Positions 1 through 64,000 of a DNA stretch of 64,000 bases are shown here, one piece after another. Location: contig NZ_LT907842.1 in the NCBI RefSeq assembly GCF_900215245.1, positions 6,200,001 to 6,264,000 on the forward strand. Direction: 5' to 3'. How positions within the stretch are numbered: the first letter of the stretch is position 1; the number at the start of each line of letters is the position of its first letter. Below the pieces are notes generated by a model. The model worked only from the letters and a program-made list of their open reading frames with translations. It was not told where the DNA came from and made no database searches. A program made the translations under genes and the position numbers. The stretch is from Pseudomonas fluorescens. GTDB lineage: Bacteria > Pseudomonadota > Gammaproteobacteria > Pseudomonadales > Pseudomonadaceae.

Positions 1-513
1 GAGTTGTTCGAGGACTACGCCGGCGGTATGCGCGACGGCTACACCCTCAAGGCCTGGCAACCAGGCGGCGCCGGCACCGGCTTCCTGCTGCCCGAGCACC
101 TCGACGCACAAATGTACGCCGGCGGCATCGGCAAGGTCGGCACCCGTATGGGTACTGGCTTGGCGATGGCGGTGGACAACACCGTGAACATGGTGTCGTT
201 GCTGCGCAACATGGAGCAGTTCTTCGCCCGCGAATCCTGCGGCTTCTGCACCCCGTGCCGTGACGGTTTGCCATGGAGCGTGAAGCTGTTGATGGCGATC
301 GAGAAAGGCGAAGGCCAGCCAGGCGACATCGAGACCCTGCTGGGTCTGGTCGGCTTCCTCGGCCCAGGCAAGACCTTCTGTGCTCACGCACCGGGCGCCG
401 TGGAGCCATTGGGCAGCGCAATCAAATACTTCCGTTCGGAGTTCGAAGCCGGCATCGCGCCTACCAGCGCCGCCGTCCCGCCTCTGGCGAGGCCGATCGT
501 AGTCGGCGCGTAA
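1..513 (+). CDS. nuoF: NADH-quinone oxidoreductase subunit F, C-terminal part
   Basis: This is the 3' end of nuoF, cut by the left window edge; the reading frame is open from base 1. NuoF carries the NADH/FMN site and one 4Fe-4S cluster (N3) in the peripheral arm of respiratory complex I. The visible part contains the cluster-binding motif [10 protein letters not shown] near residue 79 of the fragment and the fourth cysteine in TFCAHAPGA, both typical of the NuoF C-terminus. It is followed by nuoG after an unusually long 135-base gap that holds a hairpin. Identification is secure from motif and operon order; the N-terminal FMN-binding half lies outside the window. Confidence 0.96.
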
Positions 514-522
514 CGCTTAACC

Positions 523-548
523 AGGCGAAGGGTCCGTGCCCTTCGCCT
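523..548 (+). other. Perfect hairpin between nuoF and nuoG
   Basis: A 10-bp perfect inverted repeat, AGGCGAAGGG and CCCTTCGCCT, with a 6-base loop sits just after the nuoF stop codon. No T-run follows, so it does not look like an intrinsic terminator. By inference it could stabilise or mark processing of the mRNA between nuoF and nuoG, since all other nuo junctions here are short or overlapping. Confidence 0.5.
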
Positions 549-648
549 GCTCATGTGCTGACGCCTGTATGGCTGTGTAGATGCACATGAATAACAAGAT
601 TCCATTAGCCACGCCCGCTGACAACGGGCCAACGAAGAACTTTGAACC

Positions 649-3363
649 ATGGCCACTATCCACGTAGACGGCAAAGCGCTCGAAGTCGATGGGGCGGACA
701 ACCTGTTACAGGCATGTCTGTCACTAGGCCTCGACATCCCTTATTTCTGCTGGCACCCCGCGCTTGGTAGCGTGGGTGCCTGCCGCCAGTGTGCGGTCAA
801 GCAGTACACCGACGAAAACGACACCCGTGGTCGTATCGTCATGTCCTGCATGACCCCAGCCACCGACAACACTTGGATCTCCATCGAAGATGAAGAATCC
901 AAGGCGTTCCGCACCAGCGTTGTCGAATGGCTGATGACCAACCACCCCCACGACTGCCCGGTCTGTGAGGAAGGCGGTCACTGCCACCTGCAAGACATGA
1001 CGGTGATGACCGGCCACAACGAGCGCCGTTATCGCTTCACCAAGCGCACTCACCAGAACCAGGACCTCGGCCCGTTCATTTCCCACGAAATGAACCGCTG
1101 CATCGCCTGCTACCGTTGCGTGCGTTTCTATAAAGACTACGCCGGCGGCACCGACCTGGGCGTATTCGGCGCCCACGACAACGTGTACTTCGGTCGCGTT
1201 GAAGACGGCGTGCTCGAAAGCGAGTTCTCCGGCAACCTCACCGAGGTCTGCCCGACCGGTGTGTTTACCGACAAGACGCACTCCGAGCGTTACAACCGTA
1301 AGTGGGACATGCAGTTCGCACCGAGCATCTGCCATGGCTGCTCCAGCGGTTGCAACATCTCCCCGGGCGAGCGCTACGGCGAATTACGGCGGATCGAAAA
1401 CCGCTTCAACGGTTCGGTCAACCAGTACTTCCTGTGCGACCGTGGCCGTTTCGGCTATGGCTACGTCAACCGCGAAGACCGCCCACGCCAGCCGCTGTTG
1501 GCCGGTGGCGCCAAGCTGAGCACCGACGAAGCACTGGATAAAGCCGCCGACCTGTTGCGCGGCCGCAACATCGTCGGTATCGGTTCGCCACGCGCCAGCC
1601 TCGAAAGCAACTTCGCGTTGCGCGAGCTGGTCGGTGCCGAGCACTTCTACTCCGGTATCGAAGCCGCTGAGCTGGAGCGCATTCGCCTGGTCCTGCAGGT
1701 GCTGAACGACAGCCCGCTGCCGGTTCCGAACATGCGCGACATCGAAGACCACGATGCGATCTTCGTCCTCGGCGAAGACCTGACCCAGACCGCTGCGCGT
1801 ATCGCGCTGTCGCTGCGTCAGTCGGTCAAAGGCAAGGCCGAAGACATGGCCGACGCCATGCGCGTACAGCCTTGGCTTGACGCCGCGGTGAAAAACATCG
1901 GCCAGCACGCGCTGAACCCGCTGTTTATCGCAAGCCTGGCTGAAACCAAGCTCGACGACATCGCCGAAGAATGCGTGCACGCCGCGCCTGACGACCTGGC
2001 GCGTATTGGTTTCGCCGTGGCCCACGCCCTGGACGCCAGCGCACCTGCCGTCGAAGGCCTGGACACGGAAGCCGCGGAACTGGCCCAGCGCATCGCCGAC
2101 GCCCTGCTGGCCGCCAAGCGTCCATTGATCATTGCCGGCACCTCGTTGGGTTCCAAAGCGCTGATCGAAGCCGCCGCCAACATCGCCAAAGCCTTGAAGC
2201 TGCGCGACAAGAACGGTTCCATCAGCCTCGTCGTGCCGGAAGCCAACAGCCTTGGCCTGGCCATGCTCGGTGGCGAGTCCCTCGACGCCGCCCTGCAGGC
2301 TGTGACCGACGGCAAAGCTGACGCCATCGTGGTACTGGAAAACGACCTGTACACCCGCACCGATTCGGCCAAGGTTGACGCCGCGCTGGACGCCGCCAAG
2401 GTGCTGATCGTTGCCGATCACCAGAAGACCGCCACCAGCGAGCGTGCCGACCTGGTGCTGCCAGCCGCCACCTTCGCCGAAGGCGACGGTACCCTGGTCA
2501 GCCAGGAAGGCCGTGCCCAGCGCTTCTTCCAGGTGTTCGATCCGAAATACATGGACGCCAGCATCCTGGTTCACGAAGGCTGGCGCTGGCTGCATGCCCT
2601 GCGCTCGACCCTGCTGAACCAGCCACTCGACTGGACCCAGCTCGACCACGTCACCGCAGCCGTCGCCGCAAGCGCCCCGCAACTGGCGCGCATTGTCGAC
2701 GCGGCACCGTCCGCCGCGTTCCGCATCAAGGGCATGAAGCTGGCCCGTGAGCCGCTGCGTTACTCCGGGCGTACCGCCATGCGTGCTGACATCAGCGTGC
2801 ACGAACCGCGTACACCGCAGGACAACGACACCGCGTTCGCCTTCTCCATGGAAGGTTATTCGGGTTCGGTCGAGCCGCGTCAACAGGTGCCGTTTGCCTG
2901 GTCGCCGGGCTGGAACTCGCCGCAGGCCTGGAACAAGTTCCAGGACGAAGTCGGTGGTCATATCCGCGCTGGCGACCCAGGCACCCGCCTGATCGAAAGC
3001 ACCGGTGATGCGCTGAACTGGTTCGCCGCCGTCCCGCGTCCGTTCAACCCGGCCCAGGGCACCTGGCAGGTTGTGCCGTTCTTCCACCTGTTCGGCAGCG
3101 AAGAAACCTCTTCCAAAGCCGCACCGGTTCAAGAGCGCATTCCGGCCGCCTACGTGTCCGTGGCCAAGTCCGAAGCCGACCGCCTGGGTGTCAACGACGG
3201 CGCCCTGCTCAGCCTGAACGTCGGTGGCAAGACCCTGCGTCTGCCGCTGCGTATCAACGACGAGTTGGGTGCGGGTCTGGTGGCACTGCCAAAAGGCCTC
3301 GCCGGTATCCCGCCTGCGATCTTTGGCCAAACCGTTGACGGTCTGCAGGAGGCAGCGCAATGA
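649..3363 (+). CDS. nuoG: NADH-quinone oxidoreductase subunit G
   Basis: NuoG (904 aa) is the large iron-sulfur subunit of complex I and passes electrons from NuoF toward NuoI. The N-terminus has a 2Fe-2S ferredoxin fold with cysteines at residues 34, 45, 48 and 67, followed by [25 protein letters not shown] and a CPTGVF motif for the N5 and N4 clusters. A further CHGCSSGC motif around residue 228 fits the N7 cluster found in gammaproteobacterial NuoG. The rest is a molybdopterin-oxidoreductase-like domain that is structural in this family. The stop codon overlaps the nuoH start (ATGA). The ATG at 649 lacks a strong Shine-Dalgarno sequence but fits the conserved N-terminus. Confidence 0.97.
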
Positions 3364-4367
3364 CCTGGTTCACCCCTGAAGTGATCGACGTGATCATCTC
3401 GGTCGTCAAGGCCATCGTGATCCTGTTGGCCGTGGTCGTCGCGGGCGCCCTGCTCAGCTTCGTCGAGCGTCGCCTGCTGGGCTGGTGGCAGGACCGTTAC
3501 GGTCCGAACCGCGTTGGCCCGTTTGGTATGTTCCAGATCGCCGCCGACATGCTGAAAATGTTCTTCAAGGAAGACTGGACCCCACCGTTTGCCGACAAGG
3601 TGATCTTCACCCTGGCACCGGTCGTGGCCATGAGCGCCTTGCTGATCGCCTTCGCCGTTATCCCGATCACCCCGACCTGGGGCGTGGCGGACCTGAACAT
3701 CGGCTTGCTGTTCTTCTTCGCCATGGCCGGTCTGTCGGTCTACGCGGTGCTGTTCGCCGGTTGGTCGAGTAACAACAAGTTCGCCCTGCTGGGCAGCTTG
3801 CGGGCTTCGGCCCAGACCGTGTCCTACGAAGTGTTCATGGGCCTCGCGCTGATGGGCATCGTGGTGCAGGTCGGCTCGTTCAACATGCGCGACATCGTCG
3901 AGTACCAGGCGCAGAACCTGTGGTTCATCATTCCGCAGTTCTTTGGCTTCTGCACCTTCTTCATCGCTGGCGTCGCCGTGACTCACCGTCACCCGTTCGA
4001 CCAGCCGGAAGCGGAACAGGAACTGGCCGACGGTTACCACATTGAATACGCCGGCATGAAATGGGGCATGTTCTTCGTTGGCGAGTACATCGGCATCATC
4101 TTGATCTCGGCCCTGCTGGTCACGCTGTTCTTCGGCGGCTGGCACGGTCCGTTCAACATCTTGCCGCAACTGGCGTTCTTCTGGTTCTTCTTGAAGACGG
4201 CGTTCTTCATCATGCTGTTCATCCTGCTGCGCGCCTCTATTCCGCGCCCGCGCTATGACCAGGTGATGGATTTCAGCTGGAGATTCTGCCTGCCGCTGAC
4301 CCTGATCAATTTGCTGGTGACGGCTGCCGTTGTGTTGTTGAACACGCCAGCCGGCGCGGTTCAGTGA
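3360..4367 (+). CDS. nuoH: NADH-quinone oxidoreductase subunit H
   Basis: NuoH (335 aa) is the membrane subunit that forms the quinone-access region at the junction of the two arms of complex I. The sequence is strongly hydrophobic with about eight membrane segments and contains conserved loop sequences such as [19 protein letters not shown] and the [18 protein letters not shown] stretch, which line the quinone channel. It overlaps nuoG by four bases and is followed 11 bases later by nuoI, so it is translated from the same operon transcript. Length and motifs are normal for the family. Confidence 0.97.
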
Positions 4368-4378
4368 GGATTTGACCC

Positions 4379-4927
4379 ATGTTCAAATATATTGGCGACA
4401 TCGTTAAGGGTACCGGTACCCAGTTGCGAAGCCTGGTGATGGTGTTCGGTCACGGCTTCCGCAAACGCGACACCCTGCAATACCCGGAAGAAGCGGTGTA
4501 CCTGCCGCCGCGCTATCGCGGCCGTATCGTGCTGACCCGCGACCCCGATGGCGAAGAGCGTTGTGTAGCCTGCAACCTGTGCGCCGTGGCGTGCCCGGTA
4601 GGCTGCATCTCCCTGCAGAAAGCTGAAACCGAAGACGGTCGCTGGTACCCGGACTTCTTCCGCATCAACTTCTCGCGCTGCATTTTCTGCGGCCTCTGCG
4701 AGGAAGCTTGCCCGACCACCGCGATCCAGCTGACACCGGATTTCGAGATGGCCGAGTTCAAACGTCAGGACCTGGTGTACGAGAAAGAAGATCTGTTGAT
4801 CTCTGGTCCCGGTAAAAACCCTGATTACAACTTCTATCGTGTTGCAGGTATGGCCGTTGCCGGTAAGCCGAAAGGCGCCGCACAAAACGAAGCCGAGCCG
4901 ATCAACGTGAAGAGCTTGCTGCCTTAA
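4379..4927 (+). CDS. nuoI: NADH-quinone oxidoreductase subunit I
   Basis: NuoI (182 aa) binds the N6a and N6b 4Fe-4S clusters that hand electrons to N2 near the quinone site. Two ferredoxin motifs are visible, [15 protein letters not shown] and [14 protein letters not shown], each CxxCxxCxxxCP. The start at 4379 is preceded by GAGGATTTGACCC, an adequate ribosome-binding site. It lies between nuoH and nuoJ with short gaps, consistent with the standard nuo order. Confidence 0.97.
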
Positions 4928-4936
4928 GGAAGAAAG

Positions 4937-5440
4937 ATGGAATTCGCTTTCTATTTCGCGTCGGGTATTGCAGTGGTGTCCACGCTTCGCGTGATCACCA
5001 ACACCAACCCCGTGCACGCCCTGCTCTACCTGATCATTTCGCTGATCGCCGTGGCCATGACCTTCTTCAGCCTCGGCGCACCGTTCGCCGGTGTCCTGGA
5101 AGTGATTGCCTACGCCGGCGCCATCATGGTGCTGTTCGTGTTTGTGGTGATGATGCTCAACCTGGGGCCGGCTTCGGTCGCCCAGGAGCGCGTCTGGCTC
5201 AAACCCGGCATCTGGCTTGGCCCGGTTGTCCTGGCCGCCCTGCTGCTGGGTGAACTGCTGTATGTGCTGTTCGCTCACCAGAGCGGCCAGGCCATCGGCC
5301 ACACCACCGTAGACGCGAAGGCCGTGGGCATCAGCCTGTTCGGCCCGTACCTGCTGGTGGTCGAACTGGCTTCGATGCTGCTGCTCGCGGCAGCCATCAC
5401 CGCCTTCCACTTGGGCCGCAACGAAGCCAAGGAGCAATGA
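4937..5440 (+). CDS. nuoJ: NADH-quinone oxidoreductase subunit J
   Basis: NuoJ (167 aa) is a small polytopic membrane subunit of complex I with about five membrane segments; the third one, around [16 protein letters not shown], matches the conserved helix that bends during turnover. A good ribosome-binding site (AAGGAAGAAAG) precedes the ATG. The stop codon region overlaps the first in-frame ATG of nuoK. The C-terminus is short, ending in NEAKEQ, as in other Pseudomonas NuoJ proteins. Confidence 0.95.
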
Positions 5441-5442
5441 CG

Positions 5443-5751
5443 ATGCCTGCTATCCCTTTGGAGCATGGTCTGGCGGTCGCCGGCATCCTGTTCTGCCTTG
5501 GCCTGGTCGGCCTGATGGTCCGCCGTAACATTCTGTTCGTGTTGATGAGCCTGGAAATCATGATGAACGCCGCAGCACTGGCGTTCATCGTTGCGGGTGC
5601 ACGTTGGGGCCAGCCGGATGGACAAGTCATGTTCATCCTGGTGATCAGCCTGGCAGCCGCCGAGGCCAGTATTGGCCTGGCGATCCTGCTGCAACTGTAT
5701 CGTCGCTTCCACACGCTTGATATCGACGCTGCCAGTGAGATGCGCGGATGA
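5443..5751 (+). CDS. nuoK: NADH-quinone oxidoreductase subunit K
   Basis: NuoK (102 aa from this start) is an antiporter-related membrane subunit with three helices and conserved membrane glutamates, visible in SLEIMMNAA and [14 protein letters not shown] chose the ATG at 5443 because AAGGAG lies eight bases upstream and the family begins MPAIPLEHG. An in-frame ATG at 5437 that overlaps the nuoJ stop is only two bases from that ribosome-binding site. The stop overlaps the nuoL start by ATGA. Confidence 0.94.
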
Positions 5752-7601
5752 ACATGATCTTTCTGACTTTCGTATTTCCCCTGATCGGTTTCCTGCTGCT
5801 GTCGTTCTCCCGTGGACGCTGGTCGGAAAACCTGTCTGCCCTGGTGGGTGTGGGTTCCATTGGCCTGTCGGCGATTGTCGCCGCCTATGTCATCTGGCAA
5901 TTCAACGTGGCGCCGCCGGAAGGCGGCCACTACACCCTGGTACTGTGGCAGTGGATGTCGGTGGAGGGCTTCAAGCCCAACTTCGCCCTCTACATCGACG
6001 GCCTGTCGATCACCATGCTTGGCGTGGTCGTCGGTGTAGGCTTCCTGATCCACCTGTTCGCGTCCTGGTACATGCGCGGTGAGGCCGGTTACTCGCGCTT
6101 CTTCGCCTACACCAACCTGTTTATCGCCAGCATGCTGTTCCTGGTCCTCGGCGATAACCTGTTGTTCCTGTACTTCGGCTGGGAAGGCGTGGGCCTGTGC
6201 TCGTACCTGTTGATCGGTTTCTACTACAGCAACCGCAACAACGGTAACGCGGCACTCAAGGCCTTTATCGTCACCCGCATCGGCGACGTGTTCATGGCCA
6301 TCGGCCTGTTCATCCTGTTCCAACAAGTGGGCACGCTGAACATCCAGGAACTGCTGGTGCTGGCACCGCAGAAGTTCCAGGTCGGTGATTTCTGGATCAC
6401 CCTGGCGACCCTGATGCTGCTGGGTGGCGCTGTGGGTAAATCCGCACAACTGCCGCTGCAAACCTGGCTGGCGGATGCGATGGCCGGCCCGACTCCGGTC
6501 TCCGCACTGATCCACGCCGCAACCATGGTCACCGCCGGTGTCTACCTGATCGCCCGTACCCACGGCCTGTTCACCCTGGCGCCGGAAATCCTGCACCTGG
6601 TGGGCCTGGTTGGCGGCGTGACCCTGGTACTGGCCGGCTTCGCCGCGCTGGTGCAGACCGACATCAAGCGTATCCTCGCCTACTCGACCATGAGCCAGAT
6701 CGGCTACATGTTCCTGGCCCTGGGCGTCGGTGCCTGGGACGCGGCGATCTTCCACCTGATGACCCACGCGTTCTTCAAGGCGCTGCTGTTCCTTGCTTCG
6801 GGTGCGGTGATCGTTGCCTGCCACCACGAGCAGAACATCTTCAAGATGGGCGGCCTGTGGAAGAAACTGCCGTTGGCCTACGCCAGCTTCATTGTGGGGG
6901 GTGCGGCGCTGGCTGCCCTGCCGTTGGTGACCGCCGGTTTCTACTCCAAAGACGAAATCCTCTGGGAAGCCTTTGCCAGCGGTAACCAGAATCTGCTCTA
7001 CGCAGGTCTGGTGGGTGCCTTCATGACCTCGCTGTACACCTTCCGCCTGATCTTCATCACCTTCCACGGTGAAGCCAAGACCGAAGCACACGCAGGCCAC
7101 GGTATCTCCCACTGGCTGCCACTGTCGGTGCTGATCATCCTGTCGACCTTCATCGGCGCCATGATCACCCCGCCACTGGCCGGTGTATTGCCGGAAAGCG
7201 CTGGGCATGCCGGCGGCGCTGCCAAGCACAGCCTGGAGATCGCCTCCGGCGCCATCGCCATCGCCGGTATCCTGCTGGCGGCCCTGTTGTTCCTCGGCAA
7301 GCGTCGCTTCGTGACCGCCGTCGCCAACAGTGGCATTGGCCGCTTCCTTTCGGCCTGGTGGTTCGCCGCCTGGGGCTTCGACTGGATCTACGACAAACTG
7401 TTCGTCAAGCCTTACCTTGCGATCAGCCATGTACTGCGCAGAGACCCGCTCGACCAGACCATCGGTTTGATCCCGCGCGCCGCCAAGGCCGGTCACACCG
7501 CCCTGAGCCGCAGCGAGACGGGCCAATTGCGTTGGTATGCAGCTTCCATGGCCGTCGGCGCCGTGCTGGTGATCGGCGCCATCGTGGTGGTAGCGGTATG
7601 A
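5748..7601 (+). CDS. nuoL: NADH-quinone oxidoreductase subunit L
   Basis: NuoL (617 aa) is the distal proton-pumping antiporter-like subunit of complex I. It has the expected many membrane segments, the conserved [20 protein letters not shown] region carrying the key glutamate, the [36 protein letters not shown] segment with the central lysine region, and a C-terminal lateral helix. It overlaps nuoK by four bases. A 49-base gap precedes nuoM. Length and composition are ordinary for Pseudomonas. Confidence 0.97.
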
Positions 7602-7650
7602 CTATGAACATTGCGTACTTTGCGAACTTGCAAAAGGAAACGAGCCCGTC

Positions 7651-9183
7651 ATGATTCTGCCCTGGCTAATCCTGATCCCCTTTATCGGCGGCCTGCTCTG
7701 CTGGATGGGTGAACGCTTCGGCGCCACCCTCCCCCGCTGGATTGCGTTGCTGACCATGTCCCTGGAACTCGCGCTCGGCCTCTGGCTGTGGGCCCATGGC
7801 GACTATTCATTTGCTCCGGCACCGGGTGTCGATCCGACCTTCGCGCTTGAATTCAAGCACGTGTGGATCCAGCGCTTCGGCATCAACGTGCACCTGGCCC
7901 TCGACGGCCTGTCGCTGTTGATGATCCTGCTGACCGGCCTGCTGGGTATCCTCTCGGTACTCTGCTCCTGGAAAGAGATTCAGCGTCACGTGGGCTTCTT
8001 CCACCTGAACCTGATGTGGATCCTGGGCGGCGTTGTCGGCGTGTTCCTCGCCCTCGACCTGTTCATGTTCTTCTTCTTCTGGGAAATGATGCTGGTGCCG
8101 ATGTACTTCCTCATCGCGCTCTGGGGTCACAGTTCTTCGGACGGCAAGAAAACCCGGATCTACGCGGCGACCAAGTTCTTCATCTTCACCCAGGCTTCCG
8201 GCCTGATCATGTTGGTGGCGATCCTGGGTCTGGTACTGGTCAACTTCAACAGCACGGGCGTGATCACGTTCAACTACGCCGACCTGTTGAAAACCAAGAT
8301 GTCCCTGACCACCGAGTACATCCTGATGCTGGGCTTCTTCATCGCGTTCGCGGTGAAGCTGCCGGTGGTGCCGTTCCACTCCTGGTTGCCTGACGCTCAC
8401 GCCCAGGCGCCGACCGCAGGTTCCGTGGACCTGGCGGGTATCCTGCTGAAAACGGCGGCCTACGGCCTGCTGCGTTTCGCCCTGCCGCTGTTCCCGAATG
8501 CCTCGGCCGAGTTTGCGCCGATCGCCATGACCCTGGGTCTGATCGGGATCTTCTACGGTGCGTTCCTGGCCTTCGCCCAAACCGACATCAAGCGTCTGAT
8601 CGCCTTCTCGTCCGTTTCCCACATGGGTTTCGTACTGATCGGCATCTACTCCGGCAGCCAGCTGGCGTTGCAAGGCGCAGTGATCCAGATGTTGGCCCAC
8701 GGTGTCTCGGCCGCCGCGCTGTTTATCCTCAGTGGCCAGCTGTACGAGCGCCTGCACACCCGTGACATGCGTGAAATGGGTGGCGTGTGGTCACGCATCG
8801 CTTACCTGCCGGCGATCAGCCTGTTCTTCGCCGCCGCCTCCCTGGGCTTGCCGGGCACCGGCAACTTCATCGGCGAGTTCCTGATCCTGATGGGTTCGTT
8901 CGTGCACACACCGTGGATCAGTGCCATTGCGACTTCCGGCCTGGTGTTCGGTTCGGTTTACTCGCTGATCATGATCCACCGCGCCTATTTCGGCCCGGCC
9001 AAGTCCGACACCGTCCTGCAAGGGATGGATGCTCGCGAACTGATCATGGTGCTCGGCCTTGCGGTGCTGCTGATCTACATCGGCGTGTACCCGCAACCGT
9101 TCCTGGACACTTCTGCCGCGACGATGCATGGCGTGCAGCAGTGGTTCAGCACCGCCTTCACTCAACTCGCTTCGGCACGGTAA
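7651..9183 (+). CDS. nuoM: NADH-quinone oxidoreductase subunit M
   Basis: NuoM (510 aa) is the second antiporter-like proton-pumping subunit of complex I. The conserved [20 protein letters not shown] helix with the essential glutamate and the [19 protein letters not shown] segment are clear. Around fourteen membrane helices can be counted by hydrophobicity. The upstream AAAAGGAAACG is the likely ribosome-binding site. Seven bases separate the stop from the nuoN start. Confidence 0.97.
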
Positions 9184-9190
9184 GAGCGCT

Positions 9191-10654
9191 ATGGAATTCA
9201 CGATCCAACACTTTATCGCGCTTGCGCCGCTGCTGATTACCAGCCTCACCATTGTGGTGGTGATGCTGGCGATCGCCTGGCGCCGCAATCACTCGCAAAC
9301 GTTCCTGCTGTCCTGTGCCGGTTTGAACCTGGCCCTGCTGTCGATCATTCCGGCCCTTAAAGTCGCGCCACTGGCCGTGACCCCGCTGATGATGATCGAT
9401 GACTTCGCGCTGCTGTATATCGCGTTGATCCTCGTCGCCACCCTGGCCTGCGTGACCCTCGCGCATGCCTACCTCGGCGAAGGCGGCACCGGCTACCCTG
9501 GCAACAAGGAGGAGCTGTACCTGCTGATCCTGCTGGCTGCGGCCGGTGGCATCGTGCTGGTCAGCGCGCAGCACCTCGCGGGCTTGTTCATCGGCCTGGA
9601 ACTGCTGTCGATCCCGACCTACGGCCTGGTGGCCTACGCCTTCTTCAACAAGCGCTCCCTGGAAGCCGGCATCAAGTACATGGTGCTCTCGGCCGCCGGT
9701 TCCGCGTTCCTGTTGTTCGGTATGGCCCTGCTCTACGCAGAAGCCGGCAGCCTGAGCTTCACCGGTATCGGTCACGCCCTGGCAACCACCAGCATGCCTG
9801 CGCCAATCGCCCAGTTGGGCCTGGCCATGATGCTGATCGGCCTGGCGTTCAAGCTCTCCCTGGTGCCGTTCCACCTGTGGACCCCGGACGTGTACGAAGG
9901 CGCCCCGGCGCCGGTGGCGGCGTTCCTGGCCACAGCGTCGAAGGTTGCCGTGTTTGCGGTGATGGTGCGTCTGTTCCAGATCTCCCCTGCCGCCAACACC
10001 GGCGTGCTGAGCAACGTGCTGACCGTGATCGCGATTGCGTCGATCCTGTTCGGTAACCTGCTGGCCCTGACCCAGAACAACCTCAAGCGTCTGCTCGGTT
10101 ACTCCTCCATCGCTCACTTCGGCTACCTGCTGATCGCCCTGGTGGCGAGCAAAGGCCTGGCCGTGGAAGCGATTGGCGTGTACCTGGTCACCTACGTCAT
10201 CACCAGCCTCGGCGCATTCGGCGTTATCACGCTGATGTCCTCGCCGTACAAAGGCCGTGACGCCGACGCCCTGTACGAATACCGCGGCCTGTTCTGGCGC
10301 CGTCCGTACCTGACCGCCGTACTCACCGTGATGATGCTGTCCCTGGCCGGCATCCCGCTGACCGCGGGCTTTATCGGCAAGTTCTACATCGTCGCTACCG
10401 GTGTTGAAGCGCACGAGTGGTGGTTGGTTGCGTCCCTGGTACTGGGCAGCGCCATCGGCGTGTTCTACTACCTGCGCGTGATGGTCACCCTGTACCTGAT
10501 CGAGCCAAACCTGCGCCGTGTGGACGCCGAGCTGCACTGGGAACAAAAAGCCGGTGGCGTGATGCTGCTGGCAATCGCCCTGCTGGCGTTCTTCCTGGGT
10601 GTGTACCCTCAACCGTTGCTCACCTTGGTGCAGCATGCGGTGCTGGGCGTTTGA
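9191..10654 (+). CDS. nuoN: NADH-quinone oxidoreductase subunit N
   Basis: NuoN (487 aa from the ATG at 9191) is the third antiporter-like subunit and the last gene of the operon. Family motifs include the [15 protein letters not shown] helix and [20 protein letters not shown] prefer the start at 9191, giving MEFTIQHF, over an upstream in-frame ATG at 9128 that would lie inside nuoM. A strong terminator follows 25 bases downstream and closes the nuo operon. Confidence 0.96.
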
Positions 10655-10678
10655 TCGCCTAGCGGGACGTTAGTCAAC

Positions 10679-10704
10679 AAAACGGCGCCTTCGGGCGCCG
10701 TTTT
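10679..10704 (+). terminator. Rho-independent terminator of the nuo operon
   Basis: An 11-bp perfect stem (AAAACGGCGCC with GGCGCCGTTTT) closes on a TTCG tetraloop and ends in a T-tract. It lies 25 bases after the nuoN stop, the expected place for intrinsic termination of the complex I operon. The A/T flanks make it potentially active in both directions. Confidence 0.9.
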
Positions 10705-10901
10705 GGATTCTGCGACACGTTATTGAGTCAGCGAGCGGTGGCGTCTATTGAACGCACATCAGCGCGCAGCGTGCGCCGATTGCGTTGCTGGCATCCGCGC
10801 TGGCGGTGAGCAACTATCCTGTGTGTCATCCTGCTCGCGGACGGTTTACGTGTCGCACCGGGCGGCAACAACTGACCACTGCCAAAAGAGGGCCACGCAG
10901 G

Positions 10902-11006
10902 TTGGATGACCTGGATTACAGCCAACCCTACACGTCCGCGCGCTCGCCCGTCATGGGCAACAACATGGTCGCCTGTTCCCAGCCGCTGGCCGCTCAGGCG
11001 GGCCTG
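10902..11006 (+). pseudogene. Remnant of a gamma-glutamyltransferase-family gene, N-terminus only
   Basis: About 35 codons read LDYSQPYTSARSPVMGNN followed by MVACSQPLAAQAGL. This matches the conserved N-terminal segment of gamma-glutamyltransferase family proteins (pattern S-P-V-x-x-x-N-M-V-A-x-S-Q-P-L-A-A-Q-A-G-L, normally followed by a GGNAVDAA-type motif). Here homology stops abruptly after AGL: the GGNAVDAA stretch and the whole catalytic part are missing, and the next coding sequence on this side is an unrelated gene on the other strand. A TTG at 10902 could have been the original start. The rest of the 10705-11096 interval holds no gene I can support. The call rests on motif memory and no alignment was run. 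Confidence 0.55.
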
Positions 11007-11096
11007 GGCCAGCCTGAACGCGCTCAGAAAACAGCGCTCAGGTCACTTGGTGTGTGCATCGACTGCAGGTAAAACGCTGGCGCGACGGCGTCTATG

Positions 11097-11930
11097 TCAA
11101 GACGCCTGCGAGTGTGCGAGCACCAGGCCAGCAAGCGTCTCGCGCAGCTGCGGATGGGCCGGCAAGCGAATGCCGAAGGTTTCATGCAGTAATCTCATCA
11201 GCTCATCGGCGCTCTCGATGACACGCTTTTCGCTCGGTTGGTCGAGACTGTGCAGAGCATAGTTGGCATTGTTCAACGTATACCGTTTGCCCGGTGCCAG
11301 ACGCGCGGCCTTCAACTGCCCGACGAAGACTGACGCCGGGTGCGTCGATACGTACCAGTTGCCGATGAGGTAGTCCATGTCCGCCTGCACTTGCAGGTCG
11401 AACACATACAAACCCCGCCACTCCTCGCCCACCTGGGTCCACAGGGTGTAGTCGGCACCATTGAACGTCAGGCGATAAGGTTCATGAGCCGTGGCCTGAA
11501 CCGCCTCGGTGTCCAGCTGCAGTGGGCTGCTCGGCACCATGCCGCCAAAGCCCACATCGGTCACATAACGCACGCCATCCAGTGTCACCAGGCTCAGGCG
11601 ATGGGTACGCCCGGTGCGCGCGTCCGGTGGCCCGCCCATCACGACCCAGCCGGTCAGCCCCCGCGCGTCAAAGCCTAATTCCTGCAGCAGCGCCAGAAAC
11701 AGGTGGTTCAGCTCAAAGCAATAGCCGCCGCGCCCCTCCAGCAGAACCTTTTGCTCGATGCTGGGCAAATCGATCGGCACCGCCGCACGCAGCAAGGTCG
11801 ACAAGCTCTCGAAAGCGAAGGTGCACACATGGCGCAGTTGCAGCGCTTGCAAGGTTTGCAGGGTGGGCGGTGGCGGCGAGTCATAGCCCAGGCGTTGCAG
11901 GTAGAGCTGGCTGTGAGTCAGACGGGGCAT
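11097..11930 (-). CDS. nat: Arylamine N-acetyltransferase
   Basis: This 277-aa protein belongs to the NAT family, which moves acetyl (or other acyl) groups from CoA to arylamines, hydrazines or related amines in the cytosol. The cysteine-protease-like catalytic triad is visible: Cys71 in RGGYCFELN, His110 in RTHRLSLV and Asp125 in VTDVGFGG. Length is normal for bacterial NATs. AAAGGATCG before the ATG at 11930 is a suitable ribosome-binding site. It stands alone, pointing toward the nuo terminator. Its natural substrate cannot be inferred from the neighbours. Confidence 0.93.
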   Translation of the reverse strand: MPRLTHSQLYLQRLGYDSPPPPTLQTLQALQLRHVCTFAFESLSTLLRAAVPIDLPSIEQKVLLEGRGGYCFELNHLFLALLQELGFDARGLTGWVVMGGPPDARTGRTHRLSLVTLDGVRYVTDVGFGGMVPSSPLQLDTEAVQATAHEPYRLTFNGADYTLWTQVGEEWRGLYVFDLQVQADMDYLIGNWYVSTHPASVFVGQLKAARLAPGKRYTLNNANYALHSLDQPSEKRVIESADELMRLLHETFGIRLPAHPQLRETLAGLVLAHSQAS

Positions 11931-12050
11931 GGCGCGATCCTTTAGCGCAGGGCGAAGCCGTCACTATGCCGCGACAGTGTGCAGGTTGTCATTTTGAGTG
12001 AACCTTTTTGAACGCTTACCTATCCATCTATAACAAGACAGGGAGGCAAC

Positions 12051-12287
12051 ATGAGTACCGCAAAAATCTACACCATCCACTATCAGCTGCACGGTCAACC
12101 GAAGTCCTTTGTGGTGCGCGCCGAGGTCATGAACAACGCCGAGGCCTGGCACTGGGCGGCGGTCGACGCCGACATTGCGCATGTCAGCCGCATTGGGCGC
12201 GTGGGTCACGAACAGGTGAAAAAAACCACCCGCCCCTGGGCGGAGAAGTTCGGCATTACCGAGGTCACCTGGGCTCCGCCCAAGTAA
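12051..12287 (+). CDS. Small conserved Pseudomonas protein (DUF6555-like)
   Basis: A 78-aa soluble protein with a good ribosome-binding site (GGGAGGCAAC) just before the ATG. The sequence starts MSTAKIYTIHYQLHGQPKSF and contains an alpha/beta-like pattern with no membrane segment or signal peptide. It resembles short orphan proteins common in Pseudomonas that I associate with DUF6555; this family name is from memory. No function can be given. It is transcribed away from the NAT gene and ends at a hairpin shared with the convergent small genes. Confidence 0.75.
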   Translation: MSTAKIYTIHYQLHGQPKSFVVRAEVMNNAEAWHWAAVDADIAHVSRIGRVGHEQVKKTTRPWAEKFGITEVTWAPPK

Positions 12288-12307
12288 GTACCTCCACACA
12301 AGCAAAC

Positions 12308-12325
12308 GCCCCGCCACCGCGGGGC
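12308..12325. terminator. GC-rich hairpin between convergent genes
   Basis: A perfect 7-bp stem GCCCCGC/GCGGGGC with a CACC loop lies between the + gene ending at 12287 and the - gene ending at 12331. The flanking sequence TGACTTTACTT gives only a weak T-tract on the + side. It is likely a shared terminator for the convergent small genes. Confidence 0.55.
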
Positions 12326-12330
12326 TGACT

Positions 12331-12531
12331 TTACTTCTTCAAGTCGCCCAACGGATCGTAGGGCGGCTTTTTTTCCGCCGGTTGTTTCTTGCCCTTGTCC
12401 AGGGGCGCGATCGCCGGGCCAATCGGGTCGACCTGAGGGTCGGCGACGTCGGGGGAATCCGGGTCGAAGCCCAGTTCATCCTTGCCGCTGGCATGCTCGC
12501 TGGATCGCGGGCCTTTGGGGGAATCACTCAC
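12331..12531 (-). CDS. Small acidic, proline-rich hypothetical protein (DUF6021-like)
   Basis: A 66-aa hydrophilic, probably disordered protein rich in Asp, Pro and Lys, with segments such as DELGFDPDSPDVADPQVDP and a lysine-rich C-terminus. It starts with GTG at 12531, preceded by an excellent ribosome-binding site (AAGGAGGTCATC). It follows another small gene by 14 bases and is probably cotranscribed with it. Similar small proteins occur widely in Pseudomonas (DUF6021 from memory). No function is known to me; composition suggests a stress or hydrophilin-like role, which is a guess. Confidence 0.75.
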   Translation of the reverse strand: MSDSPKGPRSSEHASGKDELGFDPDSPDVADPQVDPIGPAIAPLDKGKKQPAEKKPPYDPLGDLKK

Positions 12532-12545
12532 GATGACCTCCTTAT

Positions 12546-12722
12546 TTAAAGCGGGCGCGCTTTGTCATGCAGGTTTTCCAGGTCTTGCTCAACCTGCTGC
12601 TCATCATCGTCCTGACGCTCCGCCGGGTCGTTGGGACGCAACGCATCGTTGTCGCGCTCCTCCTCGCCGGGTGTGCGGTCAGGGTTGGGCGTGCCAGGGG
12701 GGGGTTGTTTATATTCGGGCAT
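12546..12722 (-). CDS. Very small hydrophilic protein, 58 aa, in a two-gene unit
   Basis: The frame begins MPEYKQPPPGTPNPDRTPG and ends in ENLHDKARPL, rich in Asp, Glu, Gln and Pro and without hydrophobic segments. GAGGTGAACGATC immediately upstream of the ATG at 12722 is a strong ribosome-binding site, which is the main support for translation. It lies 14 bases upstream of the next small acidic protein gene, so the two likely form one transcript. Both resemble intrinsically disordered proteins. The eight-C run near the 5' end is a possible slippage site. Confidence 0.65.
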   Translation of the reverse strand: MPEYKQPPPGTPNPDRTPGEEERDNDALRPNDPAERQDDDEQQVEQDLENLHDKARPL

Positions 12723-12849
12723 GATCGTTCACCTCAAGGGGAGTGGGTGGCCTACACAAAATTAGAGAAAGCGCCAGGCTTCATCGTTCAACTTGTTTGC
12801 CCAAAGCATGCGAAGATGCCACCCCGCGCCCTGTTGAGACCTGCCCCGG

Positions 12850-13371
12850 ATGTTCGAGCTCAAACCCTGCGACCCCGTTACCTACCGCCAACAAACGCGG
12901 CGCAGCACACTCATCGTGGCCGTGCTGTTCATCGCCTTGGCGATGCTGCTGTCGAGCTTGGCAGTGATGCTGTTTGGCGAACCCGGCGGCGATAACTTTC
13001 GCTTCAATGTCGGTGGCGTGTTTGCCGGGGTATTGATCACGCTCGCGCTGGTGCGCGGCCCATTCTGGACCCAGCCTTGGCTTGCACCCGCGGTATATGG
13101 CTGGCAGCTCAAACGCAGCCTGATGAGCGTGACCAATGTGATGCACACGGTCACTGAACGCGTGCAAGCCAACGACCCGACGGCGATCAAGGTCCTGCGC
13201 TTCTACCACTTGGGGCTGACCCAGATGCATGCGCTGGATGCCAATTCCAGCGCCCAGGCGCAACTGGTCGGTGAAATCGACGCGCACGCGGCAAAGATGC
13301 AGGCGCTGGGGATCGACACCGAGCAAACCCGCTTCGACCCTGCATGGATGGACAGCATTAAAAGCGCTTGA
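12850..13371 (+). CDS. DUF3087-like inner-membrane protein
   Basis: A 173-aa protein with two membrane segments near residues 22-42 and 55-70, followed by a soluble domain with conserved LRFYHLGLTQMHALD-type sequence. The pattern matches the DUF3087 family found in Pseudomonas and Vibrio. The function of the family is unknown. The ATG at 12850 lacks a clear ribosome-binding site, but no better in-frame start precedes it. It converges with the MFS transporter that ends at 13387. Confidence 0.8.
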   Translation: MFELKPCDPVTYRQQTRRSTLIVAVLFIALAMLLSSLAVMLFGEPGGDNFRFNVGGVFAGVLITLALVRGPFWTQPWLAPAVYGWQLKRSLMSVTNVMHTVTERVQANDPTAIKVLRFYHLGLTQMHALDANSSAQAQLVGEIDAHAAKMQALGIDTEQTRFDPAWMDSIKSA

Positions 13372-13386
13372 GACCGCACGCCGCGG

Positions 13387-14514
13387 TCAGCCGCTGACCT
13401 TTGCCCGCCAGCAGAACACTGCGCTCACCGCAATCGCTGCCCCCGCCAGGCCAAACACCCACGGCGCCGACGCCACCGGCAGCAACAGGCCCGCCATCAG
13501 CGGCCCAAGGCCCGCGCCGACATCGCGCCACACCGCGTTCGACGCCAGCGCCGAAACGCGCATCGAGCCCGGGTTGCGCTCGGCCACCAAGGTGGTGACC
13601 AGTGGCAGTTGCAGCGCGCGTAACACCAGCACAGCGGCCGCGCCGACAATCACCCAGTAACTGCCGAACGCGGTCAGCGCCAAGGCACTCAAAAACGAGA
13701 ACAGCAGCAGCATTGAGGTGGCGCCAAAGCGTTGCGCCGCGCGGCCACCCAGTGGGCTCAGGAGCATTTCCGAGGCATAGCGCAGGGCCATTAATCCACC
13801 GGCGATCAGCACCGCGTCGCCGCCGAGAATCTTCTGGGCCTGGATCGACAGGCCAAAGATAAACAGCCCGTCCAGCGCCACACCTTCGATAAATGACCAG
13901 GTCGCGACGCTATCCGGCCACTTGAAGCGGCGCCCTGTGCTGTGCAAATCATGCCCGTTGGTGGGCAACCCGCGCGCCACCCAAACGCCGACCAGGCAGC
14001 AGCCGGCAAGAATCACGAAGATGGGACGCGGCCCGGCCCATAAGGTCAACCAGCCACCGAGCGGCAACGCCAACATCGGCCCCAGGGCAATCACCGCCCG
14101 TGAGCGCCCTGCCCTGCGTGCTGCGCCCGCCGGTTCGGAAGTCGCCAACACTTGCGTCGACAGGTTCAACGCGGCGAAACACAGCCCCCAGATCAGCCGC
14201 AGCCCCAACAATGCCGCAAACCCCGACAACATCGAGTTGCCCAAAGCGCACACGGTCGCCGCGCCAGCGGCGATCATGCAGGTCAGGCGATCGCCGTTGC
14301 GTGCGTAGAAATTCAAGACATGCCGGTAGCCGAAAATCCGCACCAGGCGGTTCGCCGCCAGCAACACCCCGGCCTGGGCCAGCGTGATGCCAAAGGCCTG
14401 GGACTCCATGGGCAGCAGCAGGTAGAGCAACACGTCACTGGGCAGGCACAACGCGAGGGTCAGTGCGGCACGTCGGGAAGTGCGATCAGCAGTACGTTGG
14501 GCCTGGCTGGACAT
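13387..14514 (-). CDS. MFS transporter, 12-segment type
   Basis: A 375-aa membrane protein with the hydrophobic periodicity of a 12-helix major facilitator and a cytoplasmic central loop near residues 185-200 (GHDLHSTGRRFKWPDS). It probably exports or imports a small molecule with proton coupling; the substrate is not evident. It lies 70 bases downstream of a second MFS gene on the same strand and may be expressed with it. The start at ATG 14514 gives a short N-terminal cytoplasmic segment. It is somewhat shorter than the usual 400 aa. Confidence 0.88.
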   Translation of the reverse strand: MSSQAQRTADRTSRRAALTLALCLPSDVLLYLLLPMESQAFGITLAQAGVLLAANRLVRIFGYRHVLNFYARNGDRLTCMIAAGAATVCALGNSMLSGFAALLGLRLIWGLCFAALNLSTQVLATSEPAGAARRAGRSRAVIALGPMLALPLGGWLTLWAGPRPIFVILAGCCLVGVWVARGLPTNGHDLHSTGRRFKWPDSVATWSFIEGVALDGLFIFGLSIQAQKILGGDAVLIAGGLMALRYASEMLLSPLGGRAAQRFGATSMLLLFSFLSALALTAFGSYWVIVGAAAVLVLRALQLPLVTTLVAERNPGSMRVSALASNAVWRDVGAGLGPLMAGLLLPVASAPWVFGLAGAAIAVSAVFCWRAKVSG

Positions 14515-14584
14515 AAATCTGAAATATTCCGAAACATTCAGGCCGCCACACTAGCGCCCTCGACGACGCATTTACAACGGCCGT

Positions 14585-15949
14585 TTACGCTTTTTTCCCG
14601 TAGGGCAGCAAGCGCAGACCGCTGGCCACGCTGCCCACCAGTGCAAACACGCAGCCCAGCCACAACGCATATTTCGGGCCGCTGGCCAGGGACAGATGGA
14701 AACAAAACGCCACCAGCGATGCGCCCAGCGTTTGCCCCAACAAGCGTGAAATCGCGACGATGCCACTGGCCCCGCCGCTGCGCGCGAGCGGTGCACTGGT
14801 CATCAACGCCTTGAGGTTGGGCGACTGGAAAAAGCCGAACCCGGCGCCACACAAGGCCATGCGCCAGCCGATGTCAAAGGCCGACGCCTCGTTACCCAAG
14901 GTCGCCAGCGCCGCCATGCCCACGCTGAGCATCAACAGGCCGATACCGCACAACACGCCCAAAGACACCCGATCCGCCAGCCGCCCCGCCACCAAGGCCA
15001 TCACCGCAACCACAGCAGGCCACGGCGTCATCAGAAAACCGGTTTCCACCTGGCTATGGCCGAGGACTGCCTGCAACAGGAACGGCAACGACACAAACGC
15101 CAGGCCCTGGGCGCTGAACGCACAGATGGCGGTGAGGGACGACAGCGCAAACACCGGCCGCTTGAACAGGTCCAGGGCGAGCATCGGCGCCGGATGCCCG
15201 GCCTGCCGACGCAACAACAGCACGCCGCAGACCAGCGCCACAGCGATCAGGCCCAGGGTCAGTGCGCCTTGGGCACCGTGTACCGCCGTACCCAGCCCGA
15301 GCACCAACAAGGCAAACAGCCCGGCACACAGCAACGCGGCGAGGCGGTCGAACGCATGCCCGGTCATCGGCAGCGTCGGTAATGAACGCAGACCCAGGCC
15401 CAATGCCAACAAGCCCAATGGCACGTTGATCAGGTACAGCCAGTGCCAGGTCGCCACCGACAGAATCGCCGACGCGGCCGTGGGCCCGAGGGTGAACGCC
15501 AAGCCCACGACCAACGAGTTATAGCCCAAGCCGCGCCCGAGCATTTTCGAGGGGTAGATATGCCGCAGCAACGCCGTGTTCACGCTCATCACCGCCGCCG
15601 CACCGAGCCCTTGCGCCACGCGCGCGGCCGTCAGGGTCAACAGCGACCCGGCCAGCCCGCAAAACAACGACGAGACAATAAACAGCAGCAACCCGCCGAG
15701 ATACACCCGGCGGTGCCCCAGCACATCACTCAACGACGCGAACGGCAGCACCGTGGCAATAATCGCCAACTGATAGGCGTTGACGACCCAGATCACCGAG
15801 GCCGAGTCGGTGCCGATGCCTTCGGCCAACGTCGGTAACGCTGTGTTGACGATGGCCGTGTCCAGGGTTGCCATGCCGATCCCCAGGGAGATGGCGATGA
15901 CGGCGGGCAGGCGTTTATTGAGGGGCAACCCATCGGCAACAGAGGACAT
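14585..15949 (-). CDS. MFS drug/multidrug transporter, DHA2-like 14-segment family
   Basis: A 454-aa major facilitator with the motif DTAIVNTALPTLA in helix 1 and the motif A region SLSDVLGHRRVYLGG, both typical of the DHA2 (EmrB/QacA) family of drug/proton antiporters. I chose ATG 15949 (MSSVADGLPLNKRL) because it places a short cytoplasmic tail before helix 1; an in-frame ATG at 16075 would add a basic tail unlike the family. No regulator or membrane-fusion partner is adjacent, so the substrate is unknown. Confidence 0.88.
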   Translation of the reverse strand: MSSVADGLPLNKRLPAVIAISLGIGMATLDTAIVNTALPTLAEGIGTDSASVIWVVNAYQLAIIATVLPFASLSDVLGHRRVYLGGLLLFIVSSLFCGLAGSLLTLTAARVAQGLGAAAVMSVNTALLRHIYPSKMLGRGLGYNSLVVGLAFTLGPTAASAILSVATWHWLYLINVPLGLLALGLGLRSLPTLPMTGHAFDRLAALLCAGLFALLVLGLGTAVHGAQGALTLGLIAVALVCGVLLLRRQAGHPAPMLALDLFKRPVFALSSLTAICAFSAQGLAFVSLPFLLQAVLGHSQVETGFLMTPWPAVVAVMALVAGRLADRVSLGVLCGIGLLMLSVGMAALATLGNEASAFDIGWRMALCGAGFGFFQSPNLKALMTSAPLARSGGASGIVAISRLLGQTLGASLVAFCFHLSLASGPKYALWLGCVFALVGSVASGLRLLPYGKKA

Positions 15950-16608
15950 GAACAATCCGCGCAGGTGACATAGGCCTCTAGAGTACGGGGCGCGCGGATT
16001 TTTTTCAGTGGCCAATTGCCTGGCTGTCGGAATTTTCATGTACGCCGAGGGTGTTGATTCGCCGTCGCGCTTCATCCCTATATCGGCTGACTTGACTGGG
16101 TGTGGCCAAGGCCCGAGGGGTGCGCAGTCCGGTTCGTATCAGCAATCTGTCAGAACGTCATACCGATGTACCAAGGTGGTGCATGGAGACGTTTGGCCCC
16201 CAAAACCGATCCATCACCGCCACCCCACGGCGGTTTTATTCGGCATCCCGAACGACACAATTAGAAATATTCGTGTTTCCGAACAAATCCGCGTCAACCG
16301 CCCCAACCAACCTGAAAATCACCATAAATTTCATGCGGTTGTTGTCATCTTTGTTACATGCCAACTGGCATACATTCTGCTTTAGCACTATTTCCAGTAA
16401 TAAAATGTTTCAGGGTTGAGACAGTCTCATCCACTGAGACAGGATTCGCGACACACCCATAACAACGAATACGCCCCAAAGGAGGGCGGCTTTTCTGACC
16501 CTTTGATCGACATCAACTTTCCAAGACTGCTGCTGCACATCTGTACCCCAAAAAAAGGCGAATGGCCCGATGGTCAATAACAAGCCCGACTATAAAAAGG
16601 ACGAATTG
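15950..16608. promoter_or_regulatory. AT-rich intergenic region upstream of the winged-helix/ATPase regulator
   Basis: No gene is supported in these 659 bases. From about 16240 the sequence becomes clearly AT-richer than its surroundings, as in a horizontally acquired or strongly regulated promoter region. A 14-bp palindrome, ATGCCAACTGGCAT, sits at 16358-16371, and a plausible -10 (TAATAAAAT) follows around 16398. The palindrome is a candidate operator for the regulator downstream; this is inference. Confidence 0.45.
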
Positions 16609-19425
16609 ATGAGCTCGAGCAAGAACCACGCAGTGTCCTATATGGATGCAGACCACCCCACCCCGGCGCCCGCTGAGAGCGTCCTCGGCTTTGGCCCCTT
16701 TCTGTTACTGGCAAGACAGCACGTGTTGCTGCGCAACGGTGAGCCCGTGACCCTGGGTAGCCGTGCGCTGTACCTGTTGATTGCGCTGGCGACGCGCGCC
16801 GGCGAATTACTGGAAAAAGCCGAGCTGATCGCCTACGCATGGCCCAAGGTGGTCGTCGAGGAATGCAACCTGCGAGCGCAGATCGTCGCCCTGCGCCGGG
16901 CACTGGGCGACGATGGCAACTTCAGTTATATCGTCACCGTGCCGGGCCGAGGCTATCGCTTTGTGGCACCGGTCACCGTGCAAACCGCCAGCGAAGAAAC
17001 CCTGCCGGTCCCCTATGCCCGGGCCGAGGAACTCACACTGCCGCGGCTGCCCTGCGAAGTGATCGGCCGCGACACGCTGATCGCCAGCCTTGCCGACCAG
17101 TTGCTCAGCCAGCGCTTCGTCACCCTCACCGGCCCGGGCGGCATCGGCAAGACCACCGTCGCCCTGGCGGTGGCCCGCGAGTTGGCCCGTGCGTTCACGC
17201 TGGACACCTGCTTTGTCGACCTGGCGCCCGCCACCAGCGGGCAATGGGTAGCCGGCATACTCGCCAGCGCCCTGGGCATCCAGACGATCAGCGATAACCC
17301 GCTGCACAGCATCGCGGCGACCCTGGCCGACCGCCGTTTGCTGCTGGTGCTGGATAACTGCGAACACGTGTTGCCGGCCGCCGCCGACGCCGTGGAAACC
17401 CTGCTGAGCAGCGCCCCACAATGCTACGTGCTGACCACCAGCCGCGAACCGTTGCGCGCCGAAGGCGAACGGGTGCACGACCTGGCGCCGCTGCAAGTGC
17501 CTGACGAACAGGCGCGCCTGAGTGCCAGCGAAGCCTTGGCCTGGTCTGGTGTGCGCCTGTTTGTGGAACGCGTGCGCGCCCTCGACCCCGGCTTTGAGTT
17601 CAACGATGCTGATGTGTCGGCAGTCAGCGCCATCTGTCGCAAACTCGACAGCAATGCGCTGGCCATCGAGATCGCCGCCGCACGGGTACGCACCTTTGGC
17701 ATTCAGGATCTGGTCGGCCTGCTCGACGGCAGCTTTCGGCTGCAAATGACCGGCCGGCGCACTGCCCTCGCCCGTCACCGGTCCCTCAGCGCCACACTGG
17801 ACTGGACCTACTCGATGCTCAGTGGCGACGAACAGGCCATGTTGCGCCAACTGCCGGTGTTTACCGGCTGCTTCACCCTCGATGCGGTCAAGGCCATGAC
17901 GGCCGACAGCAGCCTGGACCCACGCAACGCCCTGCCGTTGCTCGAAAGCCTGATGGACAAGTCATTGCTGATCGCCGGTCAATCGCAGTTGCTCAAGCGC
18001 TATCGCCTGCTGGAAACCACCCGCGCCTATGCCCTGGAAAAACTCGCCGGACAGGGCGAGGTCAATGCCACCAGCCTGCGCCACGCGCGGTATGCCCTCG
18101 GCATGTTGCAGGAAGCCGGGCAGACCCTGGATGGCCTGTCGCCGGAAACCTGGGTCGCCCTCTACGGCCCCGAAAACAGCACCATCCGCTCGGCCCTGGA
18201 CTGGGCCTATTCACCCAACGGCGACCTGCCCCTGGCAATCGAACTGACCCTGGGCGGAGTGCCGCTGTGGCTGCGTCTGTCGCTGGTCAGCGAATGCCGC
18301 ACCTGGGTCGCCAAGGGCCTGGCGAGCAACGCCATCACCCCATTGCCGCTGCGCCAACGCATGTTGCTGCACACGGCTCTGGCCAGTGTGCTGATGCTGA
18401 CTTACGGCACCGGTGGGGAGATGCGCGAAGCCTGGCGCCAGGTTCGTGATGACGCCCGCGACCTCGGCGACGCCGAACACAAAATGCGCGCCTTGTGGGG
18501 GCTGTGGACCGACCGCTGTGGCTGCAACCAATATGCCGAAGCCTTGGAGCTGGCCGAGCGATATTTGGCCTTGAACAGCAGCGGTAACCAGCAATTGCTC
18601 GGCAAACGCATGCGCGCCGTGGCGCTGTTTCATATGGGCGACCTGCAGGGCGCGCGACAGAATATCGACGAAGCCCTCGGCTCACCGTCGGCACCGCGCT
18701 CGCACATCATCGACGTGCATTTTGACCAGCGCATCGCCGCCCGTTGCCTCAAGGCCAAGGTGCAACTGCTCGAAGGCGAGGTCGACCCGGCACTGCGCCT
18801 GATCGGCGCCTGCGTCGACGAAGCGGTCTCACTCGACCACCCGGCAACCCTTTGGTACACCCTGTGCCTGGGCGCGATTCCCCTGGCCCTGCTTACGTCC
18901 AACCTGCCGAAAATGCGTTACTACCTGGGCCTGCTGCAAGACAGCACCACCTGCCAGGACCTGCATATCTGGCGGCAATTTCGCCGCTGCTTCGAAAGCA
19001 TCCTGCTGATCCGCCAAGGTTCGCCGGAAGAAGGCGTGCCGCAATTGGGCGAGGCGCTGCACCATCTGCAAGGCCAGGGCGACAGCCAACTCCATAGCCT
19101 GCTGCGCTCTGAATACGCGCTGGGCCTGGCGCGGCTGGGCCTGGAGCAACTTGCCCTGGAAGTACTGGAAGACACACTGCAAGTGGCTGTCGGCCGCCAA
19201 GAGTGTTGGTTTGTACCGCAAATACTGCGGATCAAGGCGCAACTGACCCTGCGCCAGGGCGACTGCGGTTCAGAGGACAAGGCCAAGGTCCTGCTGCGCC
19301 AAGCCTGGGTGGATGCACAACTGGCGGGCGCGCACTTCTGGCGTGCGCAGATTGCAACCGACCTGGCACGCCTGCAGGAACCCAAATTGAGGATTGCTTC
19401 GTTACCTCGGTTTCAACATCGCTAG
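16609..19425 (+). CDS. Winged-helix transcriptional regulator with NB-ARC-like ATPase and helical repeats
   Basis: A protein of about 940 aa. An OmpR/PhoB-type winged helix lies roughly 27-121 residues from this start, including LLIALATRAGELLEK and the recognition-helix stretch VVEECNLRAQIVALRRAL, ending GRGYRFVAP. A STAND-type ATPase domain follows, with Walker A GPGGIGKTT and Walker B RLLLVLDNCEH, and the rest is helical TPR-like repeats. Such proteins are ligand- or partner-sensing transcription activators. I prefer ATG 16609, which has AAGGA seven bases upstream, over an in-frame ATG at 16570. It borders the type III secretion cluster, and its winged helix closely resembles that of the small regulator at 39893, so a role in controlling the island is likely but inferred. 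Confidence 0.88.
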   Translation: MSSSKNHAVSYMDADHPTPAPAESVLGFGPFLLLARQHVLLRNGEPVTLGSRALYLLIALATRAGELLEKAELIAYAWPKVVVEECNLRAQIVALRRALGDDGNFSYIVTVPGRGYRFVAPVTVQTASEETLPVPYARAEELTLPRLPCEVIGRDTLIASLADQLLSQRFVTLTGPGGIGKTTVALAVARELARAFTLDTCFVDLAPATSGQWVAGILASALGIQTISDNPLHSIAATLADRRLLLVLDNCEHVLPAAADAVETLLSSAPQCYVLTTSREPLRAEGERVHDLAPLQVPDEQARLSASEALAWSGVRLFVERVRALDPGFEFNDADVSAVSAICRKLDSNALAIEIAAARVRTFGIQDLVGLLDGSFRLQMTGRRTALARHRSLSATLDWTYSMLSGDEQAMLRQLPVFTGCFTLDAVKAMTADSSLDPRNALPLLESLMDKSLLIAGQSQLLKRYRLLETTRAYALEKLAGQGEVNATSLRHARYALGMLQEAGQTLDGLSPETWVALYGPENSTIRSALDWAYSPNGDLPLAIELTLGGVPLWLRLSLVSECRTWVAKGLASNAITPLPLRQRMLLHTALASVLMLTYGTGGEMREAWRQVRDDARDLGDAEHKMRALWGLWTDRCGCNQYAEALELAERYLALNSSGNQQLLGKRMRAVALFHMGDLQGARQNIDEALGSPSAPRSHIIDVHFDQRIAARCLKAKVQLLEGEVDPALRLIGACVDEAVSLDHPATLWYTLCLGAIPLALLTSNLPKMRYYLGLLQDSTTCQDLHIWRQFRRCFESILLIRQGSPEEGVPQLGEALHHLQGQGDSQLHSLLRSEYALGLARLGLEQLALEVLEDTLQVAVGRQECWFVPQILRIKAQLTLRQGDCGSEDKAKVLLRQAWVDAQLAGAHFWRAQIATDLARLQEPKLRIASLPRFQHR

Positions 19426-19504
19426 GGGTCTAAATTTGGAATGACTACTGTGGTGAGCGGGCTTCCCCCGCGCTGGTCTGCGAAGCAGCCCTGAAAGGCA
19501 CATT

Positions 19505-19530
19505 GATCGCCCCCCAAAAAGGAGGCGATC
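19505..19530. terminator. Hairpin between convergent genes
   Basis: GATCGCC pairs with GGCGATC across an A-rich loop, with two further G-C pairs after one mismatch. It lies between the regulator ending at 19425 and the convergent small gene ending at 19551. There is no T-tract, so it is only a tentative terminator. Confidence 0.4.
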
Positions 19531-19550
19531 TGTACATCTAAGAAACCCGT

Positions 19551-19823
19551 TTAGCGCGGATACTCAATTTCCATCGCCCTGGCTTCCAATACTTTCCAGA
19601 TTGCATAGCCGTCTTGCGCCAACAACGAAGCCGTTTGAAAAAAATGAGTCAGATCTTCGATATCGATTGTCTTGAGATCCATACACGCCAGACTTTCGAT
19701 AGCGTCTTTCGCGGCACGCATTCTCTCCCCTGCAACCGCGTGTAAGTCACAAAGAGATGCTTGAGAATTGATGAATAGCACCGGGTGTTCACTTGCACTG
19801 ATTTGAAGCGGGATATATGACAT
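19551..19823 (-). CDS. Small conserved Pseudomonas protein (DUF3077-like)
   Basis: A 90-aa protein, MSYIPLQISASEHPV..., with a helical body containing CDLHAVAGERMRAAKDA and a C-terminal helix ending EIEYPR. The pattern of an LH-x-A-G-x-R helix followed by a second helix with scattered leucines resembles the small Pseudomonas DUF3077/DUF6124 proteins; assignment is from memory. GGAG lies eight bases before the ATG at 19823. The base composition is more AT-rich than the flanking genes. Its neighbour downstream is the large regulator, convergent. No function is known. Confidence 0.65.
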   Translation of the reverse strand: MSYIPLQISASEHPVLFINSQASLCDLHAVAGERMRAAKDAIESLACMDLKTIDIEDLTHFFQTASLLAQDGYAIWKVLEARAMEIEYPR

Positions 19824-20193
19824 TGGCGATACTCCACTGAGGTAGGGGAGCTGCCACTTTTGCGACCAAACAAAGGGTGACAGCTGTACGCAGGTTGGTC
19901 GACCGGGCCTCAGTGATACCCGGCACACCCGAAGGCGTCCCGCGCACAGCTGCCATAACACGAAAGTGTGGGCGAAAAAAAACGCCGACTTTCGAAGGAT
20001 GGCGCCTGTGCGCACTGAGGTTTCAGGCGACCAAGCCTGAGTCGTTGAATTGGCAACGACGAGGCGAATCATAAGTGGCGTACCTGGCGGATGCAACTGA
20101 TGGCATCGAATGAAATTGAGTGACCTCGTAGATGATGAGCTACAACCTCCATCTGATCTTATTGGGGCTGCTGCGCAGCCCGGCGCGGGGCAA

Positions 20194-20385
20194 GCCCTAA
20201 TGCCAGTCAGTTAAGCGCAGATCCCCTGTGGGAGCGGCGGTGCGACGATTCGACTTGCTCGCGAAAGCGGTGGGTCAGTTAACATCAATGTTTGCTGGGC
20301 CGACGTCTTCGCGGGCAAGCCCGCTCCCACATTTGATCTTCGCTGCATTGAGCATTTCGTTCGCTTAACTGACTGGCATTAGGGC
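20194..20385. repeat. Composite palindromic element: REP pair inside a 24-bp inverted repeat
   Basis: A perfect 24-bp inverted repeat (20194-20217 and 20362-20385, core CCAGTCAGTTAAGCG) flanks a classic Pseudomonas REP pair at about 20228-20330, which runs from GTGGGAGC to GCTCCCAC. The whole 192-bp unit is therefore a palindrome within a palindrome. It lies between the small gene at 19823 and the sctU stop at 20434. The rest of this gap (19824-20193) shows a further REP fragment near 20170-20197 and no gene. No transposase is nearby; such elements are moved in trans by RAYT enzymes. Confidence 0.8.
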
Positions 20386-20433
20386 AAGCCCGCTCATCAC
20401 AATAAGTCATTCCACGGTTTGATTCAGGTTGGC

Positions 20434-21480
20434 TCAGATCAGGCGCGCAGCCACAAGCCAATCGGCCACGGCCTGGAATGAGGCATCCGGCACGGGGTCG
20501 CCGGGTACGGCTTTCCTGGCGATAGCCGCCGCCAGGGACTTGTCCGGCGCATGGGGAATCCCCAGATCGTAGGCCTCCTGCAACATCAACAAGGCCTCTT
20601 CCGGTGATGCGCGACACACGATCACCGGCACCGGCGTTTCCCCGCGTACATAGCGCACGCCAATCACCCAGCCATCGGTGGTGCCGATCATCATCGACGC
20701 CCGGCTCAACCCCAGCTTGGTGGCCAGCGCCTGCATTTCATTGCGCTGGCGCCGCCGTTCGCTCTTGATCAGCGGGTCGCCGTCAATGTCTTTGCGCTCG
20801 CGCTTGGTTTCGCTGCGGGTCATCTTCATGTCGCGTCCGAACAGCCAGCGCTGCATCAGCACGTCCACCGCGCCCACCGTAAGAAACGCGCACAGCACCG
20901 TAAACACCAGCGGTTTGAGCACCAGGAAAAACGTCGATTCCATACACTCGGCACCACAGCGTGATGACTCCATCAGCGCCTGTAACGCGTGCTTGCCGAC
21001 CACGTAAAACGCGATCGCCAATACATGCACCTTGACCAGCCCCTTGAGGAACTCCACCAGGTTGCGCAAGGCGAAGATCTTCTTCATGCCCTCCGCCGGG
21101 TTGATGCGTTTGAACTCGGGCTTGATCGGGTCCACCGAAAACACAAAGCCGCGCATGGTGATGAGGTTGGTCAGGATCACCACGCCGGTGGTCACCGCCA
21201 TCACCGGCAGCGTGATCCCGATGATCAGTTGTTCGGCATGGTCGAGCACCCGGGGCCACACCGTGGCGAAGGGTTCGATGTAGATGCGCGCGGTCAGGTC
21301 AATCAGCGCCGTGACCTGCGCCATGGCCCGGGGCGCAAGGATGGAGATGCACAAGGTGCAGAACAGAATGACCATGCCCGACACCAGGTCCTGGCTCTTG
21401 GCGACCTGGCCTTTCTTGCGGGCGTCGTTGAGCTTTTTGTCCGTGGCCGGCTGGGATTTCTCTTCGCTGGTGTCGGCCAT
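20434..21480 (-). CDS. sctU: Type III secretion export-gate switch protein SctU (HrcU/YscU/FlhB family), NPTH motif absent
   Basis: SctU (348 aa) has four membrane segments (about residues 34-55, 85-106, 148-168, 185-205) and a cytoplasmic domain. In the family this domain self-cleaves at an NPTH motif to switch export from early to late substrates. Aligning by the flanking sequence, where R-Y-x-R-G-E-T-P-V-P matches YscU L-Y-K-R-G-E-T-P-L-P, the NPTH position reads TTDG (residues 267-270; bases 20671-20682). The frame and flanking fold residues are intact, so this is substitution, not frameshift. GGAGTAGCTG precedes the ATG. It is the last gene of the leftward operon, three bases after sctT. 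Confidence 0.93.
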   Translation of the reverse strand: MADTSEEKSQPATDKKLNDARKKGQVAKSQDLVSGMVILFCTLCISILAPRAMAQVTALIDLTARIYIEPFATVWPRVLDHAEQLIIGITLPVMAVTTGVVILTNLITMRGFVFSVDPIKPEFKRINPAEGMKKIFALRNLVEFLKGLVKVHVLAIAFYVVGKHALQALMESSRCGAECMESTFFLVLKPLVFTVLCAFLTVGAVDVLMQRWLFGRDMKMTRSETKRERKDIDGDPLIKSERRRQRNEMQALATKLGLSRASMMIGTTDGWVIGVRYVRGETPVPVIVCRASPEEALLMLQEAYDLGIPHAPDKSLAAAIARKAVPGDPVPDASFQAVADWLVAARLI

Positions 21481-21483
21481 CAG

Positions 21484-22296
21484 CTACTCCATGCCTGCCA
21501 GGGTTTTGAGCAATTCGACGGTGCCGCGAAACGCCGCCAACTGGTCGAGCATCAACGGGATCAGGAAGCCGATATAGATCACCATCAGGATCGAAAAAAA
21601 CAGGTTTTTCACCGGCAACGACAAATCGAAAATGTGCAGGTTCGGCGCCATCCGCGACAGGTAGGCAAGCATCAAGTCAGTAATCAGCAGCGAGATCAGC
21701 AACGGGGAAACCATCAGCACGCCAACACGCATGATCTGGTCGAGGATCGACAGCACCGCCAGCAGTGCCGAGCTGGCAAATACCGGGGTAAACGCGGTCA
21801 CCGGCCACAACTGGTAGCTGTGGTAATAACCGTCGACCATCAGGATAAAACCGCCGGACATGAAAAACAGCGTGATCAGCATCACCGTCAACAGGGTCGA
21901 CATCACACTCGATTCGCCGGTTGAAAGCGGGTCCACCAACTGCGCCATGGTCGAGCCGCGCTGCAGGTCGATCAGCTCCCCCGCCACCTCTGCCGCCCAG
22001 AACGGAATGCCGAACAACAGCCCGATCAGAATGCCGATCAAAAACTCCTTGATCAGCAACCCGGCGATGAACACGCTGCCATGTTCGGGCATCGCGGTCA
22101 GTGCTTCGAACACCGGGAAGAACATCGGGATGGAAATGGCCACGGCCACACAGCCACGAATCATCCCGGTGAGGCCCAGGCGGTTGAAGGCCGGGGTAAT
22201 CACCACCACGCCCATGGCCCGGCAGGCGGCCAGCGAGGCGGCGCTGATCACCGGGTAGGCGACTTCCAGGAACTGCGCGGTAAGGCTGGCATCCAT
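21484..22296 (-). CDS. sctT: Type III secretion export apparatus protein SctT
   Basis: SctT (270 aa; HrcT/YscT/FliR family) is a polytopic inner-membrane protein of the export gate, assembling with SctR and SctS. Hydrophobic helices alternate with conserved short loops, for example AAEVAGELIDLQRGSTMAQLVDPLS, the hallmark region of the family. It lies six bases after sctS and three before sctU. Length is normal. The R-S-T-U gene order is that of all type III systems. Confidence 0.95.
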   Translation of the reverse strand: MDASLTAQFLEVAYPVISAASLAACRAMGVVVITPAFNRLGLTGMIRGCVAVAISIPMFFPVFEALTAMPEHGSVFIAGLLIKEFLIGILIGLLFGIPFWAAEVAGELIDLQRGSTMAQLVDPLSTGESSVMSTLLTVMLITLFFMSGGFILMVDGYYHSYQLWPVTAFTPVFASSALLAVLSILDQIMRVGVLMVSPLLISLLITDLMLAYLSRMAPNLHIFDLSLPVKNLFFSILMVIYIGFLIPLMLDQLAAFRGTVELLKTLAGME

Positions 22297-22302
22297 GGGC
22301 GG

Positions 22303-22572
22303 TCAGCGTGTCCACAGCGGGAAGTTGTCGAGCACCTGGCTCCCCAACTCCGCCACTTGCCCGGCCAAAACCGGGCCCAGGAACACGATGGTCAACAGGA
22401 CCGCCACCAGCTTCACCACCTGCGGCAGGATCTGGTCCTGGATCTGCGTCAGCGCCTGGAACAGCCCCACGCTCAAGCCCACGATAATCGCCACCCCCAG
22501 CGCGGGCGCCGAGAGCATCAGCACAGTCATCAGCGCCTGTTTCATCAATGACAGGAAAACATCCTGGCCCAT
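22303..22572 (-). CDS. sctS: Type III secretion export apparatus protein SctS
   Basis: SctS (89 aa; HrcS/YscS/FliQ family) forms a two-helix hairpin subunit of the export gate. Two long hydrophobic segments (residues about 15-38 and 52-75) are joined by the conserved LFQALTQIQDQILPQVVKL loop. The gene sits 10 bases after sctR and six before sctT in the leftward operon. Size and motif are standard. Confidence 0.95.
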   Translation of the reverse strand: MGQDVFLSLMKQALMTVLMLSAPALGVAIIVGLSVGLFQALTQIQDQILPQVVKLVAVLLTIVFLGPVLAGQVAELGSQVLDNFPLWTR

Positions 22573-22582
22573 GGGTCGTGCC

Positions 22583-23236
22583 TCAGCCGTAACTCAAAAT
22601 CAAACCGTGCATCAAGCGCGACCAGCCACTCAGCGACACGAATAAAAAAATCTTCAAGGGGATCGAAATCAAGTTTGGCGAGACCATCGACATGCCCATG
22701 GCCATCAGCACGTTGGACACCAGCAAGTCCACCACCAAAAACGGGATGTACAGCAAAAAGCCGATCTCGAAGGCGCGCGTGAGTTCCGAACTGACAAACG
22801 CCGGGATCAGCACTACCAGGTCGTCATCGCGCAGGTCGGCACGCGCCTCAGGCGACCAGATCGTTTCCGTAGCCTGCACAAAAAAGCCACGCTCGGACTC
22901 ATTCGCGAAGCGCTTGAGGTGCGCCTGCAACGGCGGGCGCAGGGCATCGCCCAAGTCCTTGAGTTGCTCCACATGCTCGATGTTGAGATCGCGGCCCTCC
23001 ACCTGCCGGTACATATCGCCGATCAAGGGCGTGGTCACGTACACCGAAAGAATCAGCGCAATGCCGTACAACACCAGGTTTGGCGGAGTCTGCTGCACGC
23101 CGAGGGCGTTGCGGATCAGGAACAACACCACCGAGATCTTCATGAAACCGGTGAGCGTCACCACCGCCAACGGGATCAACCCGATCGTCGCAACGACCAG
23201 GATAATCTCGATCAGATTCGGCTGATAACCGGTCAT
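22583..23236 (-). CDS. sctR: Type III secretion export apparatus protein SctR
   Basis: SctR (217 aa; HrcR/YscR/FliP family) is the core export-gate subunit. The conserved N-terminal helix with TGFMKISVVLFLIRNALGVQQ, the cytoplasmic middle region, and the C-terminal IPAFVSSELTRAFEIGFLLY and VSPNLISIPLKIFLF segments are all present. Its start overlaps the sctQ stop by four bases. Identification is secure. Confidence 0.96.
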   Translation of the reverse strand: MTGYQPNLIEIILVVATIGLIPLAVVTLTGFMKISVVLFLIRNALGVQQTPPNLVLYGIALILSVYVTTPLIGDMYRQVEGRDLNIEHVEQLKDLGDALRPPLQAHLKRFANESERGFFVQATETIWSPEARADLRDDDLVVLIPAFVSSELTRAFEIGFLLYIPFLVVDLLVSNVLMAMGMSMVSPNLISIPLKIFLFVSLSGWSRLMHGLILSYG

Positions 23237-23478
23237 GGAGTGGCAAAACTCAGCAGCCGCACACCCAGGCCATCACCGATTTTCACCAGTTGCCCCTGGC
23301 CGACGCGGCGCCCGTTAACCATCAGGTCGACGCTGTCCACGTCGGGCGTATTGAGCTGCAACAGGCTGCCCGCGCCCAGCTCACGCAATTGCGCCAGGGT
23401 CAGTTCCAGGCTGCCGACCTGGCACACCAGTTTGAGCGGCAGGTCATCCAGGGCCGCAGCAGCATCAACCTCAGTCAT
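23233..23478 (-). other. Candidate internally initiated SctQ-C product
   Basis: Inside sctQ an ATG at 23478 is preceded by GGAG with an eight-base spacer and would give an 81-aa protein, MTEVDAAAALDD..., that is exactly the C-terminal SpoA domain. Independent translation of such a short form from the sctQ gene is known for YscQ, SpaO and other SctQ proteins, where it joins the sorting platform. The in-frame position, size and Shine-Dalgarno match support the same here; it is not proven by sequence alone. Confidence 0.6.
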
Positions 23479-24234
23479 CGTGTTCTCCATGTCCAAAAGG
23501 GGCGTTGTCAATTCTTCCTGCACACGCAAGGCTTCACCGTGGTATTGGCAGCGGGCCTGCAGGCGCCCGTCCAGGTCGAGCAACAAGCCCGAGCCTGGCT
23601 CAAGCATCAGCACATCGCCGGGGCGCAAACTGCGCAGCTCACCCAAGGTCAGCGACTGCCGCCCGGCGACCAGCGCCAAGGTCTGGCGCAGGTTGGGCAA
23701 TGGGTCCGGTTCAGGCTGGGCATATTGGTCGAGCAACTGCGCGATGAGCACAGCGGCGCCTTCGCTCAGATCGAGGTGCGCGCTCATGGCCGGCTGATTG
23801 CCAAAGGTCAGCTCAAGCGACAGGCGCACGGCGTAATCTCGCTGCCCGTCGGTGGCCGCCAGGAGCTGCACCGCATGACCGAGCAGCGGCTCGAGGCGCT
23901 CGATCAAGTCGAGCACCGCCAATTCCAGTAACAACGCGCGTGGCAACGAGGGCAGCAACTGCACATCGAACTGCAGCGCCAACGGCACCAGCGCCTGCTC
24001 CACCGCAGCGGCCGAGAGGCGCAGGCGCGCCGGGGCGCGGCCGAGCAATAGCGGCACCTCGCACGGGCTACTGACGGTGGCGGTGGCGGCGGCCCAGCTC
24101 ACCCGCAGGTCTTGCCCGGCGCATCGGCCCTGCCAGGCGCGACGGCGTCGGTGCAGTTGGTTATGCAGGGTGAGCAAGGCCGGGTCGTAGTGCGTCAGCC
24201 ACGGCGCCAATGGAACGGCAAGGGCTGCGATCAT
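23233..24234 (-). CDS. sctQ: Type III secretion cytoplasmic ring/sorting-platform protein SctQ
   Basis: SctQ (333 aa; HrcQ/YscQ, related to FliN/FliM) builds the cytoplasmic sorting platform under the export gate. The C-terminal SpoA/SPOA domain is clear at about residues 262-330 (LKLVCQVGSLELTLAQLREL, then VDLMVNGRRVGQGQLVKIGDGLGVRL). The N-terminal part is leucine- and alanine-rich, as in the family. It overlaps both sctO (ATGA at the start) and sctR (ATGA at the end). An internal start for a C-terminal-only product is annotated separately. Confidence 0.92.
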   Translation of the reverse strand: MIAALAVPLAPWLTHYDPALLTLHNQLHRRRRAWQGRCAGQDLRVSWAAATATVSSPCEVPLLLGRAPARLRLSAAAVEQALVPLALQFDVQLLPSLPRALLLELAVLDLIERLEPLLGHAVQLLAATDGQRDYAVRLSLELTFGNQPAMSAHLDLSEGAAVLIAQLLDQYAQPEPDPLPNLRQTLALVAGRQSLTLGELRSLRPGDVLMLEPGSGLLLDLDGRLQARCQYHGEALRVQEELTTPLLDMENTMTEVDAAAALDDLPLKLVCQVGSLELTLAQLRELGAGSLLQLNTPDVDSVDLMVNGRRVGQGQLVKIGDGLGVRLLSFATP

Positions 24235-24677
24235 GTGCCAATGCCTTCGTCACGCAATTCGCCAAGCCGGCGCTCAGCGCGTTCACGGCCGTCGAGCAGG
24301 CTTTGCCAGGCGTCGGATTGGCGCTGGCGGTTCAGGCGCTCCTGGCGAAACAGATCACGCTCGCGCTCCTGGCTGTGCAAGGTGGTGGACACGTGGGTCA
24401 CGTCGTTTTCCAGTTGCTGCTGGTCATCCGACAGGCCGCGCAAACGCTCCTGGGCCGCCTGCCAACTGGCCACCGACAAGCCCTCGGTGAGGGACGCGTA
24501 CACTTGACGGGCTTCCTCGGCGATGGCTTCACGGTGCCGGCGCAAGTGCTCCTTGGCGTCGGTCAATACGCCATGGGTGTGCGCGCAGCGCTGCTGCTGG
24601 GCAGCCAACTGGCTGGCGGCCCGTTGTTCGCGCAGCACCCGCAAGGTTTGCAGGGTGCGCAGTTGGTCGGTTTTCAT
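24231..24677 (-). CDS. sctO: Type III secretion coiled-coil stalk protein SctO (YscO/RhcZ-like)
   Basis: A 148-aa charged, almost fully helical protein rich in Arg, Glu, Gln and Leu with heptad-like patterns, the signature of SctO (YscO, FliJ-like), which acts as the stalk between the ATPase ring and the export gate. Sequence identity in this family is very low, so the call rests on position directly after sctN, size and coiled-coil character. RhcZ occupies the same slot in rhizobial clusters. It overlaps sctQ by ATGA. Confidence 0.8.
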   Translation of the reverse strand: MKTDQLRTLQTLRVLREQRAASQLAAQQQRCAHTHGVLTDAKEHLRRHREAIAEEARQVYASLTEGLSVASWQAAQERLRGLSDDQQQLENDVTHVSTTLHSQERERDLFRQERLNRQRQSDAWQSLLDGRERAERRLGELRDEGIGT

Positions 24678-24693
24678 TGGGTTCGCTCCTGTG

Positions 24694-26016
24694 TCATGCC
24701 AATACCTGGCGCATGCGGATCAAGGTGTGTTCCAGGCTGCTGGGTTCATCCGCGTTCTGGCGCAGGAAGGCTTCGATAGCGGCGTGGCGAGCGATGGCTT
24801 CATCGGCCAACGGGTCGCTGCCGGCAGCGTATTCGCCCACGCGGATCAGCATTTCGATTTCGCCGTAGCGCGCTATCAGCTCACGAATACGCATGGCCAG
24901 GCGTTTGTGTTCCTCTGCGGCAACTTGCTCCATCAAGCGGCTGCGGCTGCGCAATACGTCGACGGCCGGGAAGTAGTTACGCTGGGCCAGTTCGGCGCTG
25001 AGGGCGATGTGCCCGTCGAGAATCGAGCGGGCTTCCTCGGCCACCGGGTCACTGGCGGCATCACCTTCGGTGAGCACGGTGTACAACGCGGTGATGCTGC
25101 CGGTGGGGCCGGGGCCGGCGCGTTCCAGCAGGCGCGGCAAGATCGAGAAAAACGACGGCGGGTACCCGCGACGGGTCGGTGGTTCGCCCACGGCCAAGCC
25201 AATTTCGCGCTGGGCGCGGGCAAAACGCGTCAGGCTGTCCATCAACAGCAACACGTTGCGGCCCTGGTCGCGGTGATATTCGGCCAGGGCCGTAGCGACA
25301 AATGCAGCCCGCACACGCTCGGCCGCCGGGCGATCAGAGGTGGCAACCACCGCCACCGTGCGCGCGCGCGCCGGGGCATCAAGTTGCACGTCGAGCAGTT
25401 CACGCACTTCCCTGCCCCGCTCGCCGATCAAGCCAATCACGATCACATCGGCTTCGCTGTTGCGGATGATGCTGGCGAGCAACGATGACTTGCCCACCCC
25501 AGGCTCACCGAAGATGCCCATGCGCTGGCCCTGGGCCAGGGTCAGCAAGCCGTCGATGGCGCGAATGCCCAGGGCCATGGAGCGTACGATCAGTTGCCGG
25601 GAAAACGGTGCCGGCGGTTCGGCGTGCAAGGGGTAATGTTGCAAGGCCAGGGTCGGCGGTGTGCCGTCGCCGTCGAGGAACTCGCCCATCGGGCTGATCA
25701 CTCGACCGAGCTGCGCGTCACCGACGGCCACACCCAGGGCCTCGCCGGTGGCGGTGATTTGCGTGCGCGTGGACAGGCCCTCCATGGAGCCGATGGGCGA
25801 AAGAATCGCCTCGTCGCCCTCAAAGCCAATCACCTCGGCACTCAGGCTGCGGCCACTGACCGGGTCGCGCAGTTGGCACAATTCACCGATGCTTGCCCCG
25901 GCGACACTGGCGCGCAACAGCACACCCCGAATGCTCAACACCGTGCCGTGCATTGGCCGCAGGCGTGTCTGGTTGAGGCGCTCGGTCAGGCGTGGCAGCA
26001 GCTGCTCCAGGTTCAT
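24694..26016 (-). CDS. sctN: Type III secretion ATPase SctN
   Basis: SctN (440 aa; HrcN/YscN/FliI family) is the hexameric ATPase that unfolds substrates and strips chaperones at the base of the injectisome. Walker A GEPGVGKSS lies at residues 170-178. Other family signatures are GLIGERGREVREL, the SLTRFARAQREIGLAVGEPP stretch and TEGDAASDPVAEEARSILDGHI. It overlaps sctL by four bases and is followed by sctO after a 16-base gap. This is the most diagnostic protein of the cluster. Confidence 0.98.
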   Translation of the reverse strand: MNLEQLLPRLTERLNQTRLRPMHGTVLSIRGVLLRASVAGASIGELCQLRDPVSGRSLSAEVIGFEGDEAILSPIGSMEGLSTRTQITATGEALGVAVGDAQLGRVISPMGEFLDGDGTPPTLALQHYPLHAEPPAPFSRQLIVRSMALGIRAIDGLLTLAQGQRMGIFGEPGVGKSSLLASIIRNSEADVIVIGLIGERGREVRELLDVQLDAPARARTVAVVATSDRPAAERVRAAFVATALAEYHRDQGRNVLLLMDSLTRFARAQREIGLAVGEPPTRRGYPPSFFSILPRLLERAGPGPTGSITALYTVLTEGDAASDPVAEEARSILDGHIALSAELAQRNYFPAVDVLRSRSRLMEQVAAEEHKRLAMRIRELIARYGEIEMLIRVGEYAAGSDPLADEAIARHAAIEAFLRQNADEPSSLEHTLIRMRQVLA

Positions 26017-26597
26017 GCCACACCTTCTTCGGCAAACGGCAGCAGGCTGCGGCGCAGGGTTTGCAATTGGGCTTCGACACCCAGTTCAACCGAGCCCGCC
26101 GGGCTGCTCAGGCGAGCCTGGCCGGCACCCAGTTGTTCATCTGCCGCCACGGCAATCACCAGGCCGTCGCGCGTGAGGCGTTGGCGCAAGGCGTCGACCT
26201 CGGCAGGCGGCACCCAGAGGGTCAAGGCCTGGTCCTGGCGAAACGCGCTCAAGGCCTGACGCGTACACCGCGTTAGACGCTCAGCATTGTCCAGCTCGCC
26301 GAGCACTTCGCGCACGATGCCTAAAGCCAGGTCGGCCAGCGACGCCTCCAGGCTGCTCAAGTACTGCTGCACCTGGGATTGGGTCTGCACCAGCAACTGC
26401 GCAACGTGCTCGGCGCCCTCTTGCCGCGCGCTTTCAAAGCCCTCGGCGCGGGCGGCTTGCAGCCACTGGTCACTGTCGGCCTTGATCTGCTCCGCCTGCG
26501 CTTTGGCAGCCTGCAGAAACGCAAAACCATCGCTCCACAACGCAGCGTCTTCAGCGCGCAAAATGCGCGCCGTGGGGCGGCTCGGTAATTCACTCAT
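26013..26597 (-). CDS. sctL: Type III secretion ATPase regulator SctL (NolV/YscL-like)
   Basis: SctL (194 aa) is the peripheral stator linking the ATPase to the sorting platform (HrpE/YscL/FliH-type). I chose ATG 26597 (MSELPSRPTARIL), which forms an ATGA overlap with sctK, over an upstream in-frame ATG at 26624. A central Glu/Gln/Ala-rich helix (residues about 27-75) is followed by the conserved C-terminal domain with VREVLGELDNAERL. NolV occupies this place in rhizobial systems. Confidence 0.9.
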   Translation of the reverse strand: MSELPSRPTARILRAEDAALWSDGFAFLQAAKAQAEQIKADSDQWLQAARAEGFESARQEGAEHVAQLLVQTQSQVQQYLSSLEASLADLALGIVREVLGELDNAERLTRCTRQALSAFRQDQALTLWVPPAEVDALRQRLTRDGLVIAVAADEQLGAGQARLSSPAGSVELGVEAQLQTLRRSLLPFAEEGVA

Positions 26598-27208
26598 GGT
26601 GTGATGTCCTCGGCCAGCAGGCACGCGGCGGCGGCCTGGACGATCTCCAGGTCACGCGGCAACCGCGCGCTGTAGCCCTTGGGGAAGTCGAAACGCAAAC
26701 GCAGCCAACCCCGCCAATCGGCGTGCTGGGCGTGCAGCCACGCGGCAACACAGCCGTGGCCGTCACGGTCGATTGCCTCGATCAGTTCGGCAGGTTCACG
26801 CAGCAAATCCGCGGCGCCGCCGAGTTGGCGCAAGGCCAGGGCCTGAACGAAGACCTCCGCGCCCAAGCCTTCACGCAACGCCTGGACCACGTCGCGGCGG
26901 ATCTCGCGGCTCAAGGTCGCGCCGTGCCAGATCGCACCGCACAACCTCGGCAAACGGGCAAATTGCGCAGGCGACAGCAGCAACACCGGCAGATCACTCA
27001 CTGGCGGGGTGGCCAACTGTGCGAGGGGCGCCAGTTGGTAATGGCTGACCAGCAACTGCTCCAGGCGCGGGCGAAAACGCGGCTGGCCCTGCAGGGCGTG
27101 CAGCACGTCATCCGACAAATCAGCCGCAAAGCACGCGCCCAGGCTGGGGCCACGCACAAACTGCAAAGGCTCGGCGATCAACCCTTGCCAGCGCGCCAAC
27201 ACGCTCAT
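26594..27208 (-). CDS. sctK: Type III secretion sorting-platform protein SctK (NolU-like)
   Basis: A 204-aa soluble protein between sctJ and sctL. Position, size and features such as an N-terminal LQGQPRFRPRLEQLLV helix and a central LPRLCGAIWHGATLSREIRRD region fit the poorly conserved SctK family (YscK, HrpD, NolU), which links the inner-membrane ring to SctQ. It overlaps the genes on both sides by ATGA. The call relies more on synteny than on sequence motifs. Confidence 0.78.
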   Translation of the reverse strand: MSVLARWQGLIAEPLQFVRGPSLGACFAADLSDDVLHALQGQPRFRPRLEQLLVSHYQLAPLAQLATPPVSDLPVLLLSPAQFARLPRLCGAIWHGATLSREIRRDVVQALREGLGAEVFVQALALRQLGGAADLLREPAELIEAIDRDGHGCVAAWLHAQHADWRGWLRLRFDFPKGYSARLPRDLEIVQAAAACLLAEDITP

Positions 27209-27987
27209 TCACCCTCCTTGAGCACATACAATGCCTGGGACTGGCGCCGCGCCCAATGCTGACGGGCCAGTACCCCGAGGGCACCCAGGGCGATCAGCAG
27301 CAAACTGCCAAACATAAAACGTGCCTGGGGCAGGTTGTCTTCCAGCAGCCACAAGCCCATGAAGCGCGCCAGCCGTGGTTGCGCCGGGTTCTGGCTGATG
27401 GCGACGGCGGCTTTGATCGCGGTCACCGAGACGCCTTCGTAACTCAGGCCGGAAATACCATTGGCAACCAGCGTCTTGATCTGCGGGATCAGCGTGTTGA
27501 TGTCGGTGCCCGGGTCGTACCGCACCAGCACCGAGGCCGAAGACGGTGAAATCACGCGCTTGAGCAAGTCATTGTCCGGCAGCACCACGTGCACACGGGC
27601 GGCGACAATGCCGTCGATCTGCGACACCGAGTGCGACAGTTCTTCGCTCAGGGCGTAAATCATCTGCGCCCGCTCCTGCACCGGCGAGGACACCAGGCCA
27701 TTGCCCTTGAACACCTCGCCCATATTGGAAAAGCTCTGTTGCGGCAGACCGGCGTTGTCGAGCAGCGTCATCGCTTCGGCGAAGCGCTCCTCGTCGACCA
27801 CCACTTTGAGCTGGCCGTTGTCCTGGGTCTTGCGCTCCGCCGGAATCCCACCGCGCAGCAGCACCGCGACCATGGCGTTGGCATCGCGTTCGCTGAGGTT
27901 GGTATAGAGGTCGGTGTTGCACGCTTGCAGCAGGCTGGCGAGCAGGCCGATCAGCAACAGACGCAGTGCGCGGTTTGGGCTTGGCAT
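27205..27987 (-). CDS. sctJ: Type III secretion inner-membrane ring lipoprotein SctJ (NolT-like)
   Basis: SctJ (260 aa from ATG 27987) forms the inner ring of the basal body. A lipoprotein signal peptide ends in LLQAC, followed by the conserved DLYTNLSERDANAMVAVLL motif, two ring-building domains, and a C-terminal membrane anchor (residues about 225-245). This start was chosen because the open frame upstream of 27987 reads antisense-like, non-family sequence inside sctI. Family members are YscJ, HrcJ, PrgK and rhizobial NolT. It overlaps sctK and follows sctI by four bases. Confidence 0.96.
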   Translation of the reverse strand: MPSPNRALRLLLIGLLASLLQACNTDLYTNLSERDANAMVAVLLRGGIPAERKTQDNGQLKVVVDEERFAEAMTLLDNAGLPQQSFSNMGEVFKGNGLVSSPVQERAQMIYALSEELSHSVSQIDGIVAARVHVVLPDNDLLKRVISPSSASVLVRYDPGTDINTLIPQIKTLVANGISGLSYEGVSVTAIKAAVAISQNPAQPRLARFMGLWLLEDNLPQARFMFGSLLLIALGALGVLARQHWARRQSQALYVLKEGE

Positions 27988-27991
27988 GGTG

Positions 27992-28426
27992 TTATTGCCC
28001 CTTGAGCAACGTGTTGGCGGAACCGGAAATCTGCGTCGCACCGCGCACCACCATCTGGGTTTCAATGGAGTAGTCGAACATCTTGCCCAGGGAATGGACG
28101 ATCTGATCGACCTGTTGCTCGCCGACCTTTTTCCCCGGCTCAGCGGACGGTGAAGCACTCGCAGTGCGGATCTCAGCCGAAGCGGGCGGCGGTGCCGACG
28201 GGTTGTTGGTGAGCAGGTCGGCACGCTCGGAGAAGGCCCGCGTACGGTCGATGAAACTGTTCATACGCTCCATCAGGCCCGAGCCGATCTGGTGCGGGCT
28301 CGCGCCCTCGGGCATGCCTTTGGCGGTGTTTGCCATGTGCTCGAACAGGTTCTGCGAGGCCCCGGCGGGCCCCGCACCGGCGGACGGCGGCAAGGCCGTA
28401 GCGCCGGCGGCGAGACTGATAGTCAT
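27992..28426 (-). CDS. sctI: Type III secretion inner-rod protein SctI (NolB position)
   Basis: A 144-aa protein with an alanine/glycine-rich N-terminus and a C-terminal amphipathic helix, FDYSIETQMVVRGATQI then SGSANTLLKGQ. Such an ending (ET...V...A...N-x-L-L-x-x-Q) is characteristic of SctI inner-rod proteins such as PrgJ, YscI and HrpB. It sits directly upstream of sctJ, the slot held by nolB in rhizobial clusters. No signal peptide is present, as expected for a protein exported by the machine itself. Confidence 0.82.
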   Translation of the reverse strand: MTISLAAGATALPPSAGAGPAGASQNLFEHMANTAKGMPEGASPHQIGSGLMERMNSFIDRTRAFSERADLLTNNPSAPPPASAEIRTASASPSAEPGKKVGEQQVDQIVHSLGKMFDYSIETQMVVRGATQISGSANTLLKGQ

Positions 28427-28435
28427 AGGGGCTTC

Positions 28436-28678
28436 CTACTCTTCGTCGTCATCGGACATGGCGTCGTTCAGCAGTTCCTGCATCTTCGGCATGATGATGA
28501 ACTGGCCGCCGATCGTGACGGCCTGGGTGATCAACGCATCGTTGAACTTGGCGTCGTCCGCGTCGGTGCTATCTGCCGGTTTATCCGCCGCCTTGGCGTT
28601 ATCCACTGCGGCGTTGAACTTGGCTTCAGGGCTGACGCCACCGGGGGCGAGGTTGCTGTCTACGGCCGTTACGGACAT
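28436..28678 (-). CDS. Small acidic type III secretion-linked protein of unknown role, 80 aa
   Basis: An 80-aa protein between sctC1 and sctI. It has a short N-terminal repeat-like pattern (EAKFNAAVDNAKAAD, DDAKFNDALITQAVTI), a hydrophobic centre GGQFIIMPKMQELL and an acidic tail MSDDDEE. It has no signal peptide or Cys and is small enough to be a needle or early secreted subunit, but it lacks the motif pattern of SctF needle proteins. I do not recognise it. Gaps of 9-12 bases on each side place it firmly in the operon. Alternatives are a chaperone-like or pilot protein. Confidence 0.7.
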   Translation of the reverse strand: MSVTAVDSNLAPGGVSPEAKFNAAVDNAKAADKPADSTDADDAKFNDALITQAVTIGGQFIIMPKMQELLNDAMSDDDEE

Positions 28679-28690
28679 GGTGCTGCTCCT

Positions 28691-29257
28691 TTACTGGGTT
28701 GGGGTTTCGGTACTGACTTGCGCGCCGCGAAACACCCGCACACCGCGCTCGCGCGCCATCGGGGGGGCCACGGCCGTGGGTTGCAGGTGATCCACATGCT
28801 GTTGCACCAGCGCCAGGTACGGCGGCGGGCCGGTCACGAAGACTTCATCGCCCTCGGGGCCGTTGCGCATCGACAGTTGCTGGCCGAATACGTCGAGGGT
28901 ATTGAGATAGGCCTGCAACTGGTCGAGGTTCAGCGCACTGGCCTTGAACAGTTTGGTGCTGATCTCGTCGCTGCTGTTGAGGTACAGAAGGTGGCCGTCG
29001 AAGTACCAGGTGAGGCCGTTGGTGCTGCACAGCGTCTGCAAAAATTCACCGGCGGTGGCGGCGCGAAGAGTGCTGCGGGCCTTGCCGCGCACCTTCTCCG
29101 AGAGCACCACAGGCACGTCCAAGTTGTGGCCGAATTCTTCCAGCGCGCTGCGCACATCCTGATCGACCAGCACGTAGGCATAGGGTGTGGAAAACCATTC
29201 AGGCTCTTCGCCAGCGTGGGCAAAACCGGCGCTGAACAGCCATAGGAGCGCCAGCAA
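28691..29257 (-). CDS. sctC1: Split secretin N-terminal half SctC1 (RhcC1-like)
   Basis: About 188 aa with a signal peptide (LALLWLFSAGFAHA) followed by the N0 and N1 periplasmic domains of type III secretins: SALEEFGHNLDVPVVLSE, then LTWYFDGHLLYLNSSDEIS and a TKLFKASALNLDQLQAYL segment. The pore-forming secretin domain is absent; it is supplied by a separate gene at 30605. This two-gene secretin is the defining trait of rhizobial Rhc systems. No ATG or GTG fits, so I use TTG 29257, just before the signal peptide; the exact start is uncertain. The divergent TPR gene begins 46 bases upstream. Confidence 0.82.
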   Translation of the reverse strand: MLALLWLFSAGFAHAGEEPEWFSTPYAYVLVDQDVRSALEEFGHNLDVPVVLSEKVRGKARSTLRAATAGEFLQTLCSTNGLTWYFDGHLLYLNSSDEISTKLFKASALNLDQLQAYLNTLDVFGQQLSMRNGPEGDEVFVTGPPPYLALVQQHVDHLQPTAVAPPMARERGVRVFRGAQVSTETPTQ

Positions 29258-29302
29258 AAATATGCTTACATGGCCTGCGCCTTCGCCCGACGAGTTGTGA
29301 CG

Positions 29303-30067
29303 ATGACCAAGAATTTTCTGCTTGCCAGTACCCTGCTGCTGGCTGCCTGTTCCAGCAAACCTGCGACCGATTCCGACAAGTCCCTGCAACTGGCCAATGA
29401 CCTGAGCAAGCGCGGCGACTATGCCAGCGCCGCTGCGTTGTACGAGCGCGCCACCCAGCAACCGGGAGCCGGTATCGACGTGTGGCTCAAGCTCGGCCAG
29501 GCCAGGCTTGACGCCAAGGACGCACTCGGCGCCGAGCGCGCTTACCAGCAAGCGCTGGGCCTGGACGCCCACAACGCCGACGCCCTGCTCGGTCTCGGCA
29601 CTGCGCAGTTGCAGTTGGGCAAAACCCAACGCGCCGTGACTGCGTTGGGCCAGGCTGCCGACATCAACCACCTGCCCGTCGCCTACACGCGCCTGGGCAT
29701 CGCCCAGGTCCTGAATGGCCAGGCCACGGCGGCACAAACCGCTTTCGCGAAAAGCCTCAGCCTGCAACCCGACGACCTCGACAACCGCTGCAACCTGGCC
29801 CTGGCCTACGCCCTCGGCGGGCAGTCGCAACAGGCGCTGGACACCATCGCCCCCGTCACCCAGTCGCCCCGCGCCCTGCCCCGGCATCAGCGCAATGAGC
29901 TGCTGGTGATGGTGCTGGCGGGGTATGAGCAAAAGGTTGCCGGACTGCCGTTGGACGATATTCCCGCCGCCGAGCGCGGGCGATTGGTGATCGAAGCCAA
30001 GCGCATCAAAGCGATCAGTGATCCGGTGGCGCAGGCCAGGGAACTGGGGCTGGTTGACCCGCGCTGA
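29303..30067 (+). CDS. TadD-like TPR lipoprotein, oriented against the secretion operon
   Basis: A 254-aa lipoprotein. The signal peptide ends in LLLAACSS, and several tetratricopeptide repeats follow (for example AERAYQQALGLDAHNADAL and AQTAFAKSLSLQPDDLDN). The layout matches TadD, the pilotin-like TPR lipoprotein of Tad pili. It lies between the two secretin halves but on the opposite strand, a placement also known for a TPR gene in rhizobial-like clusters of some P. syringae strains. I chose ATG 29303 over an in-frame ATG at 29270 because it starts the signal peptide. A role in secretin assembly is inferred. The 30068-30210 gap holds no gene. Confidence 0.82.
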   Translation: MTKNFLLASTLLLAACSSKPATDSDKSLQLANDLSKRGDYASAAALYERATQQPGAGIDVWLKLGQARLDAKDALGAERAYQQALGLDAHNADALLGLGTAQLQLGKTQRAVTALGQAADINHLPVAYTRLGIAQVLNGQATAAQTAFAKSLSLQPDDLDNRCNLALAYALGGQSQQALDTIAPVTQSPRALPRHQRNELLVMVLAGYEQKVAGLPLDDIPAAERGRLVIEAKRIKAISDPVAQARELGLVDPR

Positions 30068-30210
30068 GACACGACCGGCCGGTGGTTGATCGGGGTTTGG
30101 TTGTGCTTTTAATCCTGGGCGCCCGGTTAAACCACGCGGGCCAAACGCAGGCCTGAATCCGTGACCTTCGCCAGCACGCCCGCGCTCACCGGACATCGGG
30201 CCGCGCGCAA

Positions 30211-30591
30211 TCATTGCTGACCTCCGGTGGCGCCGGCCTTGGCTTCCTGCTGATCCTTGCGCCGCTGCAACTGCTCACGATCAAACCCTTCGATGTACAC
30301 CTGCGCCGCACGCCCCACCGGCGCGGCCATGGCAGGCCCCGTGGCGCGGCCCTGGTTCAGGTCCTGCTTGCGCTCGACCATCTGCAGCAAATTCAAATTG
30401 TTCGCACAGCCCAACGGCAGGGTCGGTTTGAAATCCTCATCCAGCCCGATCGCATCCTTGGCCGCCGGTTGCTGGCACTGACTCGGCCAACCATCCGCCT
30501 GGTAGTGCGGCGAGTAATACACCGGCGCCAGGTGGGCCTGGCAGCCCATCAGTGCCAGGGGCAACAACATCAACAGACGAAAAGCAGTCAT
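30211..30591 (-). CDS. CpaD-like lipoprotein of the secretion system outer-membrane module
   Basis: A 126-aa protein with a lipoprotein signal (LALMGC, Cys17). The segment at residues about 61-102, GCANNLNLLQMVERKQDLNQ then GRATGPAMAAPVGRAAQVYI, follows the pattern of CpaD of Tad pili (G-C-A-x-x-x-N-L, then D-L-x-x-G-R-x-x-G-P, then R-A-A-x-x-Y). The long N-terminal domain of full CpaD is missing. It lies 13 bases downstream of the CpaC-like secretin gene, the same partnership as in Tad loci. It probably helps secretin assembly; this is inference. Confidence 0.72.
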   Translation of the reverse strand: MTAFRLLMLLPLALMGCQAHLAPVYYSPHYQADGWPSQCQQPAAKDAIGLDEDFKPTLPLGCANNLNLLQMVERKQDLNQGRATGPAMAAPVGRAAQVYIEGFDREQLQRRKDQQEAKAGATGGQQ

Positions 30592-30604
30592 GGCAGGCCC
30601 CTTA

Positions 30605-31885
30605 TCAATTCATGTAGAAACCGAACGCCCCGCCGCTGCGCGGTCCGGTGGCCGCTGCAGTAGCCGGTTGTGCGTCCAGGGGCGTGGCGAGCGTGCGACC
30701 GCGCACCGGCTCCACCAGGTAGGGAGTAATCAGGATCACCAACTCGGTTTCATTGCGCTGAAAGCGCTTGGAGCGGAACAGGTTGCCGAGGATCGGCAAG
30801 TCGCCCAACAGCGGCAGTTTCTCGATGTCCTGGCTGCTTTGACGCTGGAACAGCCCGGCAATCGCAAAGGTCTGCCCGCTGCCGACTTCCACGCGCGTAT
30901 CGGCACGGCGCACGCTGAAGGACGGCACATGGAAGTTGCCGAAATCCACGGTGCCGCCGCTGACCACACTGCTGACTTCCGGGCGCACTTGCAGGGCGAT
31001 ACGACCGTTGGGCAGCAAGGTCGGGTTGAACAGCAGCGACACGCCGAATGACTTGTACTCGATGCCCACCAGGTCGCGGTTGACCGGCACCGGGATCGCC
31101 ACTTCACCACCGGCGAGGAAGCTGGCGGTCTGGCCGGTCATGGCAGTGATGTTGGGTTCGGCGAGGATCTGCAAAATGCCGTTGGCCTGCAGCGCATCAA
31201 GCATGCCGTCGATATTCACATTGCCCGAGCCGCTGCCTGCCGTCGCCAGGCCCCCGGCAGTCGCCGCCGCCAACGGCCCCCCGGTGATCAGGCCGAAGGA
31301 AAACGTGCCGTTATTGAACATCGCGTTCCAGTTCACGCCGTAGTGCAGCAGTTCGGAACGGGACACTTCGGCAAAGCGCACACGCAGGTTCACTTGGGCT
31401 GCGCCGGCGTATTCGGTGGTGTTGATCGCACTCTGAAAACCTTGGCCCTGCGGGTTGAGCAGCGCGTTCAGGTCAGTCGCTTCGGCCACCGAACCAAGCG
31501 TGCCGTTGGCGATCAGGCGGTTGCCGGCGCCGGTAATGCGCGCGCCGTTGCCGGGGTGCAACGCCTGCATCGGCGTGGTCACCGCCTGGGTGCCGCTGCT
31601 GACGGACAAGGTCAGGCTGGCCAACTGTTTGCCGTCGTTGCCGAGGGCGATCAGGCTGGTATTGCCCGGCGCCTTGCCGAAGATGTAGAGCGTACCGGGC
31701 GACACCACTTGCAGGTCGGCCACATTCGGCTCGGCCACCAGTACCGAATCCACCGGCGCGGCAAAGTGCAAAATCCGCCCCTCACCGGACGCCAGGTTGA
31801 TCGAGCCACCGGCGCCATTGGCAATCTCTTGGGCCTGGCTGGCACACGAGATCAAAGCGAGCAACAACACAAAAAAACGCATCAT
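30605..31885 (-). CDS. sctC2: CpaC/RhcC2-like secretin (SctC C-terminal half)
   Basis: A 426-aa outer-membrane secretin with signal peptide (FFVLLLALISCASQA), a CpaC-type N-terminal domain (SVLVAEPNVADLQVVSPGTL, YIFGKAPGNTSLIAL) and the secretin barrel domain with GILQILAEPNITAMTGQTA, LFNPTLLPNGRIALQVRPEV and LPLLGDLPILGNLF. The pattern is nearer to Tad-pilus CpaC and rhizobial RhcC2 than to classical HrcC/YscC. Together with SctC1 it should form the outer ring. Its start overlaps the sctV stop by ATGA, tying it to the injectisome operon. Confidence 0.92.
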   Translation of the reverse strand: MMRFFVLLLALISCASQAQEIANGAGGSINLASGEGRILHFAAPVDSVLVAEPNVADLQVVSPGTLYIFGKAPGNTSLIALGNDGKQLASLTLSVSSGTQAVTTPMQALHPGNGARITGAGNRLIANGTLGSVAEATDLNALLNPQGQGFQSAINTTEYAGAAQVNLRVRFAEVSRSELLHYGVNWNAMFNNGTFSFGLITGGPLAAATAGGLATAGSGSGNVNIDGMLDALQANGILQILAEPNITAMTGQTASFLAGGEVAIPVPVNRDLVGIEYKSFGVSLLFNPTLLPNGRIALQVRPEVSSVVSGGTVDFGNFHVPSFSVRRADTRVEVGSGQTFAIAGLFQRQSSQDIEKLPLLGDLPILGNLFRSKRFQRNETELVILITPYLVEPVRGRTLATPLDAQPATAAATGPRSGGAFGFYMN

Positions 31886-34020
31886 GAGGCAGACGCCAGG
31901 GAAGTGACGGAGGCCGTGGCAGGCGCACGGCGGTTCGAGATATCGGTAAGGCTGATGGTCACCAACGCTTGCAGGTTGTATTCGGTGGCCAGTTCGCGGA
32001 ACGACAGCACCGCCAGTTCCAGTTCGCCGCGCAGCACCAGCCGGCGCAGGCTGCGGCGCAGCTCCGGGTGCACCAGCAACACCGCACTGTTCACCTCACG
32101 GGTGCTGTCGCAGGCCTGGCGCAGTTGGGCGAGCAAGGCACGACTGAGGTCTTCGGGGATCAATTCGCGCTGGGCCTCCTGGCGGCGCAGGGACGCGCGC
32201 AGCTGGTCTTCCAGCCCCGGCGCCAGCACCAGCGCGCCGATCACGCGATTGCGGTCGGCGTAGTGATGGCTGATCTGCCGCGCCAATGCCGCACGCAAGT
32301 GTTCGGCCAGGCGCCCGGCGTCGGTTTCGCGCGCGCCCCACTCCACCATGGCTTCAAGCAAGGCGCGCTGGTTGCGGATCGACACGCCTTCACCGACCAG
32401 CAGGCGCAAGGTTTCGGCAACCCGCTGCAACGGCACCAGGCGCAACGCTTCTTTCACCAGTTCGCCGTAAGTGGCTTCGGTGCGCTCCAGCAACAGACGG
32501 GTTTCCTGGATGCCGAGGAAGTCGGCGGCATAGCGGCGCAAGCTACGTTCCAGCAAACCGCGCAACACCTCATCGGGCAGCAGGAAACCAATCCCGGCGT
32601 TGCGCAAGGTCTCTTCGTGCTGGCGCTCGATCCAATGCGCGCTGCGACCGTTGAGTGGCGAGTCGGCGAGCACGGTGGCGATGTCCAGCAGTTGCACATG
32701 CACCGGATCGTCCTGCAACAGCAGGCAGTTGATCGGCAGTTCGCCTTCGCTGACCGGCACACCTTCCAGGGAGACGCGGTAACTGCCCGGCGTGGCCTTG
32801 GCCTCCATGTAGATGCCCGGCACCGGCACGTCCACGCCGAGGTCGGTGCGCAGCTCGTGGCACAGCGCTTCGACGCGCTGGCGCAGCAACTGGCGAGGCG
32901 CGCTCTGGGACACGCCACTGCCGAGGGTCAGCAGCACGCGGGTCTCGGGGAGCAGGTTGTCATCCAGTTCGGCCTGGGCTTCGACCAGCGGTTCCGGCGT
33001 CTCGACCAACGTTTCCAACTCGCCTTGGGGCTGGCGGGTATGCCGGCGATACATCACGAACGCCGCACCGCCAAAGGCTGCGGACAACCCGAGAAACACC
33101 CAGGTGGGGAAGCCCGGCAACAGGCTGACGCCAATCATGATCAACGCGGTCAGGCCCAGTGCACGATAGCTGGCACCCAGTTGCTTGATGATCTCGCTGC
33201 CCAAGTCACCGGCTTCACCGTCGCTGTTGACGCGGGTGACCACGGTGCCTGCCGCCACGGAAATCAACAGCGCCGGAATCTGTGCGATCAGGCCGTCGCC
33301 CACTGTCAGCAGCGAATAGGTGTGCACCGCCACGCCGAAGGGCATGTCGCGTTCGATCATGCCGATCAGCATGCCACCCAGCAGGTTGACCGCGAGAATC
33401 ACCAGGCCGGCGATGGCATCGCCCTTGACGAACTTCATCGCGCCGTCCATTGCGCCGAACATCTGGCTTTCACGCTCCAGGCGCGAGCGCCGGCGGCGGG
33501 CTTCGGCCTGGTCGATATCGCCATTGCGCAGGTCGTTGTCGATGCTCATCTGTTTGCCGGGCATGGCATCCAGGGTGAAACGCGCGGCCACTTCCGCCAC
33601 ACGCTCGGCGCCCTTGGTGATGACCACGAACTGCGCCACGGTAATGATCAGGAACACCACCATACCGACCACCACCTGGCCGGCGATCACAAAGTCACCG
33701 AAGGCCTTGACGATATGCCCGGCATCGCCGTGCAGCAGGATCAAGCGCGTGGTGGTGATGGACAACGACAAGCGAAACAGCGTGCTGAGCAGGATCAGCG
33801 GCGGCAGCGCGGAGAACTCCACAGAGTGGCCGATGTAGAAGGCGACGATGAGAATCAGGATGCTCAAGGCAATGTTGAGGCCGATCAGCATGTCCACCAG
33901 GTAGGTGGGCAGCGGGATGATCATCATCACAATCGCCATCAGCATGAACGCGACGATGATCACGTCGGTGCGCTGCGCGGCCATACGCGCCAGGTTATTC
34001 AGGCGGTTGAGTGCACTCAT
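31882..34020 (-). CDS. sctV: Type III secretion major export apparatus protein SctV
   Basis: SctV (712 aa from ATG 34020) is the nonameric export gate (HrcV/YscV/FlhA). The N-terminal half has about eight membrane helices and the FHIPEP signature region AERVAEVAARFTLDAMPGKQ followed by MSIDNDLRNGDID; the C-terminal half is the cytoplasmic ring domain. I use ATG 34020, which forms an ATGA overlap with the upstream TPR gene; the frame extends 24 codons further upstream without a good ribosome-binding site. Identification is secure. Confidence 0.97.
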   Translation of the reverse strand: MSALNRLNNLARMAAQRTDVIIVAFMLMAIVMMIIPLPTYLVDMLIGLNIALSILILIVAFYIGHSVEFSALPPLILLSTLFRLSLSITTTRLILLHGDAGHIVKAFGDFVIAGQVVVGMVVFLIITVAQFVVITKGAERVAEVAARFTLDAMPGKQMSIDNDLRNGDIDQAEARRRRSRLERESQMFGAMDGAMKFVKGDAIAGLVILAVNLLGGMLIGMIERDMPFGVAVHTYSLLTVGDGLIAQIPALLISVAAGTVVTRVNSDGEAGDLGSEIIKQLGASYRALGLTALIMIGVSLLPGFPTWVFLGLSAAFGGAAFVMYRRHTRQPQGELETLVETPEPLVEAQAELDDNLLPETRVLLTLGSGVSQSAPRQLLRQRVEALCHELRTDLGVDVPVPGIYMEAKATPGSYRVSLEGVPVSEGELPINCLLLQDDPVHVQLLDIATVLADSPLNGRSAHWIERQHEETLRNAGIGFLLPDEVLRGLLERSLRRYAADFLGIQETRLLLERTEATYGELVKEALRLVPLQRVAETLRLLVGEGVSIRNQRALLEAMVEWGARETDAGRLAEHLRAALARQISHHYADRNRVIGALVLAPGLEDQLRASLRRQEAQRELIPEDLSRALLAQLRQACDSTREVNSAVLLVHPELRRSLRRLVLRGELELAVLSFRELATEYNLQALVTISLTDISNRRAPATASVTSLASAS

Positions 34021-34352
34021 GCGCCGGCCCTGCGTGCGGCCAGGTAGCGTTTGAAACACTGACGCGCGTCGTCCTTGCGCTCGCCGTACCACAGCGCACG
34101 AGCGCGCAGCAGCAACAGGCTGGCAGACTCGCCTTCGAGCGCCACCAGGCGGTCCAGCGCACTCAGCGCTCGGCTAGCGTCGCCGCTGTCGGTAAACGCC
34201 AGCACCAGCGAGCGCAGCAACACGCCGTCATGGGGCGCGACACTGACCGCAATCAGCAACATCACCAACGCACGTTGCGACTGGCCATTGCGCCGGTACA
34301 GCTCGCCAATGCCCTTGAGCAGTTGCACGGCGTCGTGGTTATCGCGGGCCAT
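34017..34352 (-). CDS. TPR protein next to SctV (SctY/Y4yS-like)
   Basis: A 111-aa helical protein containing about three tetratricopeptide-like repeats (QLLKGIGELYRRNGQSQRAL, SALDRLVALEGESASLLLLR). It sits directly upstream of sctV with a four-base overlap. A small TPR protein at this position is seen as YscY in Ysc systems, where it is a chaperone for YscX, and as Y4yS in rhizobia. I infer a similar chaperone role for the neighbouring product at 34352. The start overlaps the preceding stop by one base (TGATG). Confidence 0.7.
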   Translation of the reverse strand: MARDNHDAVQLLKGIGELYRRNGQSQRALVMLLIAVSVAPHDGVLLRSLVLAFTDSGDASRALSALDRLVALEGESASLLLLRARALWYGERKDDARQCFKRYLAARRAGA

Positions 34353-34708
34353 CAGGCATGTACCTCCGAGCGTTGCTGTTCGAGGCTGCGGCGCATGTCG
34401 ATCTCTTCGCCGATCAGCTCGTGGGCCAGTTGTTTAATGGCCGGCTCCGCGTCCAGCGTCGGCAGGATGTGTTCCATCACGTGTTCGAGCAGTTGCAGGG
34501 AACGGGCGCTGCCGAACAGCAACGAATCAACTCCGGCGGCGCTGGTCAGCGCTTCGAGGTCACTGCGCAGGGAACGCCGGGTCTGGGTTTTGCGCGTCTT
34601 GAGGACCGCTTCGAAGGCGGTGGCCTGGCGTGAATTGACCGGGCGAACAGCCTCGACCGGCGCGCTGCGCACATCACTGGGAATCAACGGGCGGGGTTCG
34701 ACTTTCAT
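34352..34708 (-). CDS. Type III secretion-linked protein, candidate SctX-like
   Basis: A 118-aa protein with a basic, proline-containing N-terminus (MKVEPRPLIPSDVRSAPVEA) and a helical C-terminal half (SLQLLEHVMEHILPTLDAEP, ELIGEEIDMRRSLEQQ). No motif gives a firm family. Its size, order X-Y-V with the next two genes, and non-signal N-terminus resemble YscX, an early substrate held by YscY. It overlaps both neighbours, so it is certainly part of the operon. The family assignment is inference from synteny. Confidence 0.6.
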   Translation of the reverse strand: MKVEPRPLIPSDVRSAPVEAVRPVNSRQATAFEAVLKTRKTQTRRSLRSDLEALTSAAGVDSLLFGSARSLQLLEHVMEHILPTLDAEPAIKQLAHELIGEEIDMRRSLEQQRSEVHA

Positions 34709-34851
34709 GCGTGGGCCTGCGTGAGGAAGTGGGCACGGTCAAGGGTGGCGATGTCGGTCGGCCAACCCCCACCGCGGCGGGCTGTACCGGCACCCGCGCA
34801 GGCCAGCCCGCGCCGACCGTTGGCGTGCGTGCATTGCATAGATCGACTCAT
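34705..34851 (-). CDS. Possible 48-aa protein coupled between sctD and the SctX-like gene
   Basis: An open frame of 48 codons starts in an ATGA overlap with the sctD stop (34848-34851) and ends in an ATGA overlap with the next gene (34705-34708). The product, MSRSMQCTHANGRRGLACAG..., is basic, Gly/Ala-rich and has no recognisable motif. The perfect coupling at both ends is the only evidence for translation. It could be a small export component or simply a translational bridge. Confidence 0.42.
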   Translation of the reverse strand: MSRSMQCTHANGRRGLACAGAGTARRGGGWPTDIATLDRAHFLTQAHA

Positions 34852-35735
34852 AAGGTGAAGGTAAAGCGTTCCTCGCCACGGGCGAGAATCACTTGGTTGT
34901 TCTCGATGCGCTCCAGCACCCAGTTGTCCGCGAGCGCTGCGCCGGGGTACAGGCGTTTGCCGCTGTCGTTGATCACATAGGGGTTGGTGCCGAACCATAC
35001 GGCCTGGAAACGCACCCGTGGCCGCGCGGCATCGGCACGCACGGTGACGCGGGGGTTGAGCACGATCTGCTGGCCATAACGCTGGTCGAAGGCTTGTTGC
35101 AGCGCCAGCCATTGCGGTTTTTGTGACTGTTCGAAACTGCCGACGGCACTGAGCTGACCATTACTGCTGCTGACCTTTATCGCATCCAGATGCGCCGCTT
35201 GCAGTTGCTGCTCCAGCCAGGCCTTGGCCTGCGCGTGGGACGGCGTTTGCACAACCGGAGCCTCGACGATGGCTGCCGAGCGCGTCGGCGGCGAGTCATT
35301 GCGAAAAGCCAGCGCTGCGGCGCAGAGAAACAGCAGCGCGATTGCGACAATCCACGGCGCAACTGTACGGCGTGCACGGGCAGGTTTTTCCGCCCCTTCA
35401 GGCACTGCCAAGCGCACGCCTACCGTGCCGATACGCAGCTGCAAAGGCAGGCGCGCGCGATGGCCGCTGCCCTGGGGAATGCACACATTCGCGCCGAACA
35501 GCACGTCGCCACCCAACGCTTCAATCGCGACCTGGCCGCCTTCAAAAAAACGCAGGCGCAGGTGCAGGCCGGCAATTGCGGGGTCGCTAAGTACCAGGTC
35601 GGCCGCGAGGTCCGCGCCAAGGGTGTAGACAGGCTGGTCGAGCACCAGGGAACTGCCCTGGTGCAAACCGCTGGTCACCGTCAGGGTCGGTGCACCCATA
35701 CCGGCGACCGGGCCCATGGAAATCAAGGCTGTCAT
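34848..35735 (-). CDS. sctD: Type III secretion inner-membrane ring protein SctD
   Basis: A 295-aa bitopic membrane protein. The N-terminal cytoplasmic part is FHA-like (LTVTSGLHQGSSLVLDQPVY, TLGADLAADLVLSDPAIAGL), then one membrane segment (IVAIALLFLCAAALAF near residue 130) and a periplasmic part with ring-building repeats. This is the layout of SctD (YscD, HrpQ, PrgH), which binds SctK in the cytosol and SctC outside. I chose ATG 35735, preceded by AGGGGG, over in-frame upstream starts at 35759 and TTG 35774. It is the first large gene after the small leader gene at 35836. Confidence 0.85.
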   Translation of the reverse strand: MTALISMGPVAGMGAPTLTVTSGLHQGSSLVLDQPVYTLGADLAADLVLSDPAIAGLHLRLRFFEGGQVAIEALGGDVLFGANVCIPQGSGHRARLPLQLRIGTVGVRLAVPEGAEKPARARRTVAPWIVAIALLFLCAAALAFRNDSPPTRSAAIVEAPVVQTPSHAQAKAWLEQQLQAAHLDAIKVSSSNGQLSAVGSFEQSQKPQWLALQQAFDQRYGQQIVLNPRVTVRADAARPRVRFQAVWFGTNPYVINDSGKRLYPGAALADNWVLERIENNQVILARGEERFTFTL

Positions 35736-35835
35736 TTTCGGGTTTGCCCCCTTGAGCATGTGCAACGGGGTCAAGAATCAGGATAACTGCGGGCCAGAAG
35801 TAAACGGGCAGCGCCGGCGCCGCCCGTTTGGCGAA

Positions 35836-35997
35836 TCAGTTCTGCGGACGCTGTTTGGTGGCGTCGAGTTCCGCTTTTTTGGCGGTGCTGATTTCAGTGA
35901 TTTTTGCCGACTTTTCGATAGCCATGTTGAAGGTCGCTTCCATCTTCGCGATAGCGTCGTCGGCGCCGCCTGCTTTTACTGGTGGGACATCAGCCAT
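35836..35997 (-). CDS. Small 53-aa leader gene of the secretion operon, needle/pilin candidate
   Basis: A 53-codon frame with a near-perfect ribosome-binding site (AAGGAGATGAAC) before the ATG. The protein, MADVPPVKAGGADDAIAKME then ATFNMAIEKSAKITEISTAK and a Lys/Gln tail, has no signal peptide and would form one long amphipathic helix. Small helical subunits without signal peptides at the head of a type III operon are typical of needle or pilus subunits (HrpA, NopA, SctF), but I see no diagnostic motif. It is the promoter-proximal gene, 100 bases upstream of sctD, consistent with a product needed in large amounts. Confidence 0.68.
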   Translation of the reverse strand: MADVPPVKAGGADDAIAKMEATFNMAIEKSAKITEISTAKKAELDATKQRPQN

Positions 35998-36606
35998 GTT
36001 CATCTCCTTGCAGTGATAGGGAAGTTATTCAGTTGCGCATCAGCACGCTGAAAGTATGCAAACCGGATGAACGCCCAAAACGTCAGACAGTGAGCTTTCG
36101 AACCGTCGTTGGTTTGCATGGGGGCCATACTACTCACGATCAAAACGCCTTCGCTGTGAAAGCTTGTGAAACGTTTCAGATACCGGGTGTGAACGGTTTG
36201 GCTCAACCTGGCGTTGAGAAAAACTCATCCCCGTTTCGCCGTGGAACTTTTAACGAAAAGCCCAAACACAGCCAATACCCAGTGTTTACAGGGGATTGCG
36301 CACCTGAACTCGAATATGGCTGAACACTAAGCCGCTCTTTCCCACCCTATAAACGAGCGGTTCATCACGGCATCTGCATTTTTTTCGTATCGACTTCACA
36401 TTTTTCACTACTAGCCTTTTGCCCAACTTCGCAGATATTTCCATTTGTAACAAAAGCGACTTGCTCATCGCGTTTGATAGCTCGGCGTGAGCGACCTTCA
36501 ATGCCCGCGAACAACTAGTGATGTGCGCGTAATTAGTACAGTTGCACTAATAGCCGAAAGCCTTAGTGCGCGGGCTTTAATATATGAAACAACTTCCAGG
36601 TGTTCT
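35998..36606. promoter_or_regulatory. Divergent control region of the type III secretion island
   Basis: This AT-richer 609-base gap separates the leftward secretion operon from the rightward translocator gene. Visible elements: inverted 9-bp arms ATGCAAACC at 36056-36064 and GGTTTGCAT at 36111-36119; a 12-bp palindrome TGAAACGTTTCA at 36167-36178; a cluster of TTAGTG-like half-sites at 36515-36520, 36533-36538, 36545-36550 (inverted) and 36563-36568; and a TTTAATATAT -10-like box at 36577-36586. No GGAACC...CCAC hrp box was found. The half-sites are candidates for binding by the winged-helix regulators that flank the island. Confidence 0.55.
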
Positions 36607-39600
36607 ATGACTGCGATTCCGAGTGGCCTTGATCCGGCCGAAAGCAAGGGCACGGACGGCCCCCAGAAAAAATTCGAAACCGCGCTGTTCACGGCCGTCA
36701 ACCAACCTGCCTTCGAACCCTCCAAAATCCGTGGCCCGTCGATTCCCCTGCCCTATCAGAATGTGCAGGCACCGGCGAACAACAGCATCACCTACACACC
36801 GCTGGGCAGCGACAAGCCGGTCACCCTCAAGCAAAGCGATAACCCGCGTCTCTACCAGACGCTGGTTGACCAGTACAACGCCCAGCAGAGCGATGCGAAC
36901 CTGGAAAAGAACCTCGCCGCGAGCAAAGCGGCCGGCTACATCGAGGCCGACGCCAGCACCGTGGCGCCAGGCCTGGGCAACTACAAGGCGATCGGCAGCA
37001 CGACGGAACTGGGCCCCGGGCTGATCCGCTACGAAACCTCTTCCGGCGACAGAATTGTGGTCAGCCAGAAAGAAACCCCGGGGCTGTTCGCCCAGGTCAG
37101 CGGCGACTCGGCCAAGCTGTTTGCAATCAATGCCAGCCAGGCTGAAGGCTACCGTTTGGCCAGCCCCAACGAGACCCTGGACCCGGCCGCCAACGTCGGC
37201 CCTCCCGAAGAAGTCGGGCCCGGCCTGATTCGCTATAACACCGCCTCCGGCGACAAGGTGATCGTGTCCCAGGACATTACTCCCGCGCTCTATGACCAAA
37301 TGGCCAAGTTGTACGCCGGGACCACCGGCGCGGCGGGTGCTGCAGACACCTCGTGGATCGACAACTCGTCGTTCGGTGTGTCCGGCGCCAGGGACTGGGA
37401 CACCCTCACCGGCAACACCAGCGGCACGCCCACCAAAGAAGAACTGGACCTGAACCGCCCCCGCGCCGCCGCGCAATTGCTCTCGCAGAATTGGGACGCG
37501 TGGGGCCTGCACGGTGCGCCCATCGACTTCGCCAACCCGCCCACCACCTTGCCACCCGAAGCCCAGGCGGTACTCAAGTACGTAGCCAGCAGCCCAAACC
37601 TGATGGCGGCGCTGGACAGCGGCGGTCGCGGTAAAGCCGACAATGTCATCACCCACGCCGACGTCGACCACTTCATCAGCAACACCAAGAGCGACATCGG
37701 TGCCGCGTCGAAAGCCTATGGCACATTCATGGGCAGCCATCCAGGCGACCTGGCCAAAGCCAACGCCAAGTCCGCCGCCATCGTGATGGCTAACGAAAGC
37801 CTGGTGGCCAGCTCCGGCACCGCCATGCGCCCGGGCGATCAACAGCGCAGCAACGACGGCATGATTCGCCCCGACAACCTCGAGGCACTGGGCAGCGATT
37901 CGGCCCTGAGCAACGAGCTGACGGGTGCCGCCGCCATGTGGTCGAAACCCGGCATGTTCCACGCCCTCGAAACCGGCGGCGACAACCCGGCCACCGGCAA
38001 ATCCGACGCCGTTGGCACCCGCGACAATATCGGTGCCTGGCTGGAAAAACAGGCGCCGAAAACCGACAGCGACACCCTGACCTTCCTTGACAGCGCCGCC
38101 ACCCGCGATGCCGTCGCCGGTGTGGACACCTCCACGCTGACCGCCGACATCCTGGCCAACCCGCAAAACTACACGGGCGCACAGAAAGCCGCGGTGCTGG
38201 TGCAACTGAGCGATGCGCAGACGCGCCTGTTGGTCAGCGACTATGTGCCCAACGCAGGCTTGATGGACAAGTACACCTCGCCTCACTACGGCCTGAACCC
38301 CAACGAAGACAAGATCAAGGCGCAGTTGCAAAGCGGCATTGAGACCCTGTCGGCGGACCCGGACGTCCAGGCGTTCCTGCAGAACAACCGTGGCCCTGCG
38401 CTGAGCGATATCGTCGGCAGCGATCCGACCCTGAAAGTCGCCATGCAAAATTACTTTGCCGATGGCATTGAGTCAGGCAAAAACCTCAACGATAACCTCA
38501 ACGCCAAGGACCAGAACGGCAAGCAGATCGACATGGGCATTGGCCTGCAAAACGCTGCCAACGACGCGACCATCGCCAACCTGGCGCTGGGCGGCAATGG
38601 CCATGTCGACTTGACCAAAGTCGCCGCCAACGCCGGGCAAAGCGACGCGATCCAAAGCTACTACAAGAACGAACTGGTGACCGGCAAAGCCTTCACCGAC
38701 GCCGTGGCCGCCGGCATGGACCCGACCGTCGCAGCCAGCAGTTTCGCCGCAAGCACCGCGTCGGCCCAGGCGTTCCTCGGTGACAAGGCGACGGCGGATG
38801 AGGCGGCGACCTTGCAGGTCAACTTCAACGAAAACCTCAGCGATGCGCTGCTCGGTGGTGCCACCACCGATACGCTTAACGTCACGCTCGGCGATGGCAA
38901 CGGCAACTTTGACGAAGCCAAAGTCACCGCCGCGATCAACGATGCCCAGCAAAAAGATCCGCAGATGTTCGTGACCTCCGACGGCGGCAAGATTGACCCG
39001 GCGCAAGTGGTCTCGATGCTGCGTTCGGTATGGGACATCGGCCGCCAGGGCAACAAGATCGCCGACGCCTTGCCGAAAGCCATCGAAGGCATGAAGTTCG
39101 GCGATGTCAGCCCGGCATTCAAACAGGGCCTGCTGCACATCGGCAGTGCGGTGTTGATGAGCGGCGTGCTGATGGCGCGTTCGGCCAGCGGCAGCACCAC
39201 CCCGGTGGCGGATGCCAACCGCGTGTCGGCCGGCTTGCAATTTGCCGGGCTGTTGCTCGAAGGCGGTACCAAATACGCCAAGGAAGCCGGCTATGGCATC
39301 ACGTGGGTCAACCGCCCGGACGGTGGCACCCTCGGCGATTTCCCCGGCAAGGTGCCGGTGGGCAAGGGCCCGCTGTCACCGCAGCAGATCGCCAATATCG
39401 GCGCGGCGGGCAAGGTCATCGGGTCGGCGGGCGGCATCATCGGCGGCGTAATCGGGATTATCGGCGGTGTCGACTCGCTGAAAAAAGGTGATTACCTCAC
39501 CGGCAGTTTTTCGGTCGCCACCGGTGTACTCGGCACGGGCGCAGCCGTGGCGGGCCTGGTGGAAGCCGGTGCCGGTTTGTATGGCGCCACGGAAATCGGC

Positions 39601-39822
39601 GCGGTGGCGGGCACCCTGAGCGGCATTCTCGGCGGCGCCACGGCGATTCTCGGCGGTATCGGAAGTGCGTTTTTGCCGTTCGCGCTGGCCGATGCCCACG
39701 GCAAGGCGCAAGACGCATTTTACGGGCAGCTGGCCCCGGTGCTGCAGCAATACGGCTTGACCGGCGGCCCGACCATGGAGGGCGATTACCCGGCAGACCC
39801 GATCCCTGCCATCAACACCTGA
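36607..39822 (+). CDS. HrpF/NolX-like type III translocator
   Basis: A 1071-aa protein without signal peptide. Three imperfect repeats start at residues 61, 140 and 208 (ITYTPLGSDKPVTLKQ, IRYETSSGDRIVVSQ, IRYNTASGDKVIVSQ). A central region contains GKADNVITHADVDHFI and MRPGDQQRSNDGMIRPDNLE, and the last 150 residues are Gly/Ala-rich hydrophobic segments (SAGGIIGGVIGIIGGV, GTLSGILGGATAILGG) able to insert in membranes. N-terminal repeats, EF-hand-like DN-x-I-T motifs and C-terminal hydrophobic stretches match the Xanthomonas HrpF and rhizobial NolX/NopX translocators. I chose ATG 36607, next to AGGTG. It diverges from the secretion operon. Effector translocation is the inferred role. Confidence 0.82.
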   Translation: MTAIPSGLDPAESKGTDGPQKKFETALFTAVNQPAFEPSKIRGPSIPLPYQNVQAPANNSITYTPLGSDKPVTLKQSDNPRLYQTLVDQYNAQQSDANLEKNLAASKAAGYIEADASTVAPGLGNYKAIGSTTELGPGLIRYETSSGDRIVVSQKETPGLFAQVSGDSAKLFAINASQAEGYRLASPNETLDPAANVGPPEEVGPGLIRYNTASGDKVIVSQDITPALYDQMAKLYAGTTGAAGAADTSWIDNSSFGVSGARDWDTLTGNTSGTPTKEELDLNRPRAAAQLLSQNWDAWGLHGAPIDFANPPTTLPPEAQAVLKYVASSPNLMAALDSGGRGKADNVITHADVDHFISNTKSDIGAASKAYGTFMGSHPGDLAKANAKSAAIVMANESLVASSGTAMRPGDQQRSNDGMIRPDNLEALGSDSALSNELTGAAAMWSKPGMFHALETGGDNPATGKSDAVGTRDNIGAWLEKQAPKTDSDTLTFLDSAATRDAVAGVDTSTLTADILANPQNYTGAQKAAVLVQLSDAQTRLLVSDYVPNAGLMDKYTSPHYGLNPNEDKIKAQLQSGIETLSADPDVQAFLQNNRGPALSDIVGSDPTLKVAMQNYFADGIESGKNLNDNLNAKDQNGKQIDMGIGLQNAANDATIANLALGGNGHVDLTKVAANAGQSDAIQSYYKNELVTGKAFTDAVAAGMDPTVAASSFAASTASAQAFLGDKATADEAATLQVNFNENLSDALLGGATTDTLNVTLGDGNGNFDEAKVTAAINDAQQKDPQMFVTSDGGKIDPAQVVSMLRSVWDIGRQGNKIADALPKAIEGMKFGDVSPAFKQGLLHIGSAVLMSGVLMARSASGSTTPVADANRVSAGLQFAGLLLEGGTKYAKEAGYGITWVNRPDGGTLGDFPGKVPVGKGPLSPQQIANIGAAGKVIGSAGGIIGGVIGIIGGVDSLKKGDYLTGSFSVATGVLGTGAAVAGLVEAGAGLYGATEIGAVAGTLSGILGGATAILGGIGSAFLPFALADAHGKAQDAFYGQLAPVLQQYGLTGGPTMEGDYPADPIPAINT

Positions 39823-39832
39823 CCCTTCCCGG

Positions 39833-39865
39833 CAGCTCGGGGTGAAAAGGAGCCACGCCGAGCTG
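39833..39865 (+). other. Hairpin between translocator and small regulator
   Basis: CAGCTCGG and CCGAGCTG form an 8-bp perfect stem around a 17-base loop just after the translocator stop. There is no T-tract. It may reduce read-through into, or protect the mRNA before, the winged-helix gene that starts 28 bases later. Confidence 0.4.
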
Positions 39866-39892
39866 TGATTCCCACGCATAAAGGTAAAAGAC

Positions 39893-40354
39893 ATGACGTA
39901 TTCGACTCGCAGCCACCTCACCGATGACGCCTCGTTCGAGATCCACTTCGGCTCGTTCCAACTGCTGCCCCAACGTCATCTGCTGCTCAAGCACGGGCAA
40001 CCCGTGGCGCTGGGCAGCCGCGCCCTGACCCTGCTGATCGCCCTCGCCTCACGGCCTGGGGAACTGCTGGAAAAAAACCGATTGCTCGGTATCGCCTGGC
40101 CGAAAACGGTGGTGGAGGAATGCAACCTGCGCACACAGATCAAGACCCTGCGCCGCGCACTCGGCGACGACGAGTCTGTCTACATCGCCACGGCGCCCGG
40201 CCAGGGTTACCGCTTTGTCGCCCCCACCTGGGTCCAACGTGCGCACGTCGACGTGGCGAAGGAGCCTGTCGTACTCGGGGTCTATGGCTGCCGACACTGC
40301 CGAGGTGCCGGGATGATGCCGCAGTTTGCTCAGATAAGCCTGCAGAACAGCTGA
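39893..40354 (+). CDS. Single-domain winged-helix transcriptional regulator
   Basis: A 153-aa protein that is essentially one OmpR/PhoB-type winged helix (residues about 14-118: LLIALASRPGELLEKNRLLG, VVEECNLRTQIKTLRRALGD, GQGYRFVAP) with a short Cys-containing tail (YGCRHCRGAG). There is no receiver, ATPase or membrane domain. The recognition-helix region is almost identical to that of the large regulator at 16609, so both may read the same DNA site. AAAGGTAAAAGAC gives a good ribosome-binding site. It follows the translocator on the same strand and is likely coexpressed. The tail could be a truncated remnant of a longer protein. Confidence 0.85.
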   Translation: MTYSTRSHLTDDASFEIHFGSFQLLPQRHLLLKHGQPVALGSRALTLLIALASRPGELLEKNRLLGIAWPKTVVEECNLRTQIKTLRRALGDDESVYIATAPGQGYRFVAPTWVQRAHVDVAKEPVVLGVYGCRHCRGAGMMPQFAQISLQNS

Positions 40355-40458
40355 TCGGCGCGGGTTATGCCGAGGGAAAAATAGCCGGTTGGCGCGCGCG
40401 GTGAGCAGCGGATGTGTGACGTGATCTGACCTCAATCAATCAGCCACCCAGGTCAACT

Positions 40459-41150
40459 GTGGGAGCTGGCTTGCCTGCGATGGCGGTGGGTCAGTCAGTC
40501 TCGCTGTTACAGATACACCGCCATCGCGGGCAAGCCCGGCTCCCACAGTTGAACTGCAGCAGACGCAGGATTCAGGTCAGACACAAATAAGTGTGGGCGC
40601 TGGCTTGCCTGTGATGGTGGTGGGTCAGTCAGTCTCGCTGTTACAGACACACCGCCATCGCGGGCAAGCCCGGCTCCCACAGTTGGACTGCGGCAGACGC
40701 AGGATTCAGGTCAGACACAAATAAGTGTGGGAGCTGGCTTGCCTGCGAGGGCGGTGGGTCAACCAGCCTGGCTGTTACTGATACACCGCCATCGCGGGCA
40801 AGCCCGGCTCCCACATTTGAACTGCGGCGGGCGCAGAATTCAGGTCAGACATAAATAAGTGTGGGAGCTGGCTTGCCTGTGATGGTGGTGGGTCAGTCAG
40901 CCTGGCTGTTACTGATACACCGCTATCGCGGGCAAGCCCGGCTCCCACAGTTGAACTGCAGCAGACGCAAATTCTGGCCAGACATAAATAAGTGTGGGAG
41001 CTGGCTTGCCTGTGATGGTGGTGGGTCAGTCAGCCTGGCTGTTACTGAGACACCGCCATCGCGGGCAAGCCCGGCTCCCACAGTTGGACTGCGGCAGACG
41101 CAAACTCTGGCCAGACACAATTAAGTGTGGGCGCTGGCTTGCCTGCGAGG
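40459..41150. repeat. Tandem array of five 134-bp BIME-type units plus a half unit
   Basis: GTGGGAGC or GTGGGCGC starts recur at 40459, 40593, 40727, 40861, 40994 and 41127 (period 134, 134, 134, 133, 133). Each full unit is a palindrome made of two inverted REPs, running from GTGGGAGCTGGCTTGCC to GGGCAAGCCCGGCTCCCAC, followed by a conserved spacer (AACTGC...CAGACACAAATAA). The sixth copy holds only the left REP. The array fills the gap between the small regulator and the DyP peroxidase. Short open frames here simply translate the repeats. The remainder, 40355-40458 and 41151-41191, shows no gene. Confidence 0.93.
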
Positions 41151-41191
41151 CGGGTGACGGATGGCGGGTGAAGACCCTTGCCACAGAGTGT

Positions 41192-42067
41192 TTAGCTTTG
41201 CGCTGTAACCGCGAGTGCACTCAGGTCCAGATGCCCGTCCTTGAGTGGCGGGCACCAGTAGTAACCACCGGTCAACGGCGTACTAATGCGATACAAACCA
41301 TCCACAATCCCATCCTCCAACCCACTCATGCGCCGCAGTTGCGCTTCAAACGCCTCAAAGGAATGGCCAAACGCAAGGAACATCAGCCCCGCCTGGCCGT
41401 TCTCGGCCCACGGCATCGAGCGGCGGACCACGAAGGCTTCCGGGGTGAAGCTCTCCTGGGCGGTACGCTTGGTGTGGGCGGATGCGGGGGCGTCGTCCAG
41501 CTCTTCGTTATCGCCATGGCGGCGGCCGATGATGTGGTCACGCTCCTGGGCCGGCAAGGCGGCGAAACCATCAAGGTCGTGCTGCCATTGCTGGATGGCG
41601 GCGAAGCTGGCGCCGCTGTCGGTCATGGCGGCCTCAACGGCGGCGTCGTCGTGGGGGTTTTCGGTGCCGTCTTCGTAATCGGTCAAATCGAAACCGGTCT
41701 TGTAGCGGAAGCCCTCGGTCATCTGGACCAGGCGAAACGCCGGGGCCAGGGCTTTTTCAAAGGTGCGGCTGCGCAACAGCAGCTCACCGCGATCCACGCC
41801 ATGCAGCCACACCCACAGTGCCTGCTGAGTGGACGGGTTATGCGCACCCGGGCCGCTGACGGCGGGAAAGGCGCGCAACCCTTCAACCCGAGTGCCCAGA
41901 GCGGTTACCAGCGGCTCACCGACACCGACCACCGCGGCCGAATCCGTCAACTGCACCAGCGCGTCCAACGCAGCAGGCACCGCCTGCAGGGAATCCACGG
42001 CAAAAAACAGATGGCGTGCCTGCAATGGCACCGGTGCGGCAAGAATGCCCGGCTGGTACTGACTCAT
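41192..42067 (-). CDS. DyP-type heme peroxidase (YfeX-like)
   Basis: A 291-aa dye-decolorising peroxidase. The distal-side motif YEDGTENP places the catalytic Asp at residue 133, the proximal heme His is probably His198 in DDAPASAHTKRT, and the distal Arg lies in VVRRSMPW. The enzyme oxidises broad phenolic or porphyrin substrates with hydrogen peroxide in the cytosol, since no signal peptide is present. ATG 42067 is preceded by AAGGAGTTCAC and was chosen over an upstream in-frame ATG. It diverges from the aldehyde dehydrogenase gene. Its 3' end faces the repeat array. Confidence 0.92.
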   Translation of the reverse strand: MSQYQPGILAAPVPLQARHLFFAVDSLQAVPAALDALVQLTDSAAVVGVGEPLVTALGTRVEGLRAFPAVSGPGAHNPSTQQALWVWLHGVDRGELLLRSRTFEKALAPAFRLVQMTEGFRYKTGFDLTDYEDGTENPHDDAAVEAAMTDSGASFAAIQQWQHDLDGFAALPAQERDHIIGRRHGDNEELDDAPASAHTKRTAQESFTPEAFVVRRSMPWAENGQAGLMFLAFGHSFEAFEAQLRRMSGLEDGIVDGLYRISTPLTGGYYWCPPLKDGHLDLSALAVTAQS

Positions 42068-42215
42068 GTGAACTCCTTCAATAAAGCCGCGTAGTTTACT
42101 CCGGCAAGCGTGGCACACACAGCGGTGCGCACAAGAAAGCGCACAAGCCTTGCCATAGAGCCGCTTGTTGGGCGACTCTCTAGTCATGTTTTGCAACTAT
42201 TCCAGGGGTAGCGAC

Positions 42216-43832
42216 ATGACCACCAGTAACCTGCTCGCCCAGCTGTTTCCCGCCTCCACCGCCGACATTCCCGAGCAATTTCGGCTGGGGGGGCCGATTG
42301 AACAGCGTGATTACCTCGTAGACGGCCAGTTGCAGGTGTGGAACGGCCCATTGGCCCAGGTGCTGAGCCCGGTGCAATTGGGGGATGAGCGGGTGCATAT
42401 CGGCAGCACGCCGCTGTTGGATGCCGACACCGCCCTCACCGCCCTGGACGCCGCCGTGCGCGCCTACGACCGTGGCCAAGGTGAATGGCCGACGATGCGT
42501 GTGGCTGAACGTATCCAGCATGTGGAAGCGTTTTTGCGCCGCATGCGCGAACAGCGTGATGCGGTGGTCAAGCTGCTGATGTGGGAGATCGGCAAGAACC
42601 TCAAGGACTCGCAAAAAGAATTCGACCGCACCTGCGACTACATCACCGACACCATCAACGCCCTCAAGGAACTCGACCGCCGCTCCAGCCGCTTCGAACT
42701 GGAACAGGACACCCTCGGGCAAATCCGCCGCGTGCCGCTGGGTGTGGCACTGTGCATGGGGCCGTATAACTACCCGCTGAACGAGACCTTTACCACGCTG
42801 ATCCCGGCGTTGATCATGGGCAATACCGTGGTGTTCAAGCCGGCCAAGCTCGGCGTGCTGTTGATCCGCCCATTGCTGGAGGCATTTCGCGACAGCTTCC
42901 CGGCCGGGGTGATCAACGTGATCTACGGCAGTGGTCGTGAAACCGTCAGCGCGCTGATGGCCAGCGGCAAGATCGATATCTTCGCGTTTATCGGTACCAA
43001 CAAGGCCGCCAGCGATTTGAAAAAACTGCACCCCAAACCGCACCGCTTGCGTGCGGCATTGGGCCTGGATGCGAAAAACCCCGGCATCGTGTTGCCAGAG
43101 GTCGACCTGGACAATGCGGTCAATGAGGCGGTCACCGGTTCTTTGTCATTCAACGGCCAGCGTTGCACCGCGTTGAAAATCCTGTTTGTGCATGAAGACG
43201 TCGTCGAGCGTTTCATTGAGAAATTCAACGCCAAACTGGCAACGTTGAAGCCTGGCATGCCGTGGGAAGACGGCGTTTCACTGACACCGCTGCCGGAAGT
43301 GGGCAAGGTCGACTACCTCAACGCACTGGTGGCCGATGCGGCGCAGCACGGCGCCAAGGTGGTGAATACCAATGGCGGCGCGAGTCGCGGTGCGTTCTTC
43401 TACCCGGCCGTGCTGTACCCGGTGAACCCGCAGATGCGCGTGTATCACGAGGAACAGTTCGGCCCGGTGGTGCCGATCGTGCCTTACCGTGACCTGGAGA
43501 CGGTGATCGACTACGTGCTGGACTCGGATTTCGGTCAGCAACTGAGTATTTTTGGCACCAACGCCAGGCAAGTCGGGCGGCTGGTGGACACTTTTGCCAA
43601 CCAGGTCGGTCGTATCAATATCAACGCCCAGTGCCAGCGCGGGCCGGACACCTTCCCGTTCAATGGGCGCAAGAACTCGGCCGAAGGCACGTTGTCTGTG
43701 CATGACGCGTTGCGCGTGTTCTCGATCCGCACGCTGGTAGCGACCAAGTTTCAGGAGAGCAACAAGGCACTGCTCAGCGACATCCTGCGCAACCGTGATT
43801 CAAGTTTCTTGACCACTGACTATATTTTCTAA
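42216..43832 (+). CDS. NADP-dependent glyceraldehyde-3-phosphate dehydrogenase-like (GapN-type) aldehyde dehydrogenase
   Basis: A 538-aa aldehyde dehydrogenase. The oxyanion Asn is in GPYNYPLNE and the nucleophilic Cys in SFNGQRCTALKI. The usual glutamate motif ELGGK reads ALGLDAKNP here, a feature I associate with the Pseudomonas GapN-like subfamily. The QRCTALK context and length suggest a non-phosphorylating GAPDH that makes 3-phosphoglycerate and NADPH, but substrate is inferred. ATG 42216 follows AGGGGTAGC. The divergent 148-bp gap from the peroxidase gene probably holds both promoters. A REP pair follows. Confidence 0.82.
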   Translation: MTTSNLLAQLFPASTADIPEQFRLGGPIEQRDYLVDGQLQVWNGPLAQVLSPVQLGDERVHIGSTPLLDADTALTALDAAVRAYDRGQGEWPTMRVAERIQHVEAFLRRMREQRDAVVKLLMWEIGKNLKDSQKEFDRTCDYITDTINALKELDRRSSRFELEQDTLGQIRRVPLGVALCMGPYNYPLNETFTTLIPALIMGNTVVFKPAKLGVLLIRPLLEAFRDSFPAGVINVIYGSGRETVSALMASGKIDIFAFIGTNKAASDLKKLHPKPHRLRAALGLDAKNPGIVLPEVDLDNAVNEAVTGSLSFNGQRCTALKILFVHEDVVERFIEKFNAKLATLKPGMPWEDGVSLTPLPEVGKVDYLNALVADAAQHGAKVVNTNGGASRGAFFYPAVLYPVNPQMRVYHEEQFGPVVPIVPYRDLETVIDYVLDSDFGQQLSIFGTNARQVGRLVDTFANQVGRININAQCQRGPDTFPFNGRKNSAEGTLSVHDALRVFSIRTLVATKFQESNKALLSDILRNRDSSFLTTDYIF

Positions 43833-43850
43833 AAATGGCGCAGTTCAAAT

Positions 43851-43937
43851 GTGGGAGCGGGCTTGCTCGCGAAAGCGGAGTGTCAGTCGAAACACCTTTG
43901 ACTGATCCAGCGCATTCGCGAGCAAGCCCGCTCCCAC
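43851..43937. repeat. REP pair (BIME)
   Basis: Inverted REPs GTGGGAGCGGGCTTGCTCGC and its complement GCGAGCAAGCCCGCTCCCAC enclose a 46-base centre. This is the common Pseudomonas form, placed between two genes on the same strand. Confidence 0.92.
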
Positions 43938-43983
43938 ACTTCAGACTGCGTTCGCCCTCACGACTAAGGCCACTTTACTACCG

Positions 43984-45051
43984 ATGAACCTGCATTTGCC
44001 CGTGTTCGCTCGGCGCTTGTTGCGCCCTTTGCTGGACCCGTACCGTCGCTATCGCCATGCCAAGCTGATCCACGCGGTACGCGTGTCCATCGGTTTGCTG
44101 GCGACGATCCTCCTCACCACCGGCATCAACCTGCCCCACGGTGAATGGGCCTCGGTGACCATGCTGATCGTCATCGGCGGCTTGCAGCACCACGGCAATA
44201 TCGGCAAAAAAGCCGTAGAGCGCGCCTATGGCACCCTGATCGGCGCCAGCGTGGGCTTGCTGTTGGTGGTGCAACAGGCGTATTTCGGCCAACCGCTGTT
44301 GACCTATCTGTTGATGTCGGTGGTGTGCGGGTTCTTTTCCTACCATGCGATTGGCAAGGGCGGTTACATCGCGCTGCTGTCGGCGATCACGGTGTTTATC
44401 GTCGCCGGCCATGGGGACAATCCGATATCGGACGGCCTGTGGCGCACCGTGGATATCCTGATCGGCATTGTGCTGGCCCTGGCATTTTCGTTCGCCTTGC
44501 CGCTGTATGCCGTGTACTCGTGGCGCTACAACCTGGCCAGTGCGTTGCGCGATTGCGCGCAGATTTATAGCCGGATCATCAGCGGTCAGTCAGTCACCGA
44601 TGATGAGCACCTCAAACTGCTCAACCGCCTGAACGCGGCGATGCTGCAACTGCGCTCGTTGATGCCGTCGGTGTCCAAGGAAGTACGGATTTCCATGACC
44701 GAACTGGACGCGATCCAGCGGCATTTGCGCATGTGCATCAGCACCCTGGAGATTCTTGGCAATACCCGGCCCGATCCACGGGATGAACAGGCGATGGCGC
44801 GGATGCAGATGCTGTTGAAGGCCGAACATCGGCAGATTCGCGTGCAGTGGGTGGGAATGGCGCGGGCGTTGAAGTCGGGATTTACCGAACGGCTGGAGCG
44901 CTCGACCGTGCATGCCGCAGACGAAAGTGGGCTGGAGGCGCCGGTGCAGAGTGCGTTGGATGGGTATCGGTTGTTGACGTTGCAGTTGGCGAGCAACGTG
45001 GAGGCCATGCGCCAGAAGCTTGCCAAGACATCGAGCCACTGGAAGATCTGA
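43984..45051 (+). CDS. FUSC-family inner-membrane protein
   Basis: A 355-aa protein of the FUSC (fusaric-acid-resistance/YccS/AaeB-like) superfamily. Six membrane segments in two groups fill the first half (residues about 32-185: VRVSIGLLATILLTTGINL, GTLIGASVGLLLVV, TVDILIGIVLALAFSFALP); the second half is a soluble helical domain. These proteins are thought to export aromatic acids or take part in envelope functions; the substrate is unknown. No periplasmic-adaptor gene is adjacent. It is transcribed with the GapN-like gene direction, separated by the REP pair. Confidence 0.82.
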   Translation: MNLHLPVFARRLLRPLLDPYRRYRHAKLIHAVRVSIGLLATILLTTGINLPHGEWASVTMLIVIGGLQHHGNIGKKAVERAYGTLIGASVGLLLVVQQAYFGQPLLTYLLMSVVCGFFSYHAIGKGGYIALLSAITVFIVAGHGDNPISDGLWRTVDILIGIVLALAFSFALPLYAVYSWRYNLASALRDCAQIYSRIISGQSVTDDEHLKLLNRLNAAMLQLRSLMPSVSKEVRISMTELDAIQRHLRMCISTLEILGNTRPDPRDEQAMARMQMLLKAEHRQIRVQWVGMARALKSGFTERLERSTVHAADESGLEAPVQSALDGYRLLTLQLASNVEAMRQKLAKTSSHWKI

Positions 45052-45057
45052 ACCGAT

Positions 45058-45096
45058 AAAAAAGGGGCAGTCCACCCTCACGTGGAGCTGCCCCTT
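45058..45096 (-). terminator. Terminator of the large Ig-like/propeller gene
   Basis: Read on the minus strand, AAGGGGCAG and CTGCCCCTT with inner TCCAC/GTGGA pairs form a long hairpin followed by TTTTTT. It lies 27 bases after the stop at 45123 and seven bases from the convergent FUSC gene, so it can serve the minus-strand gene. Confidence 0.85.
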
Positions 45097-45122
45097 GCAT
45101 CTACATCGGGTGACCCCTCTCC

Positions 45123-48100
45123 TTAAATCGAAAAGAACGACACGATACCCGTTGCCTGATTAACCAGAAGCGCAAGACTACCGTCAGAGGTGAAAGTGAT
45201 GTCGGCAAGGTTGTCGAAACCCGTAAATCGATTAATGACTGTTTCCGTCACGGTATCGATAACGAACAGCGAATCGCGATAACTCGTCGTCCCCCCTGGG
45301 CCTACTGACCCCACATAGCATTGACGGGCAGTCGGATGCATCTTGACGCCCCAGGCGTAATGGAACCCCCCCAGCGATTTGATAAGGGCATTGTTCACAG
45401 GATTAATGATCCGCACAAAATCGTTATCCGCGACATAGATACGGGCGGATGGAATGTTGTTGGGATTGAAGACGAGATCCTGAGGCCTGGAGAACCCCGT
45501 AACTTTGGCTACCACACCACTCAATCCGTTGGCATTGACGGCCGTTACTTGCTGTTCTGCGGTGAAGTAAATCTGCGTTTTTTCCGGGTTGAGCGCCATC
45601 GCGATAGGGTTTGGCGTAGTGGGGATCCGACGCAGCTCACTGCCGGAGATTGCATCAAGAACGACGATCAGCGACGGCACATTCGTCGAGACAAACAGGC
45701 GTGAACCATCCCCGTTGAGTTCAACCCCCTGAACCACGTCAACACCCTTCACATCAAACCTCATCAGCACACCGTGGGTTGCAGGATTGATGACGGTGAC
45801 GGTGCGCCCAAAGAAGTTGGCGACATAGAGTCGGGAGCCGTCCGGGCTCAGCACCATTTTGAACGGTGAATTAATTCCGGGGATGGTATCAATGACCTTG
45901 CGGGCATTCACATCGATCACTGAAATCGAATTGCCGTGGTGGTTGGAGACAAACGCTTTGTCACCCGCCTTCGAAAGAACCGCAAATTCCGGGCTCTGCC
46001 CTACCGCAACGTTGGCGATAACCCCCGTCCGTTGTTTGACGGTGTAGGTCGTGACCGGAAATACCACGGACGTCGATACATCATCACTGCCATCAAACGT
46101 CACTCGGCACTCAATCACGATACTGCTACCGTTGCGTACCCCCTGCAGCCAGGCTCTGGAAACTGCCACATTCTTCAAGCCACTCGTCGCCTCAACCCCA
46201 CTAATCGGATAGGCCCCCAGCACAGTTGATTGGACTACACCCTCAGCGCGTGCGGTGATCCACACCTTTTGCCCGGCAGCACTCAAACGCCAGGGGCTCA
46301 ATGCCAGGAACCCATCGCCATTGAACGTGGTCAGGTCCAACGTGCCTTTATCGACAACCCCGTTAATCACTGCCTGCGGCAAGTCTGTCGCGCGGACAGC
46401 TTGTACCGTCAGTTGCTGGGCATCAGACGGCGTCACTCGGGTGCCAGACGTCACCTTGTAACGCAATGTGATGACCTTACCCACACTCGCCGCGATGATT
46501 GGCGCACTGATGGCGAAATCTACGCGCCCACCGGCCACTCCGTTCTGTGCAGCGATCGTGGCCAGGGTGCCGTCCGGGTAGATCCACTCCAGGACAATTT
46601 TTTGCGTAGCCGTCATGGCTGGATACGCCACCGCCACTATTGCATTTTTCTCGTAGTCCAACGGGTAAACGGTAATCGCGGCCCCAGGTTTGTTGGCAAA
46701 GCTCGGTGCCGGCAGGGTGGCTGCCAATGCTTGGACAATATAGTCGGCGGTCCCAAACAAGAGCGCGGTGTCCTTGTCGGGGATCTGCGCAAAACTGACC
46801 CAAAAGCGAATGGTCAGGTGCGAGCCGTCCTTGAGTCGACGCAGTTGATCCACCGGCGTTGCAGGCGAAATGCCCTTGACGACGCCGTCAGCCGTCACCT
46901 CATTGGCGGTGTAGGTATCTTCGATATAGGACGTGCCGTCGGCAAAAGTGCCTTCGTAGGTCATCCACATTAATTGGTCTTTATTGATTAAATCCCATGC
47001 GGCGATACGGGTGCGGGCCGTATTCGGCAGGCTAAAGAGCGGCAGCAGGGTCTCGCCAGCCCCGTCGATGATCGGCGTCGGCAGCTTCGCGAGCGGCTGC
47101 AGGACAAGCGTCAATATCTCGGACTTGTAGGTGAATTGCCCACGGGTAAAGCTGTACCGCACGGTGATTTTATTGCCGTTGGGGCGCACGCCCTTGGAAA
47201 TCACCTCAGGCGGGATAGTGGCATTGACCTTGTTGGTCTTCGGGTCACCCGCCACTTGCACCACAATACTGCTGACCCCATACGCTCCCAACCACTCGAC
47301 AAAAATCTGGTCATCGGCGCGCATCTGTTTGAACGCGACCTCCACGGTGGCGCCCTTGACCACCGCTTTGGGGTCAAGTTGGTCCTGCAGACTGCCGGCC
47401 TCCAGCACTTTGGGCAGTTCCAGTTTCACCTCCGCACCGACGGTAAGATCAAGCACACTGGAGCGCAAGACTTGTCGAGGCGGCCCCGCACGTTCAATGC
47501 TGTAGCTGACACTGATGCTGGCGTTGAGGTTGTTATCCAGGACTTTACGGTTAACCGGGAAAAACACCAACGGCAAGGCGGCCCCCGCGTATGCACTGTT
47601 GATCGGGATTTTGCCACTGGCAGAGCCGTTCGCGTCCTTGCCGACCACACTCCAATGCAGCACGTCGCCGGCAATCGTATTCCCGTAGGGGAAGATCAGT
47701 TGAATTTCAGGGTCTTTTACATCGGCAGGGTCGATGTTGTTACGGCGGGAGCCTTGAATGATCGGAGCTTCCAACACCGACACACGCTCACCCACCTGAG
47801 CCTGCAGCTTCACTGATTCACGCAGGGACGCCGATGTGCCCTCACCGTCATCGGTGGTGTAATAAATCTGGAACGGGCCTAGGCCTTCAAACGCCTTGAG
47901 TGCCTCCTTGGTCACGCGGCGCGTGCCGCCCTGGACGCCTGCCGGTTGCGGCAGGGTAAGGCTTACGCTGCCGTCGAGGGCTTCGAGCACCAGGGTTTCC
48001 AACAGAAACTCATTGTGCGGCTGGTAGGTAGGTAGTGTTACGACAATGTCGGTATTCGAAGGGATCAGCCCCGCCTCAAACGGGCTGACGGTCACCGCCG

Positions 48101-49253
48101 GCATTGATACCGGCAAGCCCGTCACACTGACCGTGTAACTGCCCGACTTGCCCAGCAGTACGCCAGCGCTGGTGCTCAATTCGTACGTCACTTGAAAACG
48201 CCCCTTGGCCAGCTCCGTGAAAAGGTCGTAGCTGACGGGGATCCGTTGGTAAGCCTTGGTGGTATCGGGGAAGGGCCCCAGTGTCACTGTCTTGCTTCGC
48301 CCTTTCTCCGGGAAAAGCTTGAAAATCAACATGATCCGATTTTGCGGGTTGGGTTTGGGCGACCTGCGCGGCCGATAGACCTCCACCTCCAACTTGGACC
48401 GGTTATTGAGGTTAAGGTCCAGTTGATCAGACTCAACCTCATCGACAAGAAAGGTCGGGTATTCCAGCAACGACGAGTCAAGTTCCGACACCAGTTTGTA
48501 GGCTTTGCAATACAGCCATTCCCCCTCGGGAACGTTGCCCACCACGTCTTTAACCGTAAAGGCGACCTCTACCGGCCCATTCTGATTGCCCTGCTTGATA
48601 ATCTCCGGGCTGATAAATACCCGGATCGGCCCAGGCCCGGCAGCCTCTTCCGGACTGACCACATGCTCCACCGCCAGCCCGTCATAGCGCACGGTGATAA
48701 TGTCGTTTTTACGGATATACAGGTATTTGGTGATCAGGCACCACAGCCCTTCTGCGGTGTTGTCCTTGTTCAGGACCGAGCCAGTGGGCAGGCCTTCTAT
48801 CGACATATTCAAACCACTGTGCCACTTCTTCGTGACCTCCTGATCACGGCCGCCGGGGTTGGTCAATTTGATCAGGATGGTTTGGGTGATCGACCGGCTC
48901 TCCTGCAAACTGTTGGCTCGCACGAGCCGCCCGAACATAGGGACTTCGCCCTGGGGCAGCTTGTTCACCGTCAGGTAGTAAGCGCTGGCATCCGCGTCAC
49001 TGATGGTTTTTGAAGCAGCAGGGTTGTTCAGGTCCTGAATGCGGATTGCGTAATAGTCGCCGAGCGCACGCTCAGCCCACGGAAGAAAGGTGAACATTGC
49101 AGGCGATACATGACGGATGCCCATGCCCCATACGGCAGTCTCGGGGTACAGGGGAGGCGTACTGGTAAATTGCGGCTGTAACTGCACAGCAGGGAAATAT
49201 GAAGTGGGCGGTGCAAGATCGAGATCATAAGAATCAGTAGGCCGGCTGGACAT
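45123..49253 (-). CDS. Very large protein with Ig-like repeats and a C-terminal YVTN beta-propeller
   Basis: A 1376-aa protein starting MSSRPTDSYDLDLAPPTSYF. The main part (to about residue 1070) is a chain of roughly 90-110-residue beta-rich modules, each with WxV/YxV patterns and closing strands such as ITVRYSFTRGQFTYKSEILT or VITLRYKVTSGTRVTPSDAQ, like Ig/Big domains. The last 300 residues form a YVTN/YncE-type propeller (VSNHHGNSISVIDVNARKVI, LYVANFFGRTVTVINPATHG). No signal peptide or membrane segment is visible, which is unusual for such adhesin-like architecture. ATG 49253 follows AAGGTAATAGTC. It stands alone between two terminators. Function is unknown. Confidence 0.85.
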   Translation of the reverse strand: MSSRPTDSYDLDLAPPTSYFPAVQLQPQFTSTPPLYPETAVWGMGIRHVSPAMFTFLPWAERALGDYYAIRIQDLNNPAASKTISDADASAYYLTVNKLPQGEVPMFGRLVRANSLQESRSITQTILIKLTNPGGRDQEVTKKWHSGLNMSIEGLPTGSVLNKDNTAEGLWCLITKYLYIRKNDIITVRYDGLAVEHVVSPEEAAGPGPIRVFISPEIIKQGNQNGPVEVAFTVKDVVGNVPEGEWLYCKAYKLVSELDSSLLEYPTFLVDEVESDQLDLNLNNRSKLEVEVYRPRRSPKPNPQNRIMLIFKLFPEKGRSKTVTLGPFPDTTKAYQRIPVSYDLFTELAKGRFQVTYELSTSAGVLLGKSGSYTVSVTGLPVSMPAVTVSPFEAGLIPSNTDIVVTLPTYQPHNEFLLETLVLEALDGSVSLTLPQPAGVQGGTRRVTKEALKAFEGLGPFQIYYTTDDGEGTSASLRESVKLQAQVGERVSVLEAPIIQGSRRNNIDPADVKDPEIQLIFPYGNTIAGDVLHWSVVGKDANGSASGKIPINSAYAGAALPLVFFPVNRKVLDNNLNASISVSYSIERAGPPRQVLRSSVLDLTVGAEVKLELPKVLEAGSLQDQLDPKAVVKGATVEVAFKQMRADDQIFVEWLGAYGVSSIVVQVAGDPKTNKVNATIPPEVISKGVRPNGNKITVRYSFTRGQFTYKSEILTLVLQPLAKLPTPIIDGAGETLLPLFSLPNTARTRIAAWDLINKDQLMWMTYEGTFADGTSYIEDTYTANEVTADGVVKGISPATPVDQLRRLKDGSHLTIRFWVSFAQIPDKDTALLFGTADYIVQALAATLPAPSFANKPGAAITVYPLDYEKNAIVAVAYPAMTATQKIVLEWIYPDGTLATIAAQNGVAGGRVDFAISAPIIAASVGKVITLRYKVTSGTRVTPSDAQQLTVQAVRATDLPQAVINGVVDKGTLDLTTFNGDGFLALSPWRLSAAGQKVWITARAEGVVQSTVLGAYPISGVEATSGLKNVAVSRAWLQGVRNGSSIVIECRVTFDGSDDVSTSVVFPVTTYTVKQRTGVIANVAVGQSPEFAVLSKAGDKAFVSNHHGNSISVIDVNARKVIDTIPGINSPFKMVLSPDGSRLYVANFFGRTVTVINPATHGVLMRFDVKGVDVVQGVELNGDGSRLFVSTNVPSLIVVLDAISGSELRRIPTTPNPIAMALNPEKTQIYFTAEQQVTAVNANGLSGVVAKVTGFSRPQDLVFNPNNIPSARIYVADNDFVRIINPVNNALIKSLGGFHYAWGVKMHPTARQCYVGSVGPGGTTSYRDSLFVIDTVTETVINRFTGFDNLADITFTSDGSLALLVNQATGIVSFFSI

Positions 49254-49507
49254 GACTATTACCTTACTGGTTGAACGCGCGCCACACTGACGCACGAGGC
49301 AAGGTGAATAAGACGTCGGGAAGAGGAGCCGAATCTACTGTCAGAATTGACAGTGGCGACGAGTGGCTGGGGCCCGGCAAAAAACAACGGTTTCTGCGGG
49401 TATTCGTGAATCTCTCTGCACCCAGCCTTTTACTTACATTTTTTTCACGCTTTATTCACATCCGCAGCCGTAGGGTGAAGCCTCATCCGTTACAAACGCT
49501 GCACATC

Positions 49508-49537
49508 AAAACCCGCCGCCCCAGCGGGTTTTTTTTG
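49508..49537. terminator. Bidirectional hairpin terminator after the TetR gene
   Basis: AAACCCGC and GCGGGTTT form an 8-bp stem with a short loop; the + side has a run of eight T and the minus side has TTTTG. It follows the TetR gene stop at 49553 by about 16 bases on the minus strand. The 49254-49507 stretch upstream holds the promoter region of the large gene and no gene. Confidence 0.8.
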
Positions 49538-49552
49538 TCTTGGATTTGGAGT

Positions 49553-50305
49553 TCAACGGGCCGCTTTGGAAGCAGGCGCAGTTGCTTGTTCACGAATCGC
49601 ACGCTGGGTATCCAACACCTTGGCCAGCGCGGTTTCGGCCTCAGGACTTTGTTGCGGCACACGAATCGCGGCCGAGACCAGCGTGATCAACTTAGCCATC
49701 ACTTCGGCATCAGTGGCCGGCCGGCCCAGGCTCATGGAATTCATCAGCAAGCGCAGTTCCGTCCCCGCCATCACCCCGGAAATCGCCTTGAGCGCAAATT
49801 GCAGGCGCACACCCAGCTCGTTGCGTGGCAAGTCCGGCAATGCCAGGGCGAAGGCTTCGAAGAAGCGCTGAAATACCGGCTGGTAATGCACCTTGAGGTA
49901 TTCCTGGATAAACGGCGAGGTGTCGCTGTACACCCGCCCCAGGAAACGAATGAACGAGCGCCCTTCGCCGCTGGCCGGGTCGCTGCGTTCCAGGCCCATG
50001 GCCGGGGCAAACAGCACCCCAAGCAAGGTGTCGCAATCGAGCGGGCCGCTGGCTTCAGCTTCGCAGCGCGCAAGCAATTCCAGGCGCTGCTCGTTGAGCG
50101 GCTCCAGGCGCTGCATCAGCAGGGTTTTCATCAGGGAATCCTTGTCCCCGAAGTGATAGTTCACGGCGGCCAGGTTCACCTGCGCGCGCTCGGTAATCTG
50201 CCGCAGCAGCACGGCGTCATAGCCGTATTTGATGAAAAGAGCCTCTGTCGCATCCAGCAGTCGAGTCTTGGTAACGTTTGGAGCGCTGAGTTTCTTCGCG
50301 ACCAT
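49553..50305 (-). CDS. TetR/AcrR-family regulator (PsrA-like)
   Basis: A 250-aa regulator with an N-terminal helix-turn-helix (residues about 14-60, including LLRQITERAQVNLAAVNYHF and GDKDSLM) and a long helical ligand domain resembling PsrA-type C-terminal domains (RFLGRVYSDTSPFIQEYLKV). PsrA homologues respond to fatty acids. The ATG at 50305 has GGAAC upstream. It is divergent from the MacB-like export operon, so control of that operon by this repressor is likely but inferred. A C-terminal Ala/Lys tail (ASKAAR) extends past the usual end. Confidence 0.85.
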   Translation of the reverse strand: MVAKKLSAPNVTKTRLLDATEALFIKYGYDAVLLRQITERAQVNLAAVNYHFGDKDSLMKTLLMQRLEPLNEQRLELLARCEAEASGPLDCDTLLGVLFAPAMGLERSDPASGEGRSFIRFLGRVYSDTSPFIQEYLKVHYQPVFQRFFEAFALALPDLPRNELGVRLQFALKAISGVMAGTELRLLMNSMSLGRPATDAEVMAKLITLVSAAIRVPQQSPEAETALAKVLDTQRAIREQATAPASKAAR

Positions 50306-50664
50306 AAGAGTTCCACGGGGGGAAATATTGTTTTAAAAAATAATTTGATTTTTTATACCGGGGCGGCCTGTCGAAAGCAAGCAGTGGCACGCCTTCATCC
50401 CTATAAAAGCCTGTATAACCGGGCGTTGTGAAGATAGACGAAGGCATTGCTGAGCGCCTGAACCGAGCCGCAGAAAAAAGCTTTCAAAGGATAAAACCGC
50501 TCTACATCCACCGCTGGCGAAGCGGATTGAACGCGGTTACTATTCAAACAATATTTTAAAAACAAGAAACAAAACCAGTCCGTGACGCGTACCAGGCAGC
50601 TCCCGAACTTGTTACAAAGATTTACCGGGGGCATGACGGCACCGTCGAGACTGCAGGCGTAGTC
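50306..50664. promoter_or_regulatory. Divergent promoter region between TetR gene and export operon
   Basis: No gene is supported here. The TetR-proximal 60 bases are very AT-rich (GTTTTAAAAAATAATTTG). Further right, TTGTTACAAAGATT contains the imperfect palindrome TTGTTACAA near 50612, a candidate operator or promoter element for the ABC export genes. No TetR operator could be recognised with certainty. Confidence 0.4.
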
Positions 50665-51368
<704 letters not shown>

Positions 51369-51372
<4 letters not shown>

Positions 51373-52586
51373 GCCTGCGGGTAGAGCGCAGCCTGCGGGT
51401 TGAACAGAGCCTCAGCCAACTGCTGCATGAAGCGTTCGTCAGCCTGCGCACCCTGGGCAAACGCTCAGTCCTGGCACTGCTGGGTATCGTGATCGGCAGT
51501 TCATCGGTGGTGGCGTTGATCAATATCGGCCACAACGCGGCGGTGGATGCCGCGCTGATTTTCAAGGACATGGGCACCGACACCCTGGTCGCCCAGTTCC
51601 CGCCCAAAGGCAACAGCAATGCACTGATGCGCGCCAGCCTCGACCTCGACGCGGTACGCCGAACGGTGCCGGGCATCGGTCATATCGGCGCGCTCAGTGT
51701 GTTCGGCGGGCCCATCGTGTTCCACGGTCGCACGGTCAGCGCCAACGTTGTCGGCACCACGCCGGACATCAAGGACGCCATGCGCCTGGCGGTGCGTGAG
51801 GGGCGTTTTCTATCGAACTTCGACGCCGGCGAAACCTACGGCGTGGTCGGCGACCAGATTGCCCAGGCCCTGAGTACGCCGGGCGACCCACTGAAGTTGG
51901 GTGATCGCGTGCGCATCAACGATTACCTGTTCCTGGTGGTGGGCATCCTGCACAACCAACCCCGCGCCATGCTGATGCCGGTGCAAGCCAACGAATCCCT
52001 GTTCATCCCCGCCGAAGGCATGCGCCGCATCTACCCGACCCCGCAAATCAGCAATGTGCTCATCCGTGCCATGCCCGGCCAGGACATGGACCGCATCGCC
52101 CGCGACGCCGCCGTCGCACTGAAAAGCCAGCTCACCGACCGCGATGTCGACATCCAGGTGCCCCAACAAATGATCGATGGCATGACCCGGCAAAGCCGCA
52201 CGTTCGCCTACTTGTTGCTGGCCCTGGGTGCCATTTCCCTGGTTGGCGGCGGTGTCGGGGTGATGAACGTAATGCTGATGAATGTCTCGGAGCGCCGTCG
52301 TGAAATCGGCATTCGCATGGCCTTGGGTGCGCGCCAGCGCGACATCCGCAACCTGTTCCTGCTGGAGGCCGTCACGCTGACGGCCGTCGGCGCATTATGC
52401 GGCGCGGTGCTGGGCATGACTGCCGCCTGGCTCTACGCCTGGCTGTCGGGCTGGCAGTTTGCCCTGGCTGCCGCCGCCCTGCCGTTGGGGGTCGGCAGTA
52501 CACTGCTGGTCGGCCTGTTCTTTGGCATCTACCCGGCGGTCTCGGCCTCGCGGCTGCAGCCGGTGGAGGCCTTGCGTGATGAATAA
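51369..52586 (+). CDS. ABC exporter permease (MacB/FtsX-type)
   Basis: A 405-aa MacB-type permease: one N-terminal membrane helix (RSVLALLGIVIGSSSVVALI), a large periplasmic domain (residues about 65-275), and three C-terminal helices with the conserved GVMNVMLMNVSERRREIGIR and MALGARQRDIRN loop. In MacB the periplasmic domain couples ATP hydrolysis to pushing substrate through an outer-membrane duct without the substrate crossing the inner membrane here. The overlap with the ATPase gene and with the TolC-like gene supports a single transcript. Confidence 0.92.
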
Positions 52587-54072
52587 ATGGCTCGGCTTGC
52601 TCGTGCTGGTCAGCCTGCCGGGCATGGCCGCCGACGTGGTCATCAACCCGTCCGCCCCCAGCACCACGCGCAGTGGTTACGATCGAAGCGTGTCGCTGAA
52701 CGCGCAGGTCACCACGATGACCTTGGGCGATGCGGTGTACCTGGGCTTGCGCAACAACCCGGCGATCCGCAGTGCCTACCTGCAGCGGGTGGCGCAGAAG
52801 TTCGATCTGCGGGTGGCCGAAGACACGTTCAACCCCAAGCTCACCCTCAACAGTTATTACCGCCAAAGTCGCGGCTCGGTCGATAACTCGCGCAATGCCA
52901 ACCTGGCCCCGAATGCAACCCTGCTTGGCGAGTACGGCACCCGGCTGAGCATGGCCTGGACCCAACAACTGAACACCGCCGACCGCGCTGGCCGCTACCG
53001 CAGCGACGGCCTGGACCTGGCGCTCATCCAGCCGCTCATGCGCGGCGCAGGTTGGGACGCCACCACCGCGCCGCTGCGCCTGTCGCGCCTGTCGGAGCAG
53101 GCCAACCGCCTGAACCTCAAGGCCACCGTGGCGCAGACCATCAGCCAGATCATCGCCACTTACCGTGAATTGCTGCGCGCCCAGGAGCAGTTGAGCATTG
53201 TCCAGGATGCCCTGAAACGTTCCAACACCTTGCTGGAAGTGAACAAGGCGCTGATCAGCGCGGGGCGCATGGCCGAGTTCGAAATCGTGCAGACCGAAGC
53301 CGATATCGCGACTCAGCAACTCGGTGTGGAAGAAGCCCGCAACCAGCTGGACACCAGCCGCCTGGCGCTATTGCGCCTGTTGGCCCTGGACCTGTCGACG
53401 CCGATCCGCGCCAGTGAGGCGCTGGAAGCCAAGCCGATGGTCATCGACAAGCGCCAGGCCTTCAACCTCGCGCAAACCCAGCAGCCGGAATACCTCGCCG
53501 CCCTGCTCGGTAGCCAGCAGGCCGACCTCAACCTGGTCATCGCCAAGGATTCCGGACGCTGGCAAGTGGACCTGGTGGCCGGGGCCAACCAGGTACGCGA
53601 TGCCTACAGCAACAGCAACAGCAACATCGACAATGGCAACAACCATAACCGCACCTGGAACAGCTACGCCGGTGTGCAGGTGCAGATCCCGATTGGCGAC
53701 ATCAGCACGCGCCAGGCCGAGGTGCGAGCACGGGTCAATGTGGAGGATCAGGAGATCCGCATCGCCGATGCGCGCCAGGAACTGGAGCGCAACGTCAACG
53801 ACGTGGTGCGTGACCTCGGCACCCGCTGGCGCCAGTATGAAATCTCCCAGCGGGCCGTGGAACTGTCGCGCCGCAAGATCGAGATCGAGCGGGAGAAACT
53901 CAGCGCCGGGCGCTCCAGCAACTTCCAGGTGCTGAGTTTCGAGGCCGACCTGCGCAATGCCGAGAACGCGCAGCTCAACGCGCTGATCGCTTATTTGAAC
54001 GCCCAGACCCAGTTCGACCTGACACTGGGCATGACGCTGGAAAGTTGGGAAATCGCCCTCAATGACTACTAA
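52579..54072 (+). CDS. Outer-membrane TolC-family efflux protein
   Basis: A 497-aa protein with a signal peptide (LGLLVLVSLPGMA) and the long helical repeats of TolC-type channels (for example TISQIIATYRELLRAQEQLS and ELSRRKIEIEREKLSAGRSS, the latter a hallmark of the family). ATG 52579 overlaps the permease stop by a few bases. It supplies the outer-membrane duct for the upstream ABC pair and the adaptor that follows. Substrate unknown; an NRPS or lipopeptide gene, often the partner of such exporters, is not present in the window. Confidence 0.9.
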   Translation: MNKWLGLLVLVSLPGMAADVVINPSAPSTTRSGYDRSVSLNAQVTTMTLGDAVYLGLRNNPAIRSAYLQRVAQKFDLRVAEDTFNPKLTLNSYYRQSRGSVDNSRNANLAPNATLLGEYGTRLSMAWTQQLNTADRAGRYRSDGLDLALIQPLMRGAGWDATTAPLRLSRLSEQANRLNLKATVAQTISQIIATYRELLRAQEQLSIVQDALKRSNTLLEVNKALISAGRMAEFEIVQTEADIATQQLGVEEARNQLDTSRLALLRLLALDLSTPIRASEALEAKPMVIDKRQAFNLAQTQQPEYLAALLGSQQADLNLVIAKDSGRWQVDLVAGANQVRDAYSNSNSNIDNGNNHNRTWNSYAGVQVQIPIGDISTRQAEVRARVNVEDQEIRIADARQELERNVNDVVRDLGTRWRQYEISQRAVELSRRKIEIEREKLSAGRSSNFQVLSFEADLRNAENAQLNALIAYLNAQTQFDLTLGMTLESWEIALNDY

Positions 54073-55318
54073 TAAAAAACGCCTGCTGGGCGCTGCATTG
54101 ATCGTGCTGCTGACGGGCGCCGGCGTCACCGCGCTCAGCCACCGCAGCGATGCCGGGCAGACCGATACAGCCGAACAATGGCTGGCCGTGAAACCTGACC
54201 CACTGGTGCATCAGATTGGCCTGGTGGGCAAGATCGAACCCGACACCATCATCACCCTTACCGCGCCGTTCGACGGCAACGTGCTGGCCAACCTGGTGGA
54301 ACAGGGCCAGCGGGTAGACGCCGGCCAGGTGCTGCTGCGCATGGACCCGGCCACCCTCGAAGTGCAACTGCGCGATGCCTTGTCCGCCCAGCTCAAGGCC
54401 CGGCGCACCGTGCAAGAGATGCAGGACTGGAACAGCAGCCCCGCCGTCAGCCGTGCGCGCCGTAGCCTGCGCACCGCCGAAATGACCGCCGGTAACACCC
54501 AGCGCAAACTCACCGAGAGTGAAAACCTGTTCAAGCGCGGCATCATCCCGCGCAACGAACTGGATGACCTCAAACAGCAGACCCAGCAGCAGCAACTCGA
54601 CCTCGCCTCTGCACGCATGGATTTGCAGCAGGCACAGGCGCAGGGCCAGGGCGAGTACAGGCAAATCGCGGACATGGAACTGACCAATGCCACAGTGAAG
54701 TACGAGGCGCTGCACACGTTGCTCGATGGCAAGGAGGTCAAGGCGCCGTTCTCCGGCATCGTGGTGCCCGCACCCGGCAGTAATAATTCGCCTCAAAGTG
54801 GCGGTAACAACAACGCGCCGGTGCAGGCCGGCAGCAAGGTGAGCCAGGGGCAGGTGCTGTTCGGCCTGGCCAATATCGAGCGGCTGAAAATTGTCGCCAG
54901 GGTGTCGGAGTTGGACATCAACCAATTGCACCCGGGCCAGGCGGTAGAGGTGATGGGCGATGGGTTCGACGGCGAGCGGCTGACCGGGTCCGTCAGTGTG
55001 GTCAGCGGCCTGGCGATTGCCAGCGACAGCCAGGGCAGCGCGCAGTTTCCGGTGACGTTGTCGATCCCCAAGCTCACCGCCCAGCAGTTGCAACGGGTGC
55101 GGCTGGGGATGAGCGCACGCTTGACCATTGTGACGTACAACAATGCGCAGGCGATCGTGGTGCCGAGCCAGGCCATTAACCGCGATGACATGACCGTGGA
55201 GTATCGGGCGGCGATGGATAAGCCGGTGGAGCGGGTGAAGGTGACGACCGGACAGTCGACCGCCCAAGGCGTTGAAGTGTTTGGGCTCAAGCCTGGGTTC
55301 GTAAAAGCAGGAAGTTGA
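54062..55318 (+). CDS. Periplasmic adaptor (MacA/HlyD-type membrane fusion protein)
   Basis: A 418-aa protein with one N-terminal membrane anchor (LLGAALIVLLTGAGVTALS), a biotinyl-lipoyl-like half (TAPFDGNVLANLVEQGQRVD), a long coiled-coil hairpin (residues about 110-205), and the closing lipoyl and beta-barrel segments (VKAPFSGIVVPAPGS). It links the MacB-type permease to the TolC-like channel. It overlaps the preceding gene by 11 bases and ends the operon; a REP pair follows 30 bases later. Confidence 0.9.
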   Translation: MTTNKKRLLGAALIVLLTGAGVTALSHRSDAGQTDTAEQWLAVKPDPLVHQIGLVGKIEPDTIITLTAPFDGNVLANLVEQGQRVDAGQVLLRMDPATLEVQLRDALSAQLKARRTVQEMQDWNSSPAVSRARRSLRTAEMTAGNTQRKLTESENLFKRGIIPRNELDDLKQQTQQQQLDLASARMDLQQAQAQGQGEYRQIADMELTNATVKYEALHTLLDGKEVKAPFSGIVVPAPGSNNSPQSGGNNNAPVQAGSKVSQGQVLFGLANIERLKIVARVSELDINQLHPGQAVEVMGDGFDGERLTGSVSVVSGLAIASDSQGSAQFPVTLSIPKLTAQQLQRVRLGMSARLTIVTYNNAQAIVVPSQAINRDDMTVEYRAAMDKPVERVKVTTGQSTAQGVEVFGLKPGFVKAGS

Positions 55319-55349
55319 ACACACTCTCAAGATCAATAGAGATCCAAAT

Positions 55350-55436
55350 GTGGGAGCGGGCTTGCTCGCGAAAGCGCAGTATCAGTCGGCAAGGGGCTAA
55401 CTGATCCACCGCTTTCGCGAGCAAGCCCGCTCCCAC
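55350..55436. repeat. REP pair (BIME)
   Basis: Inverted GTGGGAGCGGGCTTGCTCGC and GCGAGCAAGCCCGCTCCCAC arms with an internal AAAGC/GCTTT extension. It separates the convergent export operon and the FAD-protein gene, ending only three bases before the stop codon at 55439. Confidence 0.92.
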
Positions 55437-55438
55437 CT

Positions 55439-56833
55439 TTAGCGTTGGGTGAGCTTGGCCGCCAGCGCCTTGGCCTGAATCGCCACATCGGTCACCGCCG
55501 TGCTTTCCCACCACATCCCGCGCAATGGCGGGCCCATGGCGAACAGGCGCTGGCTGACCTTGCCTTCGGCATCGACAACCGCGCCGGACACATCCGCCGC
55601 AATCCCCAGTGCGAGCGGCCCGGGCTGGATCAACCCGCGCTTGAGCAACTGTTGCGGCAACGGCCGAGCCACGCGGCGCCAATCGTATTCAATGCCGCTG
55701 GAATTGATCAGTGCCGCGCCCGCCACCTGAGTGACCAGCTGCTCGCCGCGACGACGCACGTTGATCGTCACGGCATCCTCGCAAGCGACCAGGCCCTTGA
55801 ACGACGCCGCCTGAATGCGCAGTCGCCCTTCCTCCTGCAATCGCGCCACTAACTGCGCACTCAACGGTGGCGAGCGGTGGTGATGGCTTTCCCACCAGGG
55901 CCGTACATGGCGCACGAACTGGCGTTTTTCGCGCTCGCCAGCCTGGCTCCACAGGCGCCCGATATGCGCGCGCACGGTGTCCAGCGGGGCTTGCCAGTCG
56001 ATGCCTTGGGCTTGCGCGATGCGGCATTGGCGCCGCACCTCGCGCAGTAATTGCCGAGGGCTGCGCAGGCTGGGGTCCGCGGCGAGAAAATCCTCCCAGC
56101 TCGGCGGCTGGCGGCGCACATGGGGCAATAAACCGTGGCGCGAGAAAATCTCGATTGGCCCAAGATGACCGGCCTGCTCCAGGGATACCACGGCATCCAC
56201 CATGGTCAGCCCGGAACCTATGATCAGCACCGTCGATTGCGGGTCGATCCGGGTCATCGCCTGGACGTCCCACGGGTCCACCGCCGCGGCGTTCAAGCCG
56301 CTGGAATGAGTCTGTGGTGTGCGCGCCGCCGGGAACATCCCCGTGGCCAACACCGCATGGGCGCCGCGCAGTTGCTGGCCGTTATCGAGGGTCAAGCGGG
56401 TGCACGTGTCGTCCACGAGCAAGTCGACCACCTCGGCACGGATGTGCTTGACCGTCGACGCTGACAGCGCCGTGGCCTGCGCCAACCGCTGCTGCGCGTA
56501 CAACCCAAAAATCCCGCGCGGCGGGAACAGCTCACTGATCGGCACCGGCTGCTGGTGCGCCTGCGGCCAACCACCGGCGTCAAGGTAGCCGGTGAGCCAT
56601 TGCGTCAGGTCATCCGGGTTGTCCGGGTCGACACTCATGCGCGCAGCGTTACCATTGAGGGTGTGGCCCAACTCGACGGCGCTGTAGGCTTCGCCACGGC
56701 CGAGCTCGGCGCGCGGTTCAATCACCAGGATTTGCCGCTGCCCGGGCAAACGCAGCAGTTGCACCGCCAACATCGTGCCGCTCAGACCGCCGCCGATGAT
56801 CAGCACATCAGCGTTGCGGATGGATTCAGTCAT
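55439..56833 (-). CDS. FAD/NAD(P)-binding protein linked to the ABC importer
   Basis: A 464-aa flavoprotein with an N-terminal FAD dinucleotide motif (DVLIIGGGLSGTMLAVQLL) and a second Rossmann motif near residues 205-212 (TVLIIGSGLTMVD). The pattern fits the FAD-NAD(P)-binding superfamily related to SidA/NAD_binding_9 proteins, which oxidise or hydroxylate small molecules. ATG 56833 has AAGGG nine bases upstream; an ATG two codons earlier is too close to it. It is the last gene of the importer operon, 12 bases after the ATPase gene, so it probably acts on the imported compound. Confidence 0.8.
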   Translation of the reverse strand: MTESIRNADVLIIGGGLSGTMLAVQLLRLPGQRQILVIEPRAELGRGEAYSAVELGHTLNGNAARMSVDPDNPDDLTQWLTGYLDAGGWPQAHQQPVPISELFPPRGIFGLYAQQRLAQATALSASTVKHIRAEVVDLLVDDTCTRLTLDNGQQLRGAHAVLATGMFPAARTPQTHSSGLNAAAVDPWDVQAMTRIDPQSTVLIIGSGLTMVDAVVSLEQAGHLGPIEIFSRHGLLPHVRRQPPSWEDFLAADPSLRSPRQLLREVRRQCRIAQAQGIDWQAPLDTVRAHIGRLWSQAGEREKRQFVRHVRPWWESHHHRSPPLSAQLVARLQEEGRLRIQAASFKGLVACEDAVTINVRRRGEQLVTQVAGAALINSSGIEYDWRRVARPLPQQLLKRGLIQPGPLALGIAADVSGAVVDAEGKVSQRLFAMGPPLRGMWWESTAVTDVAIQAKALAAKLTQR

Positions 56834-56845
56834 GCACATTTGCCC

Positions 56846-57613
56846 TTAGTGTTTACCCAGATAAATATCATGCAAATCGCCCCGCGCCAGCAACGCTGTG
56901 GCGCTGCCACTCAACACCACCCGCCCAGTATCCAGCACGTAGCCCTGGGACGCATAGTTAAGCGCGACGTTGATGTTTTGCTCGGCGATCAGGAAGCTCA
57001 CCTGCTGCTCGCGGTTGAGCTGCGCGATGATCTCGAAAATCTCCTGCACGATCATCGGTGCCAAGCCCATCGACGGCTCGTCGAGCAGCACCAGGGTCGG
57101 GCGAGTCATCAATGCCCTGCCGATGGCAACCATTTGCTGCTCACCGCCAGAGGTCAGCCCGGCGCGGGTATGGCGCTTGGTCTTGAGCCGGGGGAACCAG
57201 GCGTAGAGGCGTTCCAGGTCGTGTTCCATGTCCCTGCGGCTCAGGCGCCGCACAAAGCCGCCGCTGCGCAGGTTGTCTTCCACGCTCAATTGGCCGAACA
57301 CGTGCCGGCCCTCCAACACGTGGACCATGCCCTGGCGGACGCGTTGGCTGGGGTCGACGCCGGCCAGATCGCGGCCGGCATACTCGATCATGCCGCGGCT
57401 GACTTCGGCCCGCTCGGCACGCACCAGCCCTGAAATCGCCTTGAGGGTGGTGCTCTTGCCGGCGCCATTGGCACCCAGCAAGGCGACAATGGCGCCCTTG
57501 GGCACATTCAATGAGACCCCGGCCACCGCCAGGATCGCGCCGTCGTAGATCACTTCGATGTCGTTGACCGTCAGCAGCGACGGGGACGCGGGTTCAGCGG
57601 CGGGCTGACTCAT
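56846..57613 (-). CDS. Branched-chain-type ABC importer ATPase (LivF-like)
   Basis: A 255-aa ATPase with Walker A GANGAGKST, signature LTSGGEQQMVAIGRAL and Walker B LVLLDEPSMGLAP, which is the LivF type of the hydrophobic amino acid uptake family. It lies three bases downstream of the substrate-binding protein gene. Partner permeases and a second ATPase are encoded upstream. Substrate is unlikely to be leucine itself, given the flavoenzymes in the locus. Confidence 0.9.
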   Translation of the reverse strand: MSQPAAEPASPSLLTVNDIEVIYDGAILAVAGVSLNVPKGAIVALLGANGAGKSTTLKAISGLVRAERAEVSRGMIEYAGRDLAGVDPSQRVRQGMVHVLEGRHVFGQLSVEDNLRSGGFVRRLSRRDMEHDLERLYAWFPRLKTKRHTRAGLTSGGEQQMVAIGRALMTRPTLVLLDEPSMGLAPMIVQEIFEIIAQLNREQQVSFLIAEQNINVALNYASQGYVLDTGRVVLSGSATALLARGDLHDIYLGKH

Positions 57614-57616
57614 GGC

Positions 57617-58957
57617 TTATTCGTCCCCGGTGCAGGTGCGCGGCGTCAGGCCTTTTTCCTTGGCGAACGCAGCGGATTTTTCATCGATCAGTGGGCGCAA
57701 GAGCGCACGGTCGGCGGCAATCCAGTCGCTGATCAGCGTCCAGTTGGCACCGTCCCACTGTTGCACCCGCGCCGAGCCACCGCCTTCGTGGTCGCGGCAC
57801 GACAGCTTGAGGTTCTGCATCAGGCCCAGATAGCCCATGGCTTTGAGGCGCGCGTCATCGATGTTCAAGTGTTCCAGGCCCCAGCGGCCTTCTTCGCCAT
57901 TCAATGGGCGTTTGCCGAACCTGGCCTGGCCGGTGCGAATCGCTTCCACGGCCACGGCGGCGTTGACCAAACCCGAGTTGTAGTAGACGCTGCCGAAGTT
58001 TTTCAGGTCCTTAAGGTCGCTGTGCCCCTTGTCGAGGACGGACTGCTTGAGGCGTTTGTGGATCTCGAAATCGGCGCCGGCCGGATATGGCGTGAGCGCC
58101 AGGTAACCTTTGGCGGCGGCGCCTGCGGGCAACACGTCTTCGCTGGAACTGGCCCAGATATCGCCGATGATGTGGTCCACCGGAAAGCCGAAACGCGCAG
58201 CGGTTTTCACCGCCACCGGGGTCGACACACCCCAGGTGCGCAGGAATACCCAGTCCGGGTTGGCCTGGCGTACCTGGCGCCACTGCGCCGACTGTTCGTT
58301 ACCGGGGTCGGCCACCGGAATCTGGATATTTTCAAAGCCGTATTTCTCAGCCAAGAGTTTTAACGGGCCGAGGGTTTCCCGCCCGTAGGCCGAGTCGTGA
58401 TAGACCGTGGCGATCTTCTTGCCCTTGAGTTTGTCGAAGCCGCCTTCGCGTTGGGCGATGTAGTTCACCAGGGTCGACGCTTCGCTGTAGAAGGTCAGCA
58501 TCACCGGAAAGTTATACGGGAACACCGTGCCGTCGGTCGCTTCGGTGCGGCCGTAGCCGAGGGTGATGAGCGGGATCTTGTCCACTTCCGCCCGCTCGCT
58601 CAGGGCATAAGCGGCGGGTGCACCATTGGGCTGATAGACCGCAACCGGCGCGCCATCCAGGCCGTTTTTGAAGCGCTCGTAGCACTCAATGCCCTTCTCC
58701 GCCGTCCATTCGGTCTCGCATTCCTGCCACACCAATTTGACGCCGTTGATGCCGCCTTCAATCTCATTGATATAGCGCAGGTAATCGATCATCCCGGCCC
58801 ACACCTGCACGCCGCTGGACGCATATGAGCCGACACGATAAGTGGCCAACGGGATAAATTGCTGGTCGGGCGAAGCCAGCGCCTGGGGCACCGCACCGGC
58901 CAGGGCAGCCAGCGCGAAGGCGGCGCCGATCAGGGAACGTTTCAGGGTTGCACGCAT
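57617..58957 (-). CDS. Periplasmic substrate-binding protein of the ABC importer
   Basis: A 446-aa precursor with signal peptide (LIGAAFALAALAGAVPQALA) and a type I periplasmic binding fold (Peripla_BP_6), with GGINGVKLVWQECETEWTAE and HDSAYGRETLGPLKLLAEKY. It captures the substrate and delivers it to the LivH/LivM-like permeases. I chose ATG 58957 because it starts the signal peptide; an upstream in-frame ATG at 59014 would not. It is larger than LivJ (about 370 aa), suggesting a ligand other than a simple amino acid. Confidence 0.88.
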   Translation of the reverse strand: MRATLKRSLIGAAFALAALAGAVPQALASPDQQFIPLATYRVGSYASSGVQVWAGMIDYLRYINEIEGGINGVKLVWQECETEWTAEKGIECYERFKNGLDGAPVAVYQPNGAPAAYALSERAEVDKIPLITLGYGRTEATDGTVFPYNFPVMLTFYSEASTLVNYIAQREGGFDKLKGKKIATVYHDSAYGRETLGPLKLLAEKYGFENIQIPVADPGNEQSAQWRQVRQANPDWVFLRTWGVSTPVAVKTAARFGFPVDHIIGDIWASSSEDVLPAGAAAKGYLALTPYPAGADFEIHKRLKQSVLDKGHSDLKDLKNFGSVYYNSGLVNAAVAVEAIRTGQARFGKRPLNGEEGRWGLEHLNIDDARLKAMGYLGLMQNLKLSCRDHEGGGSARVQQWDGANWTLISDWIAADRALLRPLIDEKSAAFAKEKGLTPRTCTGDE

Positions 58958-58979
58958 ATTGGATTCTCTTGAGGGAATG

Positions 58980-60029
58980 TTAGAAGCGCAGCGGCCACTG
59001 CCGCAGGCGGTCACGCAGGTTGTGCAGCAGGCGAATCAACCCCTCGGGTTCCTTGATCAGGAACACGATGATCAACACGCCGAAGATGATTTTCTGCAGG
59101 TTCTGCAGCTGCCCTGCGTCCACCGACCCCCCGAACAATGCCTGCCCGGCATGGCTGAGAAAGATCGGCAGCAGGCTGATAAACGCCGCGCCCACGAAGT
59201 TGCCGGCGATGCTGCCCATGCCACCGATAATGATGATGAACAGGATCTGGAACGAGCGGTTGATATCGAAGCTGCTCGCGCTGGCGGTGCCCAGGTAGGC
59301 AAACGCCCACAGCGCGCCGGCAATGCCCAGATAGAACGAACTGACGGCGAAGGCCAGGCGCTTGTAGCGCACTACCGGGATGCCGACCACGGCGGCGGCG
59401 GTGTCCATGTCGCGGATCGCCATCCAGTTTCGGCCCACTTGGCTGCGCACCAGGTTGACGGCGGTCCAGGTCAGCAGCAGCACCGTGACCAGGGTCAACA
59501 GGTAGCGGCCCAGCGGTGTGTTGAGGTCATGGCCGAACAGGGCGAGTTTTGGCGCGGAAATGGTGCCGGAAGAACCGTAGTTGTAGAACCAGGGGAATTT
59601 GACGAACAGCCACTCCAGGAAGAACTGCGCCGTCAGCGTCGTGACCATCAAGTAGAACCCCTTGATCCGCGAGCTGGGCAGGCCAAATACCAACCCCACC
59701 CACGCACTGATAATACCGCCACCGAGCAGCGCCACCGGCAAGCCCAGCTCCGGCAGGCGCAGCAGAAAGCCGTAGGTGGCAAACGCCCCGACGGCCATGA
59801 ACCCGGCCGCGCCCACCGAGGTTTGCCCGGTGTAGCCGGTCAACAGGTTCAAGCCCAGCCCGGCCAGCGACAGCACCAGAAATGGAATCAGGATCGCATT
59901 GAGCCAATAGTCATTGCCCCACAATGGCACCACGATAAAGGCCAGCACCAACAGGCCGAGAAGGCCCCAGGGCAGACGCCGCTGAATCAACAGCAACGGC
60001 GCAGTTTCTTGAACTACAGGAATCGACAT
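58980..60029 (-). CDS. ABC importer permease (LivM-like)
   Basis: A 349-aa inner-membrane protein with about ten hydrophobic segments and the family motifs LNLLTGYTGQTSVGAAGFMAVGA (split by a helix) and AAAVVGIPVVRYKRLAFAVS, followed by GGMGSIAGNFVGAAFI. ATG 60029 lies four bases after the LivH-like stop; an in-frame ATG at 60131 would overlap that gene deeply. It pairs with the LivH-like protein to form the channel. Confidence 0.9.
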   Translation of the reverse strand: MSIPVVQETAPLLLIQRRLPWGLLGLLVLAFIVVPLWGNDYWLNAILIPFLVLSLAGLGLNLLTGYTGQTSVGAAGFMAVGAFATYGFLLRLPELGLPVALLGGGIISAWVGLVFGLPSSRIKGFYLMVTTLTAQFFLEWLFVKFPWFYNYGSSGTISAPKLALFGHDLNTPLGRYLLTLVTVLLLTWTAVNLVRSQVGRNWMAIRDMDTAAAVVGIPVVRYKRLAFAVSSFYLGIAGALWAFAYLGTASASSFDINRSFQILFIIIIGGMGSIAGNFVGAAFISLLPIFLSHAGQALFGGSVDAGQLQNLQKIIFGVLIIVFLIKEPEGLIRLLHNLRDRLRQWPLRF

Positions 60030-60033
60030 GGTT

Positions 60034-60915
60034 TCAGACTCGCTCGATGGCGCGCTCGCCGAACAGACCGGCGGGACGGATATACAGGAAGGCCAGGGCC
60101 AATACGTAGGCGAACCATGGGGTGATGCCACCGCCGATCAGTGGGCCGATGTACACCTCGGCGAGGTTCTCCGCCGCGCCGACAATCAGCCCGCCGACGA
60201 TCGCCCCGCCAATCGAGGTAAAGCCGCCGATGATCAATACTGGCAAGGCTTTGAGCACCACCAGCGACAGCGAAAACTGCACGCCCTGGCGCGCGCCCCA
60301 CAACAGGCCCGCCACCAGGCCGACAATGCCGGCCACCGCCCAGACGATCTGCCAGATACGGTTGAGGTTGATGCCGATCGACAGCGCCGCCGTGGTGTCA
60401 TCCGCGACCGCCCGCAGTGATACGCCGATGCGCGTCTTGTTGAACAGCAGCGCCAGCACGGTCACCAGCACAACAGCCGCTGCGGCGGCGATCAGGTCGA
60501 ACTGGCTGAGCATCAGCGGCCCGACAAACAGCGGCACATCGTCGATGCCCAAATCCAGCGCGCGCACCTGCGAGCCCATCACGCCTTGGGCCAGGCCTTC
60601 GATAATGAACGACAGGCCCAAGGTGGCCATGAACAGGGTGATCTGTGAACGGTTGACCAGCGGCCGCAATACCAGCCGCTCGATAAGCAACGCGCCGACG
60701 ATCATCACCATCACTGTCAGCAACAGCGCCAGGGCAAACGGCACACCCTGGTCGTGCAGGCTGACAAAGGTCAGGGCGGCAAACAGCAGCATCGAGCCCT
60801 GGGCGAAATTGAACACACCGCTGGCCTTATAGATCAGCACGAAGCCGATCGCGACCAGCGAATACAGGGTGCCGGCGAGCAGGCCGCCGAGCAGGGTTTC
60901 GAAGAAGAAGGTCAT
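60034..60915 (-). CDS. ABC importer permease (LivH-like)
   Basis: A 293-aa permease with the LivH signatures GVFNFAQGSMLLFAALTF near residue 33 and GGFTSIGGAIVGGLIVGAAENL near residue 228, and the cytoplasmic VADDTTAALSIGINLNRI loop. About eight membrane helices are present. Its start overlaps the ATPase gene stop by one base, giving translational coupling. Confidence 0.92.
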   Translation of the reverse strand: MTFFFETLLGGLLAGTLYSLVAIGFVLIYKASGVFNFAQGSMLLFAALTFVSLHDQGVPFALALLLTVMVMIVGALLIERLVLRPLVNRSQITLFMATLGLSFIIEGLAQGVMGSQVRALDLGIDDVPLFVGPLMLSQFDLIAAAAAVVLVTVLALLFNKTRIGVSLRAVADDTTAALSIGINLNRIWQIVWAVAGIVGLVAGLLWGARQGVQFSLSLVVLKALPVLIIGGFTSIGGAIVGGLIVGAAENLAEVYIGPLIGGGITPWFAYVLALAFLYIRPAGLFGERAIERV

Positions 60916-61685
60916 CAGTGTGCGACTCCCAGATAGGCCGCGATCACGTCCGGATTGGCTTGCACTTCGGCGGGCGTGCCGTCCCCCACCTTGCGCCCGT
61001 AGTCGAGCACCACCACATGGTCCGACAAGCCCATGACCACGCCCATGTCGTGTTCGATCAACACCACGGTGGTGCCCAGGTCGCGGTTCACATCGGCGAC
61101 GAAGCGGGCCATTTCTTGTTTTTCCTCGGCATTCATCCCGGCCATGGGTTCATCCAGCAGCAACAGGCTGGGGCCCGCGATCAACGCGCGGCCAAGCTCT
61201 ACGCGCTTTTGCAGGCCATAGGACAGGTTGCCCACCAGCACATCGCGATGGGCTTGCAGTTCGAGAAATTCGAGAATGCCTTGGGCACGCAGGCGAAACG
61301 CTGCGGCCTCTCGACGCGCGCGCGGCAAGTCGAGGGCTTGCTCGATAAAGGTGGTGCGCATATGCCGCGACAGGCCGGTGAGGATGTTGTCGAGCACACT
61401 CATCTTCTTGAACAGCGCGTTGTTCTGGAACGTGCGGCCGATGCCGCGACGCGCGGCGCCCAAAGGGTCGATGCGGTGGAAGTGGTGTTGCTCAAAAACG
61501 ATTTCACCGGCGTCAAAGCGATACACGCCGTTAAGCACGTTGAGCAACGAACTTTTACCGGCGCCATTGGGGCCGATCAGCGCACAGATTTCGCCGCGCT
61601 GCACCTCGAAGGACAAGGCATTGATGGCCTTGACCCCTTTGAACGACAGCGAGATATCCCGTACCTGGAGAATGGCCTGGCTCAT
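60915..61685 (-). CDS. Branched-chain-type ABC importer ATPase (LivG-like)
   Basis: A 256-aa ATPase with Walker A GPNGAGKSS, the LivG-type insertion RTFQNNALFKKMSVLDNI, signature LSYGLQKRVELGRAL and Walker B LLLLDEPMAGMN. The signature C-loop reads LSYGLQKR in place of the usual LSGGQQR, as is common for LivG. It is encoded between the acyl-CoA-synthetase-like gene and the LivH-like gene, overlapping the former by four bases. Confidence 0.92.
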   Translation of the reverse strand: MSQAILQVRDISLSFKGVKAINALSFEVQRGEICALIGPNGAGKSSLLNVLNGVYRFDAGEIVFEQHHFHRIDPLGAARRGIGRTFQNNALFKKMSVLDNILTGLSRHMRTTFIEQALDLPRARREAAAFRLRAQGILEFLELQAHRDVLVGNLSYGLQKRVELGRALIAGPSLLLLDEPMAGMNAEEKQEMARFVADVNRDLGTTVVLIEHDMGVVMGLSDHVVVLDYGRKVGDGTPAEVQANPDVIAAYLGVAH

Positions 61686-62593
61686 GCGATGTCCCGTTTG
61701 AATTCAGCCAGCCATGCTGGGTCGTTGTGAGTCTTTTGCGTGCTGGGTGGCTGCCAGATGTATGCCAGGCGCTGGAAGCCCAGCAGCTTGCGCACGCGGT
61801 TTTTGATCAGGCGCCGCACGCCGCTTTGTGGGTACGCAATGGCCCAGTCGCACAGGCGTCGACGCCAGGTGCCGGGGGGCGCAAGACGGCGTTCGATATC
61901 ATCGGCCAGGTGCTGCAAGCGCTCGGGCGACAGCAGCAGGCCGGTAGGCACGACCTCGCTGCAATCGCGCCGGGCCGAGGCGAGGCTTTCGGGAAATGCC
62001 AGGCCGTGGCCGCTGTTCAACCATTGCTCCAGCACCACTTGCAGACCGCCTTGCCAGTGAGTGCCCTCCTCACTCCACAGCACGGTTTCAGGCCTTGATG
62101 GCCACCAGCGATGCAGCGGTTGCGCCGGGTCTACCGGGCCGAGCAATTGGCTAAAACTCAACGGGTTGGCGGACTGCCAATGCCGCACCTGCTGACGCCC
62201 CTGCGCATAAGAATGGCTGGGCTGAATGCGCCATAGCTGCTGGTACAAGGCCTCGGGCTCCAGGTCGTCAGCCAGGGTCACTACCTGCCCGCCGACGGAC
62301 TGTGCGGCCAGCGCCAGCAGCAACAGGTTGGGCTCGAAAGCCCCACTGAGGGCCAGCCGCGACTGCGTGCCGAAACCCTGCTGGCGCAGGCCGTCGGCCA
62401 GGCGCTCCACATCGCGCAAGGCATCGATCCAGCGCCACGCATACCACTGGCCCTGGCGCTTGTGCCGCAAGGCGGTGTGCAGCGGAGTGATCTGCGCCCA
62501 GTGGTGCAGGTGCGCCTGGGCCTTGGGTAATGGGCCAAGCCATTCGGCGGGCCACTCCGGCACCGCCGGGCGTTTGAGTTCGTGCACGCTCAT
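61682..62593 (-). CDS. Acyl-CoA-synthetase-like protein lacking catalytic motifs
   Basis: A 303-aa protein. Residues about 25-120 (TALRHKRQGQWYAWRWIDAL, VERLADGLRQQGFGTQSRLA) match the N-terminal domain of long-chain acyl-CoA synthetases, and residues about 200-290 (FPESLASARRDCSEVVPTGL, LGFQRLAYIWQ) match a later segment of the same fold. The AMP-binding P-loop (T-S-G-T-T-G), the Y-G-x-T-E motif and the C-terminal domain are missing, so it cannot be an active ligase. It is the first gene of the importer operon, overlapping the LivG-like gene by ATGA. Full-length AMP-ligases are known beside such importers; this one is a shrunken form. Confidence 0.75.
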   Translation of the reverse strand: MSVHELKRPAVPEWPAEWLGPLPKAQAHLHHWAQITPLHTALRHKRQGQWYAWRWIDALRDVERLADGLRQQGFGTQSRLALSGAFEPNLLLLALAAQSVGGQVVTLADDLEPEALYQQLWRIQPSHSYAQGRQQVRHWQSANPLSFSQLLGPVDPAQPLHRWWPSRPETVLWSEEGTHWQGGLQVVLEQWLNSGHGLAFPESLASARRDCSEVVPTGLLLSPERLQHLADDIERRLAPPGTWRRRLCDWAIAYPQSGVRRLIKNRVRKLLGFQRLAYIWQPPSTQKTHNDPAWLAEFKRDIA

Positions 62594-62671
62594 AGGGGTA
62601 ATGCTCCTATTGGGTGGTTAAGCGTGCGGTGGTCCGCTGGCTGAATTAGATCAAACAATGAAGATCAACCT

Positions 62672-62759
62672 GTGGGAGCGGGCTTGCTCGCGAAAGCGCC
62701 GGTTCAGTCAACATTGATGTTGAATGTCAGTCCGCATTCGCGAGCAAGCCCGCTCCCAC
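62672..62759. repeat. REP pair (BIME) overlapping the 3' end of the monooxygenase gene
   Basis: GTGGGAGCGGGCTTGCTCGC and its inverted partner flank a short centre. The right arm (to 62759) lies inside the coding frame of the flavin monooxygenase, whose stop codon is at 62727. It separates this gene from the importer operon on the same strand. Confidence 0.9.
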
Positions 62760-64000
62760 AGTGGTTTTGTGTGAACCCGACAAATCGCGATAGCCGGCGC
62801 CCGGATGGTTCGACGCCAGCCGCGCGCCCTCGCCGAACAGCTTTTCGCGCAAGGTGCCCTGGGCGTATTCGGTCTTGTACACGCCGCGCCTTTGCAACTC
62901 CGGCACCAGCCAGTCCACGGCGTCGATAAAGGTTTCGTGGGTCAGTGCGTAGGCCAGGTTGAAGCCGTCCACATCGGTCTCTTCAACCCACTCCTGCAAC
63001 AGGTCGGCCACGGTTTCGGGGCTGCCGACAAACAGCGGGCCAAAGCCGCCAATGCCGACCCAATCGGCCAGTTCGTGCGGGGTCCAGACCTTGTTCGGGT
63101 CCGCTGTGGAGAAGGCTTCCACGGCCGATTGAATCGCATTGGTGTGCACATGCTTGAGCGGCTCATCCGGTTTGAACTGGCTGAAATCAATGCCGGTCCA
63201 GCCGGAGATCAGCGCCATTGCACCTTCGTAACTGACATAGGATTTGTACTCGTCAAACTTGGCTTTCGCCTTGGCGTCGGTCTCAGCGACGATCACCGTC
63301 TGCAAGTTGAAGATCAGGATTTTGTTCGGATCACGTCCCGCCTCAGCGGCGCGGCGGCGAATGTCAGCGACAGTCTTTTTCAGCAGCACCTTGGATGGCG
63401 CGGCGACGAACACGCACTCGGCCTGTTCGGCGGCGAACTGCTTGCCACGGCTGGACGCGCCCGCCTGGTAAAGCACTGGCGTGCGCTGCGGCGATGGCTC
63501 GCAGAGGTGAATACCGGGCACCTGGAAGTGTTTGCCGACGTGGCGGATCTCATGGATTTTGCTCGGGTCGCTGAAAATCCGTCGTTCGCGGTCACGCAGC
63601 ACAGCGCCCTCTTCCCAACTGCCTTCCCAGAGTTTGTAGCAAACTTCCAGGTATTCCTCGGCATAGTCATAACGCGCGTCATGTTCGGTCTGGGCTTTCT
63701 GGCCGAGGTTCTTGGCGCCGCTTTCCAGGTACGACGTGACAATGTTCCAGCCCACGCGGCCCTTGGTCAGGTGATCGAGGGTGGAAAGCCTGCGCGCAAA
63801 CGGATACGGGTGCTCGAAGGACAGCGACGCGGTGAGGCCAAAGCCCAGGTGCTCGGTGACCAATGCCATCGGCGCAATCAGTGACAAAGGATCGTTGACC
63901 GGCACTTGCGCGGCCTGGCGAATCGCCGCGTCACCGTTGCCGTTGTACACGTCATAGATGCCCAGCACGTCGGCGATAAACAGCCCGTCGAACTTGCCGC
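62727..64000 (-). CDS. LLM-class flavin-dependent monooxygenase (NtaA/SnaA/DszA-like), 5' end outside window
   Basis: A bacterial-luciferase-like FMNH2-dependent monooxygenase of the NtaA/DszA group, missing its N-terminus because the window ends; the frame is open through base 64000. Family features: GFGLTASLSFEHPYPFARRL, TKGRVGWNIVTSYLESGAKN, and GVYKTEYAQGTLREKLFGEG near the end. Such enzymes oxidise sulfur or nitrogen compounds or alkanes with a partner flavin reductase. The last eleven or so residues (VGAGLLANAD) are encoded by the REP element, an extension beyond the normal family end. Its substrate may be linked to the neighbouring importer. Confidence 0.88.
   Translation of the reverse strand, partial: GKFDGLFIADVLGIYDVYNGNGDAAIRQAAQVPVNDPLSLIAPMALVTEHLGFGLTASLSFEHPYPFARRLSTLDHLTKGRVGWNIVTSYLESGAKNLGQKAQTEHDARYDYAEEYLEVCYKLWEGSWEEGAVLRDRERRIFSDPSKIHEIRHVGKHFQVPGIHLCEPSPQRTPVLYQAGASSRGKQFAAEQAECVFVAAPSKVLLKKTVADIRRRAAEAGRDPNKILIFNLQTVIVAETDAKAKAKFDEYKSYVSYEGAMALISGWTGIDFSQFKPDEPLKHVHTNAIQSAVEAFSTADPNKVWTPHELADWVGIGGFGPLFVGSPETVADLLQEWVEETDVDGFNLAYALTHETFIDAVDWLVPELQRRGVYKTEYAQGTLREKLFGEGARLASNHPGAGYRDLSGSHKTTVGAGLLANAD

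What the first reader, a model, noticed from the sequence alone, without database searches (positions are those of the whole stretch)
16609..40354. Complete rhizobial-type (Rhc-like) type III secretion island in a fluorescent Pseudomonas
The sequence shows SctC1-x-I-J-K-L-N-O-Q-R-S-T-U in one leftward run and D-x-x-x-V-C2 in another, with a split secretin and an HrpF/NolX-like translocator. This order matches rhizobial clusters (rhcC1-nolB-nolT-nolU-nolV-rhcN-rhcZ-rhcQRSTU with a separate V/C2 unit). It does not match the Hrp1 cluster usual in P. fluorescens. A rhizobial-like second system is known in some P. syringae strains; presence here, as the only system in the window and with its own regulators, suggests a distinct host-interaction machine.
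Basis: partly seen in the sequence, partly recalled or inferred. Interest (0 to 1): 0.8.

Follow-up and report, generated by a model that had tools for sequence, protein, structure and literature searches.

The report
Rhizobial-type injection island and its regulon
This Pseudomonas carries a 25-kb island for a rhizobium-like protein-injection machine already known from relatives, and a shared DNA site appears to tie the machine to large secreted-type proteins encoded up to a million bases away, which gives a first handle on what this puzzling machine exports.

Summary
Window 16042-41210 is a 25.2-kb island with a complete Rhc-type type III secretion system (T3SS): split secretin, HrpK/HrpF-type translocator, HilA-like regulators. 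A relative has 34 bp at that site. SctV and SctN trees place it in Rhc subgroup II with pNGR234b and P. syringae-group loci, outside Hrp1. The genome also has an Hrp1 system. The family was already reported in plant-beneficial Pseudomonas, so the island is a new member of a known kind; its secretin is in 40 of 398 Pseudomonas genomes.

Apparently new: (1) large HrpK-related proteins, one encoded about 1 Mb away, in 37 of 40 RhcII-positive and 0 of 358 RhcII-negative genomes; (2) a box, TTCACAANNTTTCRC, at the island operon and at most dispersed genes, in 28 of 30 RhcII-positive and 0 of 30 RhcII-negative handles; (3) an unannotated, conserved 53-aa gene behind the box, where rhizobia carry the pilin NopA. 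This suggests a dedicated regulon and candidate substrates for a T3SS of unknown function. All of it is computational.

The parts
16042..41210 (.). Island; in relative G132 the flanks 14616-16041 and 41211-43832 meet with 34 bp between them
16570..19425 (+). HilA-like regulator: OmpR/PhoB-type winged helix, AAA ATPase, TPR (PSPPH_2539-like by architecture)
   Evidence: Pfam PF00486 1.1e-11, PF13191 4.8e-8; architecture as described for PSPPH_2539 in PMC3574062
20434..21480 (-). SctU
   Evidence: PF01312 2.7e-74
21484..22296 (-). SctT
   Evidence: PF01311 1.6e-48
22303..22572 (-). SctS
   Evidence: PF01313 3.2e-22
22583..23236 (-). SctR
   Evidence: PF00813 6.2e-60; TIGR01102 above cut-off
23233..24234 (-). 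SctQ
   Evidence: PF01052 1.1e-23; TIGR02551 above cut-off
24231..24677 (-). SctO (weak profile match, conserved position)
   Evidence: PF07321 1.3e-4, below cut-off
24694..26016 (-). SctN ATPase
   Evidence: PF00006 7e-83, PF18269 6e-25
26013..26597 (-). SctL
   Evidence: PF06635 1.2e-16; start inferred
26594..27208 (-). SctK / NolU
   Evidence: hhalign to NolU E 3e-14; no Pfam match at 0.01
27205..27987 (-). SctJ lipoprotein
   Evidence: PF01514 3.2e-27; TIGR02544 216.9 bits; start inferred
27992..28426 (-). SctI / NolB-like inner rod
   Evidence: hhalign to NolB E 1.6e-4 and to Hrp2 SctI E 2.4e-4
28436..28678 (-). 80-aa conserved protein of unknown role (needle or NopC-like candidate)
   Evidence: homologues in R. 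johnstonii and Halomonas RhcII; no SctF or PDB match
28691..29257 (-). SctC1, N0-domain fragment of the T3SS secretin
   Evidence: PF21304 2.2e-6; TIGR02516, N-terminal part only; TTG start inferred
29303..30067 (+). Divergent TPR lipoprotein, pilotin candidate (PSPPH_2523-like by position)
   Evidence: TPR Pfam matches; a lipobox-pattern cysteine in 23 of 23 homologues examined
30211..30591 (-). CpaD-like lipoprotein
   Evidence: PF09476 7.8e-6, below cut-off; hhalign to NGR234a CpaD-family protein E 1.4e-4, to the Bradyrhizobium one 0.0075
30605..31885 (-). SctC2, secretin with Tad-type N-terminal domain
   Evidence: PF00263 6.8e-43, PF13629 9.7e-20
31882..34020 (-). SctV
   Evidence: PF00771 2.2e-206
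34017..34352 (-). SctY-like chaperone (TPR)
   Evidence: NF052415 8.8e-18, 64.8 bits against cut-off 70; hhalign to AscY E 2.9e-13
34352..34708 (-). 118-aa protein at the SctX position; sequence link to SctX not found
34848..35735 (-). SctD (FHA, YscD ring domain, Y4YQ C-terminal domain)
   Evidence: PF23893 1.1e-16, PF21934 1.3e-10; start inferred
35836..35997 (-). 53-aa protein, pilin/needle candidate at the NopA position
   Evidence: 72% identical in R. johnstonii; also Halomonas and pNGR234b; not found in the Klebsiella locus
36156..36170 (-). Regulatory box TTCACAAGCTTTCAC facing the 53-aa gene and sctD
36395..36408 (+). Variant box TTCACATTTTTCAC facing hrpK
36607..39822 (+). HrpK/HrpF-type translocator-like protein with N-terminal repeats
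   Evidence: PF16937 1.4e-44, 1.3e-44
39893..40354 (+). Stand-alone HilA-like DNA-binding domain
   Evidence: PF00486 1.1e-13; short form also in fluorescens-clade relatives

Best explanation
The locus is a complete type III secretion injectisome of Rhc subgroup II (T3SS-2) on a 25.2-kb island. SctRSTUV form the export gate, SctN with L, K and O the motor, SctD and J the inner rings. C1 links SctD to a Tad-derived secretin, C2, probably helped by the CpaD-like and TPR lipoproteins (inferred). A HilA-like regulator most likely binds 10-bp direct repeats (TTCAC-N5-TTCRC) about 175 bp before a 53-aa pilin candidate and sctD, and the same box by HrpK-related genes on the island and elsewhere. These proteins and the 53-aa protein are then exported to form the outer filament and translocation pore. 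Shown: gene content, phylogeny, island boundaries, the box, co-occurrence. Inferred: binding, export and function.
For: Components; trees and AU test; vacant site; HrpK-related family in 37 of 40 RhcII+ and 0 of 358 RhcII- genomes; 11 of 30 RhcII- genomes have another non-flagellar SctV over the cut-off yet neither box nor family member; box in 28 of 30 RhcII+ against 0 of 30 RhcII- handles, with the tool's reversed-pattern control at 7 hits in 7 of 60, 2 of them RhcII+. The own genome has three exact boxes: at the island; 73 bp before the unlinked HrpK-related gene, same orientation; and 93 bp from the start of a 154-aa gene that shares the C-terminus of the 53-aa protein.
Against: No binding, expression or secretion data. 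The box's orientation towards the gene varies, and the third box of the own genome points at a GNAT acetyltransferase ORF 78 bp away on its other side. In the third RhcII+ clade tested, G001 and G425 lack the exact box and G413's single site is unexplained; G001 has 10-bp-spaced variants scoring 11 of 13, which 4 of 200 random stretches also reach. Three RhcII+ genomes (G035, G341, G420) lack the family; G420's secretin has a stop. Six of 68 boxes lie by genes I could not tie to the system. R. johnstonii, Halomonas and pNGR234b show no box above the null. The 53-aa and 80-aa proteins match no needle or PDB protein, and the 53-aa gene was not found in the Klebsiella locus. A P. syringae T3SS-2 mutant shows no phenotype. 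The 40 genomes are related, so they are not independent counts.
Confidence: 0.77

Rival explanations
1. The locus is an ordinary RhcII T3SS as in P. syringae; the HrpK-related proteins and the box are simply co-inherited passengers with no shared regulation.
For: RhcII+ genomes are related; in the syringae-group genomes checked a family member sits on the island beside sctD; box orientation is not uniform.
Against: In the window's clade the member is 0.92-1.13 Mb from the secretin (G000, G017, G228, G391) yet keeps the box 72-73 bp from its start; G132, with 85-88% identical flanks and an empty site, has neither HrpK match nor box.
Confidence: 0.16
2. The HrpK-related proteins and the box belong to the Hrp1 system that these genomes also carry.
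For: 9 of 10 named RhcII+ Pseudomonas genomes have a second SctV over the cut-off and the tenth a partial one; HrpK was first known from Hrp1 systems (PMC3574062).
Against: 11 of 30 RhcII- genomes have a non-flagellar SctV over the cut-off but no box and no family member; the hrp-box pattern I used has no match in the window.
Confidence: 0.05
3. The island is a decaying remnant without function.
For: No phenotype for a P. syringae counterpart mutant.
Against: The core genes are uninterrupted ORFs in the window; the 53-aa protein is identical in many relatives; SctR is 100% identical to that of G017 and G228.
Confidence: 0.04

Closest known systems
P. syringae T3SS-2 (HrcII, Rhc subgroup II; PSPPH_2515-2540; Gazi et al. 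2012, PMC3574062, parts 1-4 of 7 read)
   Same: Trees join the window with P. syringae-group loci (P. cerasi, P. tremae, P. amygdali); as in the paper: split secretin, opposite-facing TPR gene between C1 and C2, SctD-x-Y-V order, regulator with PhoB-like, AAA and TPR parts, HrpK-like gene, no hrp boxes. The PSPPH sequences themselves were not compared here
   Different: The HrpK place holds a PF16937 protein, while the protein closest to the syringae-group island gene is unlinked; a second short regulator at 39893; core proteins of the P. syringae-group loci L022, L026, L027 and L030 are 39-94% identical
T3SS-II of Sinorhizobium fredii pNGR234b (RhcII)
   Same: Core genes, C1/C2 split, CpaD-like and TPR lipoproteins, 53-aa-type gene before sctD
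   Different: No HilA-like regulator or HrpK match in the 41-kb stretch; no box; core in two opposed blocks
Rhc-I T3SS of pNGR234a and Bradyrhizobium
   Same: NolB-NolT-NolU-NolV-SctN order, Tad-type C2, CpaD-family gene, small pilin gene (NopA) before rhcD
   Different: TtsI/tts-box control and NopX (PMC3973906, passages); more distant in the trees
Rhizobiales-type T3SS of P. yamanorum LBUM636, BBc6R8 and LBUM920 (PMC8780523, table passage)
   Same: Genus, family of T3SS and co-occurrence with Hrc1; another P. yamanorum strain, IPO3780, carries the window's system
   Different: In the passages I saw those strains are only listed; gene content, regulators and substrates are not described

Membership tests
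Rhc T3SS family | Core SctV and SctN cluster with Rhc proteins | tested here: met
   98/97 (V) and 99/96 (N)
Rhc T3SS family | Split secretin: N0 fragment C1 and Tad-like C2 | tested here: met
   the Tad origin itself is from PMC3459982, no secretin tree was built here
Rhc T3SS family | No SctP (HrpP/YscP) between SctO and SctQ | tested here: met
   sctO and sctQ overlap by 4 bp
Rhc subgroup II (T3SS-2) | Groups with pNGR234b and P. syringae-group loci | tested here: met
   98/98 (V), 100/100 (N); SctR 94, SctJ 87 (quick trees)
Rhc subgroup II (T3SS-2) | C1 and C2 separated by an opposite-facing TPR gene; YscY-like gene before sctV; HrpK-like gene in Pseudomonas | tested here: met
Hrc-Hrp1 | Core proteins within Hrp1 clade; hrp boxes | tested here: not met
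   AU p 3e-5 against; hrp-box pattern without match in the window
Ysc | Core proteins within Ysc clade | tested here: not met
   (one Ysc row)
HilA-type regulator | OmpR-type winged helix with C-terminal TPR | tested here: met
   (TPR match weak, E 0.008); HilA/EilA model matched over the DNA-binding part only, far below cut-off
HrpK/HrpF translocator | PF16937 domain and C-terminal hydrophobic segments | tested here: met
   export and translocation not tested
SctF / NopA pilin | Detectable sequence or fold relation | tested here: inconclusive
SctX | Detectable sequence relation | tested here: not met
   hhalign E 0.4 and 0.14; PDB best E 0.05 to an unrelated protein

The most novel reading that the evidence does not exclude
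RhcII T3SSs of Pseudomonas are run by their own regulon: a HilA-like protein acting on TTCAC direct repeats switches on the injectisome, a 53-aa pilin and a dispersed, RhcII-exclusive family of large HrpK-related secreted proteins. These would be the first candidate substrates and operator for a system that has stayed without known regulator target, effector or phenotype.
Probability: 0.63. Interest if true: 0.7.

Novelty: new member of a known kind. Interest (0 to 1): 0.55.

Why it matters
About one in ten sampled Pseudomonas genomes carries this T3SS (40 of 398), yet a P. syringae mutant showed no phenotype (PMC4551802, passages) and a review notes that RhcII clusters of several sinorhizobia lack known pilus proteins and effectors (PMC3973906, passages). 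A shared box and an RhcII-exclusive protein family turn 'function unknown' into tests: find the condition that fires the box, then ask what is exported. The box can also be searched in other Pseudomonas genomes for further substrates.

Tried and rejected
Rejected: (a) a 507-aa SctC1: most of that ORF runs antisense to the TPR lipoprotein gene. (b) The 153-aa regulator as a truncated HilA: a short form is kept in the fluorescens-clade relatives. (c) An HrpK1 domain in the 154-aa gene at the third box: no convincing Pfam match (best E 0.11 to another family); its best BLAST segments to HrpK are E 0.017 and 0.044. (d) A direct repeat at the island ends: nothing over 10 bp in the two stretches compared. 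(e) The 80-aa and 118-aa proteins as SctF and SctX by profile: no support. (f) The TPR lipoprotein as a specific TadD or Y4yS homologue: the matches (E 1.8e-5 to a TPR protein at the y4yS place; 4e-6 to an ORF near the genome's closest other secretin) could come from generic TPR repeats. (g) The box in R. johnstonii, Halomonas and pNGR234b: scores at the null. (h) The genome's three other C2 matches: the two that are listed cover only the C-terminal part of C2.

Dropped rows: too-short SctN and SctU pieces and rows missing from loci were left out of the trees (one search lists them); RhcIII is a very long branch in the V tree (4.07) and its place is unsure. Of the 71 boxes, three from G223 were dropped from the neighbourhood count because its coordinates equal those of G057, leaving 68. 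The script tied 55 of 68 to an island or family gene, by distance in either orientation. I reassigned seven by hand: four at the 154-aa-type gene, confirmed (G228, G391, G405, G150), two in island intergenic regions (G057:3199639, G062:C16:187243) and one inside the 5' part of a family ORF with uncertain start (G057:1358116; the G344 box at 3894172 is of that sort too). Six stay unexplained (G061:C27, G413, G237:C99, G186:C55, G062:C29, G062:C31).


Full report
Observation. The window lies at 6.20-6.26 Mb of a single-contig 6.51-Mb Pseudomonas genome. Reading leftward on the minus strand: a 53-aa gene, sctD, a 118-aa gene, a SctY-like gene, sctV, secretin C2 and a CpaD-like lipoprotein gene. 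Then comes a divergent TPR lipoprotein gene, then C1, an 80-aa gene, sctI, J, K, L, N, O, Q, R, S, T and U. A HilA-like regulator flanks the U end; a HrpK/HrpF protein and a short HilA-like DNA-binding protein flank the D end. SctI and SctK were named by profile comparison with NolB (E 1.6e-4) and NolU (E 3e-14), and SctY by NCBIfam (64.8 bits, cut-off 70) and AscY (E 2.9e-13).

Island. In relative G132 both flanks are present and meet with 34 bp between them, in place of window 16042-41210. G132 is not among the 40 RhcC2-positive genomes and has no HrpK match. G017 and G121 carry the system between the same flanks. G+C does not stand out, no tRNA gene is in the window and no direct repeat over 10 bp was found at the ends, so the insertion mechanism is unknown.

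Family. Careful trees of SctV (33 rows) and SctN (33 rows) put the window in the Rhc clade (98/97; 99/96), then in subgroup II with pNGR234b, Rhizobium johnstonii, Halomonas and a Klebsiella plasmid (98/98; 100/100), then in a Pseudomonas clade (100/100; 99/98) that includes P. cerasi, P. tremae, P. amygdali and P. viridiflava. Quick trees agree less strongly (SctR 94; SctJ 87) and leave some relations open. Holding the window's SctV with the Hrp1 rows is rejected (AU p 3e-5). The genome's other non-flagellar SctV, at 3.05 Mb, falls in the Hrp1 clade. Nine of ten named RhcII+ relatives also have a second SctV over the cut-off, and the tenth a partial one.

What was known. Gazi et al. 2012 (PMC3574062; parts 1-4 of 7 read) described T3SS-2 in P. 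syringae, with split secretin, HrpK-like PSPPH_2540, regulator PSPPH_2539 and no hrp boxes. I did not compare the PSPPH sequences themselves; the equivalence rests on gene order, domains and the trees with P. syringae-group species. Abby and Rocha 2012 (PMC3459982, passages) showed that RhcC2 came from a Tad locus. PMC4311626 (passages) noted a CpaD-like gene in Mesorhizobium and Y4yS as a pilotin candidate; PMC4500985 (whole text) adds that subgroup II lacks y4yS. PMC8780523 (passages) lists Hrc1 plus Rhizobiales T3SSs in P. yamanorum LBUM636, BBc6R8 and LBUM920. PMC3973906 (passages) says known NopA, NopB, NopC and effectors are lacking in the Rhc-II and Rhc-III systems of several sinorhizobia. 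PMC4551802 and PMC6518948 (passages) report no phenotype for T3SS-2 mutants of one P. syringae pv. syringae strain. The island is therefore a new member of a known kind; the secretin scan found 21 loci with 71-96% identity, and 40 of 398 Pseudomonas genomes including this one have it.

The outer-membrane end. C2 is a secretin with a Tad-type N-terminal domain beside a CpaD-like gene. The divergent TPR protein carries a lipobox-pattern cysteine in 23 of 23 homologues examined, including pNGR234b, R. johnstonii, Halomonas and Klebsiella (the pattern was searched over a segment that includes residues upstream of the start). It is a candidate for the pilotin that subgroup II was said to lack. TPR repeats are generic, so I do not claim descent from TadD or Y4yS.

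The dispersed HrpK-related family. Searching with the island HrpK showed that its N-terminal repeats recur in other large proteins; the eight others that I looked at closely have open frames of 1,084-1,340 codons. The own-genome member (5.199-5.203 Mb, 1,115 aa) has several repeats, no Pfam match at E 0.01 and hydrophobic C-terminal segments. It is 63-65% identical to the gene beside sctD in P. cerasi, P. amygdali (one internal stop) and P. viridiflava. Across 398 Pseudomonas genomes, 37 have a member at E 1e-15 or better, and all 37 are among the 40 RhcC2-positive ones; none of the other 358 has one (Fisher p 5e-49, not corrected for kinship; the calls drew 398 genomes each, and I take them to be the same set because the listed handles coincide). 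Missing are G035, G341 and G420; G420's secretin contains a stop. Halomonas PA16-9 has a member about 11 kb from its RhcII secretin, while the R. johnstonii, Klebsiella and pNGR234b plasmid records have none at E 0.001. A protein-database search with the repeat region gave 72 proteins; where a source names an organism it is Pseudomonas, or Halomonas once, and the proteins are called HrpK-domain or hypothetical proteins.

The box. Comparing upstream regions revealed TTCAC repeats spaced 10 bp by the island operon and before the unlinked gene. The exact pattern TTCACAANNTTTCRC occurs in 28 of 30 RhcII+ genome handles (71 sites; G057 and G223 appear to be one assembly) and in 0 of 30 RhcII- genomes, which I chose from the flank search before seeing any box count. 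The reversed-pattern control gave 7 hits in 7 of 60. The own genome has three sites: the island; 73 bp before the unlinked HrpK-related gene; and one 93 bp from the start of a 154-aa gene whose last 44 residues are 75% identical to the 53-aa protein. That third box points away from the 154-aa gene, towards a GNAT acetyltransferase ORF 78 bp on. I favour the 154-aa gene because four other genomes keep box and gene together, while in G017, G062 and G353 a box of the same kind precedes a 998-1,042-aa HrpK-related gene. Of 68 non-duplicate sites, 62 lie by the island operon or a family gene, seven of these assigned by hand; orientation varies. The 30 negatives include 11 with another non-flagellar SctV over the cut-off, so the box follows RhcII, not T3SSs in general. 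Before the 53-aa gene the box sits at -172 to -177 in four of five Pseudomonas loci checked; G001 has tandem 10-bp variants at -151 and -161 (best 11 of 13, a score that 4 of 200 random stretches reach); R. johnstonii, Halomonas and pNGR234b score at the null. Tandem 10-11-bp repeats are the usual target of OmpR/PhoB-type winged helices (recalled), which fits the HilA-like regulators on the island. Binding itself is inferred.

The 53-aa gene. It lies just before sctD, is identical in many fluorescens-clade relatives, 72% identical in R. johnstonii and present in Halomonas and pNGR234b; it was not found in the Klebsiella locus. In Rhc-I the pilin gene nopA sits before rhcD (PMC3973906, passage); a 71-aa ORF is seen there in pNGR234a, which I take to be nopA by position. 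I propose the 53-aa protein as the filament subunit by position, size and conservation. No sequence match to a needle was found, and the 80-aa gene before sctI is an alternative by synteny.

Novelty statement. Searches with HrpK, T3SS-2, effector, translocator and promoter-motif terms listed no paper whose title or abstract start points to the box or the dispersed family, and the passages I read mention neither; most listed papers were seen as listings only, and subscription papers are not held.

Noticed in passing
L040 (NZ_CP035384.1, Klebsiella pneumoniae plasmid pAP855, 15-34 kb of the record): A near-complete RhcII-type T3SS with HrpK-like gene on a plasmid typed conjugative (IncFIB/IncFII/IncHI1B) from blood; the 53-aa gene was not found there. 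Two further Klebsiella plasmid records are among the 60 listed of 995 secretin matches. A paper search for Klebsiella, T3SS, plasmid and sctN listed 11 papers, none on it by title.
   Followed up: partly
L041 (Halomonas sp. PA16-9 plasmid): RhcII T3SS with an HrpK-related gene about 11 kb from the secretin and a 53-aa homologue; C2, SctD and SctU align in two pieces and SctU lies apart, so frames may be interrupted.
   Followed up: partly
G017 (L093), L013, L014, L017, L031 beside sctD: The HrpK gene is absent from its island place; a 51-52% relative sits elsewhere in G017 and in the genomes of L013, L014 and L015, but not of L017 (best 31%); the genome of L031 was not searched.
   Followed up: partly
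L147 6414-9941 (G391): Another HrpK-related gene lies between the HilA-like gene and sctU; the window has only a ~90-aa ORF there (about 19551-19823).
   Followed up: no
G000:C1:1391752-1393800 (L207): A 1,075-aa protein 27% identical (BLAST) to the C-terminal two thirds of the unlinked family member, without exact box in the 12-kb stretch or Pfam match.
   Followed up: partly
window 40449-40954: Several similar segments of about 30-110 bp between the short regulator and the DyP peroxidase gene, matched by a repeat in another genome (L103); probably REP-type repeats (the name is recalled).
   Followed up: no
window 45123-49295: Large 1,390-aa ORF with a YncE-like beta-propeller match in a stretch of lower G+C.
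   Followed up: no
L198 6463 and L199 6870 (P. viridiflava): Two exact boxes about 530 bp before ORFs not examined further; possible further regulon members or chance.
   Followed up: no
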